Of a DNA stretch of 64,000 nucleotides, positions 1-64,000 are shown in pieces; position 1 is the first letter of the stretch; the number at the start of each line of letters is the position of its first letter. The stretch is taken from contig OW804095.1 in the NCBI GenBank assembly GCA_942159475.1, positions 68,476,773 to 68,540,772 on the forward strand, read 5' to 3'. The notes under the pieces are model-generated. The model saw nothing but the letters and a program-made list of their open reading frames with translations, did not search any database and had not been told where the DNA came from. Position numbers and translations under genes: made by a program. The DNA comes from Sthenelais limicola. Lineage: Eukaryota > Annelida > Polychaeta > Phyllodocida > Sigalionidae.

Positions 1-3000
1 AATAGAAAGTGTAGAAATGCATAAGAACAAGTTAAGAAATCGTTTAAATCCGTGAATTGGCGTTTAACTAGGCATCTTAAAGCAACGTAATTAGAAATCC
101 TAGGACTGTTCTAAGTGATGAACTTTTAGGTTTGGATGCATAAGCACAGTGCCTAGGATCCCTAAGGGACCAGTGCCCTGCTGTATAAGCTACGGGAAGG
201 AATCTTTTGTGGGAATTCCTATATTTGTTTCCTTTACTTCGGTGGGAAATTCCTATGGTAAAATGCATTGTGTGTATAGGCTATTCCTTCCCTAAACCAT
301 TCCTCACCAGCTGCTAAGCAAGGAAAAGTAGCTGCTCACGAGGGAATTCCTGAAGTCCCATGTACAGTTTCAGTTTTGTTTGTCTGGGAGTTTTCCTACA
401 ACTTTCCCTCCTTGAACCACTCAATATTCCCTCCCTAATCCAAACAACAGACTTCAAGGTATGTGGTAAATCAGGGACATGGCATGCCTTGTTCTCACTT
501 GAAATGACACACAGAGAATTGAAACAAACTAGATAAAGGACAAATGTGAAATGTTTATAAGGAAACTTTCAGTTCGGAGATTTGATTACCACCCAATGTT
601 GCTTGTCTTTTTCTACCCAGGGTCACTCAATTAACATTTGACATGAAACACTCATCATGTGCATTGCATGAGTCCCGGCTCAGGAGTCGTTTTTTACCAC
701 CCAGGTTAATTCAAATTAAGTAAATAATGAATAGAAAACTCATCAAATGGCAGAGACAAGGTATGTGTAATCGAACCATCGATGGGAATATTTGGCCACG
801 CCTTGGCCTGTCCTGCCATGCCCACCTTTGTGACGTCACATCCAGTTCTCATATGGACCAATCAGGAGACCCCTACCTCCATGGACACTTCAATATAATT
901 ATATTTCTGTTCCCAACTATGTTATCAGCGCCATTGCGGACGGTTGTATCCCTGTTTTAATAGAATTTTTTTTAAAAATCTGCTATTGTTATGTTTATGG
1001 GGAGTAAACCATTGTTTCACATGGTTCAGGTCAAACTACGCCTTGATCTCAATTTTGTTATGGACAGCCACGTGGGCCAACATATTATGATAATTAAAGA
1101 TATGTATACATGCTTATGGAAATTGTACTTTTTCCAATCAATAAACCCGAAGGAATTACTCAAGGAAGACTTAAAAGTGTTCCTCATCTCATGTTTAACT
1201 CAAAGGAAAGAATGAGGGAAATACAGAGGGGAGGGAACGATTCTTACACACCCACACACATCTTCTCTCTATACTCTCGCTCTCTCTCACCTTCCCCTCT
1301 CTCAGTCATTAAATAAAATACATTAAAATGAATTAAATTAAATGTTGTACTTCTACGAAAATAACAATACAAAAAAAATTATGGTTTGATGTCATGAATG
1401 TATATATATATATCCTCATTACGGCAACAAGATGCTTCCAATTAAATGAACCATCAATCATTTTTAGAACGCACCCGGCACATGCATGATGTATACACAG
1501 TGTCAGAATGAACTAAATTGGCCATTGTTTTGTCCCCAATCGGTAAGGATATAAATGTGTAATAGTAACTATCCAATGCTTTACTTTTTCAAATATCACT
1601 TTCCTTTTCAACGATATTCCAACACATAATCAACATGACTCATGGATATCTTAATATCCGAAGAAGAGACTATCTTGGATTTCTTTTTGAAAGAAAGATA
1701 TCTCAAATGCCTGAGGGACTCCCTCATTTGTATATACTACTATGTGATGTTTGACTATTAGCTTGTAGACTAGCACTATAATAGGCTATTCTCTACATAG
1801 ACCAGGAATCAGACCAAAGTGAAGTTGGTTATAATATGATACATTTCATTTCTGTTAAAGAATAATTAGTTTAACAATTGTTTTGTAGGTAATGCATTGA
1901 TAAATTGCATCTCTTTGTATGTATTGATATTATTTAAATTATGAAAATAAACAAGGTGTGCATGTCTATCCATTACGATTACGAAGAGGTGAAAAAGGAA
2001 CCAATCCTTATCGTAATAGTTGAAATAATTATGACTTATGCCCGGATCTCTTGTATCATGAGGTTGGGGAACAAGGACCTCAACCTCACCTCAAGGATTT
2101 AAAGGAATAAACTAGACTTACAAAGTACTTTCTCTATATGTTATTCTTTCCGGAGAAGCACTTAAAGAACATAGAATATTATCCACCCTAGGCCTTTGAC
2201 ATGGACATAGTTCTTTCCTCCACTACCCTTGCTAGAGATATGATTAATATTTACGCAGAAAAGTAACCTATACGTTCACGAATATATTATTACTAAATAC
2301 CAATAGTATTTAAGCCTGGAAGAGATCCAGAGTCGATACACAGAAAGTGAAACATTAGCAAATCATCTCACTGGAAAGAACATAGGCAAGATTCGCAACA
2401 GGTAATATAAGAGTGGTAATAGTAAAAAAGACTCCTTGTAATCACTTTGTTGTGGTTGGTAATGGGAGAAAAGATCACAGTAATGAAGAAATATTGGTGC
2501 CATTACTGATTGTTCCAGAACTAGGAATATCTGGTTGGTAATAGGAAAAGGTGTCTAAGTAATGTATTTTGGCTATGCATAATATGTGCAAAAAAAGAGG
2601 AAAAGTCTGTAATATTACATGTATCCTACAGATTACGACTATGGGACGCAACAGCCGTGGCATGGCTCAGTGTATCAAGGCCTTTATTCACAGCTGAATG
2701 TATTCCCATCCAGGATGTCACTGCAAAGAGCTGCTTCCTCTTCATACAATGATGGGGCGAATCTAGACACTAAATACCAAGGGTATGTATTCTGATGCCG
2801 AACGTATATTACACAGCAATTCTTTTTCTTCAATTTATGGACCACAATTTCACTTTACTATGTTTTCACATGCGCACATATTGACATGAGAGATAATAAA
2901 TATTATAAACTGCAAATCTGGTTTTACTCGCATTTAACACTGTAACGCCCTGACCATTGTAGAAAATGGACGAAGGGCAATATGCAATGTAGATTTGGTG

Positions 3001-5839
3001 AAAGCCGACAGGAAGTTGGGTTCCGTCGCGGTAAACTACCCTTAAATTGGAAATCATGGTATTGACTATCTGCTGCTCAAATACATGCTTAGACCAATGT
3101 TCAAAATAGGTGGGGAAAGAAGATGTACTCCTGTAACACTTGCTATGCCACATCCCCAATTGCATCCCCTGTACGTGACCTGAATGAAAGATGAGAAGAT
3201 AGTCATTTACCACATTGGATGGTCATTGAAACTACTGACACATTTATCAGGCACGCTATCCTATCTCCCACGTGCTAAATGGTTGCACGTGCACAAGCAC
3301 TCCAACTGCGTAGTACATTATATCATTATTTGAAATTGTATTTCCTTACATAGCACATGCAAAGCTAGTTACATGGTCAATATGGAAATAGGGGCCAAAC
3401 TACCAGGCCGCCCTTATAATGGAGGAAGATGCCAGGATAAGGGAATAAGGATGTCATCGTACTGCGCATCTCTATTTAGTGTAAAGGTCCTATATATAGA
3501 ACTTTATTGTGAAAAGAAAGCCTCGATATACTTCGCAGTATTAAATGAACATGTCACTGTGCTGCAGATATTTACTATCTGGCTAAGAATCGGTATCAAT
3601 ATCATACATACATATAGATTCATATATATATAATCTAAATTCATTCGTCACATCCGTCACATTATATCAGTTAGATAACCACACAGAACAAGAGAGTTCA
3701 AATAGTAATTAATTACAATGTCTGTATATAGTATTCAACGCATACACGAGAGAACATGCCTGGCACGATGTTCACAGTCATCCGAACAAGTGTTTTTGTC
3801 AGAGTTGACAATATCTCGTAATTGGTAGAATACACAAGTCGCAATATGGTTAGAGATGAAATAAAATGTTAAATAATGTTCCTGACAAAGAGTAATAATA
3901 GGCTGACAGACTGACAGGTCCTGAACCTCTTCAGAAAGGATCAATAGTGTTCAACTTGTTGGGGGGGGGGGGGAGGTTACCTACACGGTATGGTTCAGAG
4001 TTGAATGCAATGTCATACGAAATACAACAACCCACTCGAGACTCAAGCCTGCCCTTTATGTCCTATATAAATACTCTTCAAAACTGACAGCTAGCTCTCT
4101 GTAGCATAGATGTATCATAACGATTCAATGACATACCCATTTGATGCAACAGAAAGGTTAACCATCCTAATTGTGTAAGGAGGGAAATCAGGCCTAGGTC
4201 CATGTCTATAAAGGGTGATTATGGCTAGACCTCAGATATTGGGTCATTATCAGCCAGGCTTACATTAGGTAAGAGTTAGCCAGTCGCGTGTCTGATTAGC
4301 AACTCAGACGGGAGTAGAATACGGGAGAGAAGGCACAATAGTTTCCTTATATTCTGTTGATTTTGTTGATCAAAGAGAGATAAGTCCCTGCAAAATATGA
4401 TGCGTCAGCAATGCGTAAACAGAATCCAGTTGATTAAAAACAAAAGCAATTCTCTGTAGTAAAGTATTCATATGGTCATGGCAAAATGCCCAATCGGTTG
4501 ACTATTATATCCGGACAAATGACGTTATCCGACAGTTCTTATATTACTCCGTAGAAATGATTGCAGAAGCAATTATTTGATGACCAATGCGGTTTTCAGC
4601 AAATGAGCTCTCTGGTACTGGAAGGGTCGTACTTTATTTGATGCAAGATTTCACCCGCTCTTTATTGCATAGCCCCAAGATTGTATAGTGGAGTAGAGTA
4701 CGAGACGCGAAGGCCATATTGACAATTAATTATTCTATATTTCTACATGTATTTTATATATCTACATTGGAAATACTCCAACACTTTAAAAAAAACTATA
4801 GTACTTTACCATAAATTTCGATTGTGTCAAGACCAGGCTGCACTTTATCAGATGAGTTTGGGAGTAGATTATAACCTCCTGGTGAAGTTAAGCGACTGTA
4901 CAGGGCGGGTCCTTCCACGTAAACAGATCAGTCAAGAGCTTTAATTGAGGAAACTAATTATTCGTGAGCTTTCAAACAGTCGTAACGACTTCTCAGAAAA
5001 AGATTGCATAGAGATTCAAAATAAACACTTAAAGGAGATTGATCAATCTTTCGTGCGAAGTCTTTTACAATTTGGACGTTGGAGGACGGGGCTTTGCTAT
5101 GTTGATTGTCAGTTAAATGTTGTGATTTAATTTTCAGCTATCATTTAAAACCATCATCACTAATTTTTTTTTTTCACGTTTTGAAATCAATTTTATTCAC
5201 AAGACATCAAGGAAGAGTCACAAATTCAGGTGCTTTTCATGCGACCCTGACGATGAATTATCTTATTTCAAATTTACATAGCAGGGAATACGTGACAATT
5301 TTATTTTAGGATTGTAGTTATAAATAGGTTCAGTTTAACCATATTATCGTTACAGTTTATGACTAATATATGTACGGTTTGATATGCTGATGGTATACTT
5401 GGCGAATTTTAATGGTAGGTAAGGAAATAATGGAGTGAGATGGAGTGATGGTTGTAACAGACTATTTGTTAAAACATAACTTATGTTGGCTGGGGGAGTC
5501 TGGGGGGGGATTAGAGTTATCGACAGGGATCTCAACCAAGAAATATCGTCAAGTATAAAATGATACAGCATGCTTACATGGATCAGTGGATAAAGAAAGT
5601 AAGTATTTACATAATGGTTCAATGCAATTCGACAGATACAATAGGCGTACGGCATAAAGCTTTTTCCTGTCGCGGGATAATGTTACAATTGTACAGCAAT
5701 TATTATACATGCAGGGGTCGACTAAGAGCGTTTTCAGGCACAGGGACATGTTATATAACATATTTACAACGGACTGGAGCAACTACAGCAACATCTGTGT
5801 GTTACAATATAAGAGGAGTGATTACAGTCTAATACTGCG
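1..5839. other. Non-coding stretch, no gene recognised
   Basis: AT-rich DNA without an ORF that resembles a known protein; the short open frames lack codon structure or recognisable motifs. It holds simple repeats such as a pure G run at 3961-3973 and a CT-rich patch near 1265-1300. Nothing here supports a gene call. Confidence 0.6.
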
Positions 5840-5843
5840 TACT

Positions 5844-5864
5844 ATCCAGCTATGATAGCTGGAT
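5844..5864. repeat. 21-bp perfect palindrome at the LINE 3' end
   Basis: ATCCAGCTAT, a single G, then ATAGCTGGAT. It lies 50-70 bp downstream of the LINE stop codon and would fold as an RNA stem-loop in the 3'UTR. Some LINEs use a 3' stem-loop for template recognition; that role is inference here. Confidence 0.6.
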
Positions 5865-5914
5865 TGATTGTCGGTCGGTGGGACCACTCAGCGTCAGTAC
5901 TTATGATTAATTTT

Positions 5915-8629
5915 CTATTGTGTATATAATAGTCTTTTTAGTGATAAATTGAAATGTAATTTATCCCTAATGTTCCTTAAATCGGTGGGAAGTGAATTCC
6001 AATGTCTCACCATTTGGTTTAGAAAACATTTAATGTCTTTTTCGCTTTTTGGAGTGAGTCCTTCTAGGACTGGGGCATTTGCCTGTCTAGTAGCCCTTGG
6101 AGGGGTAATACCTTTGTTCTTAATATACACGTTATTATGTGCAATTTTACATACATTAAATTTTAAACGCATCTCTAGGGTCATGACTCTGGTATCTCTG
6201 TATAAGTCAACTGTTGGTGTATGATGATCACATTGTAATGCCACTCTTAATATTTTATTTTGTAGGGTCTGTAATTTCTTTGACTGCGTCTTCGTCAGTG
6301 GAGATAAACTAAATAAACTATAGTCGAATAACGACATCAATTTCGATTTCGCTATTGTAATTGCTGCAAATTTGGTGACTAGGGGTCGTATTTTCCGAAA
6401 TATATATAACTTCTGGTTTATTTGACTTATTAGACTATTATATTGGAGCGACATGGTCATACCAGAGTCAAATAGAATGCCCAGATATGAATATTTATTT
6501 ACTTGTTCCAGATATACATCATTTAGGATAATATTTATTTTCACCTTTTCTACCTTTTTTTTTCTTCCAGAGAGCATCACTTTTGTCTTTTTAGTGTTCA
6601 CACGTAATTTGTTGCTGATACACCAATTATTAAATTTTTTTAGGTCGTCATTCATATTTTTACACCCTAGGGTGAGGTCAGTAGTCGAATTGTAAAGTAT
6701 GGTGTCGTCCGCATATTGCATGATAGAGGAACTTAAATTAACATTTTTCAAATCATTTACATAAATAAGGAACAGTGTAGGCCCTAAGATAGACCCTTGA
6801 GGGACTCCATACTCAATTAACATCACGTCAGATTCATCAGAATTCATAACCACCTTTTGTTGCCTATTATTGAGGTAAGAATCAAACCATTGTATTGTTT
6901 GCCTAGGGAGTCCACAATCAGAGAGCTTTTCCATTAATATGCTTGGAACAACAGTGTCAAATGCCTTACTTAGGTCTATAAAGCAGGTTAACATAAATTC
7001 ATTTTTACTAGACGATGTGTTTAGATCAGACATGTACTCAGCTAAGGCTTCAGTAGTAGAATGCCCTGCTTGGAAACCTAGTTGGCGCGTACTCAATATC
7101 GTGTTATCACATAAGTAAGTTTTAAGTCTATCGGACATCAATTTCTCAGTAATTTTCCCAGCCACATGACAGATGGATATGGGTCTTGTGTCAGAGGGAC
7201 AGGTAGGTATTTTCACTTTGGGTACTGGGACCACTCTAGCTTTCTTCCATTTTTCCGGAAAGACACAAAGCTCTATAGACTTGTTTATTAGGAAAGTCAG
7301 CTGCGGTAAGAGTATCGTAAAAGCATCTTTATATGTACCACTATTCACTAATGTACACCCAGAGTTTTTGTTGCTGTCTATTTCTTTAATTTTTTCCAAA
7401 ACTTCGGCTTGAGTAAATGGTGTTACAGACCATGGGGTGGTGATAATTTCTTGAGATCTTGATCGATTTACATGTTCTATCTCTTTGTTTATGTTTGAAC
7501 CTACGTTACAGTAGAATTTATTCATGGCTTGGGCCAATTCAGCGCCCTCTACTTGTTTGTCATCAACCATCAGGCTATTAAATACAGGCTTATCCTTACC
7601 AGTAATTTCCTCAAGCACAGACCAAAATTTTTTAGAATCCTTTTTGTATGTCCACAATAAATTTTTATAATATTCTGCTTTCAATCTTCGTATTGTCTGG
7701 TTACACAGTTTCCTACAGTTTCTAGCTTCTAGTATATCCTCCATTTTCTTACTTTTTTTTGCCTTTTTATAGGCATCCTCCCTATTCTTATGTAGTGTAT
7801 TAATTTCATTAGTGTACCATTTAGGCTTGTCTGGTCTATTCTTAAACACCTGAATGGGGGCAATGTCGTCTACACACGATGCAATATTCGATGACATAAT
7901 GTCCCACGAGAGGTTGATGTCAGAGGCGTTATAGAGATTGTTCCAATCCTTGGCGTTTAGTGCATTACTTAACCTTTCAGGGCTATAATTCTTGAAATTT
8001 CTACCAGAAAAGGTGGACTTTGTTCTGGGGCAGGTTACCTTTTTCAGAATAGTTATTACAGGCTGGTGATCTGATAGTGATAAATCAATGATATGTGTCG
8101 TCCTATCAATCTTCGACCGGATCATAAAGACATCCAGAATGGAGTCTTTATGAAGGCCATATCTAGTAGCACCTGTTTCCTCTATAATAAGGCTGTGTTT
8201 GCTGGCAAAATTTGTTAGGCTAATAGATTTATTATCTTTTACACATATGTCTATGTTGAGATCGCCACAAATAATAACATTTTTATCATTCTCTATAACG
8301 CATGAAGCTAGGACATTTTCGAGGTCGTTTATAAAATTTTGTACATTTCCATTTGGAATTCTATATGCTATAATCACTTTTAATTTCGGTACCTTATCTT
8401 TATATACGTGTATATTCAAAATTTCACTGTCTGGGTTCATTACATGCACATCAACATTCGATATGTAATTAAAGTCACTTCTAATGAAACAACAAACACC
8501 TCCTCCTCTTTTCTCCTTGGGCCTGTCTAGTCTTAATAAATTGTAACCTTTACATTGGATCATACTGTCCGGTATCAGTTCATTCAGCCATGTTTCGGTA
8601 AATACTATAACCTCAATGTCAAGACACAT
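5915..8629 (-). CDS. LINE endonuclease/reverse transcriptase polyprotein
   Basis: A 904-residue uninterrupted ORF. Near the N terminus FTETW supplies the endonuclease catalytic Glu (residue 12). CGDLN (about residue 120) and LSDHQP (about 186) are the later endonuclease motifs. The reverse transcriptase follows, with FIDLSKAFDT (about 550), GVPQGSILGP (about 600) and the catalytic YADD (about 640). The C terminus has the HWNSLP-type tail common in CR1/L2/Jockey-like elements. In this family the protein nicks target DNA and primes reverse transcription on the nicked end. The first 20-30 residues of the endonuclease, including its first conserved Asn motif, are absent, so this copy is probably not autonomous although the RT is intact. 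The first Met is simply the first available and is not a proven start. The exact clade needs a tree. Confidence 0.85.
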   Translation of the reverse strand: MCLDIEVIVFTETWLNELIPDSMIQCKGYNLLRLDRPKEKRGGGVCCFIRSDFNYISNVDVHVMNPDSEILNIHVYKDKVPKLKVIIAYRIPNGNVQNFINDLENVLASCVIENDKNVIICGDLNIDICVKDNKSISLTNFASKHSLIIEETGATRYGLHKDSILDVFMIRSKIDRTTHIIDLSLSDHQPVITILKKVTCPRTKSTFSGRNFKNYSPERLSNALNAKDWNNLYNASDINLSWDIMSSNIASCVDDIAPIQVFKNRPDKPKWYTNEINTLHKNREDAYKKAKKSKKMEDILEARNCRKLCNQTIRRLKAEYYKNLLWTYKKDSKKFWSVLEEITGKDKPVFNSLMVDDKQVEGAELAQAMNKFYCNVGSNINKEIEHVNRSRSQEIITTPWSVTPFTQAEVLEKIKEIDSNKNSGCTLVNSGTYKDAFTILLPQLTFLINKSIELCVFPEKWKKARVVPVPKVKIPTCPSDTRPISICHVAGKITEKLMSDRLKTYLCDNTILSTRQLGFQAGHSTTEALAEYMSDLNTSSSKNEFMLTCFIDLSKAFDTVVPSILMEKLSDCGLPRQTIQWFDSYLNNRQQKVVMNSDESDVMLIEYGVPQGSILGPTLFLIYVNDLKNVNLSSSIMQYADDTILYNSTTDLTLGCKNMNDDLKKFNNWCISNKLRVNTKKTKVMLSGRKKKVEKVKINIILNDVYLEQVNKYSYLGILFDSGMTMSLQYNSLISQINQKLYIFRKIRPLVTKFAAITIAKSKLMSLFDYSLFSLSPLTKTQSKKLQTLQNKILRVALQCDHHTPTVDLYRDTRVMTLEMRLKFNVCKIAHNNVYIKNKGITPPRATRQANAPVLEGLTPKSEKDIKCFLNQMVRHWNSLPTDLRNIRDKLHFNLSLKRLLYTQ

Positions 8630-8664
8630 GATTTCATTTCGAATACTATCAATCTTTGTATATT

Positions 8665-11600
8665 AGCTATACAGTACTGCGGTAGGGGTGCCTTTTTACT
8701 TTTTAAATCGATATGGTTCATAAGGCTGTTTTAAATGTGGTGGGACCGCCCTATGTAAGCATTAATTTGATTTACTCGGTTTAAAGCTTCGATAAATATA
8801 TATTTGCTGACCAGACAGGAATTCATCAAATCGAGAGCGAGATGATAAGCACTCTCGATTGATACTTTCGTGGCCTGAATCAAAGTGCCTTGTCAAATAT
8901 TCATTTTACTGGCCTGAAGAAAATGTTATAGTGGTGCATGATGGTTGAATGATGGATAGATAACGCTCGTGGGCCTTGGGACTGACTCTTCTATAAGAAG
9001 GAAACAACTTATCGCAGTCTCGTGTATGACCTCTCTGAATGGATTAGGCTGTCAAAAAGCATAATGCATGTGTTGTCAGTTTTAGGCAAAGTATTGACTT
9101 CTTTGATTGAGTAGGAATCCCGGAGCCATTTTTTAAACACTGAATACATTTAGTAAGGCCACTAGGATAAACCCATCCATAGGGTTCGATGGGATAGGAA
9201 GGGAATTTCTAAGTCGATCCCAAAATCATTTTCTACTGGGTGTTGTTTCATAATGAAGGAGACATGGGGAGATTTATTTGGAAAATTTGCGAATGGTGGT
9301 CAAATGTTACAAAGAATGTCACGGCCTGGCGTTTCATAATAGGAGACAGACAGGGAGGCGACATGGGCTGCGAATATCCTCAAAGTCGCTTTTGAATGTG
9401 TGAATGTCTCAACTTTGATTATGAAACGGAATTTGTTCCAAATGGGATGTTTTTCTACTCAATTCCCTGATTATAAAACAAGGCCCTGAGATAGTCACAG
9501 GTTTTGAGAAGGCGCTATGTTGATTACCTTTAGAAAGGTGTTAACAATCTTTTTCTAATCTATACAATGTATAGAATGTAACAATGTAAAATATGTGCCA
9601 ATATAGAAAATGAAGAATTGTATGAATGTAAAATTTTCAGGAATATATTATAAAGGATACTAGAGCAGGGATTTGCATGGTTGTTTTATATCAATCGGTC
9701 TTCTGTGGACATAGTATGAGACAGCAAGACCGATATGTATATACATAGATAACACGAATAATAAACGGAGGACAATTTGATCGATACACCAACCCTGGCT
9801 TGCATGAGGGTCGACAGCAGAATATAAATATAAAAAAATCAAAGTATTAATATTCAATCGATATGGGATGATAAGATTCATATTCCTTGTGAATGCTTAA
9901 ATCAGTCTGATGTCACTCGAAAATGCAGTTCAGGGTGCCTGTCTAGCATAGATAAGGATGGCATCGTAAATCTAAAATTTTCTATGAGCTTCTATAGCAA
10001 CCTGCCCCTTTGCTTGGGAAAACCAAGGCTCAAAAATCCATACGCGGCCATATTGGACTGACCTGGGTGGCAGTTCTCCTGTGGATTGCATTCCCAACTT
10101 TGAAAGTAAACGGGCCTCCTTGTTCCCCGTCGTGGCTTGACACAGAGCTCTTCTGTCCTCCATCATATAATAAATATAATTGATAGAGGCTAATTCTTTA
10201 TAAATACAAATCAATTGTCAAATTGTATGCTTTCTGATAGTGTGTTGTTGTTACTTTTATTAGTTATAAGGGGAACTGTAGATGTCGGTGGGTCTAGGGT
10301 TTCAAGACCTACTGAACACATTATTTACATGAAATAGAATAGATAATATATATCATAATATGTGACAATAAGACATTTTTAATATTATTGTTTTTCGTGA
10401 TACGTTGCCTCTTAGCAATCATACAATCAGGATAAGTGTGTGTTGAGAAGCATGATAACCAGGAATGTTTCTTCCTGCCAAGGGTCACATTTGGTCTAAA
10501 AGATGTCAGAAATAAAGGATACGAAAGGAGAAACGAAAACTTTTCTAATCCTAGGTCTTTTTCCGCCAGTCAATTTCTTTTGGGGTAACTGTGTCCATAA
10601 TTATTTCTCAGTGTTCCATGGGCAATTTAGGCGACAGCTGATCGACATCAACCAACATCGTTGGGGATTTTGTAATTAGCTTTTAAAAATAAAGAAAAAA
10701 TTGATTTGCCATCATGTCCGGTGCATCTGGACAACTGGAAAAGTTAGTTTTCCAAAATTAATTCCTTCATTGCTTTCGTTCTGTTATTTGAATTGATAAA
10801 CACCATATCATTTCCCAGCAGGCAGCCAATATCAAAGCCACACAACATGTTGATTGGAAGGTTATGCTTTTTGACGATGGTATAAAAACAAAGAACGGTT
10901 GTATGGAAAATTCAACCATTGTTGTATTGTGACCTTTGGTACTTCTTTGGAACATTCTAAATTTCGTGAAATTCTCTCTGGGAAAAGAACGGACAGGATG
11001 AGTTATTGTAGTAGCCCTTGGATCCCTCCCAGCTGGGGAATGATTATGGATTTTGGGTAGGGCGGGGAACCTCCATTGCTTCGAGTCGAAACTATGGTTT
11101 GGGAAGCAGTTTCAGACATGACTGGTAGATCTGAAATCGGACCACAACCTCCAGAGGGAACAGATTTCGGTTTCACGAACTTGATACTTTTTCATTAGAG
11201 CAAACATTTCATCATTGGAAGCCAATGGCATGAAGTGACTTGGATCGCTGAGCCTTGACTATTGAAGTCTGCTTGTATTCATGGGAAGCCACTAGCCCTC
11301 TCGGGAGTGATGTATAATATTACATCCCTCGGGTGCATACATGTGGATTGTTTATTATAGACTCCTGAATTCGCAGATTTTTCGTCGTGTATTTTTTTAG
11401 TATTACGGTTTTAGCTAGAGGCAGTGGGAGGTTATATGGGTGATGTGATCTTGTGTCTCTGGTGTTTGTTTCAGGTTTGGTATTTTGTGCACGTGAGCGT
11501 TTGTACATGAGGCATGTGTACTCTCGAGCTCATTGAACATTAATTAAAAACTTAACATTTTCTACTTATTGTTCTGTTCTTTTCTAACTGATGTAAAAGT

Positions 11601-13730
11601 CATATGACCATAAATGTTGGAGGATTTAGTATGGTGGTATTTGCCACAGGGCTTCATAAAGTACCGTATGGGTTCACATTATTATTTCGGAGACCAGCCG
11701 GAATCATTTCCTGCTGTGGCTTCACTTATTTAGTGCTTACCAGCGGCCGGTTTTCTCTTGGACGATTCGACTTCAAAATCTTGGTTAAACAGGAAATAGC
11801 AGCAGTATATTGATATATTCAATCGCATAAGTCATAATAATTATGCTTAAATTTGGAGTGATTTTTGTTGTCGTATTAGCTGATAATTGATATAAATAAT
11901 ACAGCTTTAAAGAGACTGCAGGTCCAACTATACCGAGCTATACTGAACAGATATACGTAGGTATCATACACTTCGGGTACACAATAAGTAAATCTAGATA
12001 GTGATGAATATCTATGAATGGCAGAGCTCTAGGGGAGAGTATGTATGGGGAAGGACAGTTTGATATCATTTAGGACAAGCTCCTCTCAAAACAATTTAGG
12101 CTGATATAAAGGAGGTTCTCGCTTGTCATATTAAAGTAAACCACTGACATGATATTTCCTTGCAATAAAGTGTCTTCCAAAGACCTCAAAGGAACATAGA
12201 AACCACAGGATTCATATGAGATTTAGACGTTCTGCCCAAGTTTAATGACAAAAACTACATTGGAAACGTTTGTAACTGTAATTGACTGGCCAATACAAAT
12301 ATCTAAAAAAAATATGAAATTAATGGCAGTAAAGGCCAGAAATGAATCAGACAAACTTGAAAGTATCCATTTCATTATTTTTTTTGTATATTCAATTTTT
12401 TAATTTACCTAGGGCCCAGATAGCATCTCCCGTACACCCTGCACGCTTGATCGCGCTTTACCCATAATATAACATCTATTAGGCTGTTACCACAAGGTGT
12501 AGGGTTACTGAGACTGGGGCTCTTGAAGTTGCACTATACTAACTGAGCATTTGGGAGGATTGGGAAATGACACATATTTATGAGTATCCATTTCAAGCAC
12601 TGTTTATATCTGTGTGTACTTTATATCTTCAATATTCACAAAAGAATAGGATGATTAATGCATCATTTAGAATTAATTATCATAGAATGCATATCTTGCC
12701 TGTCTAGTCCCTCATAGAGAGCCTCACACTCCAAACATGTGTTTGTGGTTGAGAGCCGGCGAGGCACCGGCCGCCCTGTGGTCCCTTCTTACCGCATACC
12801 AATCTAATCCCCAAATTTGGTTGCTCAAACTCGGTAGTTACTAGGACTGTGTTGATTGCTTAACCATGGTGAATGGTGAAATATGATACAGACCCATGAG
12901 GAAAATTAAATTTAATGGATATCGGGTACATTATCCGGTCATTTAGAAAGTCCCATCAGCTCGTCATTAATTTTCGGATGGAGCCCACCACATGCCATTA
13001 ACCGTCACATACCACCGATGGTCGTAAATGATGGATACATACATAGCACAGGTCGTGAATTGATAAGATGATTTTTTTAATACTTTGGAATAGATGATAG
13101 TTTTGCTTTATCTAGCAAATTTACTGTATGTCTAGTATATCTCTATGGGAACTGAAACATGTATATACGTTCACTTCACTGCTGTAAATAATGCTGTGGA
13201 TCCCAGTCATGTAGGTACTTTTTAATGTGCCCACATTATTACTCCATAGAAATGCCCGTGGCCGATGATATATAGTTCACAGCGTTCAAGCCGACACATA
13301 AAACACCTTATTTTTGTGAACATCTGTGAATTATTTACCCCCGATTTGCTTCATCTCAAAGAGTATGGAGGAATTTAGTTCATCCCCAGACAAGCATAGA
13401 TCCCTGTAACGATCTGAACCTGGATAGTACAGATCTAGAGTCTCATACGGCAGAATGCAGATCATAGGCTCTGTACGTAATAGCTCAGAAAAAGAACTTC
13501 ACTATCTTTAGCTTGGGCAAAGGTTGCCAGAAAGTAAGAAATGAAAGGAGATCTCTTGAGTGGATCGGCTCTAAAGGGATCCATAAGTATGTGTCAATAG
13601 CCAATGTGTTCCATCGTGGACGGACACGTCCTTCTGATGGGACTGTACACCCGTCCCAAGTGACCACCAAAATAAGATGGCTGTATGCCAGAGGTGGGTA
13701 GAGCCAGTTCCTGTGCATCTATAAATATAA
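8665..13730. other. Non-coding stretch, no gene recognised
   Basis: About 5 kb of AT-rich sequence with only short ORFs that show no family resemblance. No repeat boundary could be set by eye. Confidence 0.55.
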
Positions 13731-14094
13731 ACTAGGCCAAAAAAAAAATAGGTGTGTTTCCGATTTACCCCCCCCCCCTACCTAGAAAAACCTTACCCTA
13801 CCTAAAAAAAATGTTACCATACGTGATTTTTCCCCCCATCATATCTTACTTTTTTTGGATTTTTTGACAAAAAAAGCTTATAAAAGCAGGAAAACGGGTT
13901 TTCCTGACCTGGAACTGTCAAAAGGCACATTTCCCATGTTCAAAACAACTATTGTTATGAAAAAGACATTTTTTTCAATTCCTGGGAGGAGGTTTCCAAA
14001 CAAAAAAAAATAACAAAAAAAAAAAGTTACCACCCCCCAACCTAGTTTTCAGCCAGATAAATCGGAAACACACCTATTTTTTTTTGGCCCTAGT
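13731..14094. mobile_element. MITE with 37-bp terminal inverted repeats
   Basis: The left end (13731-13767) reads ACTAGGCC, an A-run, then TAGGTGTGTTTCCGATTTA. The right end (14058-14094) is its reverse complement with one extra C and one A fewer. The interior is A/C-rich with no coding capacity. The length (364 bp) and structure fit a non-autonomous DNA transposon. A target duplication is not clear (TAA on the left, AAC on the right), so the superfamily is unassigned. Confidence 0.75.
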
Positions 14095-14935
14095 AACAAA
14101 TGTCCTGTAAGGTGAGGGATGAATGGGAATATTCTAGTTGTTTTATTCCTTCATCAACATTACTTGCAGACCATTCTAGTTCTACGTGAGGTTTATTTTA
14201 TATAAAAAAAGCGTAATACAAAAGATGGGAAATAAAAAGGAGGAAGGGTTCTTTTCTCCAACGTTTCCATAGTATCATTGAACAGAACCTTGCCTGACAG
14301 GCAATCATGGCGAAGACAGACCCACAGCTCAATATGTTATTCAATGCAGACGAGGGACCGTCCCTCAAGGGACTGCGTGCATATGTTGGCAGTCGTGATC
14401 CTTTTTATCACAAACGAAATCCCTACGATAAGAGGAAGATATTATTTTCTAAATTCCTAGATTCAGGCCGGCATATAAACGGATACATACATACATTGTT
14501 TACTATCAAACTTGTCACTCCCAAGCTATGGGTATGAAAAATAGAGACCACTAAGGCGATTGCCAAACAGGTGTGAAATTATTTCAACTCGTTATCGTCC
14601 CTCAGAAGAAATATAGAAACCCATATTGTTAGAAATTGATTCCCAGTTGTATAGCGGAGCTTCGTGAAAACCGTATAATCATAACCTAATCACATAATAT
14701 GGTTTTCCTGTTTCTATATTTATAAACGTTTCCGTCTTCTGTATATATGCCAATTGGTCAATATGCTATTGTCAATTTCTTCTTTTATTATAATTGGAAC
14801 CTTGCAATATTGTTGTTTCCGATAAAGATGGATTATTTACACTCTTTCTTGGAAGAACTGCATGTGATGTCACAGAGAGAAATGTCCTTTTTCCTATCGA
14901 TGTAATTGTGATTATAAAGGAAATAAAAAACAATT
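14095..14935. other. Non-coding stretch
   Basis: No recognisable gene. The overlapping short ORFs at 14278-14537 have no family resemblance. Confidence 0.5.
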
Positions 14936-16252
14936 TGCATATTGGAAGAGCTAAAAAGGCCTGTTTTTTGGCTTAAAATACTAAAAATGTCCCCATTTGA
15001 CCTCTAGATGACCTAATTAGCTTGGTACAAGGCTTCCTATTGGCTGAAACCACAGGCCCGCCCCCTTTTGACCTCTAGATGACCTAGTTAGCATGGTACA
15101 TGGCCTTCTATTGGCTAGACCACTAGCCATGCCCCCTTTTGACCTCACTTGCATATGAGAAGAGCTAGAAAGGCCTCTTTTTTGGCTTAAAATACTAAAA
15201 ACGCCCCCATTTGACCTCTAGATAACCTAATTAGCTTGGTACAAGGCATCCTATTGGCTGAAACCACTAGCCCCGCCCCCTTTTGACCTATAGATGGCCT
15301 AGTTAGCATGCTACATGGCCCCCCTATTGGCTAAACCACTAGCCACGCCCCCTTTTGATCTCACTTGCATATGAGAAGAGCTAAAAAGACCACTTTTTTG
15401 GCTTAAAATACTAAAAATGCCCTGATTTTACCTCAAGATGACCTAATTAGTACGATACAAGGCTTCCTATGGGTGAAACCACTAGCCCCGCCCCCTTTTG
15501 ACCTCAAGATGACCTAGTTAGCATGGTACATGGTCTCCTATTGGCTAAACAACTAGCCACGCCCCCTTTTGACCTCACATGCATATGAGAAGAGCTAGAA
15601 AGGCCTGTTTTTCGGCTAAAATAGTAAAAATGCCCCAATTTGACCTCTAAATGACCTAATTAGTATGATACAAGGCTTCCTATTGGCTGAAACCACTAGC
15701 CCCGCCCTCTTTTGACCTCTAGATGATCAAGTTAGCATGGTACATGGTCTCCTATTGGCTTAACCACTAGCCACGCCCCCTTTTGACCTCACTTGCATAT
15801 GAGAACAGCTAAAAAGGCCTCTTTTTCGGCTTAAAATACTAAAAATGCCTCCTTTTGGGCTTAAAATACTAAAAATGCCCCCATTTGACCTCTAGATGAC
15901 CTAATTATCATGGTACAAGGCTTCCTATTGGCTGAAACCACTAGCCCCGCCCCATTTTGACCTCTAGATGAACTAGTTAGCATGGTACATGGCCTCCTAT
16001 TGGTTAAACCACTAGCGTCGCCCCCTTTTGACCTCACTTGCATATGAGAAGAGCTAAAAAGGCCTCTTTTTTGGCTTAAAATACTAAAAATGCCCCCATT
16101 TGAGCTCTAGATGACCTAGGTAGCATGGTACATGGCTTCCTATTGGCTGAAACCACTAGCCTCACCCCATTTTGACGTTTAGATGACCTAGTTAGCATGG
16201 TACGTGGCCTCCTATTGGCTAAACCACTCGCCACACCATCTTTTGACCTCAT
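14936..16252. repeat. ~215-bp satellite, about six units with internal half-repeats
   Basis: Unit starts are marked by GCATATGAGAAGAGCTA at about 14937 (diverged), 15151, 15366, 15581, 15797 and 16040, a spacing of about 215 bp with one longer unit caused by a local duplication near 15841-15880. Each unit contains two related ~72-bp halves of the form TTTGACCTCTAGATGACCT, a TAGTTAGCATGGTACA-like segment, CCTATTGGCT, then CCACTAGCC and a GC box (CCCCGCCCCC or CCACGCCCCC). Short minus-strand ORFs across the array are by-products of the repeat. See the findings for the regulatory-like motif content. Confidence 0.9.
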
Positions 16253-17855
16253 TTGGCCATTTCCATCAATTTGACAACATTTGGGCCCCAAGCACCCCCG
16301 TTAGTACCCAAAAAATTTCTTTACATTAATCAGTTGATTTGTTATTTTTTATCAACCTTATTTATATATATCTATAATTCAGATATGATTGTCCTCCTGC
16401 ACTGCAGGTATCGCAAAGTGAAATGCCTTTGAATTGAATGAACGTTTGTTCATGAATCAGGGGTATATTCATGTTTTAAACAAATTTCAAAATTGTAACC
16501 TTTTGTAATGTGACATTACGTAACATTGCTCAACCTAATTATGTGTATATCAATTATTAATTATCGCCCATTTATCATTATCATTATCATATTTCCATAA
16601 TCGCTAATTATGCTAATACAATAACATTGTTCTATGCAAGTTTACTGGTCTGCCTCTATGGAGCTGCCTCTATGTTACATAATATTTCTATCATCATGGA
16701 CAACGCCTACTATGCATATCACTGTACACGAATGTATACTTTCACCCTTGATAAATGACAGTTGCTGCTCGGATCTAAACGATATGGCCGGTCTTTTGGT
16801 GTTCCTCTCTACTTTTCATAATCAGTACTTAACACAGGCGGAGTTAAGCCGGCTCTTTTCACAGTACTTTTCACATCCAAAATACCCTGAGCTATTCTCA
16901 TAATAATGTTATTTAGTGATATGAATTCATGTGTAGGTAATTAAGAGTATATCTAAATTGGAAACATTTATATCATATATTTATTGATTTTTTTTCTCTG
17001 AATGTATACGGTACTTTGTGTGAACAATATTGTTTGCCTTTCCTTGGGCTATCATGAATATGAGTTAAAATGCAATGAATGCAACTAGAAATGTTTTTAT
17101 TTTTATGTTTGAATATTATCTTGTTTATCTATTGTTTTTCTAATATTTCTAATGCTTCGTTTGACTTAGACGTACAGGTGTAACTGAGAACAGTATGTAA
17201 ATACATAATGTCTTCTGAATAAAATATTTAAATACGAAATTCTAAGTGATTGCAATATCAATAAACTCCTTTTGGGCTACATATATCATATCTATTTACA
17301 AGATTGTACTAGTTAAAATGATTAATACTTTTGCCCAGTTGGACCAGCTTACGGATAAAACATCTCCCCCTAGATGTATGAAGATTGTAGTGGCATATAT
17401 ATATGGACAAGGCAGTGATTGAAATGTTTTGGCAGCATGCCGATTGAGTTATTCAATAGGAGGAAAAACAAGTTTATGTGTGGATGTATTCGTCACATAA
17501 TCAATGCAGCAAGTGCCAGTAATTCCATTAGGGTAGACTGTTTATTGATCTAAAAAGTTTCACAACGAACCTATCCAAAAGGAACTCCTTTAATGTGATG
17601 TCCAGGAATACATCTGCATCTGTGTAAGTAATCAACGTGTTCATTTATTTCGCGATTGTCTACTGAACTCACGACATGTAGGCCTACGTAACAATCAAGT
17701 ATGTTTGTGTAAAAGAAAAAAAACTATTAATCAGCCACGCCAGTTATTGAGCAAGGGACTCAGTGTACATACGCAGATGCTGCTTGGGTGGATCTTAGAT
17801 TGAATTTTTGATGGGAAATATGTGTAAGGAAAGCAGGCGGAAGACCCAACTACTT
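16253..17855. other. Non-coding stretch left of the Polinton
   Basis: No gene recognised. The sequence at 17840-17855 together with the DNA after 39573 reconstitutes an uninterrupted pre-insertion site around CATAAA. Confidence 0.55.
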
Positions 17856-17861
17856 CATAAA
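17856..17861. repeat. Target-site duplication, left (CATAAA)
   Basis: CATAAA directly precedes the element terminus and is repeated exactly at 39568-39573. A 6-bp duplication is the Polinton/Maverick hallmark. Confidence 0.95.
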
Positions 17862-18158
17862 AGTAGTAGGGAGGTACCAGCCATAGTCCTATCAATCGGA
17901 TTAGTGTCCCCTATGTACCCCGAGCTCTCAGCCAATCAGAGAGCTGTGAGCTCGAGCCCTCGGCCAATCAGAGAGCACCCCGCTACGCACCCCGAGCTCT
18001 CTGATTGGCTGAGAGAGAGCCTGGAATGTTTCAAGATTCAAGGAATGCCCATTATTAGACACACGACCCTAGGGTTACACGTATGACCCTAGGGTTAGGC
18101 TCGCTGAGAGCTAACCATAGAGCTACACCTTTGATCCCATAACAACTAACCCTAAGGT
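17862..18158 (+). repeat. Polinton left terminal inverted repeat
   Basis: It begins AGTAGTAGGGAGGTACCAG and matches the reverse complement of 39271-39567 with about ten scattered differences. The outer ~150 bp hold three CCAATCAGAGAGC copies in palindromic arrangement; the inner part is built of CCCTAGGGTTA-like degenerate repeats and a GATCCCATAAC motif. Similarity fades inward after 18158. Confidence 0.93.
17924..18015. repeat. Hairpin-forming inverted repeat inside the left TIR
   Basis: CTCTCAGCCAATCAGAGAGC (17925-17944) is the exact reverse complement of 17996-18015, with a third partial copy (CCAATCAGAGAGC) at 17964-17976. The same structure is present in the right TIR. Each arm includes a CCAAT box. 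Confidence 0.88.
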
Positions 18159-18506
18159 GAGAACTAACCCTAGGGTTACACCTCTAAACCCATGTCACTT
18201 TAAACCCATGACATATGACCTTAGGGCTAGCTCTCACTAGGACTTAACCCTAACGTTAACCCTTAACCCCTCCCCACGGCACAAGACCCTAAGTCTAATC
18301 CCTAAGCCTATCATTTAGAGCTAAGCTCACGTACACAGCCATATGCTTAGTTCTAGCTCTTTAGGATAAAGTTTACTTTAACCTTAACCACAATAAATAT
18401 AGATGAAAACCACACAGAGAAGTGGCAGTTTAAATTTCCCAATATTCCATATAAATAGGAGAATGCGGATTTATTTTAGTTCTAATTTGAACTGCTATGA
18501 GACAAA
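18159..18506. promoter_or_regulatory. Subterminal leader with TATA box
   Basis: After degenerate CCCTAGGGTTA-like repeats, TATAAATAG occurs at 18450-18458, about 57 bp before the first ORF. This is the only clear core promoter upstream of the small membrane protein and PolB, which are separated by six bases. Confidence 0.6.
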
Positions 18507-18770
18507 ATGGAATGCTATACTTTACAAACGACTATATACAGAGAAGCAATAACAGCGATTTTCCCTGTTTTATACGCATACACTCTGGGAATTCTGTTGT
18601 ATGCTATATATAGAGCTTTGACATTTTTGAAATGTCCCAAAAGATTACCACCCTCCAATTCTCTCCAAAATTTACCCAGAGCACCCATCCCCCCTCCGGC
18701 TTCCCCTATATATATTGAAATGGAAGAAGGCTATCTTACTCCATCCAAATGCTCAATAAGCATTGACTGA
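18507..18770 (+). CDS. Small single-pass membrane protein
   Basis: An 87-residue ORF. Residues about 14-41 form a hydrophobic segment suited to one membrane pass, followed by a short basic stretch (KCPKR) and a proline-rich tail (APIPPPASPIYIEME). I do not recognise the family. The start lies about 50 bp after a TATA box, and the stop is only six bases before the PolB start codon. It is therefore either translated from its own short mRNA or is an upstream ORF of the PolB transcript. Small membrane proteins near the termini occur in related elements, but no function can be given. Confidence 0.55.
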   Translation: MECYTLQTTIYREAITAIFPVLYAYTLGILLYAIYRALTFLKCPKRLPPSNSLQNLPRAPIPPPASPIYIEMEEGYLTPSKCSISID

Positions 18771-18776
18771 TTTAAA

Positions 18777-21700
18777 ATGGAGGAAAACTGGGTTAGGCAA
18801 AATTTAAGCGATATTTTGCAATCGTTTACTGACCCCAACGTGCTAATACAATGGGCTCGGAATATTGGATTACAACATGAAAAACCTGTATTGGATCGGT
18901 TATACGATTTAGAATTGAATTCAAAGCTGCAGAAACTTCATACTGCAAGTGAAGTTTTGAATTACGCTATCCCACTTAACATACTATCTCACCAAGCAGT
19001 GCTATCAAGACTACAACAGATTCATTCGGTAAGTTAAATATTTTATAAATCATTTATTTATTTATGTTAATACGTACAACTTTAGATTATGTATAGACAA
19101 TGATGGTTTGTTTTTTTCTCTTGTTTCAGCAATCAACATCTCCCTCCTTATCTCACCCACTCTCAACGCATCCTGCCCCAGGTTCTATATCTAATTCACC
19201 AACAATCACTCACCAAACCCTCAACAAACCCACACCTTCACATTCAATCCCCCAGCATTCCAACATTCCCACTCCTTTTCAGACCAACCCAAACCCGAAT
19301 CCTTTAGGACCGATTTTAGAACACACCAAGTCGGATTCACTCAACGACGCAAATGGATCTATACCTTCAGTCAATGAGCAAGAATGCCTTACGGATTCTC
19401 AGGTAGAAAAAAACTACAACATTATACATAATTTTCTGGATGACTTGACTACCTACTAACGTGTATATTGTTTATGACAATGAATGGTATTTTTAATTTT
19501 AGTGTGACGCGATATGGAGCGAATTTTTTCAAACCCCACCTCCAACCACATCACCCAAACCTAAAACAAATAATATTGAAAATCCTTTACCAACATCCAG
19601 CACCACAGAAAACAATATAACCGTTCCACAGACAGAGAATGAAGATATCAAATTTGTTTGCCCAGTTTGTGGGGTACAATTTTCAAATTCGGAAGAGCAT
19701 AAAAACCACATAAAAAGTTGCAAGAAATTTAAATGCCAATTTTGTAAGAGAGACTACAAAACTTTATCTGGGAAATGTAAACACGAAGCTCGATGCGATA
19801 TTAGAAGACCTTGTACTCATTGCGGATACAAATACACATCAGTTCGTGATAAGATAACCCATGATAATTCTCATTTGAATGCAGAAAAAACGTACAATTG
19901 CAGAGCCTGTAACTCAAAATTTTTAACACGATCACTACTGTTTGAACACCAACAAGCTAGACATAGTATTTCCCCCGAAAATTTATCACCAACTCCCTGG
20001 GTAGAGTCCCCTTTTGATGACAATATTGAAAATGACAGAAAAACTAAAAAGATCTATGAGACAAACAAAAGATTTATTTTAGCCAACCATAAACTAGGCG
20101 ACATTCAGGATCAATACAACTTCCCCACAAATGATTTCTCAGGCGGTGTGGATGAATTTGCGACTCACCTTGAGCGTATATTTGAGTATCAAGATCACTC
20201 ATTTAAAGTTGATGTTTCATTAGGTGTAATACTTCGAAATGAAGAGACAAATGAAATGCGATATTTTGTTCCATACAATAACGTCTCGATTCTTAGCGAA
20301 CCGTTTTATATTTCCAAACATGAAGATCTGGAGAGGTTATATGAGAGATTAATTTCCATAAACCTTCAAACATATATAACTTCGGTACGACCTAATACAA
20401 AATGGAGACCTTGGTTTTTTACAAACATTCTTTATACAGTTACAAGAACTCAATATTTACTTGGACAGGCGGGATTTCTTCCTGATTATGTTCGCCTAAA
20501 GAAGTGTATTCTATCATTTGAGAAAGACCACAAAACAGGCAACCTATACAAGGATAAATTATGTTTATTTAGATGCTTGGCTAAGCATAAGAATAATCAG
20601 TTAACCCTTGGATCTATATACGAACTATATAATCAATGGCGAGCTTTTGTCAATGACCGAGCTATTACCAGGGAGGAACTACCAAGTTCACCAGCTAAAT
20701 ATGAGGGTGTTTCACTTGAACAGATACCACACATTGAAAAATGTTTTGACGTATCTATTTATATCTATGAACTTTTACCTGATGGAAGTGTCACTCTTCG
20801 ATATAAATCATGCACCTCAAATTTAAATGTGATGTATATGAACATATACAAACACCACCTATCCTACATTACAAATTTTAAGACTTATGCTAGAAAATTT
20901 TCTTGTGCAACTTGTGAGAGAGTCTTTAGTGACAAATCAAATTATAACAAGCACATACAAATTTGTGTTAGTAGAACTAAGTACACATATAAATCAGGAT
21001 TTCATTCAACAAAGGGAACAATTTTTGATGAAATGGAGGAATTGGGAATTATTACTGAAAAATCACACTCCCACTTTCCATGGTTTTGTGTTTTTGATTT
21101 TGAAGCTATTCTTGAAAAGATTTTTGAACAAAATTCAGACAAGTTAACTTGGTCTCAAATTCACCGAGCTGTTTCAGTTTCAATTTGCTCTAATGTAGAA
21201 AACTACAAGCACCCAAAATGCTTTGTAAATTCAGATCAAAGAACTCTAGTAGAAGATATGATTTTATACATGCTTGAAATACAAGCAATGACATTATCAT
21301 TAGCTTTGGAAAAATGGAAGGATGCCATTTCAAAACTGGATGAACTTGTAGAGAAATGGAACTCTATCGCAAGCTCTATGAATGAAAAAGAGGAAGAGAA
21401 TAAGGAGAACGAACAGAGGGAGTATCAGGAAGAAGATGAGGAAATGAGGGAGGGAGAGGATGAGGAGGGGGAGTCAGAAGATGGGGAAGAGAAAACCAAA
21501 AAATCCCCCAAAGTAAAAAACTCAGGATCACGCATGCATGATCGCATTAAATCCATTCGAGCCAGGTTTATGACATACATTAACCAACTTCCAGTTTTTG
21601 GCTTTAACTCAGCCAGATATGATATAAATCTGATAAAATCAACACTATTTAAAGTTCTTGATATGAATGAAAAAAATGACAATTACTTTGTTATAAAAAA

Positions 21701-24700
21701 GAACAATGCATACATTAGTATTTCAACTGAAAAACTTAAATTTCTTGATATTTGTCAATTTCTAGCCCCTGGTTCTTCTTATTCAGGTTTTCTGAAAGCT
21801 TTTCACATTAAGGAATCAAAATTTTGGTTTCCATATGAATATCTTGATTCATACGAGAAGTTAAATGACTCTTCAATTCCAAGTCATGAAGCTTTTTATT
21901 CTTCCCTTCGAAACACCAACATTTCACCTGAAGAATACAACCAAGTTTGTTCAGTATGGAAGGAGAAAGATATGAAGACATTGAAAGATCTTCTGATTTT
22001 TTACAATAATCTTGATGTTGGTCCTTTTGTTAGTGCTATAGAAAAACTACAAGCTTTTTACTTTAATAAAGGTATTGATGTTTTTAAACTGGCTGTATCA
22101 GTACCAGGTATTGCTCGGAGAATGCTTTTTGCATCAGCAGATAAAGATACATTTTTCCCATTGATTGGTGGTCATGATGAGGATTTGTATAAAACATTCA
22201 AGCAAAACATAACAGGGGGACCCTCCATTATTTTTCATCGCCATCACAAAGTCAATGAAACAAAAATTAGAGGTAAAAAGATATGCAAAAAAATACTAGG
22301 TTTGGATGCTAATGCATTATACCTATGGTCCCTGGGTCAAAAACTCCCAACTGGTCCATACATTCGACGTTTTGTCGAGCATGATTTTTCCCCAAAAAAA
22401 CACACAATTCACATGCTTATGTTTTTGTGGTTGGAGTGGGTGAGAAAAACTGAGAAGATTGACATCATCCACAAACTCAACAGAGGTAGGGAAGTGAGAA
22501 TTGGAGCATATTTGACAGATGGATTCTGCCCGATATCAAACACCGCCTATGAAGTGAGTTTTAGGGTAGTCATGATATTTAGTCGTAATTTTCTTATAGT
22601 AAAATTGTATGTTTGTATGCATATGCATATACACGTATTATATATATATTTATTTATTTGTTTTAGTTTAATGGATGCTACTTCCATGGCTGCTCATGTC
22701 AAAAGGACAAGATGGATCCGAAACTTTGGAAAATTAGAAGACATAATACAGCAGAAAAAGAGAAAAACATAAAACAGTTGGGCTATAACCTCGTTACTAT
22801 GCGAGAGTGTGACTTTCGAAAGGAGATGCAATCAAGCATTGAGATCAAACAACTTATGCGTGAACACTTTCCTTCATTCTATCTAAAGCATCCACATAAA
22901 GTAACAGAGGATGAGATAATTGAGGCAGTGAAGAACAACCTCCTGTTTGGATCCGTTGAGGTTCGGATTGAGGTACCAGAAACCTGGGCTCCCGGTTATG
23001 AGCGGAAACTTCCACCCAGGGAATATTTTGCTGAAATGGCACCTTTGTTTTGCACAAATGACATTGAACATAAGGATATTGGCTCACACATGCAAAAGCA
23101 CGTTTTAGACTTTAATCTTTCCACAAAACCCCGCAGGCTTTTGATAAGTGCTCTTTATGCGGATAAGGTTTTACTGGCTACTCCATTACTCAAATGGTAC
23201 TTGGATCATGGAATGCGCGTAACCAAAGTATATCAAGTTGTTGAGTTTGTGCCAAAAGCATGCTTTAAAAGTTTTGAAAATGAAGTTTCGAACGCGAGAC
23301 GGGATGGGGATAAAGAAGGCTTAAGTGTCACTGCAGAAACAATGAAGCTTGTAGGAAATTCAGGTTATGGAGGCATTATAATGGCAAAGGAACACCACCA
23401 AAATGTGACATACCACTCTTGTAGAACAGAAGCACAAAAAAAAGTGAACCAACCATCATTTAGAAAACTTTCAGAATTGGGATCGAACCATTATGAGATT
23501 GAAAGTGTGAAAAATAAAATAACATTAGACCTTCCAATCTATTTGGGATATTTTGTTCTGCAATATGCCAAACTTAGAATGTTGCAGTTTTACTATGACT
23601 GCTTGGATTTTTATGCAGATCGAAGCGACTATGAATATATTGAGATGGATACAGGTAATTGAAACTTACTTTCATAATATTATTTAAAATGATTAATACT
23701 TCTTTAACAGACACTGAATATGCATTTATCTTTTTTTATTTCAGACAGCGCATATTTTGCAATATCTGAGAACGAATTAGAAGACATAATCCACCCGTTA
23801 TTGAAGCAGCAATACTTGAGTGAAATATATGACCTATGCGGACAGGATGACAAATCGGTATGGTTTCCACGTCGCTGCTGTGAAAGATGTGCCAAATTCT
23901 GCAAGAGAACTCCTGGGTTATTCAAAAAGGAAGCTGAGGGAATTGAAATGATAGCTCTATCCAGTAAAACATATATTTTGAAGGAAAACAACACCGGTGG
24001 GTGTAAATTGAGCTGTAAGGGAGTGAATAAACGTCGACTTGAAGACCCATTTGAAAAATACGAGAGTGTACTGAAAACTAAGAGAGCTCGCTTAGGTACA
24101 AATGTCGGATTTCGTCAGAGAAATAACACCATCTATACATATAAACAGGACAGATCAGGTTTTTCCTATTTATACATAAAAAGGAAAGTAATGGAAGATG
24201 GAATATCCACTAGACCATTGGATGTTGTACTAAATCCCTGGCAAAACATACCTGCATATTATGTGTTTAGTGATAATCACCCATTCTCGCAATCATATCC
24301 ATGTCAAATTGAATGTTTAGGTTGGATTTTTAACTCATCAGCACAGTTGTATTTTTACAAAATGGCAATTGCAATGAATGAAATGGAAACAGCGTGTGAT
24401 ATATTACTGTTTACAAGCATAATCCAATGTCAAACAAAAATGAAACCAATGCTATCAAGACCTGATTACATTGAAAACAGAGAACTAGTTATGTTAGAGG
24501 TTTTGCTAATTAAACTGCAACAAGTTCCCAGTCTTTTATCTACACTTTTAGAAACTAACACACTTCCGATTGTTTACGCCAATCGAGCAGATTCATATTG
24601 GTCATCAGGACTGAGCGAGAGAGTAGTAACCATAACTAAACCTAGCGAGTTTAGGGGTTATAATAAACTAGGAAAAATCTGGGAGGAGGTGAGAGAAAGC

Positions 24701-24712
24701 GTAATTCTATGA
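18777..24712 (+). CDS. Protein-primed family B DNA polymerase with C-terminal NADAR-like domain (5 exons)
   Basis: Exons 18777-19028, 19130-19402, 19503-22553, 22667-23654 and 23745-24712 have GT-AG borders and keep frame throughout (1,843 residues). The N-terminal part is helical and proline-rich. Four C2H2-like fingers follow (19641-19960), then an OTU-like stretch (LCLFRCLA near 20563, HHLSYI near 20851) and a further finger (20899-20970). Exonuclease motifs are FDFEA (about residue 706), FNSARYD (about 875) and YNNLDV (about 1008). Polymerase motifs are LDANALY (about 1108), GNSGYGG (about 1421), DTDS (about 1519, split by the last intron) and KLSCKG. The last ~150 residues look like NADAR: DSYWSSGL followed by GYNKLGKIWEEVR. 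The enzyme should replicate the element from a protein primer. An AATAAA lies at 24746. The exact N terminus is the least certain part. Confidence 0.88.
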
Positions 24713-25322
24713 AAATGTATTATTATTATTATTGTTATTATGCTCAATAAATGAATTCGCAATGTACCTGTATTTTTTATTTGCGTTATGCAACTCACCA
24801 ATCACCCACTTCTTTATATACCCAAATGACTCGATCCCCAGTATCTAGCAAATAAATACCACAAGCTATGAATGTAATGAATCGACGTCACTTTCCATTT
24901 ATGTCTCACTTAAATCTTTTATACCCCCCACACCTATCCGAACGGTGACTTCTCTATATACCCAAATGATCCGAATCCTTGTACACAAAAGCTCAAGCAC
25001 ATTCCACGAGGGGGCGTCACCGTCTAGTCGATCCCCGACAAGCAAAAGTTCAAGTACAAGCCGTAAGAGAGCACCACCCTCCGGCGCGCTTCAGTAGAAA
25101 TGATTCCTCCCAAACACAATCCATAAGATGGCGCCACCTTCTAGCGCATCCTCCCGAATCTGACTCTCTTCCGCAAAACAACATCTCATAAGGGGGAGCC
25201 ACCCTCTAGCGCGTCTCAGTACGATCCACCACATACCCCGCAAAAGCTTAAGTGAGTGTCATCGATCTAAAGATGCTAGTATAAAACCAATTTCAAATTT
25301 AAGATTTTATTCAGTTGTTACA
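24713..25322. promoter_or_regulatory. Intergenic region: polyA signal, tandem repeats, TATA and initiator
   Basis: AATAAA at 24746-24751 would end the PolB transcript. A ~60-bp degenerate tandem repeat fills about 24995-25240. TATAAAA at 25280-25286 is followed 25-30 bp later by an initiator-like TCAGTT (25311), just before the ATPase start at 25323. This is the only clear promoter for the eight-gene structural block. Confidence 0.65.
25003..25222. repeat. Degenerate ~60-bp tandem repeat with GCGCCACC-TCTAGCG cores
   Basis: Four cores start near 25009 (GGGGCGTCACCGTCTAG), 25069 (GAGCACCACCCTCCGGCGCG), 25129 (TGGCGCCACCTTCTAGCGC) and 25195 (GGAGCCACCCTCTAGCGC), spaced 58-66 bp. They are separated by AT/CA-rich spacers that often carry AAAAGCTCAAG or AAAAGTTCAAG. 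The GC-rich cores stand out against the AT-rich element. Confidence 0.7.
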
Positions 25323-25967
25323 ATGACAGACGTTATTGAAGTACCCACTTGTTCCTTTTGTAGTCCCTGCACACTCTCCGTTTCAGGCACAACAGGTGCT
25401 GGTAAGACCGAATTCGTTAAACGACTTATAAAGCATAAGAATGTTATGTTTGAACACCCTCCTAAAGAGATTTTTTACTTTTACGGGGTATGGCAAGACT
25501 CTTTTGAAACTATGACCTCTGAAGTGAATTTTAAAGAAGGACTACCGGAGAATGTAAACACCAGCGCAGATCATCGCTTGTTCATTATTGACGATCAAAT
25601 GCAAGATGTTGTAAAGTCACCAGCTATGGAAAGGTTATTCACTCGAGAGAGTCACCACAAAAATGTATCAGTTATTTTTATCACCCAAAATATTTTTTGT
25701 CAGGGTCGCCACGCTAGAGATATTGCGTTAAATTGTCACTACACAGCCCTTTTTAGAAACCCTCGAGATATAAGTCAAATTGGAATGTTGGGAAGACAGA
25801 TTGGAATGGGAAACTCGCTTCTGGAAGCATATAAATTTTGCGTGAGTATGCCTTTTGGATACTTGCTTTTGGACCTGTCCCCACGCAACTACCTACCAGA
25901 TCTCAGACTGAAAACTCGAATATTTCCAGGAGAAGACTGCATCGCATTCATAACTAAAAATGGCTAG
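25323..25967 (+). CDS. A32-like (FtsK/HerA) genome packaging ATPase
   Basis: A 214-residue protein with Walker A GTTGAGKT at residues 22-29, Walker B LFIIDD at 86-91 and a sensor-like IFITQN motif further on. This is the pattern and length of the packaging ATPases of Polintons, adintoviruses and poxvirus A32. It should pump the linear genome into the capsid. It heads the structural block behind a TATA box at 25280, and its last bases overlap the BIR gene start by 8 bp. No missing key residue was seen. Confidence 0.93.
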   Translation: MTDVIEVPTCSFCSPCTLSVSGTTGAGKTEFVKRLIKHKNVMFEHPPKEIFYFYGVWQDSFETMTSEVNFKEGLPENVNTSADHRLFIIDDQMQDVVKSPAMERLFTRESHHKNVSVIFITQNIFCQGRHARDIALNCHYTALFRNPRDISQIGMLGRQIGMGNSLLEAYKFCVSMPFGYLLLDLSPRNYLPDLRLKTRIFPGEDCIAFITKNG

Positions 25968-26706
25968 TAGATTCCCATTATTTGCCGATCCTGCTGTGAG
26001 ATTACGCACGTTTGCTGATTACAAACATGGTGAGAGAATTTTGGATTTATCTCAACAGGGATTATTTTACACTGGAGGTGGTGACGGCGTTCAATGCTTT
26101 CATTGCGGTATCATAATACACTCATGGGAAGAGGACGATGTTGTGAGTGTGGAGCATTTTAAACACTCCCCAAAGTGTTCAGTAGCTCAAAAAATGCTAT
26201 CCAAATCTGAGGATATTGCACGCACCCTTTCTATTATTCTAGAAAGACAAGAAAATCTTCGTCAATCAATATCGGTGTCATTTCCCATAACAGCTAACTG
26301 TAATTCTTTGAAAAAAAAGAACCACATCAAGTTGAGAACTAAAATGAACACTCTACTTACTAGGATGTTTAAAAATTCATTTGAATGCACAAAAAAGAAA
26401 AGAGAACCTGAGGATGAGAGTGATGAGAGCACGGATGAAGATGAATGCGGGGAAGATTACGATGACATATCCGATTATCTGTGCATGTCTCCAAAAATGA
26501 TTACCACTAGAGCATTTGATTGCTCATGTATGCGATATCACAAGGGATCCACAACCGCTATTCATGGATCCACCCCAAACCTACTTGACTTTGTTGATCA
26601 AGAAGAAAAAGAAGATAAAAACGATATTGTGGAACTACCCCTGTCAGAACCTGCATACACTCCAAAGCTTACGGATTTGTGTCTTTCATGTCTTCAAAAA
26701 AAGTGA
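25960..26706 (+). CDS. BIR-domain (IAP-like) protein
   Basis: A 248-residue protein. The N-terminal ~80 residues are one BIR domain: RLRTFADY, then GLFYTGGGDGVQCFHCG, then HSWEEDD and EHFKHSPKC. The zinc ligands are C46, C49, H66 and C73, with the family's CxxC-x16-H-x6-C spacing. The rest is a basic segment, an acidic stretch (EDESDESTDEDE) and a Cys-containing tail without a RING finger. BIR proteins bind caspases or IAP-binding peptides and can block apoptosis; that role here is inferred. It lies between the ATPase and capsid-associated genes and overlaps the ATPase by 8 bp, so it is built into the structural transcription unit. It may have been captured from a host or another virus. Confidence 0.92.
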   Translation: MASRFPLFADPAVRLRTFADYKHGERILDLSQQGLFYTGGGDGVQCFHCGIIIHSWEEDDVVSVEHFKHSPKCSVAQKMLSKSEDIARTLSIILERQENLRQSISVSFPITANCNSLKKKNHIKLRTKMNTLLTRMFKNSFECTKKKREPEDESDESTDEDECGEDYDDISDYLCMSPKMITTRAFDCSCMRYHKGSTTAIHGSTPNLLDFVDQEEKEDKNDIVELPLSEPAYTPKLTDLCLSCLQKK

Positions 26707-26724
26707 AAACCCAAACCGCCTAGT

Positions 26725-27051
26725 ATGGGCGCTGTTGAGAAGAATGTTGAATTCTTAAAGCTTTTGATCTCAACCCCAAACCGTAAACAAGCGGAGGCTC
26801 TACTGGAAACAATTTCCGCAAGTCAAATTAAAGCAATATCGGAATTATTTTTACATTTACCCAACTTGAGACTACCATCTGAAGCTCAGAAGCTCGTTGT
26901 TCGCCGACAAAAGTTACTGACTCGAATTTCGAGTAAAAAAAATTCAGACTCTGAAAAAAGGAAACTAATTCAGCGCTATAGACGAATTTTGTTGGAGTTG
27001 TTCTCAGCTATATCCACTCCACTACATAAGGTGTTGAAAAAACTAAAATGA
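26725..27051 (+). CDS. Small helical basic protein, Polinton pX-like candidate
   Basis: A 108-residue, lysine/arginine-rich, mostly helical protein. Its pattern (NRKQAEALL early, then KLVVRRQKLLTRISSKK and a late KRKLIQRYRRILLELF) resembles a short conserved ORF found in many Polintons and adintoviruses, sometimes likened to adenovirus core protein X. That link rests on memory of the pattern and needs a profile search. It starts 18 bp after the BIR gene; a TAG directly before the ATG sits in a weak splice-acceptor context. The stop overlaps the next gene's ATG (ATGA). Confidence 0.55.
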   Translation: MGAVEKNVEFLKLLISTPNRKQAEALLETISASQIKAISELFLHLPNLRLPSEAQKLVVRRQKLLTRISSKKNSDSEKRKLIQRYRRILLELFSAISTPLHKVLKKLK

Positions 27052-27494
27052 CAACCAAAAAAGTTGTTCTTGTACCCTATGAGCGCTACTTGAGATATCA
27101 ACAGGAACACTCGAGTATCCTCTCCTCAAACTCATCTCTAAACGCTTTGGATCCTCCACAGCTAAAAAAAAAATTTTCTATTAATCGATCTCAAAGACAG
27201 CAATCAGAGACATTACCAACTCCAACACCCTCATTGGTAGACGCGTCGGATACACAGCACACGCCGACAAAACCCGCACCGCCCCCGCCGCGAGCGTTGC
27301 GGAACGACTTGGCCCAGGCCGCGCCTTCGGTACCTATTCAAGAATCTTTAAAAAGGAAAGTAAAAAAGAAAAAGAAGCAAAATAAAGTTAATCTTTCTTC
27401 ACTCCCTCCACCACCACCACCACCACCGGGAATACCAGCAGGGAAAAGAAAACCCTCTAATAGTTTGAGTTGGTTAGAACTCTGGGGAAAATAA
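27048..27494 (+). CDS. Proline-rich, lysine-rich virion-associated protein (candidate)
   Basis: A 148-residue protein that begins with a K-VVLVPYERYLRY-type N terminus, a pattern I associate with a conserved small Polinton protein next to the pX-like gene. A low-complexity region (prolines, a KRKVKKKKK cluster, then eight prolines) follows, and the end is LSWLELWGK. A local GC-rich patch (27270-27330) encodes the APPPPRALR segment and differs in base composition from its surroundings. It overlaps the previous ORF by 4 bp and the integrase by 1 bp (TAATG). Function unknown; a minor capsid or DNA-binding role is possible. Confidence 0.55.
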   Translation: MTTKKVVLVPYERYLRYQQEHSSILSSNSSLNALDPPQLKKKFSINRSQRQQSETLPTPTPSLVDASDTQHTPTKPAPPPPRALRNDLAQAAPSVPIQESLKRKVKKKKKQNKVNLSSLPPPPPPPPGIPAGKRKPSNSLSWLELWGK

Positions 27495-28849
27495 TGGATA
27501 AACACGAGAGACTGTCTCTAATATACTATAATTCAGCACACCCTGCTTCATTCTCAGGACCTAGCTCCTTGTATGATTCAACCAAAGACTATGGATATAG
27601 TATGAAAGAGGTGAAAGAATGGTTGGAGGGACAAGACACCTACACACTGCATAAGGAACCTTCTAAAAAAGTGTCTCGACCCCGAGTCATTGTTACAGAT
27701 AAATTCCAGCAACTTGATGGGGATACTGTGAATATGCGAAAATATGTTAAACACAATGATGGATTTTGTTTCATCCTTGTAATTGTTGATATTTTTTCAA
27801 GATATGCTTGGACCAAAGCTCTGTATTCTCTCACTGGAACTGAAATGAGTCAAGTTTTATTAAAGTTATTCAAAGATAAACCCATTCAATCGCTGAGAAC
27901 AGACTCTGGAAGTGAATTTTTAAATAAGGAAGTGGGGTATGTAATGGATAAATTGAATATCAACCATTTTTATACCACCAATGAAACTAAAGCTAATTAT
28001 GCAGAACGATTTATTAAAACTCTGAAAGGGAAGCTATCCAAAATTATGTATGAATACCAAACTCGTCGCTGGATTGATCATTTACAACCTGTCACCGAGT
28101 CATACAACAAGGCATACCATCGAGGTGTAAAGTCAACACCTGAGCACGCATTGCTGTTTAGAGATCGAGCTGAGTTGTGGTTTACACAATACGCCCCAAA
28201 ATTAACAAAATCTTTTCTGAAAAAAACAAACGCTCCCAAGACTCTCCCCAGTATTTACAAATATAACATAGGAGATACTGTACGTCTTGCACGCTTTAGA
28301 ACAGCGTTCACCCGACATTACGATGAAAAGTGGACAATTCAATACTATATTATTGTAGAGCGCTCAGCCCAACAGGGTATCCCCCAATACAGAGTGAAGT
28401 CGCTTAATAATAAATTGATTAAAGGTCGTTTTTATGAGGAGGAGTTGGAGCGAATTAGAGTTGACGAAAAAACCCTATACAAAGTTGAAGACCTACTTAA
28501 GCGAAGAAGGCGTGCAGGTGTAGTTGAATATTTGATTAAATGGATTGGATGGGAACCTGATTACAATACTTGGCTGCCTGCTGATCATCTAGTAAATATT
28601 CCAAACAATATAATCGAAAAACAAAATCAACTTGATAAAAACCAACCTGTGAATGCAACAAAAACTCCAAAGAAACAAAAGGTAAGCTTGGGAAAAGCGG
28701 TGATTCAAAACCAAACAAAGAAAAATAGGGGAAAAGAGGCGGCAGCATTGATAGAGGAGCCGAATCGGAACAATAACAAGAAAACTAAGAAAAGGAAAAG
28801 GGGAAATTCCACACACTGGACAAGAAAAAAGAAAAGATCTTCATCATGA
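27494..28849 (+). CDS. Retroviral-type integrase with C-terminal chromodomain
   Basis: A 451-residue protein. I chose the ATG at 27494 because it overlaps the preceding stop as TAATG; the frame is open further upstream. The catalytic core has Asp in the LDGDT segment (residue 75 or 77), TDSGSEF (D137) and NYAERF (E171), the DDE triad. A chromodomain follows near residues 330-375 (YKVEDLLKRRRR, then YLIKWIGWEPDYNTW), with a long lysine-rich tail. The enzyme inserts the linear element and makes the 6-bp target duplication. The chromodomain may direct it to modified histones. It is not a retrotransposon remnant: there is no RT, RNase H or LTR. Confidence 0.93.
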   Translation: MDKHERLSLIYYNSAHPASFSGPSSLYDSTKDYGYSMKEVKEWLEGQDTYTLHKEPSKKVSRPRVIVTDKFQQLDGDTVNMRKYVKHNDGFCFILVIVDIFSRYAWTKALYSLTGTEMSQVLLKLFKDKPIQSLRTDSGSEFLNKEVGYVMDKLNINHFYTTNETKANYAERFIKTLKGKLSKIMYEYQTRRWIDHLQPVTESYNKAYHRGVKSTPEHALLFRDRAELWFTQYAPKLTKSFLKKTNAPKTLPSIYKYNIGDTVRLARFRTAFTRHYDEKWTIQYYIIVERSAQQGIPQYRVKSLNNKLIKGRFYEEELERIRVDEKTLYKVEDLLKRRRRAGVVEYLIKWIGWEPDYNTWLPADHLVNIPNNIIEKQNQLDKNQPVNATKTPKKQKVSLGKAVIQNQTKKNRGKEAAALIEEPNRNNNKKTKKRKRGNSTHWTRKKKRSSS

Positions 28850-29250
28850 GTTGTTATTTACATTTGTGCTCATCTGATTCGGTAAAGATTCACAGAAAAA
28901 ACAATGAATGGGATTTCACTGTTGATATAAACCCTCCAATACCTTCCTTAAATTGTCAAGTATCTTTATTGACATTTAAAGCCCAAGGGGTAAAGGCAAA
29001 TAAAATGGATAACGGTTTATATGTTTATACAGACATTGTTAAAGTTGGTACTTCATTTGTTCAGGAACAGTACAAACCCCTGCTTCGTGTTGTCTACAAA
29101 CCCTACACTGAGTTTACAGATCATTATTCGTTTCCAGTGTCTCTCAACTACATTGACAGAGTGCGGATATATATAAGAGACGATAAGGGTGATACTCCCA
29201 CTATAAAGGCCAACTCAGTGCGGTGTACATTACTTATTCATCAACCTTAG
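28846..29250 (+). CDS. Penton (minor capsid) protein, single jelly roll
   Basis: A 134-residue β-rich protein. The signature segments are LYVYTDIV, PLLRVVYKP, a DRVRIYIRDDKGDTP turn and a closing CTLLIH strand, matching the pattern of Polinton/adintovirus penton proteins. It would form the pentameric capsid vertices beside the major capsid protein. Its start overlaps the integrase stop (ATGA), and the next gene begins two bases after its stop. The length is near the short end of the family. Confidence 0.8.
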   Translation: MSCYLHLCSSDSVKIHRKNNEWDFTVDINPPIPSLNCQVSLLTFKAQGVKANKMDNGLYVYTDIVKVGTSFVQEQYKPLLRVVYKPYTEFTDHYSFPVSLNYIDRVRIYIRDDKGDTPTIKANSVRCTLLIHQP

Positions 29251-29252
29251 AA

Positions 29253-29564
29253 ATGCCCTCGTCAACTGGTTATGTACCATACCTAGCAGGCGCCGGGAAT
29301 TGGACTGGAGTGTCCAAAAAACTGAAATCGATTTATGTACTCCCCAAAAATAAATCTTCACCTTCAGTCTCTGTGAACCTTGTCACCCCAACTGAACAGG
29401 TTGTTTCAAGAGCCAAGGAACAAATCAAGCGAAACAAAACTATTAAAAGCGCTCAAAGGAAAAAAACTCCTCATTCTTCAACAAGACGCAAGAGGATTAA
29501 GACAACCACTTCTAAAAAGAAACCCACTTCAAAGGGCAAACGCAAGTATAATAAAAAGAAATAA
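29253..29564 (+). CDS. Small basic core-like protein
   Basis: A 103-residue protein from the ATG at 29253; the upstream in-frame Met at 29223 would overlap the penton gene and is less likely. The N terminus has YLAGAGNWTG, a segment I associate with a small Polinton protein. The last ~45 residues are almost entirely Lys, Arg, Ser and Thr, as in a nucleic-acid-condensing core protein. The stop overlaps the MCP start (TAATG). A DNA-packaging role is inferred from composition and position. Confidence 0.6.
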   Translation: MPSSTGYVPYLAGAGNWTGVSKKLKSIYVLPKNKSSPSVSVNLVTPTEQVVSRAKEQIKRNKTIKSAQRKKTPHSSTRRKRIKTTTSKKKPTSKGKRKYNKKK

Positions 29565-30970
29565 TGGCCCTATTTGTAAATGAACAAGCCGAGCATGGAT
29601 ATGAAGCTAGACTCTCTCTCTTTTCAATTCCACCTGTAGAAGTTGGAATCGAGCGGGTTTACTACAAAGAATTTCGCCCAGTAGGGGGTGTGTCGGGGCA
29701 ATCTATTTTGGAGTTTGATGTGGTTAACAACGGACCTGATTATATAGACCTATCTCGAGCAGAGTTACAGATAGAAGTAAAGATTCTCAACGACCAAAAT
29801 AAAGACATTGGCGCGGCGGATAAAGTTTCCCTAATTAACTTACCAGTATGTACCATTTTCCGACAAATGGACTTATCCATTCAAAGCCAGGTGGTGACAA
29901 GCTCAATTGGAAATAACTTTGCGTACAAATCCATTCTAGACAACCTTTTAGAAAATGGGCTTAGTGACGCAACCAGCTGGCTTGAGGTTGGAGGGTTTGC
30001 AAAGGATACTTCTGGAAATATGGACTCGCATGATCCCTCTTCAGCAACTAACGTTGGACTGGCCAAGCGAGCTAAATTTACTGAGTCGGGTAAGAAAAAA
30101 CAGCTGAGAACCCGCCTTATGATGGATTTTGCTCGTCAAGAAAAACCACTAATTCATGGAGTACCTGTCAACTTAAAATTGTATCCTGCCTTAGATAAGT
30201 TTAGGTTGATCTATGCAGATACTGGAGAAACCTATAGTGCTGAAGAAATAAAAACTCCCCCGAAAAAGAAAAGATCCAGAAAGGGCACCCAACCTACCAC
30301 CACAACCACTCCGACCGCCACTTCAAAGTATTATACCGTGGATATCACATCTGCTGTTTTGTTTGTGCCCATGCTAAAGATAAATCCTTCGCTTCTCACA
30401 AAGCATAATGACATCATCAAAAATCAAATGGCTATGTATCCATTCACTAAAAGCGATATACGTGTGTTCAATGTTCCAGCTTCAAGTCAGGTGTGGACCT
30501 ATGATAATATCTTTCAGGATATGGTTCCTAAAAAACTAATCATCGGAATGGTGGAGTCTAAAGCATACGCTGGTAATCCAGAGCTTAACCCGTTTAACTT
30601 CCAGCACTTCGGGTTAAGTTATCTCTCATTCAGTATTAACGGGCAAATTGTTACAGGACAGGCCCTACAACCAAACTTCGACAAAGATCATTACACTCAT
30701 GAGTTTGCAAATCTATTCAAGTGGTTAACAGATTCTAAGCGACAGCCACCAAATATTAACTTTAAGGATTTTAAACAGGGCTACGCACTTTTTGTAATTG
30801 ATATGGAAAAATCAAAGGGTGAAGAATTTTCAACGCCTGTTGTAAAAGGTCAAACTGAGCTTGCTATTAGATTTAAAAATCAACTGACTAAAAATGTTAC
30901 TCTGATTGCTTATGGGTTGTTTGATGGTCTTGTTAGAATCGATCAGGCAAGAAATGTTATTGTAGAGTAA
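29564..30970 (+). CDS. Major capsid protein, double jelly roll
   Basis: A 468-residue protein at the end of the structural block. β-rich segments include VGIERVYYKEFRPVG near the start and LEFDVVNNGPDYIDL. The second half has FNVPASSQVWTYDNIF, NPFNFQHFGLSYLSFSING and the terminal TLIAYGLFDG strand, patterns typical of Polinton hexon-like capsid proteins. A low-complexity K/T-rich loop (about residues 230-250) probably lies at a surface turn. It should form the trimeric capsomers. Two polyA signals follow (31119 and 31205). Confidence 0.88.
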   Translation: MALFVNEQAEHGYEARLSLFSIPPVEVGIERVYYKEFRPVGGVSGQSILEFDVVNNGPDYIDLSRAELQIEVKILNDQNKDIGAADKVSLINLPVCTIFRQMDLSIQSQVVTSSIGNNFAYKSILDNLLENGLSDATSWLEVGGFAKDTSGNMDSHDPSSATNVGLAKRAKFTESGKKKQLRTRLMMDFARQEKPLIHGVPVNLKLYPALDKFRLIYADTGETYSAEEIKTPPKKKRSRKGTQPTTTTTPTATSKYYTVDITSAVLFVPMLKINPSLLTKHNDIIKNQMAMYPFTKSDIRVFNVPASSQVWTYDNIFQDMVPKKLIIGMVESKAYAGNPELNPFNFQHFGLSYLSFSINGQIVTGQALQPNFDKDHYTHEFANLFKWLTDSKRQPPNINFKDFKQGYALFVIDMEKSKGEEFSTPVVKGQTELAIRFKNQLTKNVTLIAYGLFDGLVRIDQARNVIVE

Positions 30971-31298
30971 AATTAGTAACACAAGATTTTGCGAGATTGC
31001 ATAAAAAAGAGAAATGTTACTGTAGAGTAAAAAAAAATAATCACTAATATGTTTAGAAATCATATCCAATAACTGATTAGATAGTTGATATATCCTTTGT
31101 CTGTTTTATTTATAGCTCAATAAACATTAATTTGAGGGGGTAAGGTATTCAGATAGATAGAACAAATAAATATGTATGCTTATGTGTATGTAATAATTGT
31201 GAAAAATAAAGAAAACTGAATAAAAAACTGTCTTTTTATGTTTATTTACTCTATAATTAGCTTCCAATGGAATTCCAAACTTCCATTATTTATGGAGT
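30971..31298. terminator. Convergent 3' region with polyA signals on both strands
   Basis: AATAAA occurs on the plus strand at 31119-31124 and 31205-31210, after the capsid gene, and on the minus strand at 31246-31241, after the glycoprotein gene. A short partial repeat of the MCP end (GAAATGTTA...GTAGAGTAA) is seen at 31011-31030. Confidence 0.7.
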
Positions 31299-31970
31299 TC
31301 ATATGTCACTTGTTAATGCTTCATTAAATGTGCTCATTTCATACAAGTAATTACCACTGCTGCTATTTCTAGATATCTTTTTCATAGCGATTGAATACAC
31401 CACAATAGCTAAAAGTATACAGCAGACAAAAAGAAATGCAGCAATAACACTAGCCAAAGTTATAATTATTATTCTGTGTGAGTGCTGAACGGAGCTCTCA
31501 GTCGAGTTTAATCCCTCAGTAGGTAATGTATCAGTAAACTCAAAATGCGGCGATGTAATATCCAAAACGGGACCTGGTGAGTCGGTGGCGACATCATCAA
31601 CGGTGGCGCTCTTGGTAGTATCTGTAGTGGTGGATTCACCACCCTTAGGGCATGAGTTATTGATAACAGTTATGTTCAATGGATTAAAAATCAAAGAGCT
31701 GCAATTAAATTCCAATTTTGAGTTCCTGATATCGATAATTTCCAGTTTTGAGAATGTTGCCAGATACCGCCAGTTAAGGTTCTTGATAAAGCAGTCTCTC
31801 CAGTCAAATAATATAAAATTATCCGGAAATGCAAACCTTTGAGGTTCTGTATCCCTGCACACTAAAACTGGTGGATTTGAACAGGCGCACTCCCATTCAC
31901 ATCCATTTTCTTGTGAAAAATATCCGTTAAAAGCCATTAAAAAAAGAACAAGAAATAATAATCCAGTCAT
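31299..31970 (-). CDS. Type I membrane glycoprotein A with LRR-like ectodomain
   Basis: A 223-residue single-exon ORF. It has a signal peptide (residues 1-19), a Cys cluster of LRRNT type (CEWECACSNPPVLVC), a leucine-rich-like stretch (LEIIDIRNS), NCSS and NNSC sites for N-glycosylation, and a Thr/Ser-rich stalk. A transmembrane helix (about 171-195) and a short tail with GNYLYEM follow. It is divergently transcribed from a similar membrane protein at 32301, with a 330-bp shared upstream region. The two look like a duplicated pair. Known Polinton core sets lack such proteins. An attachment, envelope or cell-surface decoy role is inference. Confidence 0.8.
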   Translation of the reverse strand: MTGLLFLVLFLMAFNGYFSQENGCEWECACSNPPVLVCRDTEPQRFAFPDNFILFDWRDCFIKNLNWRYLATFSKLEIIDIRNSKLEFNCSSLIFNPLNITVINNSCPKGGESTTTDTTKSATVDDVATDSPGPVLDITSPHFEFTDTLPTEGLNSTESSVQHSHRIIIITLASVIAAFLFVCCILLAIVVYSIAMKKISRNSSSGNYLYEMSTFNEALTSDI

Positions 31971-32300
31971 TTTTCAAGCTAAGTGTATCCAGCGGTCGTG
32001 TGTGAGTGTGTGTGCATTTATCTATAACCTTTCTTAGTCAATATTAGCGGATGGAATGCGGTGGGAATGAATTCTATCGATTCTAATATAGCGGGATTTA
32101 TTTGATAAGCACGCATGCTTTGATTAATATTTTCCATAAGCTAGATAACAGCCTCTGAATAAAATAATCTTTATGAATCGGTAAGAATATGACTGAGTGA
32201 ACGGGTCAGGAGTTCACCTGTTGGAGGAACAATGAATTCATTGGGACCCTTGGCTAAAAATAGCAATTTATTACCCTGGAGACTCTTTGACTAGAGGGAA
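31971..32300. promoter_or_regulatory. Bidirectional promoter region between the glycoprotein genes
   Basis: 330 bp separates two divergent start codons. It contains AT-rich candidates such as CTAAAAATAG near 32254 (plus) and GTTATAGATAAA on the minus strand near 32025, but no perfect TATA box. Shared control of the pair is likely from geometry. Confidence 0.45.
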
Positions 32301-34549
32301 GTGAAACTTGGAACGGACAGCATGGCCACCCCACTCGCTCTGCTTATTTTACTATTTGGCTCTGTCGCAAGTCAAGAGTTGATTTGCGATATTTGCTTTT
32401 GTGATAAATCACTTGCTAGATGCAATGATCTTATTGCGAATGAAGCCTTTTTTGAGGACCTGGTGCCCAATGGAAGGATTGATAGACTGGACCTGCGTGG
32501 ATGCACGATGGTGGGCTTAAAGTCCGAAGAGGTTATCTTTCGGGCCTTCCCACAACTGATAACCTTGGACGTCTCATACAATATGGATAACGAAAACTGC
32601 TACTTGGATCAAACATTATTTCCCAAAATTCTTGTGGAGACTGGTTGTATTTCTTCTTCTTCAACAAGTGAACAGACCACCGCTAAACAAATGAGAACGA
32701 CGGAATTGGTATCAACTAGGCAGACATCAACCAAGCAGATCACAACATCGGATTCAACCACAAATCGACGCACACAAACCGACCAAGTGACAACCCCTCA
32801 ATATTCCTCCACAAAATTTATTCAAATCACAACCACCACCACTACCGATTCCCGGTTTGTTTCATATACCCACTATCAGTTTAATTTGACCATCCTTATC
32901 AGCGTGACAATATCCATTCCAATCTCCATAGCCGTGGCATCAGCGGTTATCTATCTAATTCGGTGGAGGCTGCGGAGATCGAGACTGGAAGAACTCAACG
33001 CGACGCAGCTAACAGATGTTAGTATTGACGGTAATGTAAGTGTAAAGTTTAACTTATAAATATTTACAATGAAGCTTATTTTCCTCCCTCAAATAATAAT
33101 AATAATAACCATTCTGAAAATATACACATAGACCTATTTTAATTAATATAGGGACAGAGAAGAGAGGGAAATAGCGAGGATGAGGATGAGGATGAAATAC
33201 AACCAGCCATTGAACCCGGTCATGAGGAGCCTAAATTACCTCCTCCCATTGAACCAAGGCGCGAGCAAGACAGACAAAATGATGTAAGTACGCATACCCA
33301 ATTATAATAAAAACTGGGAGTTATCGATTGGGGATTCACTCAATACAATCCCACCTAGTCCCGGCTCTTGTTGATTAATATTGGTTTAATAAAGTTCAAA
33401 ATTTAAATTAATATAGGATGAGAGAGACGCCAATGGTGATGAACAGATCGAAGAAGGGGAAGGTCTTCCATTGCCGCAGCAAAATGTTGTAAGTGTGCAT
33501 TCACCATTAATATAATAAAGGTTGTAAGTGTGCATTCACCATTAATATAATAAAGTTTAGTTCAAATTATTCTAATTCTAAATTATCTATATAACGGTGT
33601 GTGTGTGTAATTTAATTGTTATAGAACACAGACGGGGATGAAGATGACGATCGCGAACAAGAGGACAATAGTGATAATGATGAGATAGTGGGGGTAGCGC
33701 CATTTAATGAAGATGAGGTAAATATTGATCTAATACCTATATCTATTGAGTTAGTCTTATACTTACGGGAGAGTTGGAGGATCCTCAAGAGGAATTATCC
33801 AAGGTGACTATGATAATTCCACAAAGGTAACTAGCATTTTACGTGGGTATTAACATAATCTTTATAATATTTTTATAGCCCGCAGCGCAGGAACTAGACC
33901 CTAACGAGGATCCAAACGAGGAGGTAGACCCTGTGGTGGTGCAAGTTGCTGAGGAGGTGATTGAGGAGGCAGCACCAATTAATGAAGATGAGGTAAATAT
34001 TAATCTAATTCCTATAGCTATTGAGCTAGTCTAACACCTAAGAAAGAGGTGGAGGACGCTCAAGTGGGATTATCCCAGGTAATTGTGATAATTCCACAAA
34101 GGTAAATAACATTTTACGTGGGTATTAACATAATCTTAATAATATTCTCATAGCCCGCCGCGCCTGTACCTAATGAGGAACCAATCGAGGATGTAGTGCC
34201 TGAGATGGGTCAAGATGAGGCAGCTCCTGATCAAAATCAAGTTGGAAGGGTTCCAAACGCTGAAAATGGAGGACAAGAGGTAAATATATATATATATATA
34301 TATATATCAATACAGTTAATAAAGCCAATGTAAATAGTAATAGAAAAATGTTCCCAAGTTGTGATAATTCCATGAAGGTAAATACCATTCTCACGTGAGT
34401 ATTAACATAATATTCTTATAGCGTGACGTACCTGAGGAGAATCAAGTCCCTGAAGCTGTTCCAATCAATCCTGAAGCTGAGGTAAATAGAAAAATAATTC
34501 CCCAATAGGAAACGTATATAGTAGCGCTCAATATCAGTTAAATTTATCT

Positions 34550-34582
<33 letters not shown>

Positions 34583-34895
34583 CGAAATAGCCTGCTAGAC
34601 AACCCAGAGCCGGGGGTAATAGGATTGAAGCGTGAGTTTGTTCTATTATTCACTCAATCTCTCTCTCTCTCTCTCTCACTCTTGTTAGAGATGTAATATA
34701 GAGTCGTAATATTTGTTCTAGGTAAGAGTTCTCATCCAACGAAAGTCAGCACAATAAATTTAGCTCACACACACACACACATACTTTCAATTAGTTGTTA
34801 AATAACTCCTTTATACTTTTAGCGAGGAAAGACTTGTTATGACCAGAAGAGGGCGAGTTGTGATACCACCTAAAAGATTTGGTTTCGACAATTGA
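32301..34895 (+). CDS. Type I membrane glycoprotein B with modular acidic tail (9 exons)
   Basis: Exon 1 (32301-33035) encodes a signal peptide (a second Met at 32322 may be the true start), a Cys motif (CDICFCDKSLARC), one or two LRR-like repeats (RIDRLDLRGC, FPQLITLDVSYN), a Ser/Thr stalk, a transmembrane helix and RWRLRRSRLEE. Further exons are 33152-33283, 33417-33488, 33625-33717, 33879-33992, 34154-34279, 34422-34481, 34591-34631 and 34823-34895. All splice sites are GT-AG and the frame continues to a stop at 34893 (481 residues). Exons 2-7 are phase 0 and encode Glu/Asp/Pro-rich modules; exons 4-6 and their introns are tandem duplicates. The end is RRGRVVIPPKRFGFDN. Without splicing, exon 1 would end at a stop at 33059. 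The large tail probably binds cytosolic partners. Function unknown. Confidence 0.72.
33486..33555. repeat. Perfect 35-bp tandem duplication across a splice donor
   Basis: Two identical 35-bp copies (33486-33520 and 33521-33555) start GTTGTAAGTG, so the exon-3 donor of glycoprotein B exists twice. Use of the second donor would add 35 bases and change frame. Confidence 0.9.
33700..34430. repeat. Tandem duplication of exon-plus-intron units
   Basis: Three successive units of about 275-290 bp share an exon end (AATGAAGATGAG|GTAAAT in the first two), an intron block with GTGATAATTCCA and AAGGTAA, and an acceptor preceded by TGGGTATTAACATAATC or a close variant (third unit AGTATTAACATAATA). The third unit has a TA-repeat insertion. 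Confidence 0.85.
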
Positions 34896-34935
34896 AAAAG
34901 GAAGGTGAGCAAGTTACATACATACATACATACAA
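34556..34935. repeat. Cluster of simple repeats in introns
   Basis: A CT-repeat (34556-34582), a second CT patch (34661-34678), CA-repeats (34773-34784) and CATA-repeats (34916-34934) lie in and after the last introns of glycoprotein B. The first forms the polypyrimidine tract before exon 8. Confidence 0.8.
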
Positions 34936-35206
34936 CCGTTTCTAAATTTACAGCAATTAGGAGTCTATTATGAAAAAGATTGAGTAAGTTAGCCATACAT
35001 ACGAACATTTCTAAATTTAAACTAGTTCGAATTTTTACATTTTCAGGAAGACGAGGATCGATAGTTAGTTAGTTACTAACTTTAGAGTTGTGTAGTGTTT
35101 GTTATTCTTTGTAAAGCGTATATAAGGGCAGCCAAATTTTATTCTTTCCCTCATACTTGTTCAATCACTCATACGTGCTGTTTCGAGTGTATTTACTGTT
35201 GCTGAT
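34896..35206. promoter_or_regulatory. Spliced 3'UTR candidate and TATA box of the next gene
   Basis: A donor (GAAG|GTGAGC at 34905) and an acceptor (TTTTCAG ending 35046) could form a 3'UTR intron of glycoprotein B. TATATAAG at 35119-35126 lies about 80 bp before the next start codon. Confidence 0.5.
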
Positions 35207-37931
35207 ATGGAAGCTGCCCTTCGTAAAGCGTGAGTTATACTTAAGAACTTTTCTTATTTCTTGTCTTATTTTTTTTGATTAATGTACTTGCTTATTGTGG
35301 TTCTAGTAAAATGTTGTTTTACAATTAATATATTGAGATCAAAATTTACTTTCTTATGTATTGGATTTTATAATCAAGGTTTTCCCTTAGATAAAATATG
35401 GGATCAAAGATATAGTATTAGATCTAGCTCTCAGTGAGTCTAAATATTGAGTTCAAAATTTACTTTCTTATGTATTTGATTTTATAATCAAGGTTTTCCC
35501 TTAGATAAAATATGGGATCAACGATATAGTATTAGATCTAGCTCTCAGTGAGTCTAAATATTGAGTTCAAAATTTGCTTTCTTTCTTATACATCGGGCTT
35601 TCCCTTATTGCGAAGAAAAAATGTTCTCGTTTCTTCTAAATTATGTTGGAATTGAATGATTCTAGTAAAAGGTTGTTTTACAATTATTTATGCGATATTG
35701 TATTCAAGCGAGTTAAATATCTAGTAATAAATACAAATGAACAACAACTTGATATATTTTTTTTATTAATTCTATGCATGCAGTGAGCGTCGTCGACGTG
35801 ACAAAATAAGAACTTCAATGGCTTCAATACAGCGCACTGTGTTGAAACTTAGCAACGCCATGTGCGATCTGGAAAAATTGGTGTTTTCCACTTTACCGGA
35901 AAAGGTATATTCCAAATTATGTTAAAATCGGGAGATGGTTAGCAATATAGATTACACCATTTATCAATGTATATATATATATATATATGTGTATTACACC
36001 ACTAACTCGAGTACATTTATTTGTACCAGATTTTAAAAATTAAGTCTAATCCATAAAGAATTTACCAATATAATTCACACTAGTTGGTTATGGTTTATAA
36101 TAAGGATCTAAATAGCGGCCCCACCTATGGGGAGTAAAACGAACCATTCTATGGTATACGCTAGATGGTGTCGCCACCTATATGTAGTAGTAGTACAATA
36201 CACTTTTCTAATAGACTCGATCACTTGGTTTACACAGCTTTACATTCTCTCATGACCGTGTATAGTGGTCTGTAAGTTGGACTGAAAGTGTTCTTCATTG
36301 GAACCTAGGTTTGGAAAGTCCATTAACTGATCAGACATTCGATTGGTAGCAGAGGATAGTTGATCTTGTATTTCTTGCTCGCTAAAGTTGTATAGTGTAA
36401 TATGATCCTCCGTTTGAGTGGCTGCGTTCTTTGTTTGAGGTTTGAGAGAATCAGAGTTTTCTCCAACGTACTTGCGTAGTCTTTTGTGTTCCTCGGTTGA
36501 TAGGTTAAATGTGCGAGACCTATAATATATATATGTATAAACACGCTTTTAGAAATTATACTTAAAAGTTACTGATTGTGTACACGTATGTGTGCATACA
36601 CAAAATAAATCAATTCAAATCATCGACCTTCTTTCTAAATGTAAGTATCTCAATATCTTGTGAATATAGGCATACTCTAAACTACTAGTAATTACTAACT
36701 TGCTCACTAACTAAATAGTAATATTGATCTAGTAATACTAATAATAATAATGTTTAACTTACCAGTCTTTCATTCCATAGTCGTCATAGGCAGCATGAGA
36801 GATATAGCGTGTGTTCTTGAAGTCGATAAGTGTGATAATCCATTCTTCTCCGAATGGAATTGGAGAGTCTAACTCGAATTTAGTTAGTTGTCCGGAAAAC
36901 TCCAATAGATCTTTGGGAACTGTGACTGATCTTGTTGATTTGTCAGCTCTACTTTTTACAAGTATAAGATCTTTTTTTGAAATATTGCACGATTGCAAAG
37001 TGGTATTTACACTTAAGTCAATATAGATAGCCTCCATGGTAACTTAGACGTGCTTGCGTTAGGTGTGCTTGCGTTAGTATACAATCAGCGAGTGTTAGAG
37101 AACCATTTAGTTTGCTGGTTTATATACATAATACCTCACTAATCTGTGCATTCCAATCATATTTCAGAATGAGGAGGTTTCGATTGGTACCAAAACTCGA
37201 TCCAAAAAACCGTTGAGCGATGGAGGGTCATCACCCGATCAACCACCTGCTCCACCACCCTCCCCTGTATCCCCTCCCGAACTTCCTCTTGATCTGTCTA
37301 TGAAGGTCAAGAGAAAGAGTAGGAAGGGAACTCCTAAAAAAACGTCAGATATTCTGGTTAAAACCCCTACTAGTAGTATTATTCCGACTCATTATAAACC
37401 AACTTCTAGGGCCCCTCGAGCGCCCAAAACAAAAGCTCGAGTATTTAAAAATAGCTCTTCAACGCCCTCAGCCTCCGACAAACTGAGGCAGTTTCTACAT
37501 AACAAACTAATGTCAGAGGCTGAGGGTGTATTCCCTACATCTTCCTCCTTTACCAGTCCTTCGTACACCGAGGTGGTTGGCTATAGCGTTCCACATCTCA
37601 ATGTAAGTTCTGTCTATAAATACATTTTACATCCTATCTAAATATATATATATATATATCTAAGATGTTTTTCCATCTATATTAAACGACTAGCAATATC
37701 TATCTCTAAGTGTAGTTTTTCCCTGCTGTAATTTAATTTTCTTTCTCAATTTCTATGTATATATCCACTCTCTATAATGCGAGAATAATTGTTATATTAA
37801 ACAACATCTATCTTATATTCTTACAGACAATGGATCTAACGCAAGAGCTCGCGTTGGGTTCTATAACCTTTTCCCCTCTGGCCAACGATGTGGAACAAGA
37901 TGCAGTCGATAAAATGCTGGGTATCCAGTAG
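35207..37931 (+). CDS. Basic regulator candidate with PLDLS (CtBP-type) motif (4 exons)
   Basis: Exons 35207-35229, 35784-35904, 37168-37602 and 37827-37931 have GT-AG borders and continuous frame (227 residues). Exon 2 encodes AERRRRDKIRTSM followed by a heptad-like helix, resembling the basic region and first helix of bHLH proteins; a second helix is not evident. Exon 3 starts with a proline-rich stretch, then PLDLS at residues 88-92 directly followed by the basic KVKRKSRK, a layout like the CtBP-binding site plus nuclear signal of adenovirus E1A. The rest is Ser/Pro-rich and basic, with an acidic C terminus. A TATA box lies at 35119 and AATAAA at 37965. A nuclear transcriptional role is inferred from short motifs. 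Intron 2 contains an antisense gene. Confidence 0.65.
35331..35582. repeat. 114-bp tandem repeat in intron 1, related to the TIR
   Basis: Two copies (35331-35444 and 35445-35558) and the start of a third differ at few positions. Each contains ATGGGATCAAAGATATAG and TAGCTCTCAGTGAGTCTAA, which match in order a segment of the right TIR (39290-39344). Confidence 0.88.
36240..37037 (-). CDS. Nested antisense two-exon gene, unknown function
   Basis: Exon 1 (37037-36763) and exon 2 (36519-36240) on the minus strand join in frame (TG|G codon) through GT-AG borders to give 184 residues. Exon 1 is β-rich with IDLSVNTTLQS, RSVTVPKDLLEFSG and PFGEEWIITLIDF; exon 2 is hydrophilic (HKRLRKYVGENSDS, ATQTEDHITLY). 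TATATAA on the minus strand (37126-37120) lies about 83 bp upstream of the start. The whole gene sits inside intron 2 (35905-37167) of the plus-strand PLDLS gene. I do not recognise a family. Confidence 0.65.
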
Positions 37932-38006
37932 AGCGTTAAATTTATAATGTACTATAAAAGATTGAATAAAACGTGCAAATATATTTTTTGAATCATGTTA
38001 TTTATC

Positions 38007-38837
38007 TTACTCACCCTTTATTAAAGGTACTTCTAAGCTATACTTTTCAAAGTCTCTGCAGCATTCACATCGAATACATATCCCATTTCCTTCTTTGTGG
38101 TCATCTTTGTAATCGGACTGTATAAAAATATGTTCTTTACCAATATCGCTACAGCATACGTCTCCAAACCAGTGCACGTTATCATTAATATCAATTTTCA
38201 TCCCGCAATAGCAAGGTATAAACTTTACCCCTTCATCTTTAATAAGTTCTCGCCATCTCGAAAAAAATCTGTAAGCTATAAAGTCGTCTGGAAACTTTTC
38301 ATTTCGTTGACCGTACATAACTGCAAATGTGCTATGTTTACACCTTGTTCCATAAATACCCAAAACCGGTAATATAGGAGCTGGTGAGGTCACTTGTCGA
38401 GGTCTTGTGGTGCAACGTTTGCTTTTATCAAAATAGAAAAAAGCTAGATAAAACGGTTCTTCCTCTGTAAATGCTGCATATCTAAATATAAATCCCTTTG
38501 GAATTTGTATTCCCTTTGTGTCGTTGCACAGCATACAAGCCAACACGTGTTTATAATGTCTAGCAAAATCTGAAGCTGCTTGCTCGGTTATAAAGTCAAA
38601 TTGTTTCGCTGCAAAACAAACTTTTAGTCCTATTTCCGAAACATTCATCCATTTAGTAAAGTCGGTGTTGATCGTGTATGTATCTTTATCCTGTTCAATC
38701 GCTAGTGAGTATTTGTCCAATTCATTGCATTGTAAAAACTGTAAAAGATAAAGTAGCGTTAGCTCCGGGTTTTCGTCGGCAATTTTCCTCTGCTTAGCTC
38801 TTAATTTCAATAACCGCTTCAGTCTATATTTTCCCAT
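38007..38837 (-). CDS. Cys-rich protein of unknown function
   Basis: A 276-residue single-exon ORF next to the right TIR. The N terminus is strongly basic (KYRLKRLLKLRAKQRK). The middle is mixed α/β, and the C-terminal third has paired cysteines and histidines (CYCGM, HWFGDVCC, CIRCECC) that could bind zinc. I do not recognise the family; it has no adenain catalytic pattern. It converges with the PLDLS gene, with 75 bp between their stops. Confidence 0.7.
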   Translation of the reverse strand: MGKYRLKRLLKLRAKQRKIADENPELTLLYLLQFLQCNELDKYSLAIEQDKDTYTINTDFTKWMNVSEIGLKVCFAAKQFDFITEQAASDFARHYKHVLACMLCNDTKGIQIPKGFIFRYAAFTEEEPFYLAFFYFDKSKRCTTRPRQVTSPAPILPVLGIYGTRCKHSTFAVMYGQRNEKFPDDFIAYRFFSRWRELIKDEGVKFIPCYCGMKIDINDNVHWFGDVCCSDIGKEHIFIQSDYKDDHKEGNGICIRCECCRDFEKYSLEVPLIKGE

Positions 38838-39270
38838 GTCGACTCAGAGTTTGTTCAAATAGTAAATTTCAACGGTTATTAAAAAAATAATCCTCCAATA
38901 GTGCGTATCAACAACTGGTCGTAAAGTATCAACTACTGTTCAGAACTACTACCACTACTCAGTTATATGTACCTTCCAACTCATAAACTATTTCAGGAAT
39001 TAGGGATGTTCTAACTATAGCTTACTCAGTTTAAGTGTTAGGGTCAAACGTGTATAACCTTAGGAAGAGTGTCTACGGTTAAAGGTATAAGCTTAAAATC
39101 GTTCTCAGTGAGGTCAAAGGATCATGTATCTAAGAATAAGTACATTTTCGGGAGAGGGGGTAAAGGTATAACTCTGTGGTTATGTAAACCTATCTAACAT
39201 TAGATTAATCTAAGGGTTATTTCTCAGTCAGTGTAACCTTAGGGTCATGTGTTATGGGATCAAAGGTATA
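38838..39270. promoter_or_regulatory. Right subterminal region
   Basis: Upstream sequence for the minus-strand Cys-rich gene, passing into degenerate repeats (GGATCAAAGGTATAACCTTAGGG, TCTCAGTGAG) that resemble the inner TIR. No clear TATA box was seen. Confidence 0.5.
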
Positions 39271-39567
39271 ACCTTAGGGTTATGTGTTATGGGATCAAAG
39301 GTATAGCCCTAGGGTTAGCTCTCAGTGAGTCTAACCCTAGGGTCATGCGTGTAACCCTAGGGTCGTGTGTCTAATAATGGACATTCCTTGAATCTTGAAA
39401 CATTCCAGGCTCTCTCTCAGCCAATCAGAGAGCTCGGGGTGCGTAGCGGGGTGCTCTCTGATTGGCTGAGGGCTCGAGCTCACAGCTCTCTGATTGGCTG
39501 AGAGCTCGGGGTACATAGGGGACACTAATCCGATTGATAGGACTATGGCTGGTACCTCCCTACTACT
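39271..39567 (-). repeat. Polinton right terminal inverted repeat
   Basis: The reverse complement of the left TIR with about ten differences, ending CTACTACT at 39567. It includes the same CCAAT-box palindrome (near 39414-39505). Confidence 0.93.
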
Positions 39568-39573
39568 CATAAA
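39568..39573. repeat. Target-site duplication, right (CATAAA)
   Basis: An exact repeat of the six bases before the left terminus. Confidence 0.95.
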
Positions 39574-42471
39574 TGCTGTCATCATGCTGAATCATGACCG
39601 ACGTCTTAGACAAAAATTTTTTTTCCCCAGACATCATATTTATCTGCCAAAGGATCCAACTGTAATCATTTGATAACATGATGTATGAGATGAGATACAT
39701 GGCAATCTGGATCAGCGAATCAATTTGACATTTTTAGAGCCCTAAATGTCACTCCAAAATACTATACGAGCAGGCCACGGTGAAAAAAGATCAATGATAA
39801 TATTCTCGGTAAAATGATTATATTGTCAAATGATTTACTTTCTCATTGCAGATCTATTGCCATCACTTTTTGTAAACGTAATTCCAGATAAGTATCTTTA
39901 TTATTATTAAGAAAATAGAAGACACCATGAAGTCCATTTAATCAAGGAATTAAATGAACTCAATTAAATCCTGCTTTACATTATGGTAATGGATCCATAA
40001 TGATGATGGCCTGATTTTTCAATTGTACACTGGTAGGGACCTGGGGTACTAAGCTACTTTGCATAAATTGGGAACGATGATGCTGACACCTATCTGCGGT
40101 TTAGGGGTCTTGGAATGGTCGCTATCTTGGACAACTTCATCGATCGGTGGCTGCTCTGGCGTTGATGTTGTCTTTTCTGACTGGAGCAGCAGGGAGGCTT
40201 GATGGTGAATGGGTTCACATGAGGCATGTGATATCATGAGACATTTATTTCATATGTACCTTCGGAGGCTTCGGAGGTGATTTGATTATAATAATACAAG
40301 TAGTATGAATATGACAGTTGTCAGTTGTCAAAAATAACGCCCTTTGTTAGTTCATACCTTTCAAACTCTAGAATTATCTTAGACCCAGGCTTGAGGAAAA
40401 CAAACGCACATGTGATGAATCCATCCAAGAGCTGCAAGGAGTGTTTATTTTGCAAGCTGCTTGAATACGATTTGCAACAGGAGTCGTCATAGAAATGTTT
40501 GGATAAATACAATGAGTACCACAAATTAATCAGGGGGAATGTTTTGAATGTAGTTGTTGCCCTCCCATGCAAATTCCCTAGGGTAATTCATTCCTAATTC
40601 TTTTGATACTTTATTTATCCAGGAAAGAATAAATGCGTGTCCTGTGCCTGCCAGCCTGGATTTACACGAGGATCAGTTCAATGAACCCGATTTTCACTTC
40701 GCACCTGATAAGAGAAGATCGAATGCAATATGAACGAAATATGAACCGAATGAAATCCCCGTGCAATTCACGATGAATGATGATGAAAGGGCCGGTTTAA
40801 TACCATTTATCAATAGAAATAGTGCACAGTAATTAAGTTTTCTGGATTACCATCGGAGAGGCCACCGTTCCTGTCTGGTAAAGGAGTTTCGTGATCATAA
40901 ACATCAAATAACATATCTAAAGTTTTGCGAACGCCAATGGGAATAATAATTCAAAGACATCAGTGACTATAATACACGGAATGAATTGATGTCATTTTGT
41001 TCCCCTCTGGTTATTCCTACTACGCTTAATGTAAAGGATTTCGAAGAGTGGCTCGGATGAATGCAACCTGTATCAGAGCGAACTAACAAACCACTGGCTA
41101 TATTCTGGTCTTTCCTATATTTGATATCCCTTGCATAATATGCTCTTATTGTTACATATATAATATATACAGTATTTCCTGTATATAAGAAAACAACTTG
41201 GAGGCAGTAAATGCCAGGTCACCAGAAGCTTTCATGTATTTTAAAGCCCCTGATAAAGGTTCGTTCTAATGCCCTGTCATTCTGAATGAAATGCCTATGA
41301 ATATATGCCACTCGGTTAGGGATTCATATCATAGAATATGGAGATCTCCCCTTAGATCGCGATCCCCTTTGGGAAGCCTATAGATTTAATTCATCAAAAA
41401 TGATCTAGCTCATAAACTCCACATTGGTGTATGCATACGACGGCGATGCATTAAATGATAGTCTCTGCTCTTCATTAAAACATGGTGGCCCTTTTTCAGA
41501 AAAACAGTGACATTCTTATTTTTCTCAAGCGATATGAGGACATTTTAACATGGAGCAATATAAAATATAGTGTGTAGCATATTTGTCCTTCAGCTAAAAA
41601 GAAATTGTCCACGAAATGAATTGTGGGTTGTGGAGTGGGCAAAGGAATGACAGATCCCTGCATATTCCTATCAATACTTTAGTTCCACAAGTGTGATAAT
41701 GGGTTCTGATCTAGAATTGGGAAATGGATCATTACATTAGGGAGCGACGTCTGGAATTGAATTATACTTGGTGCCGATAAGTAGATTGCATGTCCTCAAA
41801 AACAACCCCTTTAACATTATCTTTTTCTCGAAAATGATAGTAGAGAAAACCCGTATTTATTTTTGTTAGCGTTGAACATTTTAATATAAATGATGGAATC
41901 TATCAGATAAAAGAAACTTTCTAATTGGTGACTCTAAAGAAATTAATGGAAAAAACAAAAATGAAAAAACATTTTCCCCAAGCCCAATATTATGTTGCTT
42001 GCCAGAAAATATGACAGATCCTCTTTCACATATCACTCAGACTGCATATATATATGAATAAACATGATTCTAGCCTCGAATGAAGTGTTCTTTTCCAGCC
42101 TCAAATCAACTGTCTTCTGCACCATTCAATAAGATCGACGCGCTGAAGCTGTAAATACAGATACGATGGATTAGAAAATCATGACGGGGCTCGATAATCA
42201 GGATCATCATTTTAATCCGCAGAAGGTGATAAGCAAACTTTTATTACCCTCGGTAAAGACACAAACGAATGCAAAAATTCCAGAAAGGGATGTTTACTTC
42301 CACCAAATCAAGACAGGAATGGTGTTGGCGCCGTCTCAGCAGTTTAAGTTGTTAATGAGATTGTGTCCGGGTGAGAGAGAAGCGCTCTTGGAGATAAATT
42401 CCAGGGAGATTTTATGCTTGATTTCCTTGTGGCTTGGGGCACTCCGTATTTTCATTCTGGTTTCAGGGATG

Positions 42472-42503
<32 letters not shown>

Positions 42504-44026
42504 TACAGTCGGACAATAATTGGACTTTTCTTGTAGGAGAAGTTCATTATAGTGTTTGGTCCGAATGTCCTCGATTTAGGTTGCTTTTAATGATGGCCTG
42601 GATCTGTGTTTTTGGCAACGAAAGCTTATTATTAGTTTGTGTAGAAAATAATGAAGAGTGTTCACTATCCAAAACCCCCTTTGCATGGATTCCATAATCC
42701 TGATTTTGATATTTATTCAGTAATGAGGATAGATTTACCCTTGCGTTAAAACTATCTTAGAAAGGCAGTAAAATGCTTCTCTAGGGTGGCGAATGGCAAT
42801 GGACACAGGTTTCCTCCCACACCCGGGAACTAGATTGTCACAGTGGAAAACGCCATGTAAAGTCTGTTTGTTTACATAGAAGTACATAATAATCCAATTT
42901 GTAATGTAATACTATGCATCTTAAACATGCATCTCAGGAATTACAGGTCTTCACAATCTTAAGAAACGTTCAAGAACGTTGCGTATCATGCAACGTAATT
43001 AAAAACACTATCCCTACTGACCCTGCCCTCCTGCAGCTTTGAAAGCAACTCGCGGAAAGCTGATCTTCGCTTAATCTTCCTCGTCTGTGAGGACTTGGCT
43101 TTCTATCAGGAGTCTATCAACTGCGACTGCCTATCCCTTCAGAACACTGTCCCGAACTCATGTAAGAACTACAAATAGCTAGAGTGCTCCGATACACGCA
43201 CCGCACATACAAAATGTGTACCTCCTTTAGGACACCAGACAGGAAGCAAAGGTTTGGCTGTCAACTGACTGTAGAGCCCCGGTAAGAATAAGAAACCACT
43301 TACTCATACGAGACTTAGTCCGGTACACATTGATGAACCTGTAGGACAATAGGCAAGTCACAAAAACCTTCCCACAGGAGGATCCCAATGTACATCCTGG
43401 CGTGTCTTGGATTTCAATCACAATGCCTGAGCAGGTGTAACGTTACATTGGCATATTATTGCCCCCGGTTTAAATTCCTCGCTATATAAAGTAGTCAATG
43501 TAATAATATAAGATAAGATGATTCTTTATCTGCCATATACTAGGTGTAAAGTTGACAAAAAGGTGTGAACTTCTCAAATTACAGTTCGTGCCCTGCTCGC
43601 TTACCTTCACTCATTTTTGTATACTTCTAATATGCTTGGTTCTCATAGGTGTGCTGAGAATGGTAGAGCTAGCACATATAAGGTGATTAATAATGATTGG
43701 TTTGAAAGCAATTTATCACACGGCACTTCAATGTTCAATGCACGTGTCATCTATAGTGTATCTATAGTGTCATACAATTCTGACATTTGAGCTAGACAGA
43801 CATGCATGTTCCTACAGAATAGACTATGTCGGTAAGCCTATATTCAAGCCAATTCCATTCAGTATACATGTATTTGTTTTTGTTTATTCAGTTGCATTTT
43901 AATCATATATACAGATAATAATTATTCTCAGCCAACCTACTCAAAATGTATGTAAACAAAAGGAATTATATAAACAAACGGAAATATATAACAATTTTTT
44001 CCATTGACAAAGTCCCTAAAGAGGCT

Positions 44027-44060
<34 letters not shown>

Positions 44061-44699
44061 CACAATTTCCAGAAATAAAAGCATAAACTGTTTCAGACTC
44101 AGAGGGCAAATCACCTTGTTCTTGCTTAGTGAATTGCGCGTCACATTATATTACTGGATTCGAACTTATGTTGTAGCTTCTTCGATATGCACTTTAGATT
44201 CTACAGTTAAAAATAGACCTTTACTATAAACAAAGTCCTTCCCCTCCCTTGAGCTAGAATTATCCCATGGGTCGACTGACATTTACACCATAGCTAGAAA
44301 TCCCCCTGGCCGCGTTAGCATAATAGGTTCAGTCTGGGCAATTTCCATGCCAGACTCAAACTACCGACTTTATATACTACTTGGACTTACTTTAACTCAC
44401 TCGCAGGTAAAGAAAGTGAAAGGTCGCTAGGGAATGCATTGTGCCACCCGACCATGCAAGCAGCATCGGCAACTTAGCTTACACGTAACAGGTCATGCAA
44501 CAGGTCTGTGCATGTGGCTAACACACTAAATCTTTTGAAAAAGGACTTTCATAATTATATTAATAATACTTTTTGTGGGAATCTGCTGCTGACTGGCATC
44601 CTTCTATCAATGCCAGCGCATATATATGAACTCTCAATTGGGGTGGGTACATAGTCATTACTAAAGGTTTGATCATGTAACTTTTTTTCTTTTTTTTTA
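39574..44699. other. Non-coding stretch right of the Polinton
   Basis: No gene recognised. It includes a GT/G-rich run (42473-42502) and a TA-repeat (44032-44058). ORFs such as 42181-42519 lack any family resemblance. Confidence 0.5.
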
Positions 44700-45120
44700 A
44701 TCATTTTTATTCAGAAACTAGGATTTCTAAGTTATACATTATACAATTCAATTTGTTTTTTCGGTCCCTTAACTTGGACAAGCTAAGTGAAAAATTCCTC
44801 ACATTATACGTATACAAACAAACAAACAAACAAACAGACAGTGGGGCCTACTACAGTAGACTAAATTTGATGGGTTTTTTTTAAATCGTTAAAGTTTTCT
44901 AAAGATCGTATTTGGACATTTAGGTTATTCCATTCGGAGACAATATCATAATACATAGATTTTTTAAACTTGGTCGATTTCGGTAAAGTAATATTAAATA
45001 GAGGAGCTTCTGCTCGTCTAGGGCCTGTGTTGCGACGGCAGGCTTCAACTTTGCAAAGTGGTCTTATATTAGTAACAAATGCTACGACTATTTTACAAAG
45101 CGGAATACATAATCATTAAA
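44700..45120 (-). pseudogene. LINE 3'-end fragment
   Basis: Read on the minus strand, an open segment ends at 44861 with a reverse-transcriptase C-terminal pattern: AEAPLFNITLPKSTKFKKS, YYDIVSEWNNLN and a terminal LKKTHQI. This resembles the WN-LP tails of CR1/Jockey-like LINEs and differs from the element at 5915-8629. No endonuclease or RT core remains, so it is a 5'-truncated relic. A CAAA repeat (44814-44835) follows its stop. Confidence 0.65.
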
Positions 45121-48100
45121 GTACAGGCCACCGCCACTAATTATACAATAAATGTATGCTGCGGATCGTTGCTTGCAGGAAAATTAACAAGAGATTACAA
45201 ATTAACGAATCTTATGATTTTGTATTTTTAATACTATGCATCTTCCCCAAGGGGTTTCTTAGTGTCTGTGAACGCTTCATCGGGGCAATCGCAAGGCATA
45301 CTATAAAAGTATTGATGTCTTTGAAAATATTATAAATACCAGAACACAAGCTTCCCCATGCACGTCCCATGGAACGCAAAATAACGTACACCAATTTAAG
45401 AATTATTGCTTTTGAATTCACGGCGGGATCCGTTAGATTAGCCAAAGTGTAACAAGACATTTATAATTGTAAATGGATCCAGTAACGAGAAGAAACTGTG
45501 CCTTGGGGAACGACTATGATGTATAGCGTCTGGAACACTTTGCCTGAAAGTTTTCCACAGCTAGCAGATAATAGAGTGTATGTGGTAAGTTCATAATTAA
45601 AAGTCATCCAAGTAAAGAAGGAAATCCTTCAGACCGCACCACTATATATATACGGGATATATATGAACCACTGTGGTTTAGCTGTCCATATTAGTAGAGG
45701 TCAACTCCCTAAAGTTTTCCCCTTCACATTTAATCATTTATTTTAATGTGCGTCAATAATCAAAGCATACAATATTTACGGTTGCTTTCAGGATAGAGCA
45801 TAGGGTATTACCCCTCATGTCTAATTATAACTATCACGTTAAAACGTAAGATAATTTTGTATATTGATAGTATCCTAGCAATACTAATAATAATGTTATG
45901 ATATTTGTAGACTTCAAATGTGGAACATGAAATAAGCTGAATGAAGGGCTGGTGGGATGCGACCTTTTGTGCCATATCTGATTTGAAATATATATCGATA
46001 TTAACAATAATTAAGGACTACTAATTATTTCATAATAATTATGTAAGCTATCCTAAGGGCTAAGTGTTAAGGCTTCGACTGAGAATCGACTTAGTTGTAT
46101 TAAGGAGAAAGTAATCATCCTTGTAGAGTGATATGTATAGATCTATTGGGCGTTGTCCATGATGCTAGGAATATATGTAACCTTGAGGCAAATCCTGAAT
46201 AGTAGATGTGCATAGAGCAATGATATTAGCATAAGTAGCGATTATGGAAATATGATAATAATAAATGGGTGTTTATTAATATTTAATAAACAATATTTAA
46301 TTAATGTTTATATAATTAGGTTGTTACATAACATTCCCTCTAAATAATCAAGTAGAGTAGATGAAGCTAGTTGCCATATGAGGACGTCACAGAATTGATT
46401 ACACTGATCTTACTAAACTACATCACTGTTTATTGGTTCATAAATGAGCAATTGGCTCTTAAAGTAAGCCATTAAAAAGCTAGGGTGTTGGTGGAACAAG
46501 TATAGTATTTACGCTATCATCCTGATCAAGGCCTGTCTCACCTCTCAGGGACTAATCAGAATTAGGCGACCAGTAACATCTTTTTCTACAAACAAGGCGA
46601 TTCCTAGCCATGCAAGAAGGCCCTGATGCGGCAGCACTTATTTGGATAATAAGAAAGCATGTTGTATAAATCAGCATCAAAGCTAACTCGCGCAAGGATT
46701 TATGGTGGTGAGGCCTGGTAATTAGTGCTTCTCCAACCGCTAGAGTGCAGCATAAAAATACATCATTCAAGCATCACTAGGAGAGCACGGGGGAAATCTG
46801 TTCAATTAAAGGGGTGATAAGCGGAGACAAACGCAGACATCACGCTTGCCTGCCTCCATATTCTTCCTGAGCTAACCAGCCCTTTGGATCCTCTGTTCAT
46901 ATTATTAGGGAAATTATCAAAATCTCCATTTGTAGAATTGTTCATTAGAACAGATTGACTCCGTTGATAAAGCGGTTGCTTAAGTGTTTCTCACTCTGGT
47001 TGTTCTTGTTGTTCAAAATCCATAACATTGTTGTGTTGATGTAGCTCGATCTATATACGATATATTTTTCCGAAATTTCAATTCAAGCACAACAGTATCT
47101 CGGAAACTATGAACATACCGTTTTACAAAGATAGTACAAATGTGTGTATAGTGTGTGTGTTAAATTTGTGTTCATACCAACAAGACCAAATAAATTGATG
47201 GGGCACGAAAGAGAACATCGACTATCAATGGTATTGTTAATTTCTTTATATATGTGTACACGTGTATGTAGACATTGGGACCATGCAGGAGTATTCAACT
47301 CCCTAATCAAAAGCCCCTTTGATTGCATCTGGATGGATATTTTCACTGACTCACTAGCAATCACTGACTTCTTAAAGCTAATTACGAACAGATATCCAAG
47401 TTTAACTACCGAAATTCCCTTAGGATCTAGCCAAGCTTCTAGAACGAATGGCGTTTACTCTTTTATTCACAGACTAACATTATGTTTTTACCGTCTCTAA
47501 TAAGCCTTCGTTAATTGGGTCAGGATATTGGATTCCCATCCTCCTAGGATGTACCTTGTTAAATAGTCACTTCTAGGATGAAAGCAAGCAACCCTCGGAA
47601 TACTAGTATAATTTCTTTTTATTTAAATTGTTAGCATTACCAGTATGAATGCTAACTTTAATACATTGTGAAACGTATTTTTTAATGGTCTAGAAATGAT
47701 TTCAATGCCCATAACGAATGGGTTAAGAGACTCCTGATCCTGGGATTAAGTTTGTTGATATTAGATTAACTTCCTCCTACTTTGCAATAACGAAAGGTGT
47801 TGTATGTTTGTATAAGTTATTCAGCTAATTTGACGAAATGAAGATAGAATTTTCAAAAACGTCAAGAACACTGCTGATTGACTTCCAGGGTTCTCCTTGA
47901 TTTGCAATCAAGGAAACAATGGTCGGCAAGCTAATTTCGGGCTAGCTTTAAGAATGCTATCCAAGGGTTTAGAGCCAATTATGCAACTTTCTAGTTTCTT
48001 GCTAAAGAAAGTTCCTGCATCTTGGAATGGCGTCGACATCATTTGACATTTATTCATCGTCCAGCTTCTCCGCCTTGTGATTAAGTAAACATGTATTTCT

Positions 48101-49496
48101 GTATCTGAAGGATTATTCCTTTTTGTAGATTGATAGGATAACAGGATAAATACCTATCTGGCATCGTCTTTAAGACCCTAGACATCCTTTAAAAGCAGCG
48201 ATATTTTTTATTGTATCTATAAACAGATACGCTGGCAAAGGGTGCAATATGTATACGATAAATTTAGCAAGCATGAGTTTGCAATAAAGAATATAAATGA
48301 TCGGTACCTAAACTCGGTCTCCGTGGCCAAGACTGCGGTATCCTTTGATGTTCCTGTACTCGGCCATACTATCTTCCTCCCTCGCTATGGGAGACAGAGT
48401 ATAGCTGTCATCTATTTCAATATCCAGGGAAGATAGATATTGTCTTCTTTCTACAATTCTTTTGCTACGATGCTAAAGAGACGCAGACCATCGGACCTCT
48501 GGATATCATTAATCTAACACCAACACAGGAGAGAAGAAGTATGGCTTGTATGGGTTGTACATTTTGTTATTCATAATTGTTTTATTAAAATTATATAATT
48601 AAAATTGTTGAATGGTGGAATTGATAAAAGATTTGAGTTGATGATAAATTAATTATTGATGTTAGGCATCAATGTTTGAGTTGATAAGATTAATTAAATT
48701 TAAATTATTAGTGATTAGATTGTTAGAGATTATGAATGATGAAATTATGAACTATGATAAAATAGAGGGATGTGGAGGGTGGGCATAAATTTGTGAGGTG
48801 GTAGCTCTGAAGCTTGAGCTAAGAATGAGGTAGAGGACGGGGCAGGTGAGCGGAAGTAGTATGTATTATTATAATAATAATAAGGAATAGGTGGGGTGTT
48901 AGCAGGTTTTGGTGGATCAATGACTCCCCCTGGTATCATTCGATCCTATGCGGCAACAATATATCATATTGTTTTTTGTATTTTCTATAAGTTTCCCTTA
49001 GTATTATTAAACAATAATGTTTGAGTTGTATTTTGGTATGACATGTTTAGTTTAGTTTAAAGATATTTTATTCAGGAACTAACATTACATCCCATAATGA
49101 CATTATTTTCAGGCTATCCTGATCGATTCGAATTTAATTGCCATTACAGCAAATGTATAGACGTTATTCACCATTTAATGGAAAAGTACTCAAGTTAAAT
49201 ATGTGAATATATTTATTTTCCTTTGCTACACCTTCATACAGTGCTAACTAGATTGAGAGTATCGATTTTCTAATATATAGATACAAATCCCCTAATACAA
49301 TTATAGAGACAAACGGACAATTCAGTGAAACTAATTAAATTTTATATTTCCCAAGTTTTGGACGCACATATATATATACTCTTATAAACAGAAACACGTT
49401 ACCTTTTCAGAGGTAATTACTACAATAAACTCGCAGGCAAAAAAATAAACTTAAACTTAAGACTTAAGTGCATATTCTACTCCTATTTTCCTTTTT
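45121..49496. other. Non-coding stretch, no gene recognised
   Basis: AT-rich sequence with only short ORFs that show no family resemblance. Confidence 0.5.
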
Positions 49497-49563
49497 GTAT
49501 TGTACTCTTATTGTACACCTATTTTAAGTTAAGTACAATAAGTGTACAATAAGAGTACAATAC
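49497..49563. repeat. Perfect 21-bp inverted repeat, 25-bp loop
   Basis: GTATTGTACTCTTATTGTACA (49497-49517, 21 bases; given here as the arm description GTATTGTACTC + TTATTGTACA) is exactly mirrored at 49543-49563. It could be a tiny MITE or a hairpin. Confidence 0.85.
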
Positions 49564-49623
49564 CCATGACAAAACTGCTTAGGGACTATTGTAGCAATAA
49601 TGGTGATGGTGGTACATCATATA

Positions 49624-51073
49624 CAGGGGCGTAGGAGCCAGGGGGCAGAGGGGGCAGCAGCCCCCCCAATATAAATGTTGGGGGAGCAGAAGTATGTCTC
49701 TGCCCCCCAAACAAATTCTGCCCTCCAAAACATTCTTAGTCTGTGTATTTCAAACATGACAGATGTCCAGCGACATCACAGACTCAGTGATCCGAAAACT
49801 TTGTACCATGTTTATGCTATAATAAGAGGTCTGCATAGACAATTACAAAGGGGCTCGTTGGTCATTTGTTTTGTTAGGACTCATGAAATGATATCAAGTT
49901 ATGTCTGCCAACCACCAGTCTTGTTAGGTCTCCTCCTTTTATGTAATTATACAGGGTTTGCCAATTACGTTTGCCTAGGCACAATTCTGTAAGGACTTCT
50001 GTGGGCAGGTGAAAATTTCAGATAAATGAATCTAATACAAAACATGAAGATATATTGTAAGGTGTTTATAATTATTGTTATTCCCATAGTACAAACAATC
50101 ACAGGAATTGGAGAGAGGCTTCTGCGGGGCAGGTCTCCTAGCCTAGCTGACCATAGAGACAGCTCTATCCTTTCAATACTGGCATTACCATCTCTTAAAC
50201 TGACACAGTTAAATCATGTTGAATAATTGTGTCATACTCCATGGACACCAGAGGGAATATGGTAACCTGGATATGGTTGAAATTGCTAAAGAGTTTATGA
50301 AGTGCAACACAACAAGAGAGGCTTATTTTGGTTGTTACTAAAACTGTTGTATTGTAAGACTTTTTTTTACACTGGTTATATTCACATTATGCAATAAGTA
50401 AATCATTCTCAATGTAAGCTGTATTCATAGTCCACACACAGGGAATCTAATTCTGAAGTGCAACAGTATTTGAATAATGTTTTTACACACAAGAAAAAAA
50501 AAAAAAAAAGGTTATTCTAGTCTGGAACCTTGGTGAATACACTATATCTACATTATGTGCACGACCTACATCTAGTGGCTAGTCATTGCATTTTTATTCA
50601 AAGTTCCCTGATTGGGTTTTACCCATCTTATATATTGTTATTATTTTTATATCAATTAAACAGTGCTGGTACTATAGTATCAACAATCTTATATACTGTC
50701 ATTATTTGTATATCAATGAAATGGTGCTGATGGTATCAAAAATGATAAAATAAAATATGCTGCAATATAGTTTTCGAATTTGTTTTACTTTTCCCGACAG
50801 AGCCCAGTTATTAGGCCTAACTAATGAGGTTTTTTGAATAAATGAAATGACCTTCACCCAATTCCCCTGTGAGAGTGCCTTCAGATTTCTAGAAAATGAT
50901 ATTGAAATGTCCCCAGAAGGCACCATTTCATGGCTTGTTTTTTAAAAAATTCGCGGGGGGGGGGCATGCCCCGGACCCCCCCAGTCTTATTACTCACGCC
51001 TACGGCGCTCGTTTGCCACTCACAAACATACTCTCTGCCCCCCTCCAATATTTTTTTCCTTCCTACACCCCTG
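49624..51073. mobile_element. Non-autonomous DNA transposon, CAGGGGCGTAGGA ends
   Basis: The left end CAGGGGCGTAGGAGCC with a G-rich stretch and GGCAGAGGGGGCAG is mirrored at 51010-51073 (reverse complement CAGGGGTGTAGGAAGG with GGGGGGCAGAGAG). ATATA flanks both sides and may be a 5-bp target duplication, although low complexity makes this weak. The interior (1.45 kb) has no transposase. CAGGGGCGTAG-type ends recall hAT-like or related superfamilies. Confidence 0.65.
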
Positions 51074-54000
51074 ATATAAAGGCTTAAGTTTCTAAAATCG
51101 CCTCCTGTGTATGAGCTAATGAGTAAACTAGAGTGCGTCTCTAGCATGGTGCAACGTCCAGAGTCTCTAGGTGAAGCTTGGTAGGGATTGAGTATCCACC
51201 CGGCATGCTGTAGAAAATTGATGGTAAATATACGGCCATGTCCTTTAGTCGTCCATTGGACCAATGCACAGGCCCCAGTATCCATGGTGACTGTATGTGT
51301 AGAGTGTTTGGCTAGCCCTACGGACGTTCGTCTAGCTTTCCCCCAAGAGCTACCATCGGCGTACATAAAAGACGGCTCCAGGCATATTATTGTTATTGTG
51401 GGTTCCTTTGTTTTCACTGCACTTCTGCCTAGCTCTCAATATTCTTTTTATTTCATTTGCATTCAACAAAATGCTTTGCCGGTTATCATCTAAACGCTGG
51501 CCCTCCTATATCTTTAAAACTCCAATCTGATATCACCGACCATAATATTTCTTACGTGAATCAACAAGTATCTATAGACCCTACGAGCAATCCCAACGAA
51601 ACTATTATGATGGAAATTAAACAAAAGTATACATGGATCGCCCCCTTGCTTACTCCTCAAACACCGAGGTCCTCAAGTGTTCCCCTTGTTAGAGTGTGCC
51701 AGACAACAAACGGTCTGGGTCTGCATGGTTGGCACAGATTTTATTTTCTAGCTCAGCTCTAAGTTTAAAACGGCTTTATGAGAGCACCCTTTCCGTCCAC
51801 TTATATGGTAATTGACTGTTTGGCACACACATGTCTAAAATGTCTATTTGGAAGTAAATCTAAAATAGATACCGTTTGTCGTTTCAATTATATATTATAT
51901 ACCTTTGCAATATATTCACATGTAATGAGCGATTGACCATGCACATTTCTCCTAAGTTTGAATCAGCATGTGCCATTATTGCTATCGCTCAAGTAAACAT
52001 AGGAAAGAACGTGTCGGAGGGAAATAAGGCCTGCATGCAAGCATGAACATCAGAACTGACCTAGCTTACATCGCATTCAACTGAACTGAGGACGGCAACA
52101 AAGGGAATGCAAATATAAAAGAAACATCCCGATAAGCTGCTAATTCCTATACACCCACTGATTTGCCTTCCGCTCACTGATCCATGCCCCCATTTCTGGG
52201 AAATAAGACAGGATACTTCGATTTAGCACTACTTCTCAGACTTCTAAAAGACGTTTTAGATGATTTTGGATGAAAGATCCGCAATTCATAGTTGAAATAT
52301 GTGCAGGGATTAGCAGAGACTGGGCTTTCCCTGAGATTTGAGTAATGTAACTGTTGTGGCAGGTGGAATTTGGACAGCAGTGAAAGTAGTTTCCAAGTGT
52401 TCACTTCTTGAGATTGTTCGATTTTTCTTTCGGTTTACACAACATATTCTTCTTTTTCTATACTTCGAGGGGTTGTTCACTTATTGAGATATGTTAGATT
52501 TTTCTTTCGGTTTACACAACACATTCCCCTTTTTCCTACTTCGAGGGATTGCCTAATTGGCATTATTGTATATCAATTATAAATGTATTATTTAAATAAT
52601 TATTCCTTAGAGATTGACTTGTCGGAGGGACTTGCTATGCCTCATTTGCCTATGTGGAACTCAGAAAATTATTCTAATGTAGGGTCAGAGAGGCAATGCA
52701 GTTTGTTTCATTGTCTGACTTCGTACATGTATACCAGTATTCTGGAGAGGGTGCCTTTTACACTCAAATGACCTCTAATCATGCAAGATAAGACAGCACA
52801 GCATTTTATCGCTAGCAAATCAGTGAGATTCACTGTTTATAAGCAAGGCCTGCATTTATGGATGTGCACCATGCTAAGAGATGTAATTCCCATGTTCACC
52901 ATGGAATGACACGGTCATTGGCTAGCAATGAATTGTAGGCGAGGTTCAATCAGAGGAGACCGGAAACACAGTCACCCGCCCTGCGCTAATGGGCTCCGTT
53001 TGGCAGTTTGGTCACTCTCCCCACACTTCCGGGTTATATTGTGCTGGGCGATAAAAAGGCACTTACATTATTCTGGCACCCTGGAAGGCCACTATGGAGT
53101 TATACATGTAATATCGCTCATGATGAATATATTCTCTGTGGTCATATATCTTACTGAATGGATATAAATACAGCGTTTAGGGACGAGGCAGATTAGCCAT
53201 GGCCAAGTAAAAACACAGCAAAGCATTGGCTCTTATTGTAAAAACCTTGGGTATGAAACGTGACTAAAGTATTAAGCAATCTTTCATCCTACCTATTAAA
53301 CCTTTTGCTCAGACTAAATAGGTCAGTGGGCAATGCATTGAAAAAGTTCAAAGTCAAGTACAAAAATCGGCATTAACTTAATTTCCTACTGACAATTACT
53401 AATCAAAACCACTTCTATTTAGAACATGTTATTGTTAAATGTTTGTATTCATATAGTAGGATTATAATGCAGCAAATACTAATTTGTCCCGGCCATGCAT
53501 TTGTTTACAACTGGATCTCACTTTTCAATGGATCGGCAAGTTGACAAATAAAAGGAGGATTTAGAGTTCAAGGACAGCTGCATTCATGTAGTTTCTCCAT
53601 CTTATATGTATCCCAGTCAAAACACTGCACCTTCAGTATGTCAATCTTTTGGGACCATCACAGGACGAATGAAGATGATTCGTGTGACGGAAGTTTTGCT
53701 ATTCTTTATATGGTGCTATTCTGATATGGTAAGGCATTTTTATATTTACTTCCCATACCAAATCTCGATCTGTCGTCATTCCAATATACCCATTGAACCA
53801 TTCCAATTTGACCCGCCTGACAGGTGTTCAACTTATTTTCTGATATCACTTCTATCAAAGCGGGTCAATTCAGGGAAAACGTTCATTTAGTTCGGCGATT
53901 ATTATTCAAATGTGTAACAAATATTCACAGGCCGAAATGGGGTGTCTAACCAGTGATTGTAGCACTCCTAATTGATTAATAACTATTTGTCATGGGGGTT

Positions 54001-57000
54001 GGGGTAATGCGGAGTATGCATGAGTATAAATTTATTGACTGTTTCCAAAAGGATATTCGGGCATCCGACAAAAGGGCATACTAAACTTCTTTTTTCAATC
54101 CATATTCTTGATGCATAAAACAAATGATGGATATAGTAATAGGTATCTAACAGTTTATTATAATGAATGGAAATATGTTGTGAGGTTCATATGAATATAA
54201 TTTTCTTTGTGATTCTTAAATCTTCGGACATCCTGAGGATTATGGGTTTTTTCCAGGGGAAATATTGTTTTTTTACAGCAAGAATATTATTTTCAAATCT
54301 ACTATTTGAAGTAATGAATTTAAATTGCGACCGTTATACTCGGTGCATCCTATTGATTAGAGAGTTAATGCCATTAATTAACAATGAGAAAAATGTAAAA
54401 GGGACGCGGCAAAATGTGCCATTAGCATTGTAAGAGCCGTGATGGCAGGTCATGCTGAATAAAACCTTTTCAAAAACAAAAAAAAACAATGAGAAAAAAG
54501 TAGTTCCAAGGTAAAATAAAACAACCTGTTCATAGCACCATGACACTGTCAGATCCAGTCGTCCTTCTATGTCAGCAGTCGGCAAACCTGTGGAGTGTTC
54601 AAATATACACAGGACCTACTTACTGAACCTATTTTTCTAAACTACTTTTCTAATAGTTCTGATAGATGTCCATGATATTCTCTCTCTACCTTGACACAAA
54701 GGCAATCCATTTTCTCCATCTCACTACATCAGATAGAAAGCTGCATGTCCATGCGTATTTCTCTCTCTTTCCTTACATTTTAGGATACAGACCTAGAACA
54801 CAGTGTCCGTCTCCTGCGATCCTCAATGTATCCCTTACACTGTGGTATAGGCATTGAACTTGTATAATATACCATTAGACGGAAAGCCTACACTTTTTCC
54901 AAACCACCTCTCTCAACTAATGTTATACATAAGTTGAAAGATTGAAGGCAACTCAACTGAAACAAACCATGTTATTGATTTATAGGTCTTTATTTGGCGA
55001 CCCTGACGCGTTTTCCCTTTATTGGGCTTCTTCAAAGGGTCATATATGAGACAATAAGGCCTTATACATTATATGAGTCAATAAGGCCTCGTAAAACATG
55101 TTCACTTAATAGGAGTGATAGAGGGAGGGCAGGAGCTGTATTGTGTACATATATTTCTGTGAAACAGGTTCTTTTACCTCACCTTTCTCAGTTGGCACCT
55201 GTGACTTCTTAAAGGGTCACTAAACGGGTTCATGATCACCTTTAGGTCGACAAACATTATGGATTCACAAGTCTAACACCCAAGTCCCATTTATTTTACC
55301 TCCATTTATGTCTAACTTATAGTCACTCACAGGCGCATATTGAGCTTAGATGAAAGGTCTGTTCAGCACAAGAGGGCACTGAGTGGGCTGTGTGATGTAA
55401 AAATTATCGAAATGTATAGAATACTTCTCCCGAATTGTGTGTTATCTACATTGCATGTTCATTTCAAGACTTTGCTAACTTGTGACCTATATAACAGTGG
55501 TGCCCTGAATGGAGTGTTAAACTGTGGAACTACTTTTCCCTTCATCTAAATGAGTAAAACTCACTAAATGTTAGGTTACATTTAGTACCACTGGGGCCTT
55601 TACATTCGAATATAAGTAAAGAAGTTGATTTTCTTATAATATTTTGCTATAATATTTTGCTGGACTTATGCATCCCTAACGTTATCCCCAAAGTGGTCAT
55701 GAACCCCATTACTGACAGTTAAAAAAGGATATATATATGTGTGTAGGTGGTCACGGGTCAAATCTTTTTAAAATGTACAATTGCGGAATTCCTTGAAATT
55801 TGCGACCTTTTGCCATTGCTTATTTTACTGAATGGGCATTGCAAACAAATGAATCAATCCTAATGATACCGTTATCATTGGAAAGGAGACATCCTAAGCT
55901 TTACCAAAATGTGCACATTAATATATAGATCTATTTGTAATTGATAAATTCTTTTAAATTCCTCTGAATGTTGATATCCTTATAAAAACACCTCAGAATT
56001 CATTATATTTCACATTATACGTCCCATCTGAAAAAAGTAAATGTCCTAGGTATTAAATTTCATCTGGTTTCATTCCTTATACACACTTGTGACAAATTGG
56101 TAACCTTCTATTAGCCCTGATCACAGTATGCCATGTATTTTTTCCATACTGCCAATAAAAGAAATTGCTTGGACCAGAAAGAGAGTGACTTTTAGGAATC
56201 AACTGTGTGATATTCAGCTGTCTGATTATTATTCATATGCTTAAAAAGTTGTTTTCAACCATGCTCAGCAAAGCATGTTGCTACCATATATAGGTTAATG
56301 CAGCTTTAGGAGTAATGCAGCCTTACTGTTAACCAAAATCAAAGAGGGGCTGCCTGGTACTTTGAAGTTGATTTCTATGCACATTTTATAATTGTTTCTC
56401 AATAGGGGTCATGTTAAGTTTTTATTGATTAGAAATGTCATATGCATAATTCAACAAACAAATGGCTCATCATCTGTCCTCTCACATTCCATACTAACAA
56501 CTGGCTGATATATAGTGCAGGAGAGGGTGACATGCTCAATAAACAAAAGCCCTCCAATTCTCCTGGCGGTGGGCGGTGTATGAAGGAGAAATCTAGGGGA
56601 CGAGGCACTTGGTAGTAGCAACAAGCTAAATTTGATTTGATTTACTCTTGTAGGTAGGTGACCACATAAGTCTGATTCTTACTGAATATTCGCTATACAT
56701 ATGTATATATAGTTTCATCTATTTGTATTGACTTTTGTATCAAATTGCGTACATGGGAATGAGCAACTCTTAAATAGCTTTAATATGGCTAACTCATATC
56801 TACCTAAACTGTTTATTTCTCCAGCAAAGCCGTTTTACAGTGTAGCCACCAGATTTCCCAGGTACGACAGACAATGTCTAGACCTCTTTGCTTTGGTAAT
56901 CTGACATCGCATTTATCTGTTAGTCAAGCCCTGGTGCAGGAATAATACACCATATAAGTGACACCTTGCGCCTTGGTTCTATTCTATCCCTTGTCAATAT

Positions 57001-58641
57001 GGATCACAGCCCTACACAATCTGTAATGGGGATATGCATTAGCCTTGCTTTCAACCAGTATACTGACGTGAGTGCAATACTTTATGGAGGGTAATAGAAG
57101 TGTGTAACCACTCACTTTGTCATTATAATGGCTGTTCAATAGTGTATGTACCTACTCGCTATACCCTTTAACAATGGCTTGAGGAAGGTTGACAAATCAT
57201 TTCTTATTTCATCCTCAGGAAAATAAATTAATAAAACGTATTATTATTCAATCAATACATTTTTAATATCTAAGTTCTGCCTTGGGTGTGTCTGGGTGGG
57301 GTGGGGGGCGTTGAATCTATGACGATGCTGTGGCCCTTTCGGACCAAATGGCCTGACATTGCTGCTCCCTGTGGACAAAGACTTACACCACTTCCCCTTA
57401 ATTACTACTCAATCACACATTCATTCATCATATATTGAGTCAGTGTTTAGTGCTCCTTCACAGAATTAGTAGGTCTACACTACCGGAATTAGCCATGTGC
57501 TTCCCTTTACTTCACGTTCCGCCTTCTTGTAAATTACTATATATGACACATCGTATGAGGTTGTATTTCGACAAGAAAAGAGACTTGAATGTGCATAGGG
57601 CCTATATACCTACTTTTTTCTAAACGACCAATAGCTATTTTGATACTGAGGGACGGTGGGATGTACCACATTTTGCGTGAAAACTCCATGCATGTAATAG
57701 AACAACACTAATGATAAGAATGAATGATAACAATAGAACATTCTTTATTTTGCGTAACTACAGGTTACAAAATTAAAAATACACATCAGATTAAAAATCT
57801 GGTTCTCCAGTGTATACCATGCTACATCTACTGGGGACTAGCTATCGCTGGGGTACATAGAGAAAATAGTGCAAATTTAGCATAAGTGGTATACATTTAC
57901 TCAGAATATGTTTGAGCTTTTTTAGACCAGATATACAGATCAATAATTAATAATAGATGACCTAGAGGGAGAAGGGGGAAGGGGAGAGGGGGCATAGAAT
58001 GTAGGGAGCGTAGAATCAGGAGATGGAGAGGGGCTGGCGATTAGAGAGTTTTAATTATGGTGGATAACAAGGTAGGTATGAGGTGATGGGGAAAAGTGGA
58101 AATTGAGGGGCAGAAGGTGGTTGGGGAGGGAGGGTGAGTAGGTTGATTAAGAGATATATAGCAAGTGACGGCAAGAGGCAGGAGGGGGAGAGGGGGAAAG
58201 AGGGTAAAGAGAAGGCAGGAGGGAGAGAGATGGAGAGAGGAGAGAGAAAGGAGGATATGCCTTGGAATACAGATATCTAAAGATTACTATCCAAAATATG
58301 TGCTTGACTTGCCCCTTCTGCATCACTAGTGTTAAATAAATGTCAATGAGAAATTTTAATTTCTGTGCATGAAGTAGAATGACATGAACAAGAGGAGATG
58401 TTTTGGTCAATAGTGTTTGTACTAATTTCAGCAGTAGTAAATCAGAAACGTTATTGAGGAGTGCTTTTCTCATCAATCAATCTTGGTAAATCTCAACCAA
58501 TCATGCTAATTGCCAATATACATATATATATATATAATATATATATATGAAAATATATAACTTTGGAATAGTTGATTGTGTTCCAGCTTACCACCATTTT
58601 GAACAAAGCGCCTACATTCGAAATGTATACATGGAAACATC
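51074..58641. other. Non-coding stretch, no gene recognised
   Basis: It contains a 76-bp tandem duplication at 52398-52549 and the polypurine tract listed separately. Short ORFs show no family resemblance. Confidence 0.5.
57960..58255. repeat. Polypurine (GA-rich) tract
   Basis: About 300 bp dominated by G and A on the plus strand (GGGAGAAGGGGGAAGGGGAG and similar). The minus-strand ORF here is low-complexity and not a gene. Confidence 0.75.
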
Positions 58642-60451
58642 TACACAGAAAAAAATGTGGGTTAGAAAGTTAGTCAAAAGGTCGAAGATTTTTCAAAAAA
58701 GTTAGTCTTTTTGACTGTGCTTATTTGTCCGAAGTTTCTAACCCTTTTTTTGTCTAACCATAGGCCAATTGACTAAGTTGGTTGAGAAAGGTTAGCTTTT
58801 TTGACTAGGGGCTGGGGAAACTATTTCAGCAGGTCCCTTCCAAATTGTACTACAGATTTGCTGATACCAAGCACTATTCCCTAGTATAAAAGATTAAATT
58901 ATGTCTCAGTTATACAACAAGACAAGGTCCATAATTAACTGTTAGACAGAGAAAGTGGCAGGCACGTTCTGACACAAAGATAAATTCTGAAATCAGGTGA
59001 TTTTAAAACCAACGTTTTATTCAAATACAGGTATAGTTACAGGATATCATTTCACTAGTTAAAACATTCCCACTGTTGATGATGACTATTAAACTATAGT
59101 CACTTCTATTAAGCGCTACACAAGCTTGATTTTTAATCTATAGGCAATATTCTTAGAATGGATTTATAATCATCAGTTAAAAATAAAGAATTAGCCTGAG
59201 AAAATATAAAGTTATCAAATGTCACACCTGTCAGTCGCTCTGTCACCTTAACCATCTGGGTGTGCTCAACTATCAATGGGAAGGGTTGCAACAAATCCTG
59301 ATGTTCCATGAGTTTTCCTGTAAGTAGAATAAGTTTAAAAATAAAGTTTCAGAATGAAATCACACTGGTATGCAGGTTAACAGACGGAAATCTGCAATAT
59401 TATCAGTAACTATAGTTTTTATAATTATGGCGGAAACACTATTTTGCAGATTCAAATGTTGCCTTATTTTATCCTCCAGGGTGGAGGGGGGGGGGGGGGA
59501 ACTTAAAAGATTAATTCTACACACCTGTGCTGTACTGAAGAAATCCCCCAACGCAAATATGGCTGCATATATCCAAGTAGAGCTGGAAATAAAATAACAA
59601 GGAACTTAAAAGAAACAGACATCTCTAAATGATATTTGAACATGATAGGAACTTTAGTATCTTGTGTCATAGCCTACTCAACTTCATTGTCAATAAAGTG
59701 TTCCATAGATAGCCCCGTAACAGAAAAGGGGGTCCAAGTTTTGCTAAAATGGCTTGTGAAAAAGATTTCGAAATTAGTGAAAATCTGAAAAATTAGTGAA
59801 ATTTGAAAATTTCGAAAAAAAAAATGGAAATCTGAACATTTGGAAAATATTGTAAACAAAAATATTTTTCGGCTGGAGCCCCCCCCCCCCTCCACACACC
59901 GACCCCACCCCCCCCCTGCCTCCACAAACTGAAGCAACTTGCCCTTCAATGTCTCTAACATCTGACGCATTTCATACATTTTAAATTCAGTGAAAGTTTG
60001 GTTTCTATATTGCCATAGTAAATTTTGATCACAGAACTGAATGGAACCTGGTTTTGAGTGGGCGATAATTAGATAGCCATTGATGCCAAACAAAAAGATA
60101 TAGTTCTCTTTCATTTCATATAAAGTGGACAAAATAAGTTGGTATTCTTCATTCCCATAGCTTGTCCTTTGTATTGATACAAGTTTTATGGACGGATGGC
60201 AAGTAAAAACACTAGATGATTTAGATTACTTACATGGAACTTTCCATCGGTGATTGAACTCCATCTTCTTCCTGGTTGACAGTTAATTTCAAAAAGGGCC
60301 GCTTGGTGGTGCACCTGGTCGTGGGGTTGTCTAACCCCCTTAGAAAGTTAGACAATTTTGACTAACTCCCTTAGAAAGTTAGACAATTTTGACTACCCCC
60401 CGTTTTGACTAAGAAATTCCCGAAATGACTAACCTTTTTTTTTTCTGTGTA
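58642..60451. mobile_element. DNA transposon or MITE with TACACAG-A(n) ends
   Basis: The left end TACACAGAAAAAAATGTGGG continues into GTTAG; the right end is mirrored (reverse complement TACACAG, A-run, GGTTAGTC). Both ends carry GTTAGNCAAAA-type repeats, including a 34-bp tandem copy at 60340-60402. No target duplication could be fixed. The interior has open, splice-bordered segments on the minus strand (see next entry). Confidence 0.6.
59139..60360 (-). pseudogene. Possible spliced ORF inside the TACACAG element
   Basis: Three minus-strand open segments have splice-like borders. One ends at about 60233 (QEEDGVQSPMESS then a GTAAGT donor). A second starts near 60210 after CTAG and contains QRTSYGNEEYQLIL, ENYIFLFGINGYLIIAH and FKMYEMRQMLETLKG. 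A terminal one, after a TTACAG acceptor near 59323, contains HQDLLQPFPLIVEHTQMV and YKSILRILPID before a stop. I do not recognise the protein. The middle segment runs into low-complexity sequence after about residue 75, so the exon border there is unknown. It may be a captured host gene fragment or transposon-encoded. Confidence 0.35.
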
Positions 60452-61379
60452 AATAGGGTCTTGATCTATATTCTCGATCAATATAATTTTTGTTATTCCC
60501 TATTTGACTAACGAAGCGGAACATTTGTACATTTTATGCTTCAAAATACATTGGTCCAGTGAGCATCAAAGAGAAAGGAATCCTAAAAAGATATAATTTG
60601 ACTATTATTCGATGATATCTTCTTGGGAAACGAACGAGAGCTCAGTTTCTGTTTCTGTGGTATACGCTTCCATAAGTATACTGATACTGAACCGACGATA
60701 TAAACCTGTCGTAGTATGTAAGCATACAATGTTTTCATCATACACACAGTTCTGGAATTTACTGGCACATACTACCACCATGGCACCTAGGCGTCATGAC
60801 AGTTTAGTATTGCACTTATCAAACAAATGGTTGTCCCGATAAATCTAGATGATAATTAAAAACCAAAAAAGAATTGATCATGAAAAGGTTGATGGGACAG
60901 AATTGCATTCATTGGAATAATAATGTGAATTCATGCATTAGGTCTTACTGCCTTTAAAGGTTATTGGAAAGGGTAGCAGACGTACAATATGGGCAGTATT
61001 ATATTGACTGAACTATCATTGAAACTATATATAGAACTTTTATTCACGATTTCACATATAATCATACATAATAATCAGGAAAAGGACGCGATCCTCACAG
61101 AAGTTATCTTCCATATTTTATGAAAACTTAGACATAAAAGTCAACCAGGAAGTACAGCTGACCAGATTGCAAACTTACTATCCATCCTCCGACCTCGGGC
61201 AAATTGGATTGATTATAAACATTAAAATGTGACATGCTTCGTAGATCTATACATTATTTAGACGGTTTTATCTATATGTTCATCTCAAATGTGATTCATA
61301 TTGCACCTTTAATAACAATACAAAAACCGTGTATCAGATCCAAATAAGTATTACTCTTAACTGCCATATTACAATATCA
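60452..61379. other. Non-coding stretch and 3'UTR of the fibrinogen-domain gene
   Basis: AATAAA on the minus strand at 61044-61039 lies about 340 bp beyond the stop of the lectin gene and is a plausible polyA signal. Confidence 0.5.
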
Positions 61380-63598
61380 CTATTTGGGTCGGATCATCAT
61401 GACAGAACCTTTAAGAAAGTAACTATACGTATTTTTCAAATTAAACCAGCTGAATCCATATTTCTCACTTGATTCTGCTGATTTCCGGTATTTGCCATTG
61501 AGGTTTGACATCATGCAATCTTTATACCACCAAGCTCCAAGACGCTCTGTTGTACATGAAACGCCACCGTTTCTTCCATCATTGTCATGATCAAAGGTTG
61601 AGAATCCCCTGCCATTTGAATAGTTCAAACCATCACCTGTAAATCAAATGGTCTTCATCACAAACGAACAAGAGGAGTACATGTAAGATTCATTCAGAAA
61701 GAAGGAAAAGGAAAGGATATCTTCCACAAGGAATCAGAACATTTTATCAATAGTTTCATGCTTTGCTGCTGTAATAATCAGTTGTAGAGGGTACTAAAAG
61801 ATTTAACTGGTACTTAGATTAATTAGCTAAATGAATTGGTATACTATTTAAAAGACAAAAACAGGAGGAGTTGATTAATTTTACCACGATGAACATCATG
61901 ACAAAATTCTCTAGGATGATATGAACAATTTAACTGTCCCCTAGGTCATTCTGTTTATTAATAAATCATAGTGGATGAAATTATTACCTCCTGAAGTACC
62001 CTTGTAACCTGCAGTTTCCAGTCTGTATTGGTCCCCTTCAACAGAGAACGTGGAATACTTTGCAAATCTAGAATCTCCATTAAACTGGTTAAGTATGATG
62101 TATAATTCCATTTCCTTGGTTGGCTCAGAAGCAGTAAGTTGTTGTATGTGTTCCAGTCCAAGCCAGTACTCTCCATCAAGGGATCCAAAACCCCAACGAT
62201 ATTCCTGCCAGGTACGATTGAAATCTACAGCTCCATTGATTCGTCTTTGGATTACCTGAATTTTAATATAATTCACAAACCTCTTCAACAAAAAGTTATA
62301 ATGGGAAAAGTTAACATGACTTGTACTTATAGACCATTACCTCATGTAAGTATTCCAATATTCTAAATGAAGAATTGCGATACTTTAAAAGCCATCAATA
62401 GACTAGTACACAATAGTAGAAAATTGGATTACCATAGTTCCCTGTTTATAAGCCTGCCCCATTTATAAGTCAGGCGGTAAACACATTCTTATGGTAAAAT
62501 AAGCACTATAATCCTTACCCCGAATATAAGCCCGGCCCGAATATAAGCCTAGCCTATCACCGTTTGAAATTAATATAAGCCCGGCCTTATAAACGGGAAA
62601 ATACGATAGTTGGGATATAATAATTTATCTTCTCAAATCCTCTCCTCCTGTTCAAATGCAGTGCAGATGACCAAAATACCAACTTACTGTCCATCCTCCA
62701 CCATCAGTGGTCATGTCACAAAATGCATAGAATTCAGAATCATTGCTGTTTAGGCCAGATGATTGGATCCAGTACACTGCACTATCCTTCTCACCAGCAA
62801 GAAGAGCCTCATGACAATTTGCATAAGCTTTGGGTGTATATACAGTGGATGTGGGTGTATGTGTTGAAATTTGATTTGGATTCCCCTCCTCAACGCAGGT
62901 TGCAACTGGAATATACTATTTATCATGAAAAATGGGTTCTTTAACTATCATTATTTATTATAACCTCTCACTATTCTAGGAGGTATGATAAAAGCCAGTT
63001 AAATGAAGCTTACCACCATCGTATATACCCTCCATGAGAATGAGCAATTTCCTGAGCTCATCACGCATGAGTTCTAACTTATCTAGGTTGACCATTTGTG
63101 CATGCACATATGACTGTTCTCGGTGTTGGTTCAGAAGGCACTCAAGTTCATTTAGCAATTCCCCTTTTGCATTCTGAAAGAAGAGAATAAAATAATGTCA
63201 AAGTATGAAAATGTCAAAAATTATTGGCAGCTTTGTTTTTCACATTGAAAATAGGGAAATCACTATTTGTTGGACTTCTAATCTATTCCAGAGTACAAAA
63301 ATAAAACATATTAATGTAACTATCTTCTTTTGAAATTATTGAAATATGAGATCCTAATCGATGTTGAAGAAATAGTTCAAAGAATTCTTCATCAATAGGC
63401 TATAAGCATTGCAAAAGGAGCTTTAGTATGTATTATTAGTGTTTGGCTCTTGGCATATATGTGAAGTACAAAATACCATTAATGAAAAGTACATGTATGA
63501 TAGCTTACATTAGTGTCTCTCCTCTTGGCAACATGTCCACTTGTAATAATTGAAATGTGCAGACCAACCAATATCACCCCAATAATATTCCGGTACAT
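61380..63598 (-). CDS. Secreted fibrinogen-related (ficolin/FREP-like) protein, 5 exons
   Basis: Minus-strand exons 63598-63509, 63173-63014, 62905-62688, 62255-61988 and 61636-61380 have GT-AG borders and continuous frame (330 residues). Exon 1 encodes a signal peptide (MYRNIIGVILVGLHISIIT). Exon 2 encodes a ~50-residue coiled coil likely to mediate oligomerisation. Exons 3-5 encode a fibrinogen C-terminal domain: CHEALLAG, FCDMTTDGGWT, VIQRRINGAVDF, YWLGLEHI, a calcium-site DHDNDGRNGG, then GAWWYKDC and SNLNGKY. The family usually binds acetylated sugars and acts in innate recognition or adhesion. It is the one clear host gene here. The Cys usually found in a CA-x-Y motif is present as SCTTE. 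The exact ligand is unknown. Confidence 0.9.
62433..62608. mobile_element. MITE-like element in intron 3 of the fibrinogen gene
   Basis: The ends are imperfect inverted repeats: TTCCCTGTTTATAAGCCTG on the left and the complement of TTTTCCCGTTTATAAGGCC on the right. The interior has repeated AATATAAGCCCGGCC units. Similar ATAAGCCCGGCC repeats occur as dispersed short elements in many invertebrates. Confidence 0.65.
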
Positions 63599-64000
63599 TG
63601 TCCTTGCTTATTGTAGCTGCAACTTAAGTGCAGGTTTTCTATATTGTCAGTTCCCAATAATTACTTCAAAATGAATATTTAGTCAATATTATGCACAACA
63701 TGCACGATGGATTGTATACAGTAAGTAATAAACACCCTTGTCTTCTGAATGTATTACTCACTGTATACAATCCATGTCTGGGGATATATTATTATATATC
63801 CCCAGACATATCCCCCTCCCAGACGAATATACATGTAACCCTGTGACATACAATTATATCACCCATTACCAAATGAACATATGGGCTATTTTCATGTAGT
63901 TTGAACTTTTGGTGAATATTGTATTGAAAACAAATAAAAATGTCCTTGTAATATGTACATTTCACCCCAGATACCTTTACAAACCACATACGTTGCCCCC
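63599..64000. promoter_or_regulatory. Upstream region of the fibrinogen gene
   Basis: Sequence upstream of the minus-strand start codon; it contains the nested inverted repeats listed separately. No clear TATA box. Confidence 0.4.
63707..63808. repeat. Two abutting inverted repeats
   Basis: First pair: 63707-63730 (ATGGATTGTATACAGTAAG...) and its complement 63752-63775, 23 of 24 matching. Second pair: TGTCTGGGGATATAT (63775-63789) and its exact complement at 63794-63808. They share base 63775 and would fold as two adjacent stem-loops, about 110-180 bp upstream of the lectin start codon. Confidence 0.85.

What the first reader, a model, noticed from the sequence alone, without database searches (positions are those of the whole stretch)
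17856..39573. Intact, recently inserted Polinton with full structural gene set
Termini, a perfect 6-bp CATAAA duplication, ~97% identical TIRs and about 15 open genes are all seen directly. An undamaged 21.7-kb copy is a good candidate for an active, virion-forming element, and its right arm carries cargo outside the known core set.
Basis: partly seen in the sequence, partly recalled or inferred. Interest (0 to 1): 0.9.

Follow-up and report, generated by a model that had tools for sequence, protein, structure and literature searches.

The report
Recently amplified Polinton with NADAR-tailed polymerase
This is a genuine 21.7-kb virus-like jumping element of the Polinton kind, present in several nearly identical copies in one genome, whose DNA polymerase carries an unexpected tail domain related to enzymes that remove ADP-ribose from DNA.

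The parts
17856..17861 (.). left target-site duplication CATAAA
17862..18158 (+). left terminal inverted repeat, begins AGTAGT
   Evidence: 287/297 to the right one
18777..24712 (+). protein-primed PolB gene; candidate exons by eye 18777-19028, 19130-19402, 19503-22553, 22667-23654, 23745-24712 (GT...AG boundaries); never joined
   Evidence: sequence; motif positions; first two exons assigned by eye only
20565..20867 (+). OTU-like region of PolB: Cys in LFRC (20565-20576) and His in HHLSY (20853-20867)
   Evidence: match to the vOTU domain of PMC11071308 is by eye, not by profile
24245..24709 (+). C-terminal NADAR domain of PolB (residues 180-334 of the frame 23708-24709)
25323..25967 (+). A32/FtsK-type packaging ATPase; Walker A 25386-25409, Walker B 25581-25595
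   Evidence: Pox_A32 20.9 bits, below cut-off 22.8; motifs
25960..26706 (+). single-BIR IAP-like protein
   Evidence: PF00653 E=4e-16; 43 distinct PDB sequences at E<=1e-6, all listed names IAP/BIR
26725..27051 (+). 108-aa conserved frame (perhaps PM-like by position)
   Evidence: open frame, no family match
27048..27494 (+). 148-aa proline/lysine-rich frame (perhaps PZ-like by position)
   Evidence: open frame, no family match
27470..28849 (+). retrovirus-type integrase with C-terminal chromodomain
   Evidence: Chromo E=2e-10; rve E=1.7e-6 (28.7 bits, below cut-off 32.6)
28846..29250 (+). probable minor (penton-type) capsid protein, by position and size only
   Evidence: no family match; fold not tested
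29223..29564 (+). basic 113-aa protein (PW-like position)
   Evidence: open frame, no family match
29564..30970 (+). major capsid protein, double jelly roll
31299..31970 (-). membrane protein 1: signal-like start, Cys-rich LRR-like ectodomain (by eye), one transmembrane-like stretch
   Evidence: hydropathy; no Pfam LRR match
32322..33035 (+). membrane protein 2, first exon: signal-like start, LRR-like and Ser/Thr-rich ectodomain (by eye), one transmembrane-like stretch
   Evidence: 43 syn/32 non against a diverged copy, p=2.7e-8
33152..34481 (+). six candidate Asp/Glu-rich exons following membrane protein 2 (33152-33283, 33417-33488, 33625-33717, 33879-33992, 34154-34279, 34422-34481)
   Evidence: each open, a multiple of 3, AG...GT bounded; picked by eye
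35207..37931 (+). candidate spliced regulatory gene with PLDLSMK motif (37285-37305); exons by eye 35207-35229, 35784-35904, 37168-37602, 37827-37931; TATA-like at about 35119
   Evidence: HLH match only E=0.029, below cut-off
36240..37039 (-). two small frames, perhaps two exons of one gene
   Evidence: open frames; no family match above cut-off
38007..38837 (-). 276-aa orphan with LxCxE motif and late Cys/His cluster
   Evidence: no relative at E<=1e-3 among 223 candidates; 10 syn/8 non, no indel, p=0.003 against one older copy, but 1 syn/6 non against another
39271..39567 (-). right terminal inverted repeat, ends ACTACT
39568..39573 (.). right target-site duplication CATAAA

Best explanation
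A Polinton (Maverick; adintovirus-like) that entered this site recently during a burst of amplification. Shown: the ends, the target duplications, near-identical copies, selection on coding frames, the capsid fold and the NADAR fold. Inferred mechanism: PolB copies the linear element by protein priming, its N-terminal part serving as terminal protein and an OTU-like protease freeing it; the chromodomain integrase inserts the TIR-ended DNA with a 6-bp stagger; MCP, the putative penton and the ATPase may package it. The NADAR tail of PolB is probably an ADP-ribose-binding or structural module: its fold is kept, but the acid needed for hydrolysis in tested NADARs is gone. The BIR protein and the PxDLS gene probably act on cell death and transcription of the infected cell, and the two membrane proteins at the cell or particle surface.
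For: Ends and duplications; nine insertions with nine different perfect 6-bp duplications; TIR-only derivatives of 2,210 and 410 bp, also duplicated, as expected for mobilisation in trans; near-star copies; synonymous excess on the branch of the most diverged full copy, 30 syn/30 non against 24% expected, p=2.7e-5, MCP 7 syn/0 non in all; capsid fold; NADAR fold; PolB plus NADAR together in other proteins, P0001, P0002 and P0051 aligning over 96-98% of the piece.
Against: No protease found. Introns, exons and expression are unproven. One copy only is in this window and 5 of 6 other full-length copies carry lesions. Among the six young copies the selection signal is weak (15 syn/22 non, p=0.033). 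Purifying selection shows that genes were needed in the transmitting lineage, not that particles form. NADAR binding of ADP-ribose is untested.
Confidence: 0.85

Rival explanations
1. The element is now a transposon that amplifies inside cells without particles; capsid genes are passengers.
For: Deletion derivatives with TIRs only moved in trans; protease not found; copies are in one genome.
Against: The MCP frame is among the most constrained: 7 syn/0 non among the seven full-length copies, 10 syn/4 non against an older copy; no change in the putative penton in any of six full-length copies or the older C2 copy.
Confidence: 0.3
2. The NADAR tail is an active eraser of guanine ADP-ribosylation that protects the element's DNA from a host ADP-ribosyltransferase.
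Against: The Glu eight residues before the Trp in 8bau and YbiA, required as acid for hydrolysis in PMC11543638 section 12, is Tyr in the window with no acid from -12 to -6. The same absence holds in P0001, P0051, P0055 and P0056 and, by the alignment, P0002. The first-strand Glu (E43) is Ala in the phmmer alignment. P0006, which has no Pfam match, has an Asp at -8.
Confidence: 0.15
3. Apparent family of copies is an assembly artefact (duplicated contigs or haplotypes).
For: No reads available; copies differ little.
Against: Each copy has different flanks and a different 6-bp duplication and lies on several chromosome-sized contigs.
Confidence: 0.02

Closest known systems
Polinton/Maverick of vertebrates (PMC8097293; passages, section 7)
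   Same: 6-bp duplication, (AGT)2//(ACT)2 end motif, PolB, ATPase, integrase, minor capsid, PW-like and major capsid genes in that order; accessory regions; size in the 12.7-24.6 kb range.
   Different: Core genes on one strand here; PolB appears to have introns, whereas the intact vertebrate elements had intronless ORFs; BIR gene between ATPase and the next core frame; no protease found after MCP; NADAR on PolB.
Adintoviruses (PMC11071296; passages, section 16)
   Same: PolB with OTU-like region, hexon-type capsid, rve integrase with chromodomain, anti-apoptotic and short-motif ('Oncoid') genes.
   Different: Reference hexons were not available for comparison; NADAR is not in the passages seen; putative penton only 134 aa.
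NADAR / YbiA family (PDB 8bau, 2b3w; PMC11543638, PMC11125620)
   Same: Pfam match, sequence match and fold.
   Different: Fused to a DNA polymerase; catalytic acid absent.
Helicase-PolB fusions of polinton-like viruses (PMC12721341, passages)
   Same: A replication polymerase fused to a further domain.
   Different: That fusion is an SF1 helicase, at the N-terminus; 'NADAR' occurs 0 times in that paper.
Adenovirus E1A-type early proteins (recalled)
   Same: PxDLS motif followed by basic residues in an apparently spliced gene.
   Different: No sequence homology shown; one short motif.

Membership tests
Polinton/Maverick | 6-bp target-site duplication and TIRs with AGT/ACT ends | tested here: met
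   end motif as
[quoted passage not shown]
Polinton/Maverick | retrovirus-type integrase | tested here: met
   Chromo above cut-off, rve below its cut-off; IS481 match below cut-off; acidic residues located
Polinton/Maverick | A32-type packaging ATPase | tested here: met
   Pox_A32 E=2.7e-4, below cut-off; Walker motifs
Polinton/Maverick | double jelly-roll major capsid protein | tested here: met
   no sequence match in PDB at E<=10
Polinton/Maverick | single jelly-roll minor capsid protein | tested here: inconclusive
   134-aa frame in the right place; no family match; fold not predicted
Polinton/Maverick | Ulp1/adenain-type cysteine protease | tested here: inconclusive
   not found with Pfam on 20 frames, NCBIfam on 10, motif scans; these are not sensitive enough to exclude it
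Polinton/Maverick | virus particles | not testable with these tools
   sequence data only
Adintovirus | PolB with N-terminal OTU-like domain | tested here: inconclusive
   Cys and His motifs present by eye; no profile or fold test of that part
Adintovirus | hexon recognisable by BLASTP to adintovirus hexons | not tested
   no reference sequences in reach
Adintovirus | rve integrase with C-terminal chromodomain | tested here: met
NADAR | YbiA/NADAR fold | tested here: met
NADAR | catalytic acid in the last strand (Glu, Asp or phage His) | tested here: not met
   Tyr at that place, no acid from -12 to -6; requirement from PMC11543638 section 12
NADAR | hydrolysis of guanine ADP-ribose | not testable with these tools
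   needs an assay
IAP | BIR domain with CCHC zinc site | tested here: met
   CFHC and H...C located
IAP | RING domain (present in many, not in all) | tested here: not met
   no RING among Pfam matches at E<=1
E1A-like early protein | sequence homology to E1A | tested here: inconclusive
   only the short motif was seen; no Pfam match

The most novel reading that the evidence does not exclude
A branch of animal Polintons replicates with a polymerase that senses ADP-ribose: the NADAR tail has become a reader of ADP-ribosylated guanine or free ADP-ribose, letting PolB detect or get past a host DNA ADP-ribosylation or PARP response while the element copies itself.
Probability: 0.15. Interest if true: 0.85.

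Novelty: new variant of a known kind. Interest (0 to 1): 0.55.

Why it matters
Whether animal Polintons are live viruses or transposons is still open. A family with near-identical, differently inserted copies, constrained capsid genes and TIR-only derivatives in a chromosome-scale genome makes that testable in its host. The PolB-NADAR architecture, found in several unrelated-contig proteins, links a viral replication enzyme with the biology of DNA ADP-ribosylation, and its lost catalytic acid gives a clear prediction (binding without hydrolysis).

Tried and rejected
TIR divergence as an age clock: rejected, the mismatches are shared by the copies. NADAR as a plain eraser: weakened by the residue test. 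In one search the script's motif search landed in the polymerase part of P0002 and P0003, so for those two I used the alignment.

The NADAR tail is not universal: of 10 hits scanned, P0004, P0018, P0029 and P0006 gave no NADAR match, P0003 only E=0.037, and P0055 and P0056 lie below Pfam's cut-off. Most of the 56 hits align to about half of the piece.

Leads that gave nothing: IMG/VR scans with MCP and with the NADAR piece (no relative); Rfam (none); PHROGs on 10 frames (nothing convincing); PDB sequence search with the MCP profile, with membrane protein 2 and with the 276-aa frame (nothing significant). The two membrane proteins are not clearly related to each other (E=0.041). A HLH match in the candidate exon at 35784 is below cut-off.

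Results that do not fit neatly: in the right arm the candidate exons diverge faster than the stretches between them (older C2 copy 48/1257 against 26/1946, p=9e-6; C5 copy 54/1256 against 37/1938, p=1e-4; C1 fragment 48/404 against 4/224, p=3e-6; nearest copy C9b 16/1257 against 14/1949, p=0.13). Synonymous codons there are not in deficit (7/8, 14/32, 18/33, 19/24 syn/non). I have no explanation. Selection on membrane protein 1 (p=0.46, 0.31, 0.039), on the PxDLS exon (p=0.21, 0.10, 0.016) and on the 276-aa frame (p=0.21, 1.0, 0.003) is mixed. The older copies carry stops or frame indels in several genes, INT and MCP included.

Literature: no held paper has both 'NADAR' and 'polinton'. 'NADAR' occurs 0 times in PMC11071308 (PolB domain analysis), PMC12721341 and PMC10120064. 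A wider search was seen as a listing of 15 of 577; in one listed paper the word was an author's name. Subscription papers, among them Starrett 2021 (not held), were not seen.

Full report
Observation. The element lies at 17862-39567 between perfect CATAAA copies. Its ends read AGTAGT...ACTACT and its TIRs align over 297 bp with 287 identities and no gap.

Copies. The window is C2:68476773-68540772 of an unnamed 1,130,627,326-bp genome in 161 contigs. A DNA search with the left TIR gave 27 matches (a lower bound by the tool's own statement). Paired ends define seven full-length copies on C1, C2 (two), C3, C5 and C9 (two). Their duplications are CATAAA (window), TATAAA, TGTAGC, ACTTTT, CTCTCC, TATGTT and TGTCAT. 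Two internally deleted derivatives, 2,210 bp (GTGACG) and 410 bp (CATATT, read from the printed flanks), also have perfect duplications. Further, older material was fetched around four other TIR matches: a copy on C2 at about 98-99% in its core that lacks the left 1.7 kb, a right part on C5, and two fragments on C1.

Age. Against the window, six full-length copies show 13, 13, 22, 27, 31 and 130 substitutions. Over 21,255 shared columns the private changes are: window 8, C9a 5, C2b 5, C5 10, C3 12, C1 15, C9b 117; few sites are shared (5 by C5 and C1, 5 in other groupings). This is nearly a star with one outlier. The window's 0.04% private change means a recent insertion; no host rate is known, so I give no date. 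The TIR mismatches are older than the insertions and cannot serve as a clock.

Integrity and selection. Of 19 frames examined, all are open in the window. One other full-length copy has no stop or frame change in them. The other five have different lesions: C5 in BIR; C1 in PolB, integrase and a small frame; C9a in integrase; C3 in the 108-aa frame; C9b in several. On C9b-only sites 30 of 60 coding changes are synonymous against 24% expected (p=2.7e-5); on the sites of the younger copies 15 of 37 (p=0.033). Coding stretches changed less than the rest (60/13,260 against 57/8,017 C9b-only sites). MCP has 7 synonymous and 0 other changes. Against the older C2 copy MCP has 10/4, integrase 10/7 and the large PolB exon 14/15, all p<0.01; the copy itself has MCP frame indels and a stop in integrase. 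So the transmitting lineage was under selection, while inserted copies decay.

What the tail can do. Hydrolysis needs an acid in the last strand (PMC11543638 section 12). In 8bau and YbiA it is the Glu eight residues before the Trp. The window has Tyr there and no acid nearby; P0001, P0051, P0055 and P0056 also lack one, as does P0002 by alignment. The first Glu of the site is Ala in the window, though in the E. coli enzyme that change alone cost little in vitro; the Lys position is ambiguous. I conclude: fold kept, hydrolysis unlikely, binding possible.

Right arm. Two single-pass membrane proteins (their LRR-like ectodomains are my reading, Pfam finds none), a row of six Asp/Glu-rich candidate exons all open and divisible by three between AG and GT (picked by eye), a candidate four-exon gene with PLDLSMK, two small frames and a 276-aa orphan. 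Membrane protein 2 is constrained (43 syn/32 non against the C1 fragment, p=2.7e-8), while others give mixed results. PLDLSMK is kept in the three diverged copies that cover it fully (C9b, C2 and C5; a fourth covers part), and LxCxE in four of four that cover it. A five-residue LxCxE can arise by chance. Resemblance to adenovirus early genes is a lead, not a homology.

Verdict. An ordinary kind of element in an unusually good state, with one feature that I did not find described: a Polinton polymerase with a NADAR-derived, catalytically altered tail shared across several lineages.

Noticed in passing
window 33036-37931; L021, L022, L023, L027: Candidate exons of the right arm diverge about two to six times faster between older copies than the stretches between them, with no deficit of synonymous changes; unexplained.
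   Followed up: partly
L019:1001-3210 and L020:1001-1410: Short TIR-ended derivatives (2,210 and 410 bp) with their own 6-bp duplications, i.e. MITE-like Polinton derivatives.
   Followed up: partly
window 5915-8662 (-): 915-aa open frame that reads by eye as a non-LTR retrotransposon endonuclease/reverse transcriptase.
   Followed up: no
window 61380-62915 (-): Frames that read by eye as fibrinogen-related exons, which would suit an animal host; not searched.
   Followed up: no
window 35330-35583: 114-bp tandem repeat, 2.2 copies, 97% alike, inside the right arm.
   Followed up: no
window 30971-39264: GT[AG]AGT donor-like words number 17 on the + strand and 3 on the - strand of the right arm (reversed-sequence controls 5 and 8).
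   Followed up: partly
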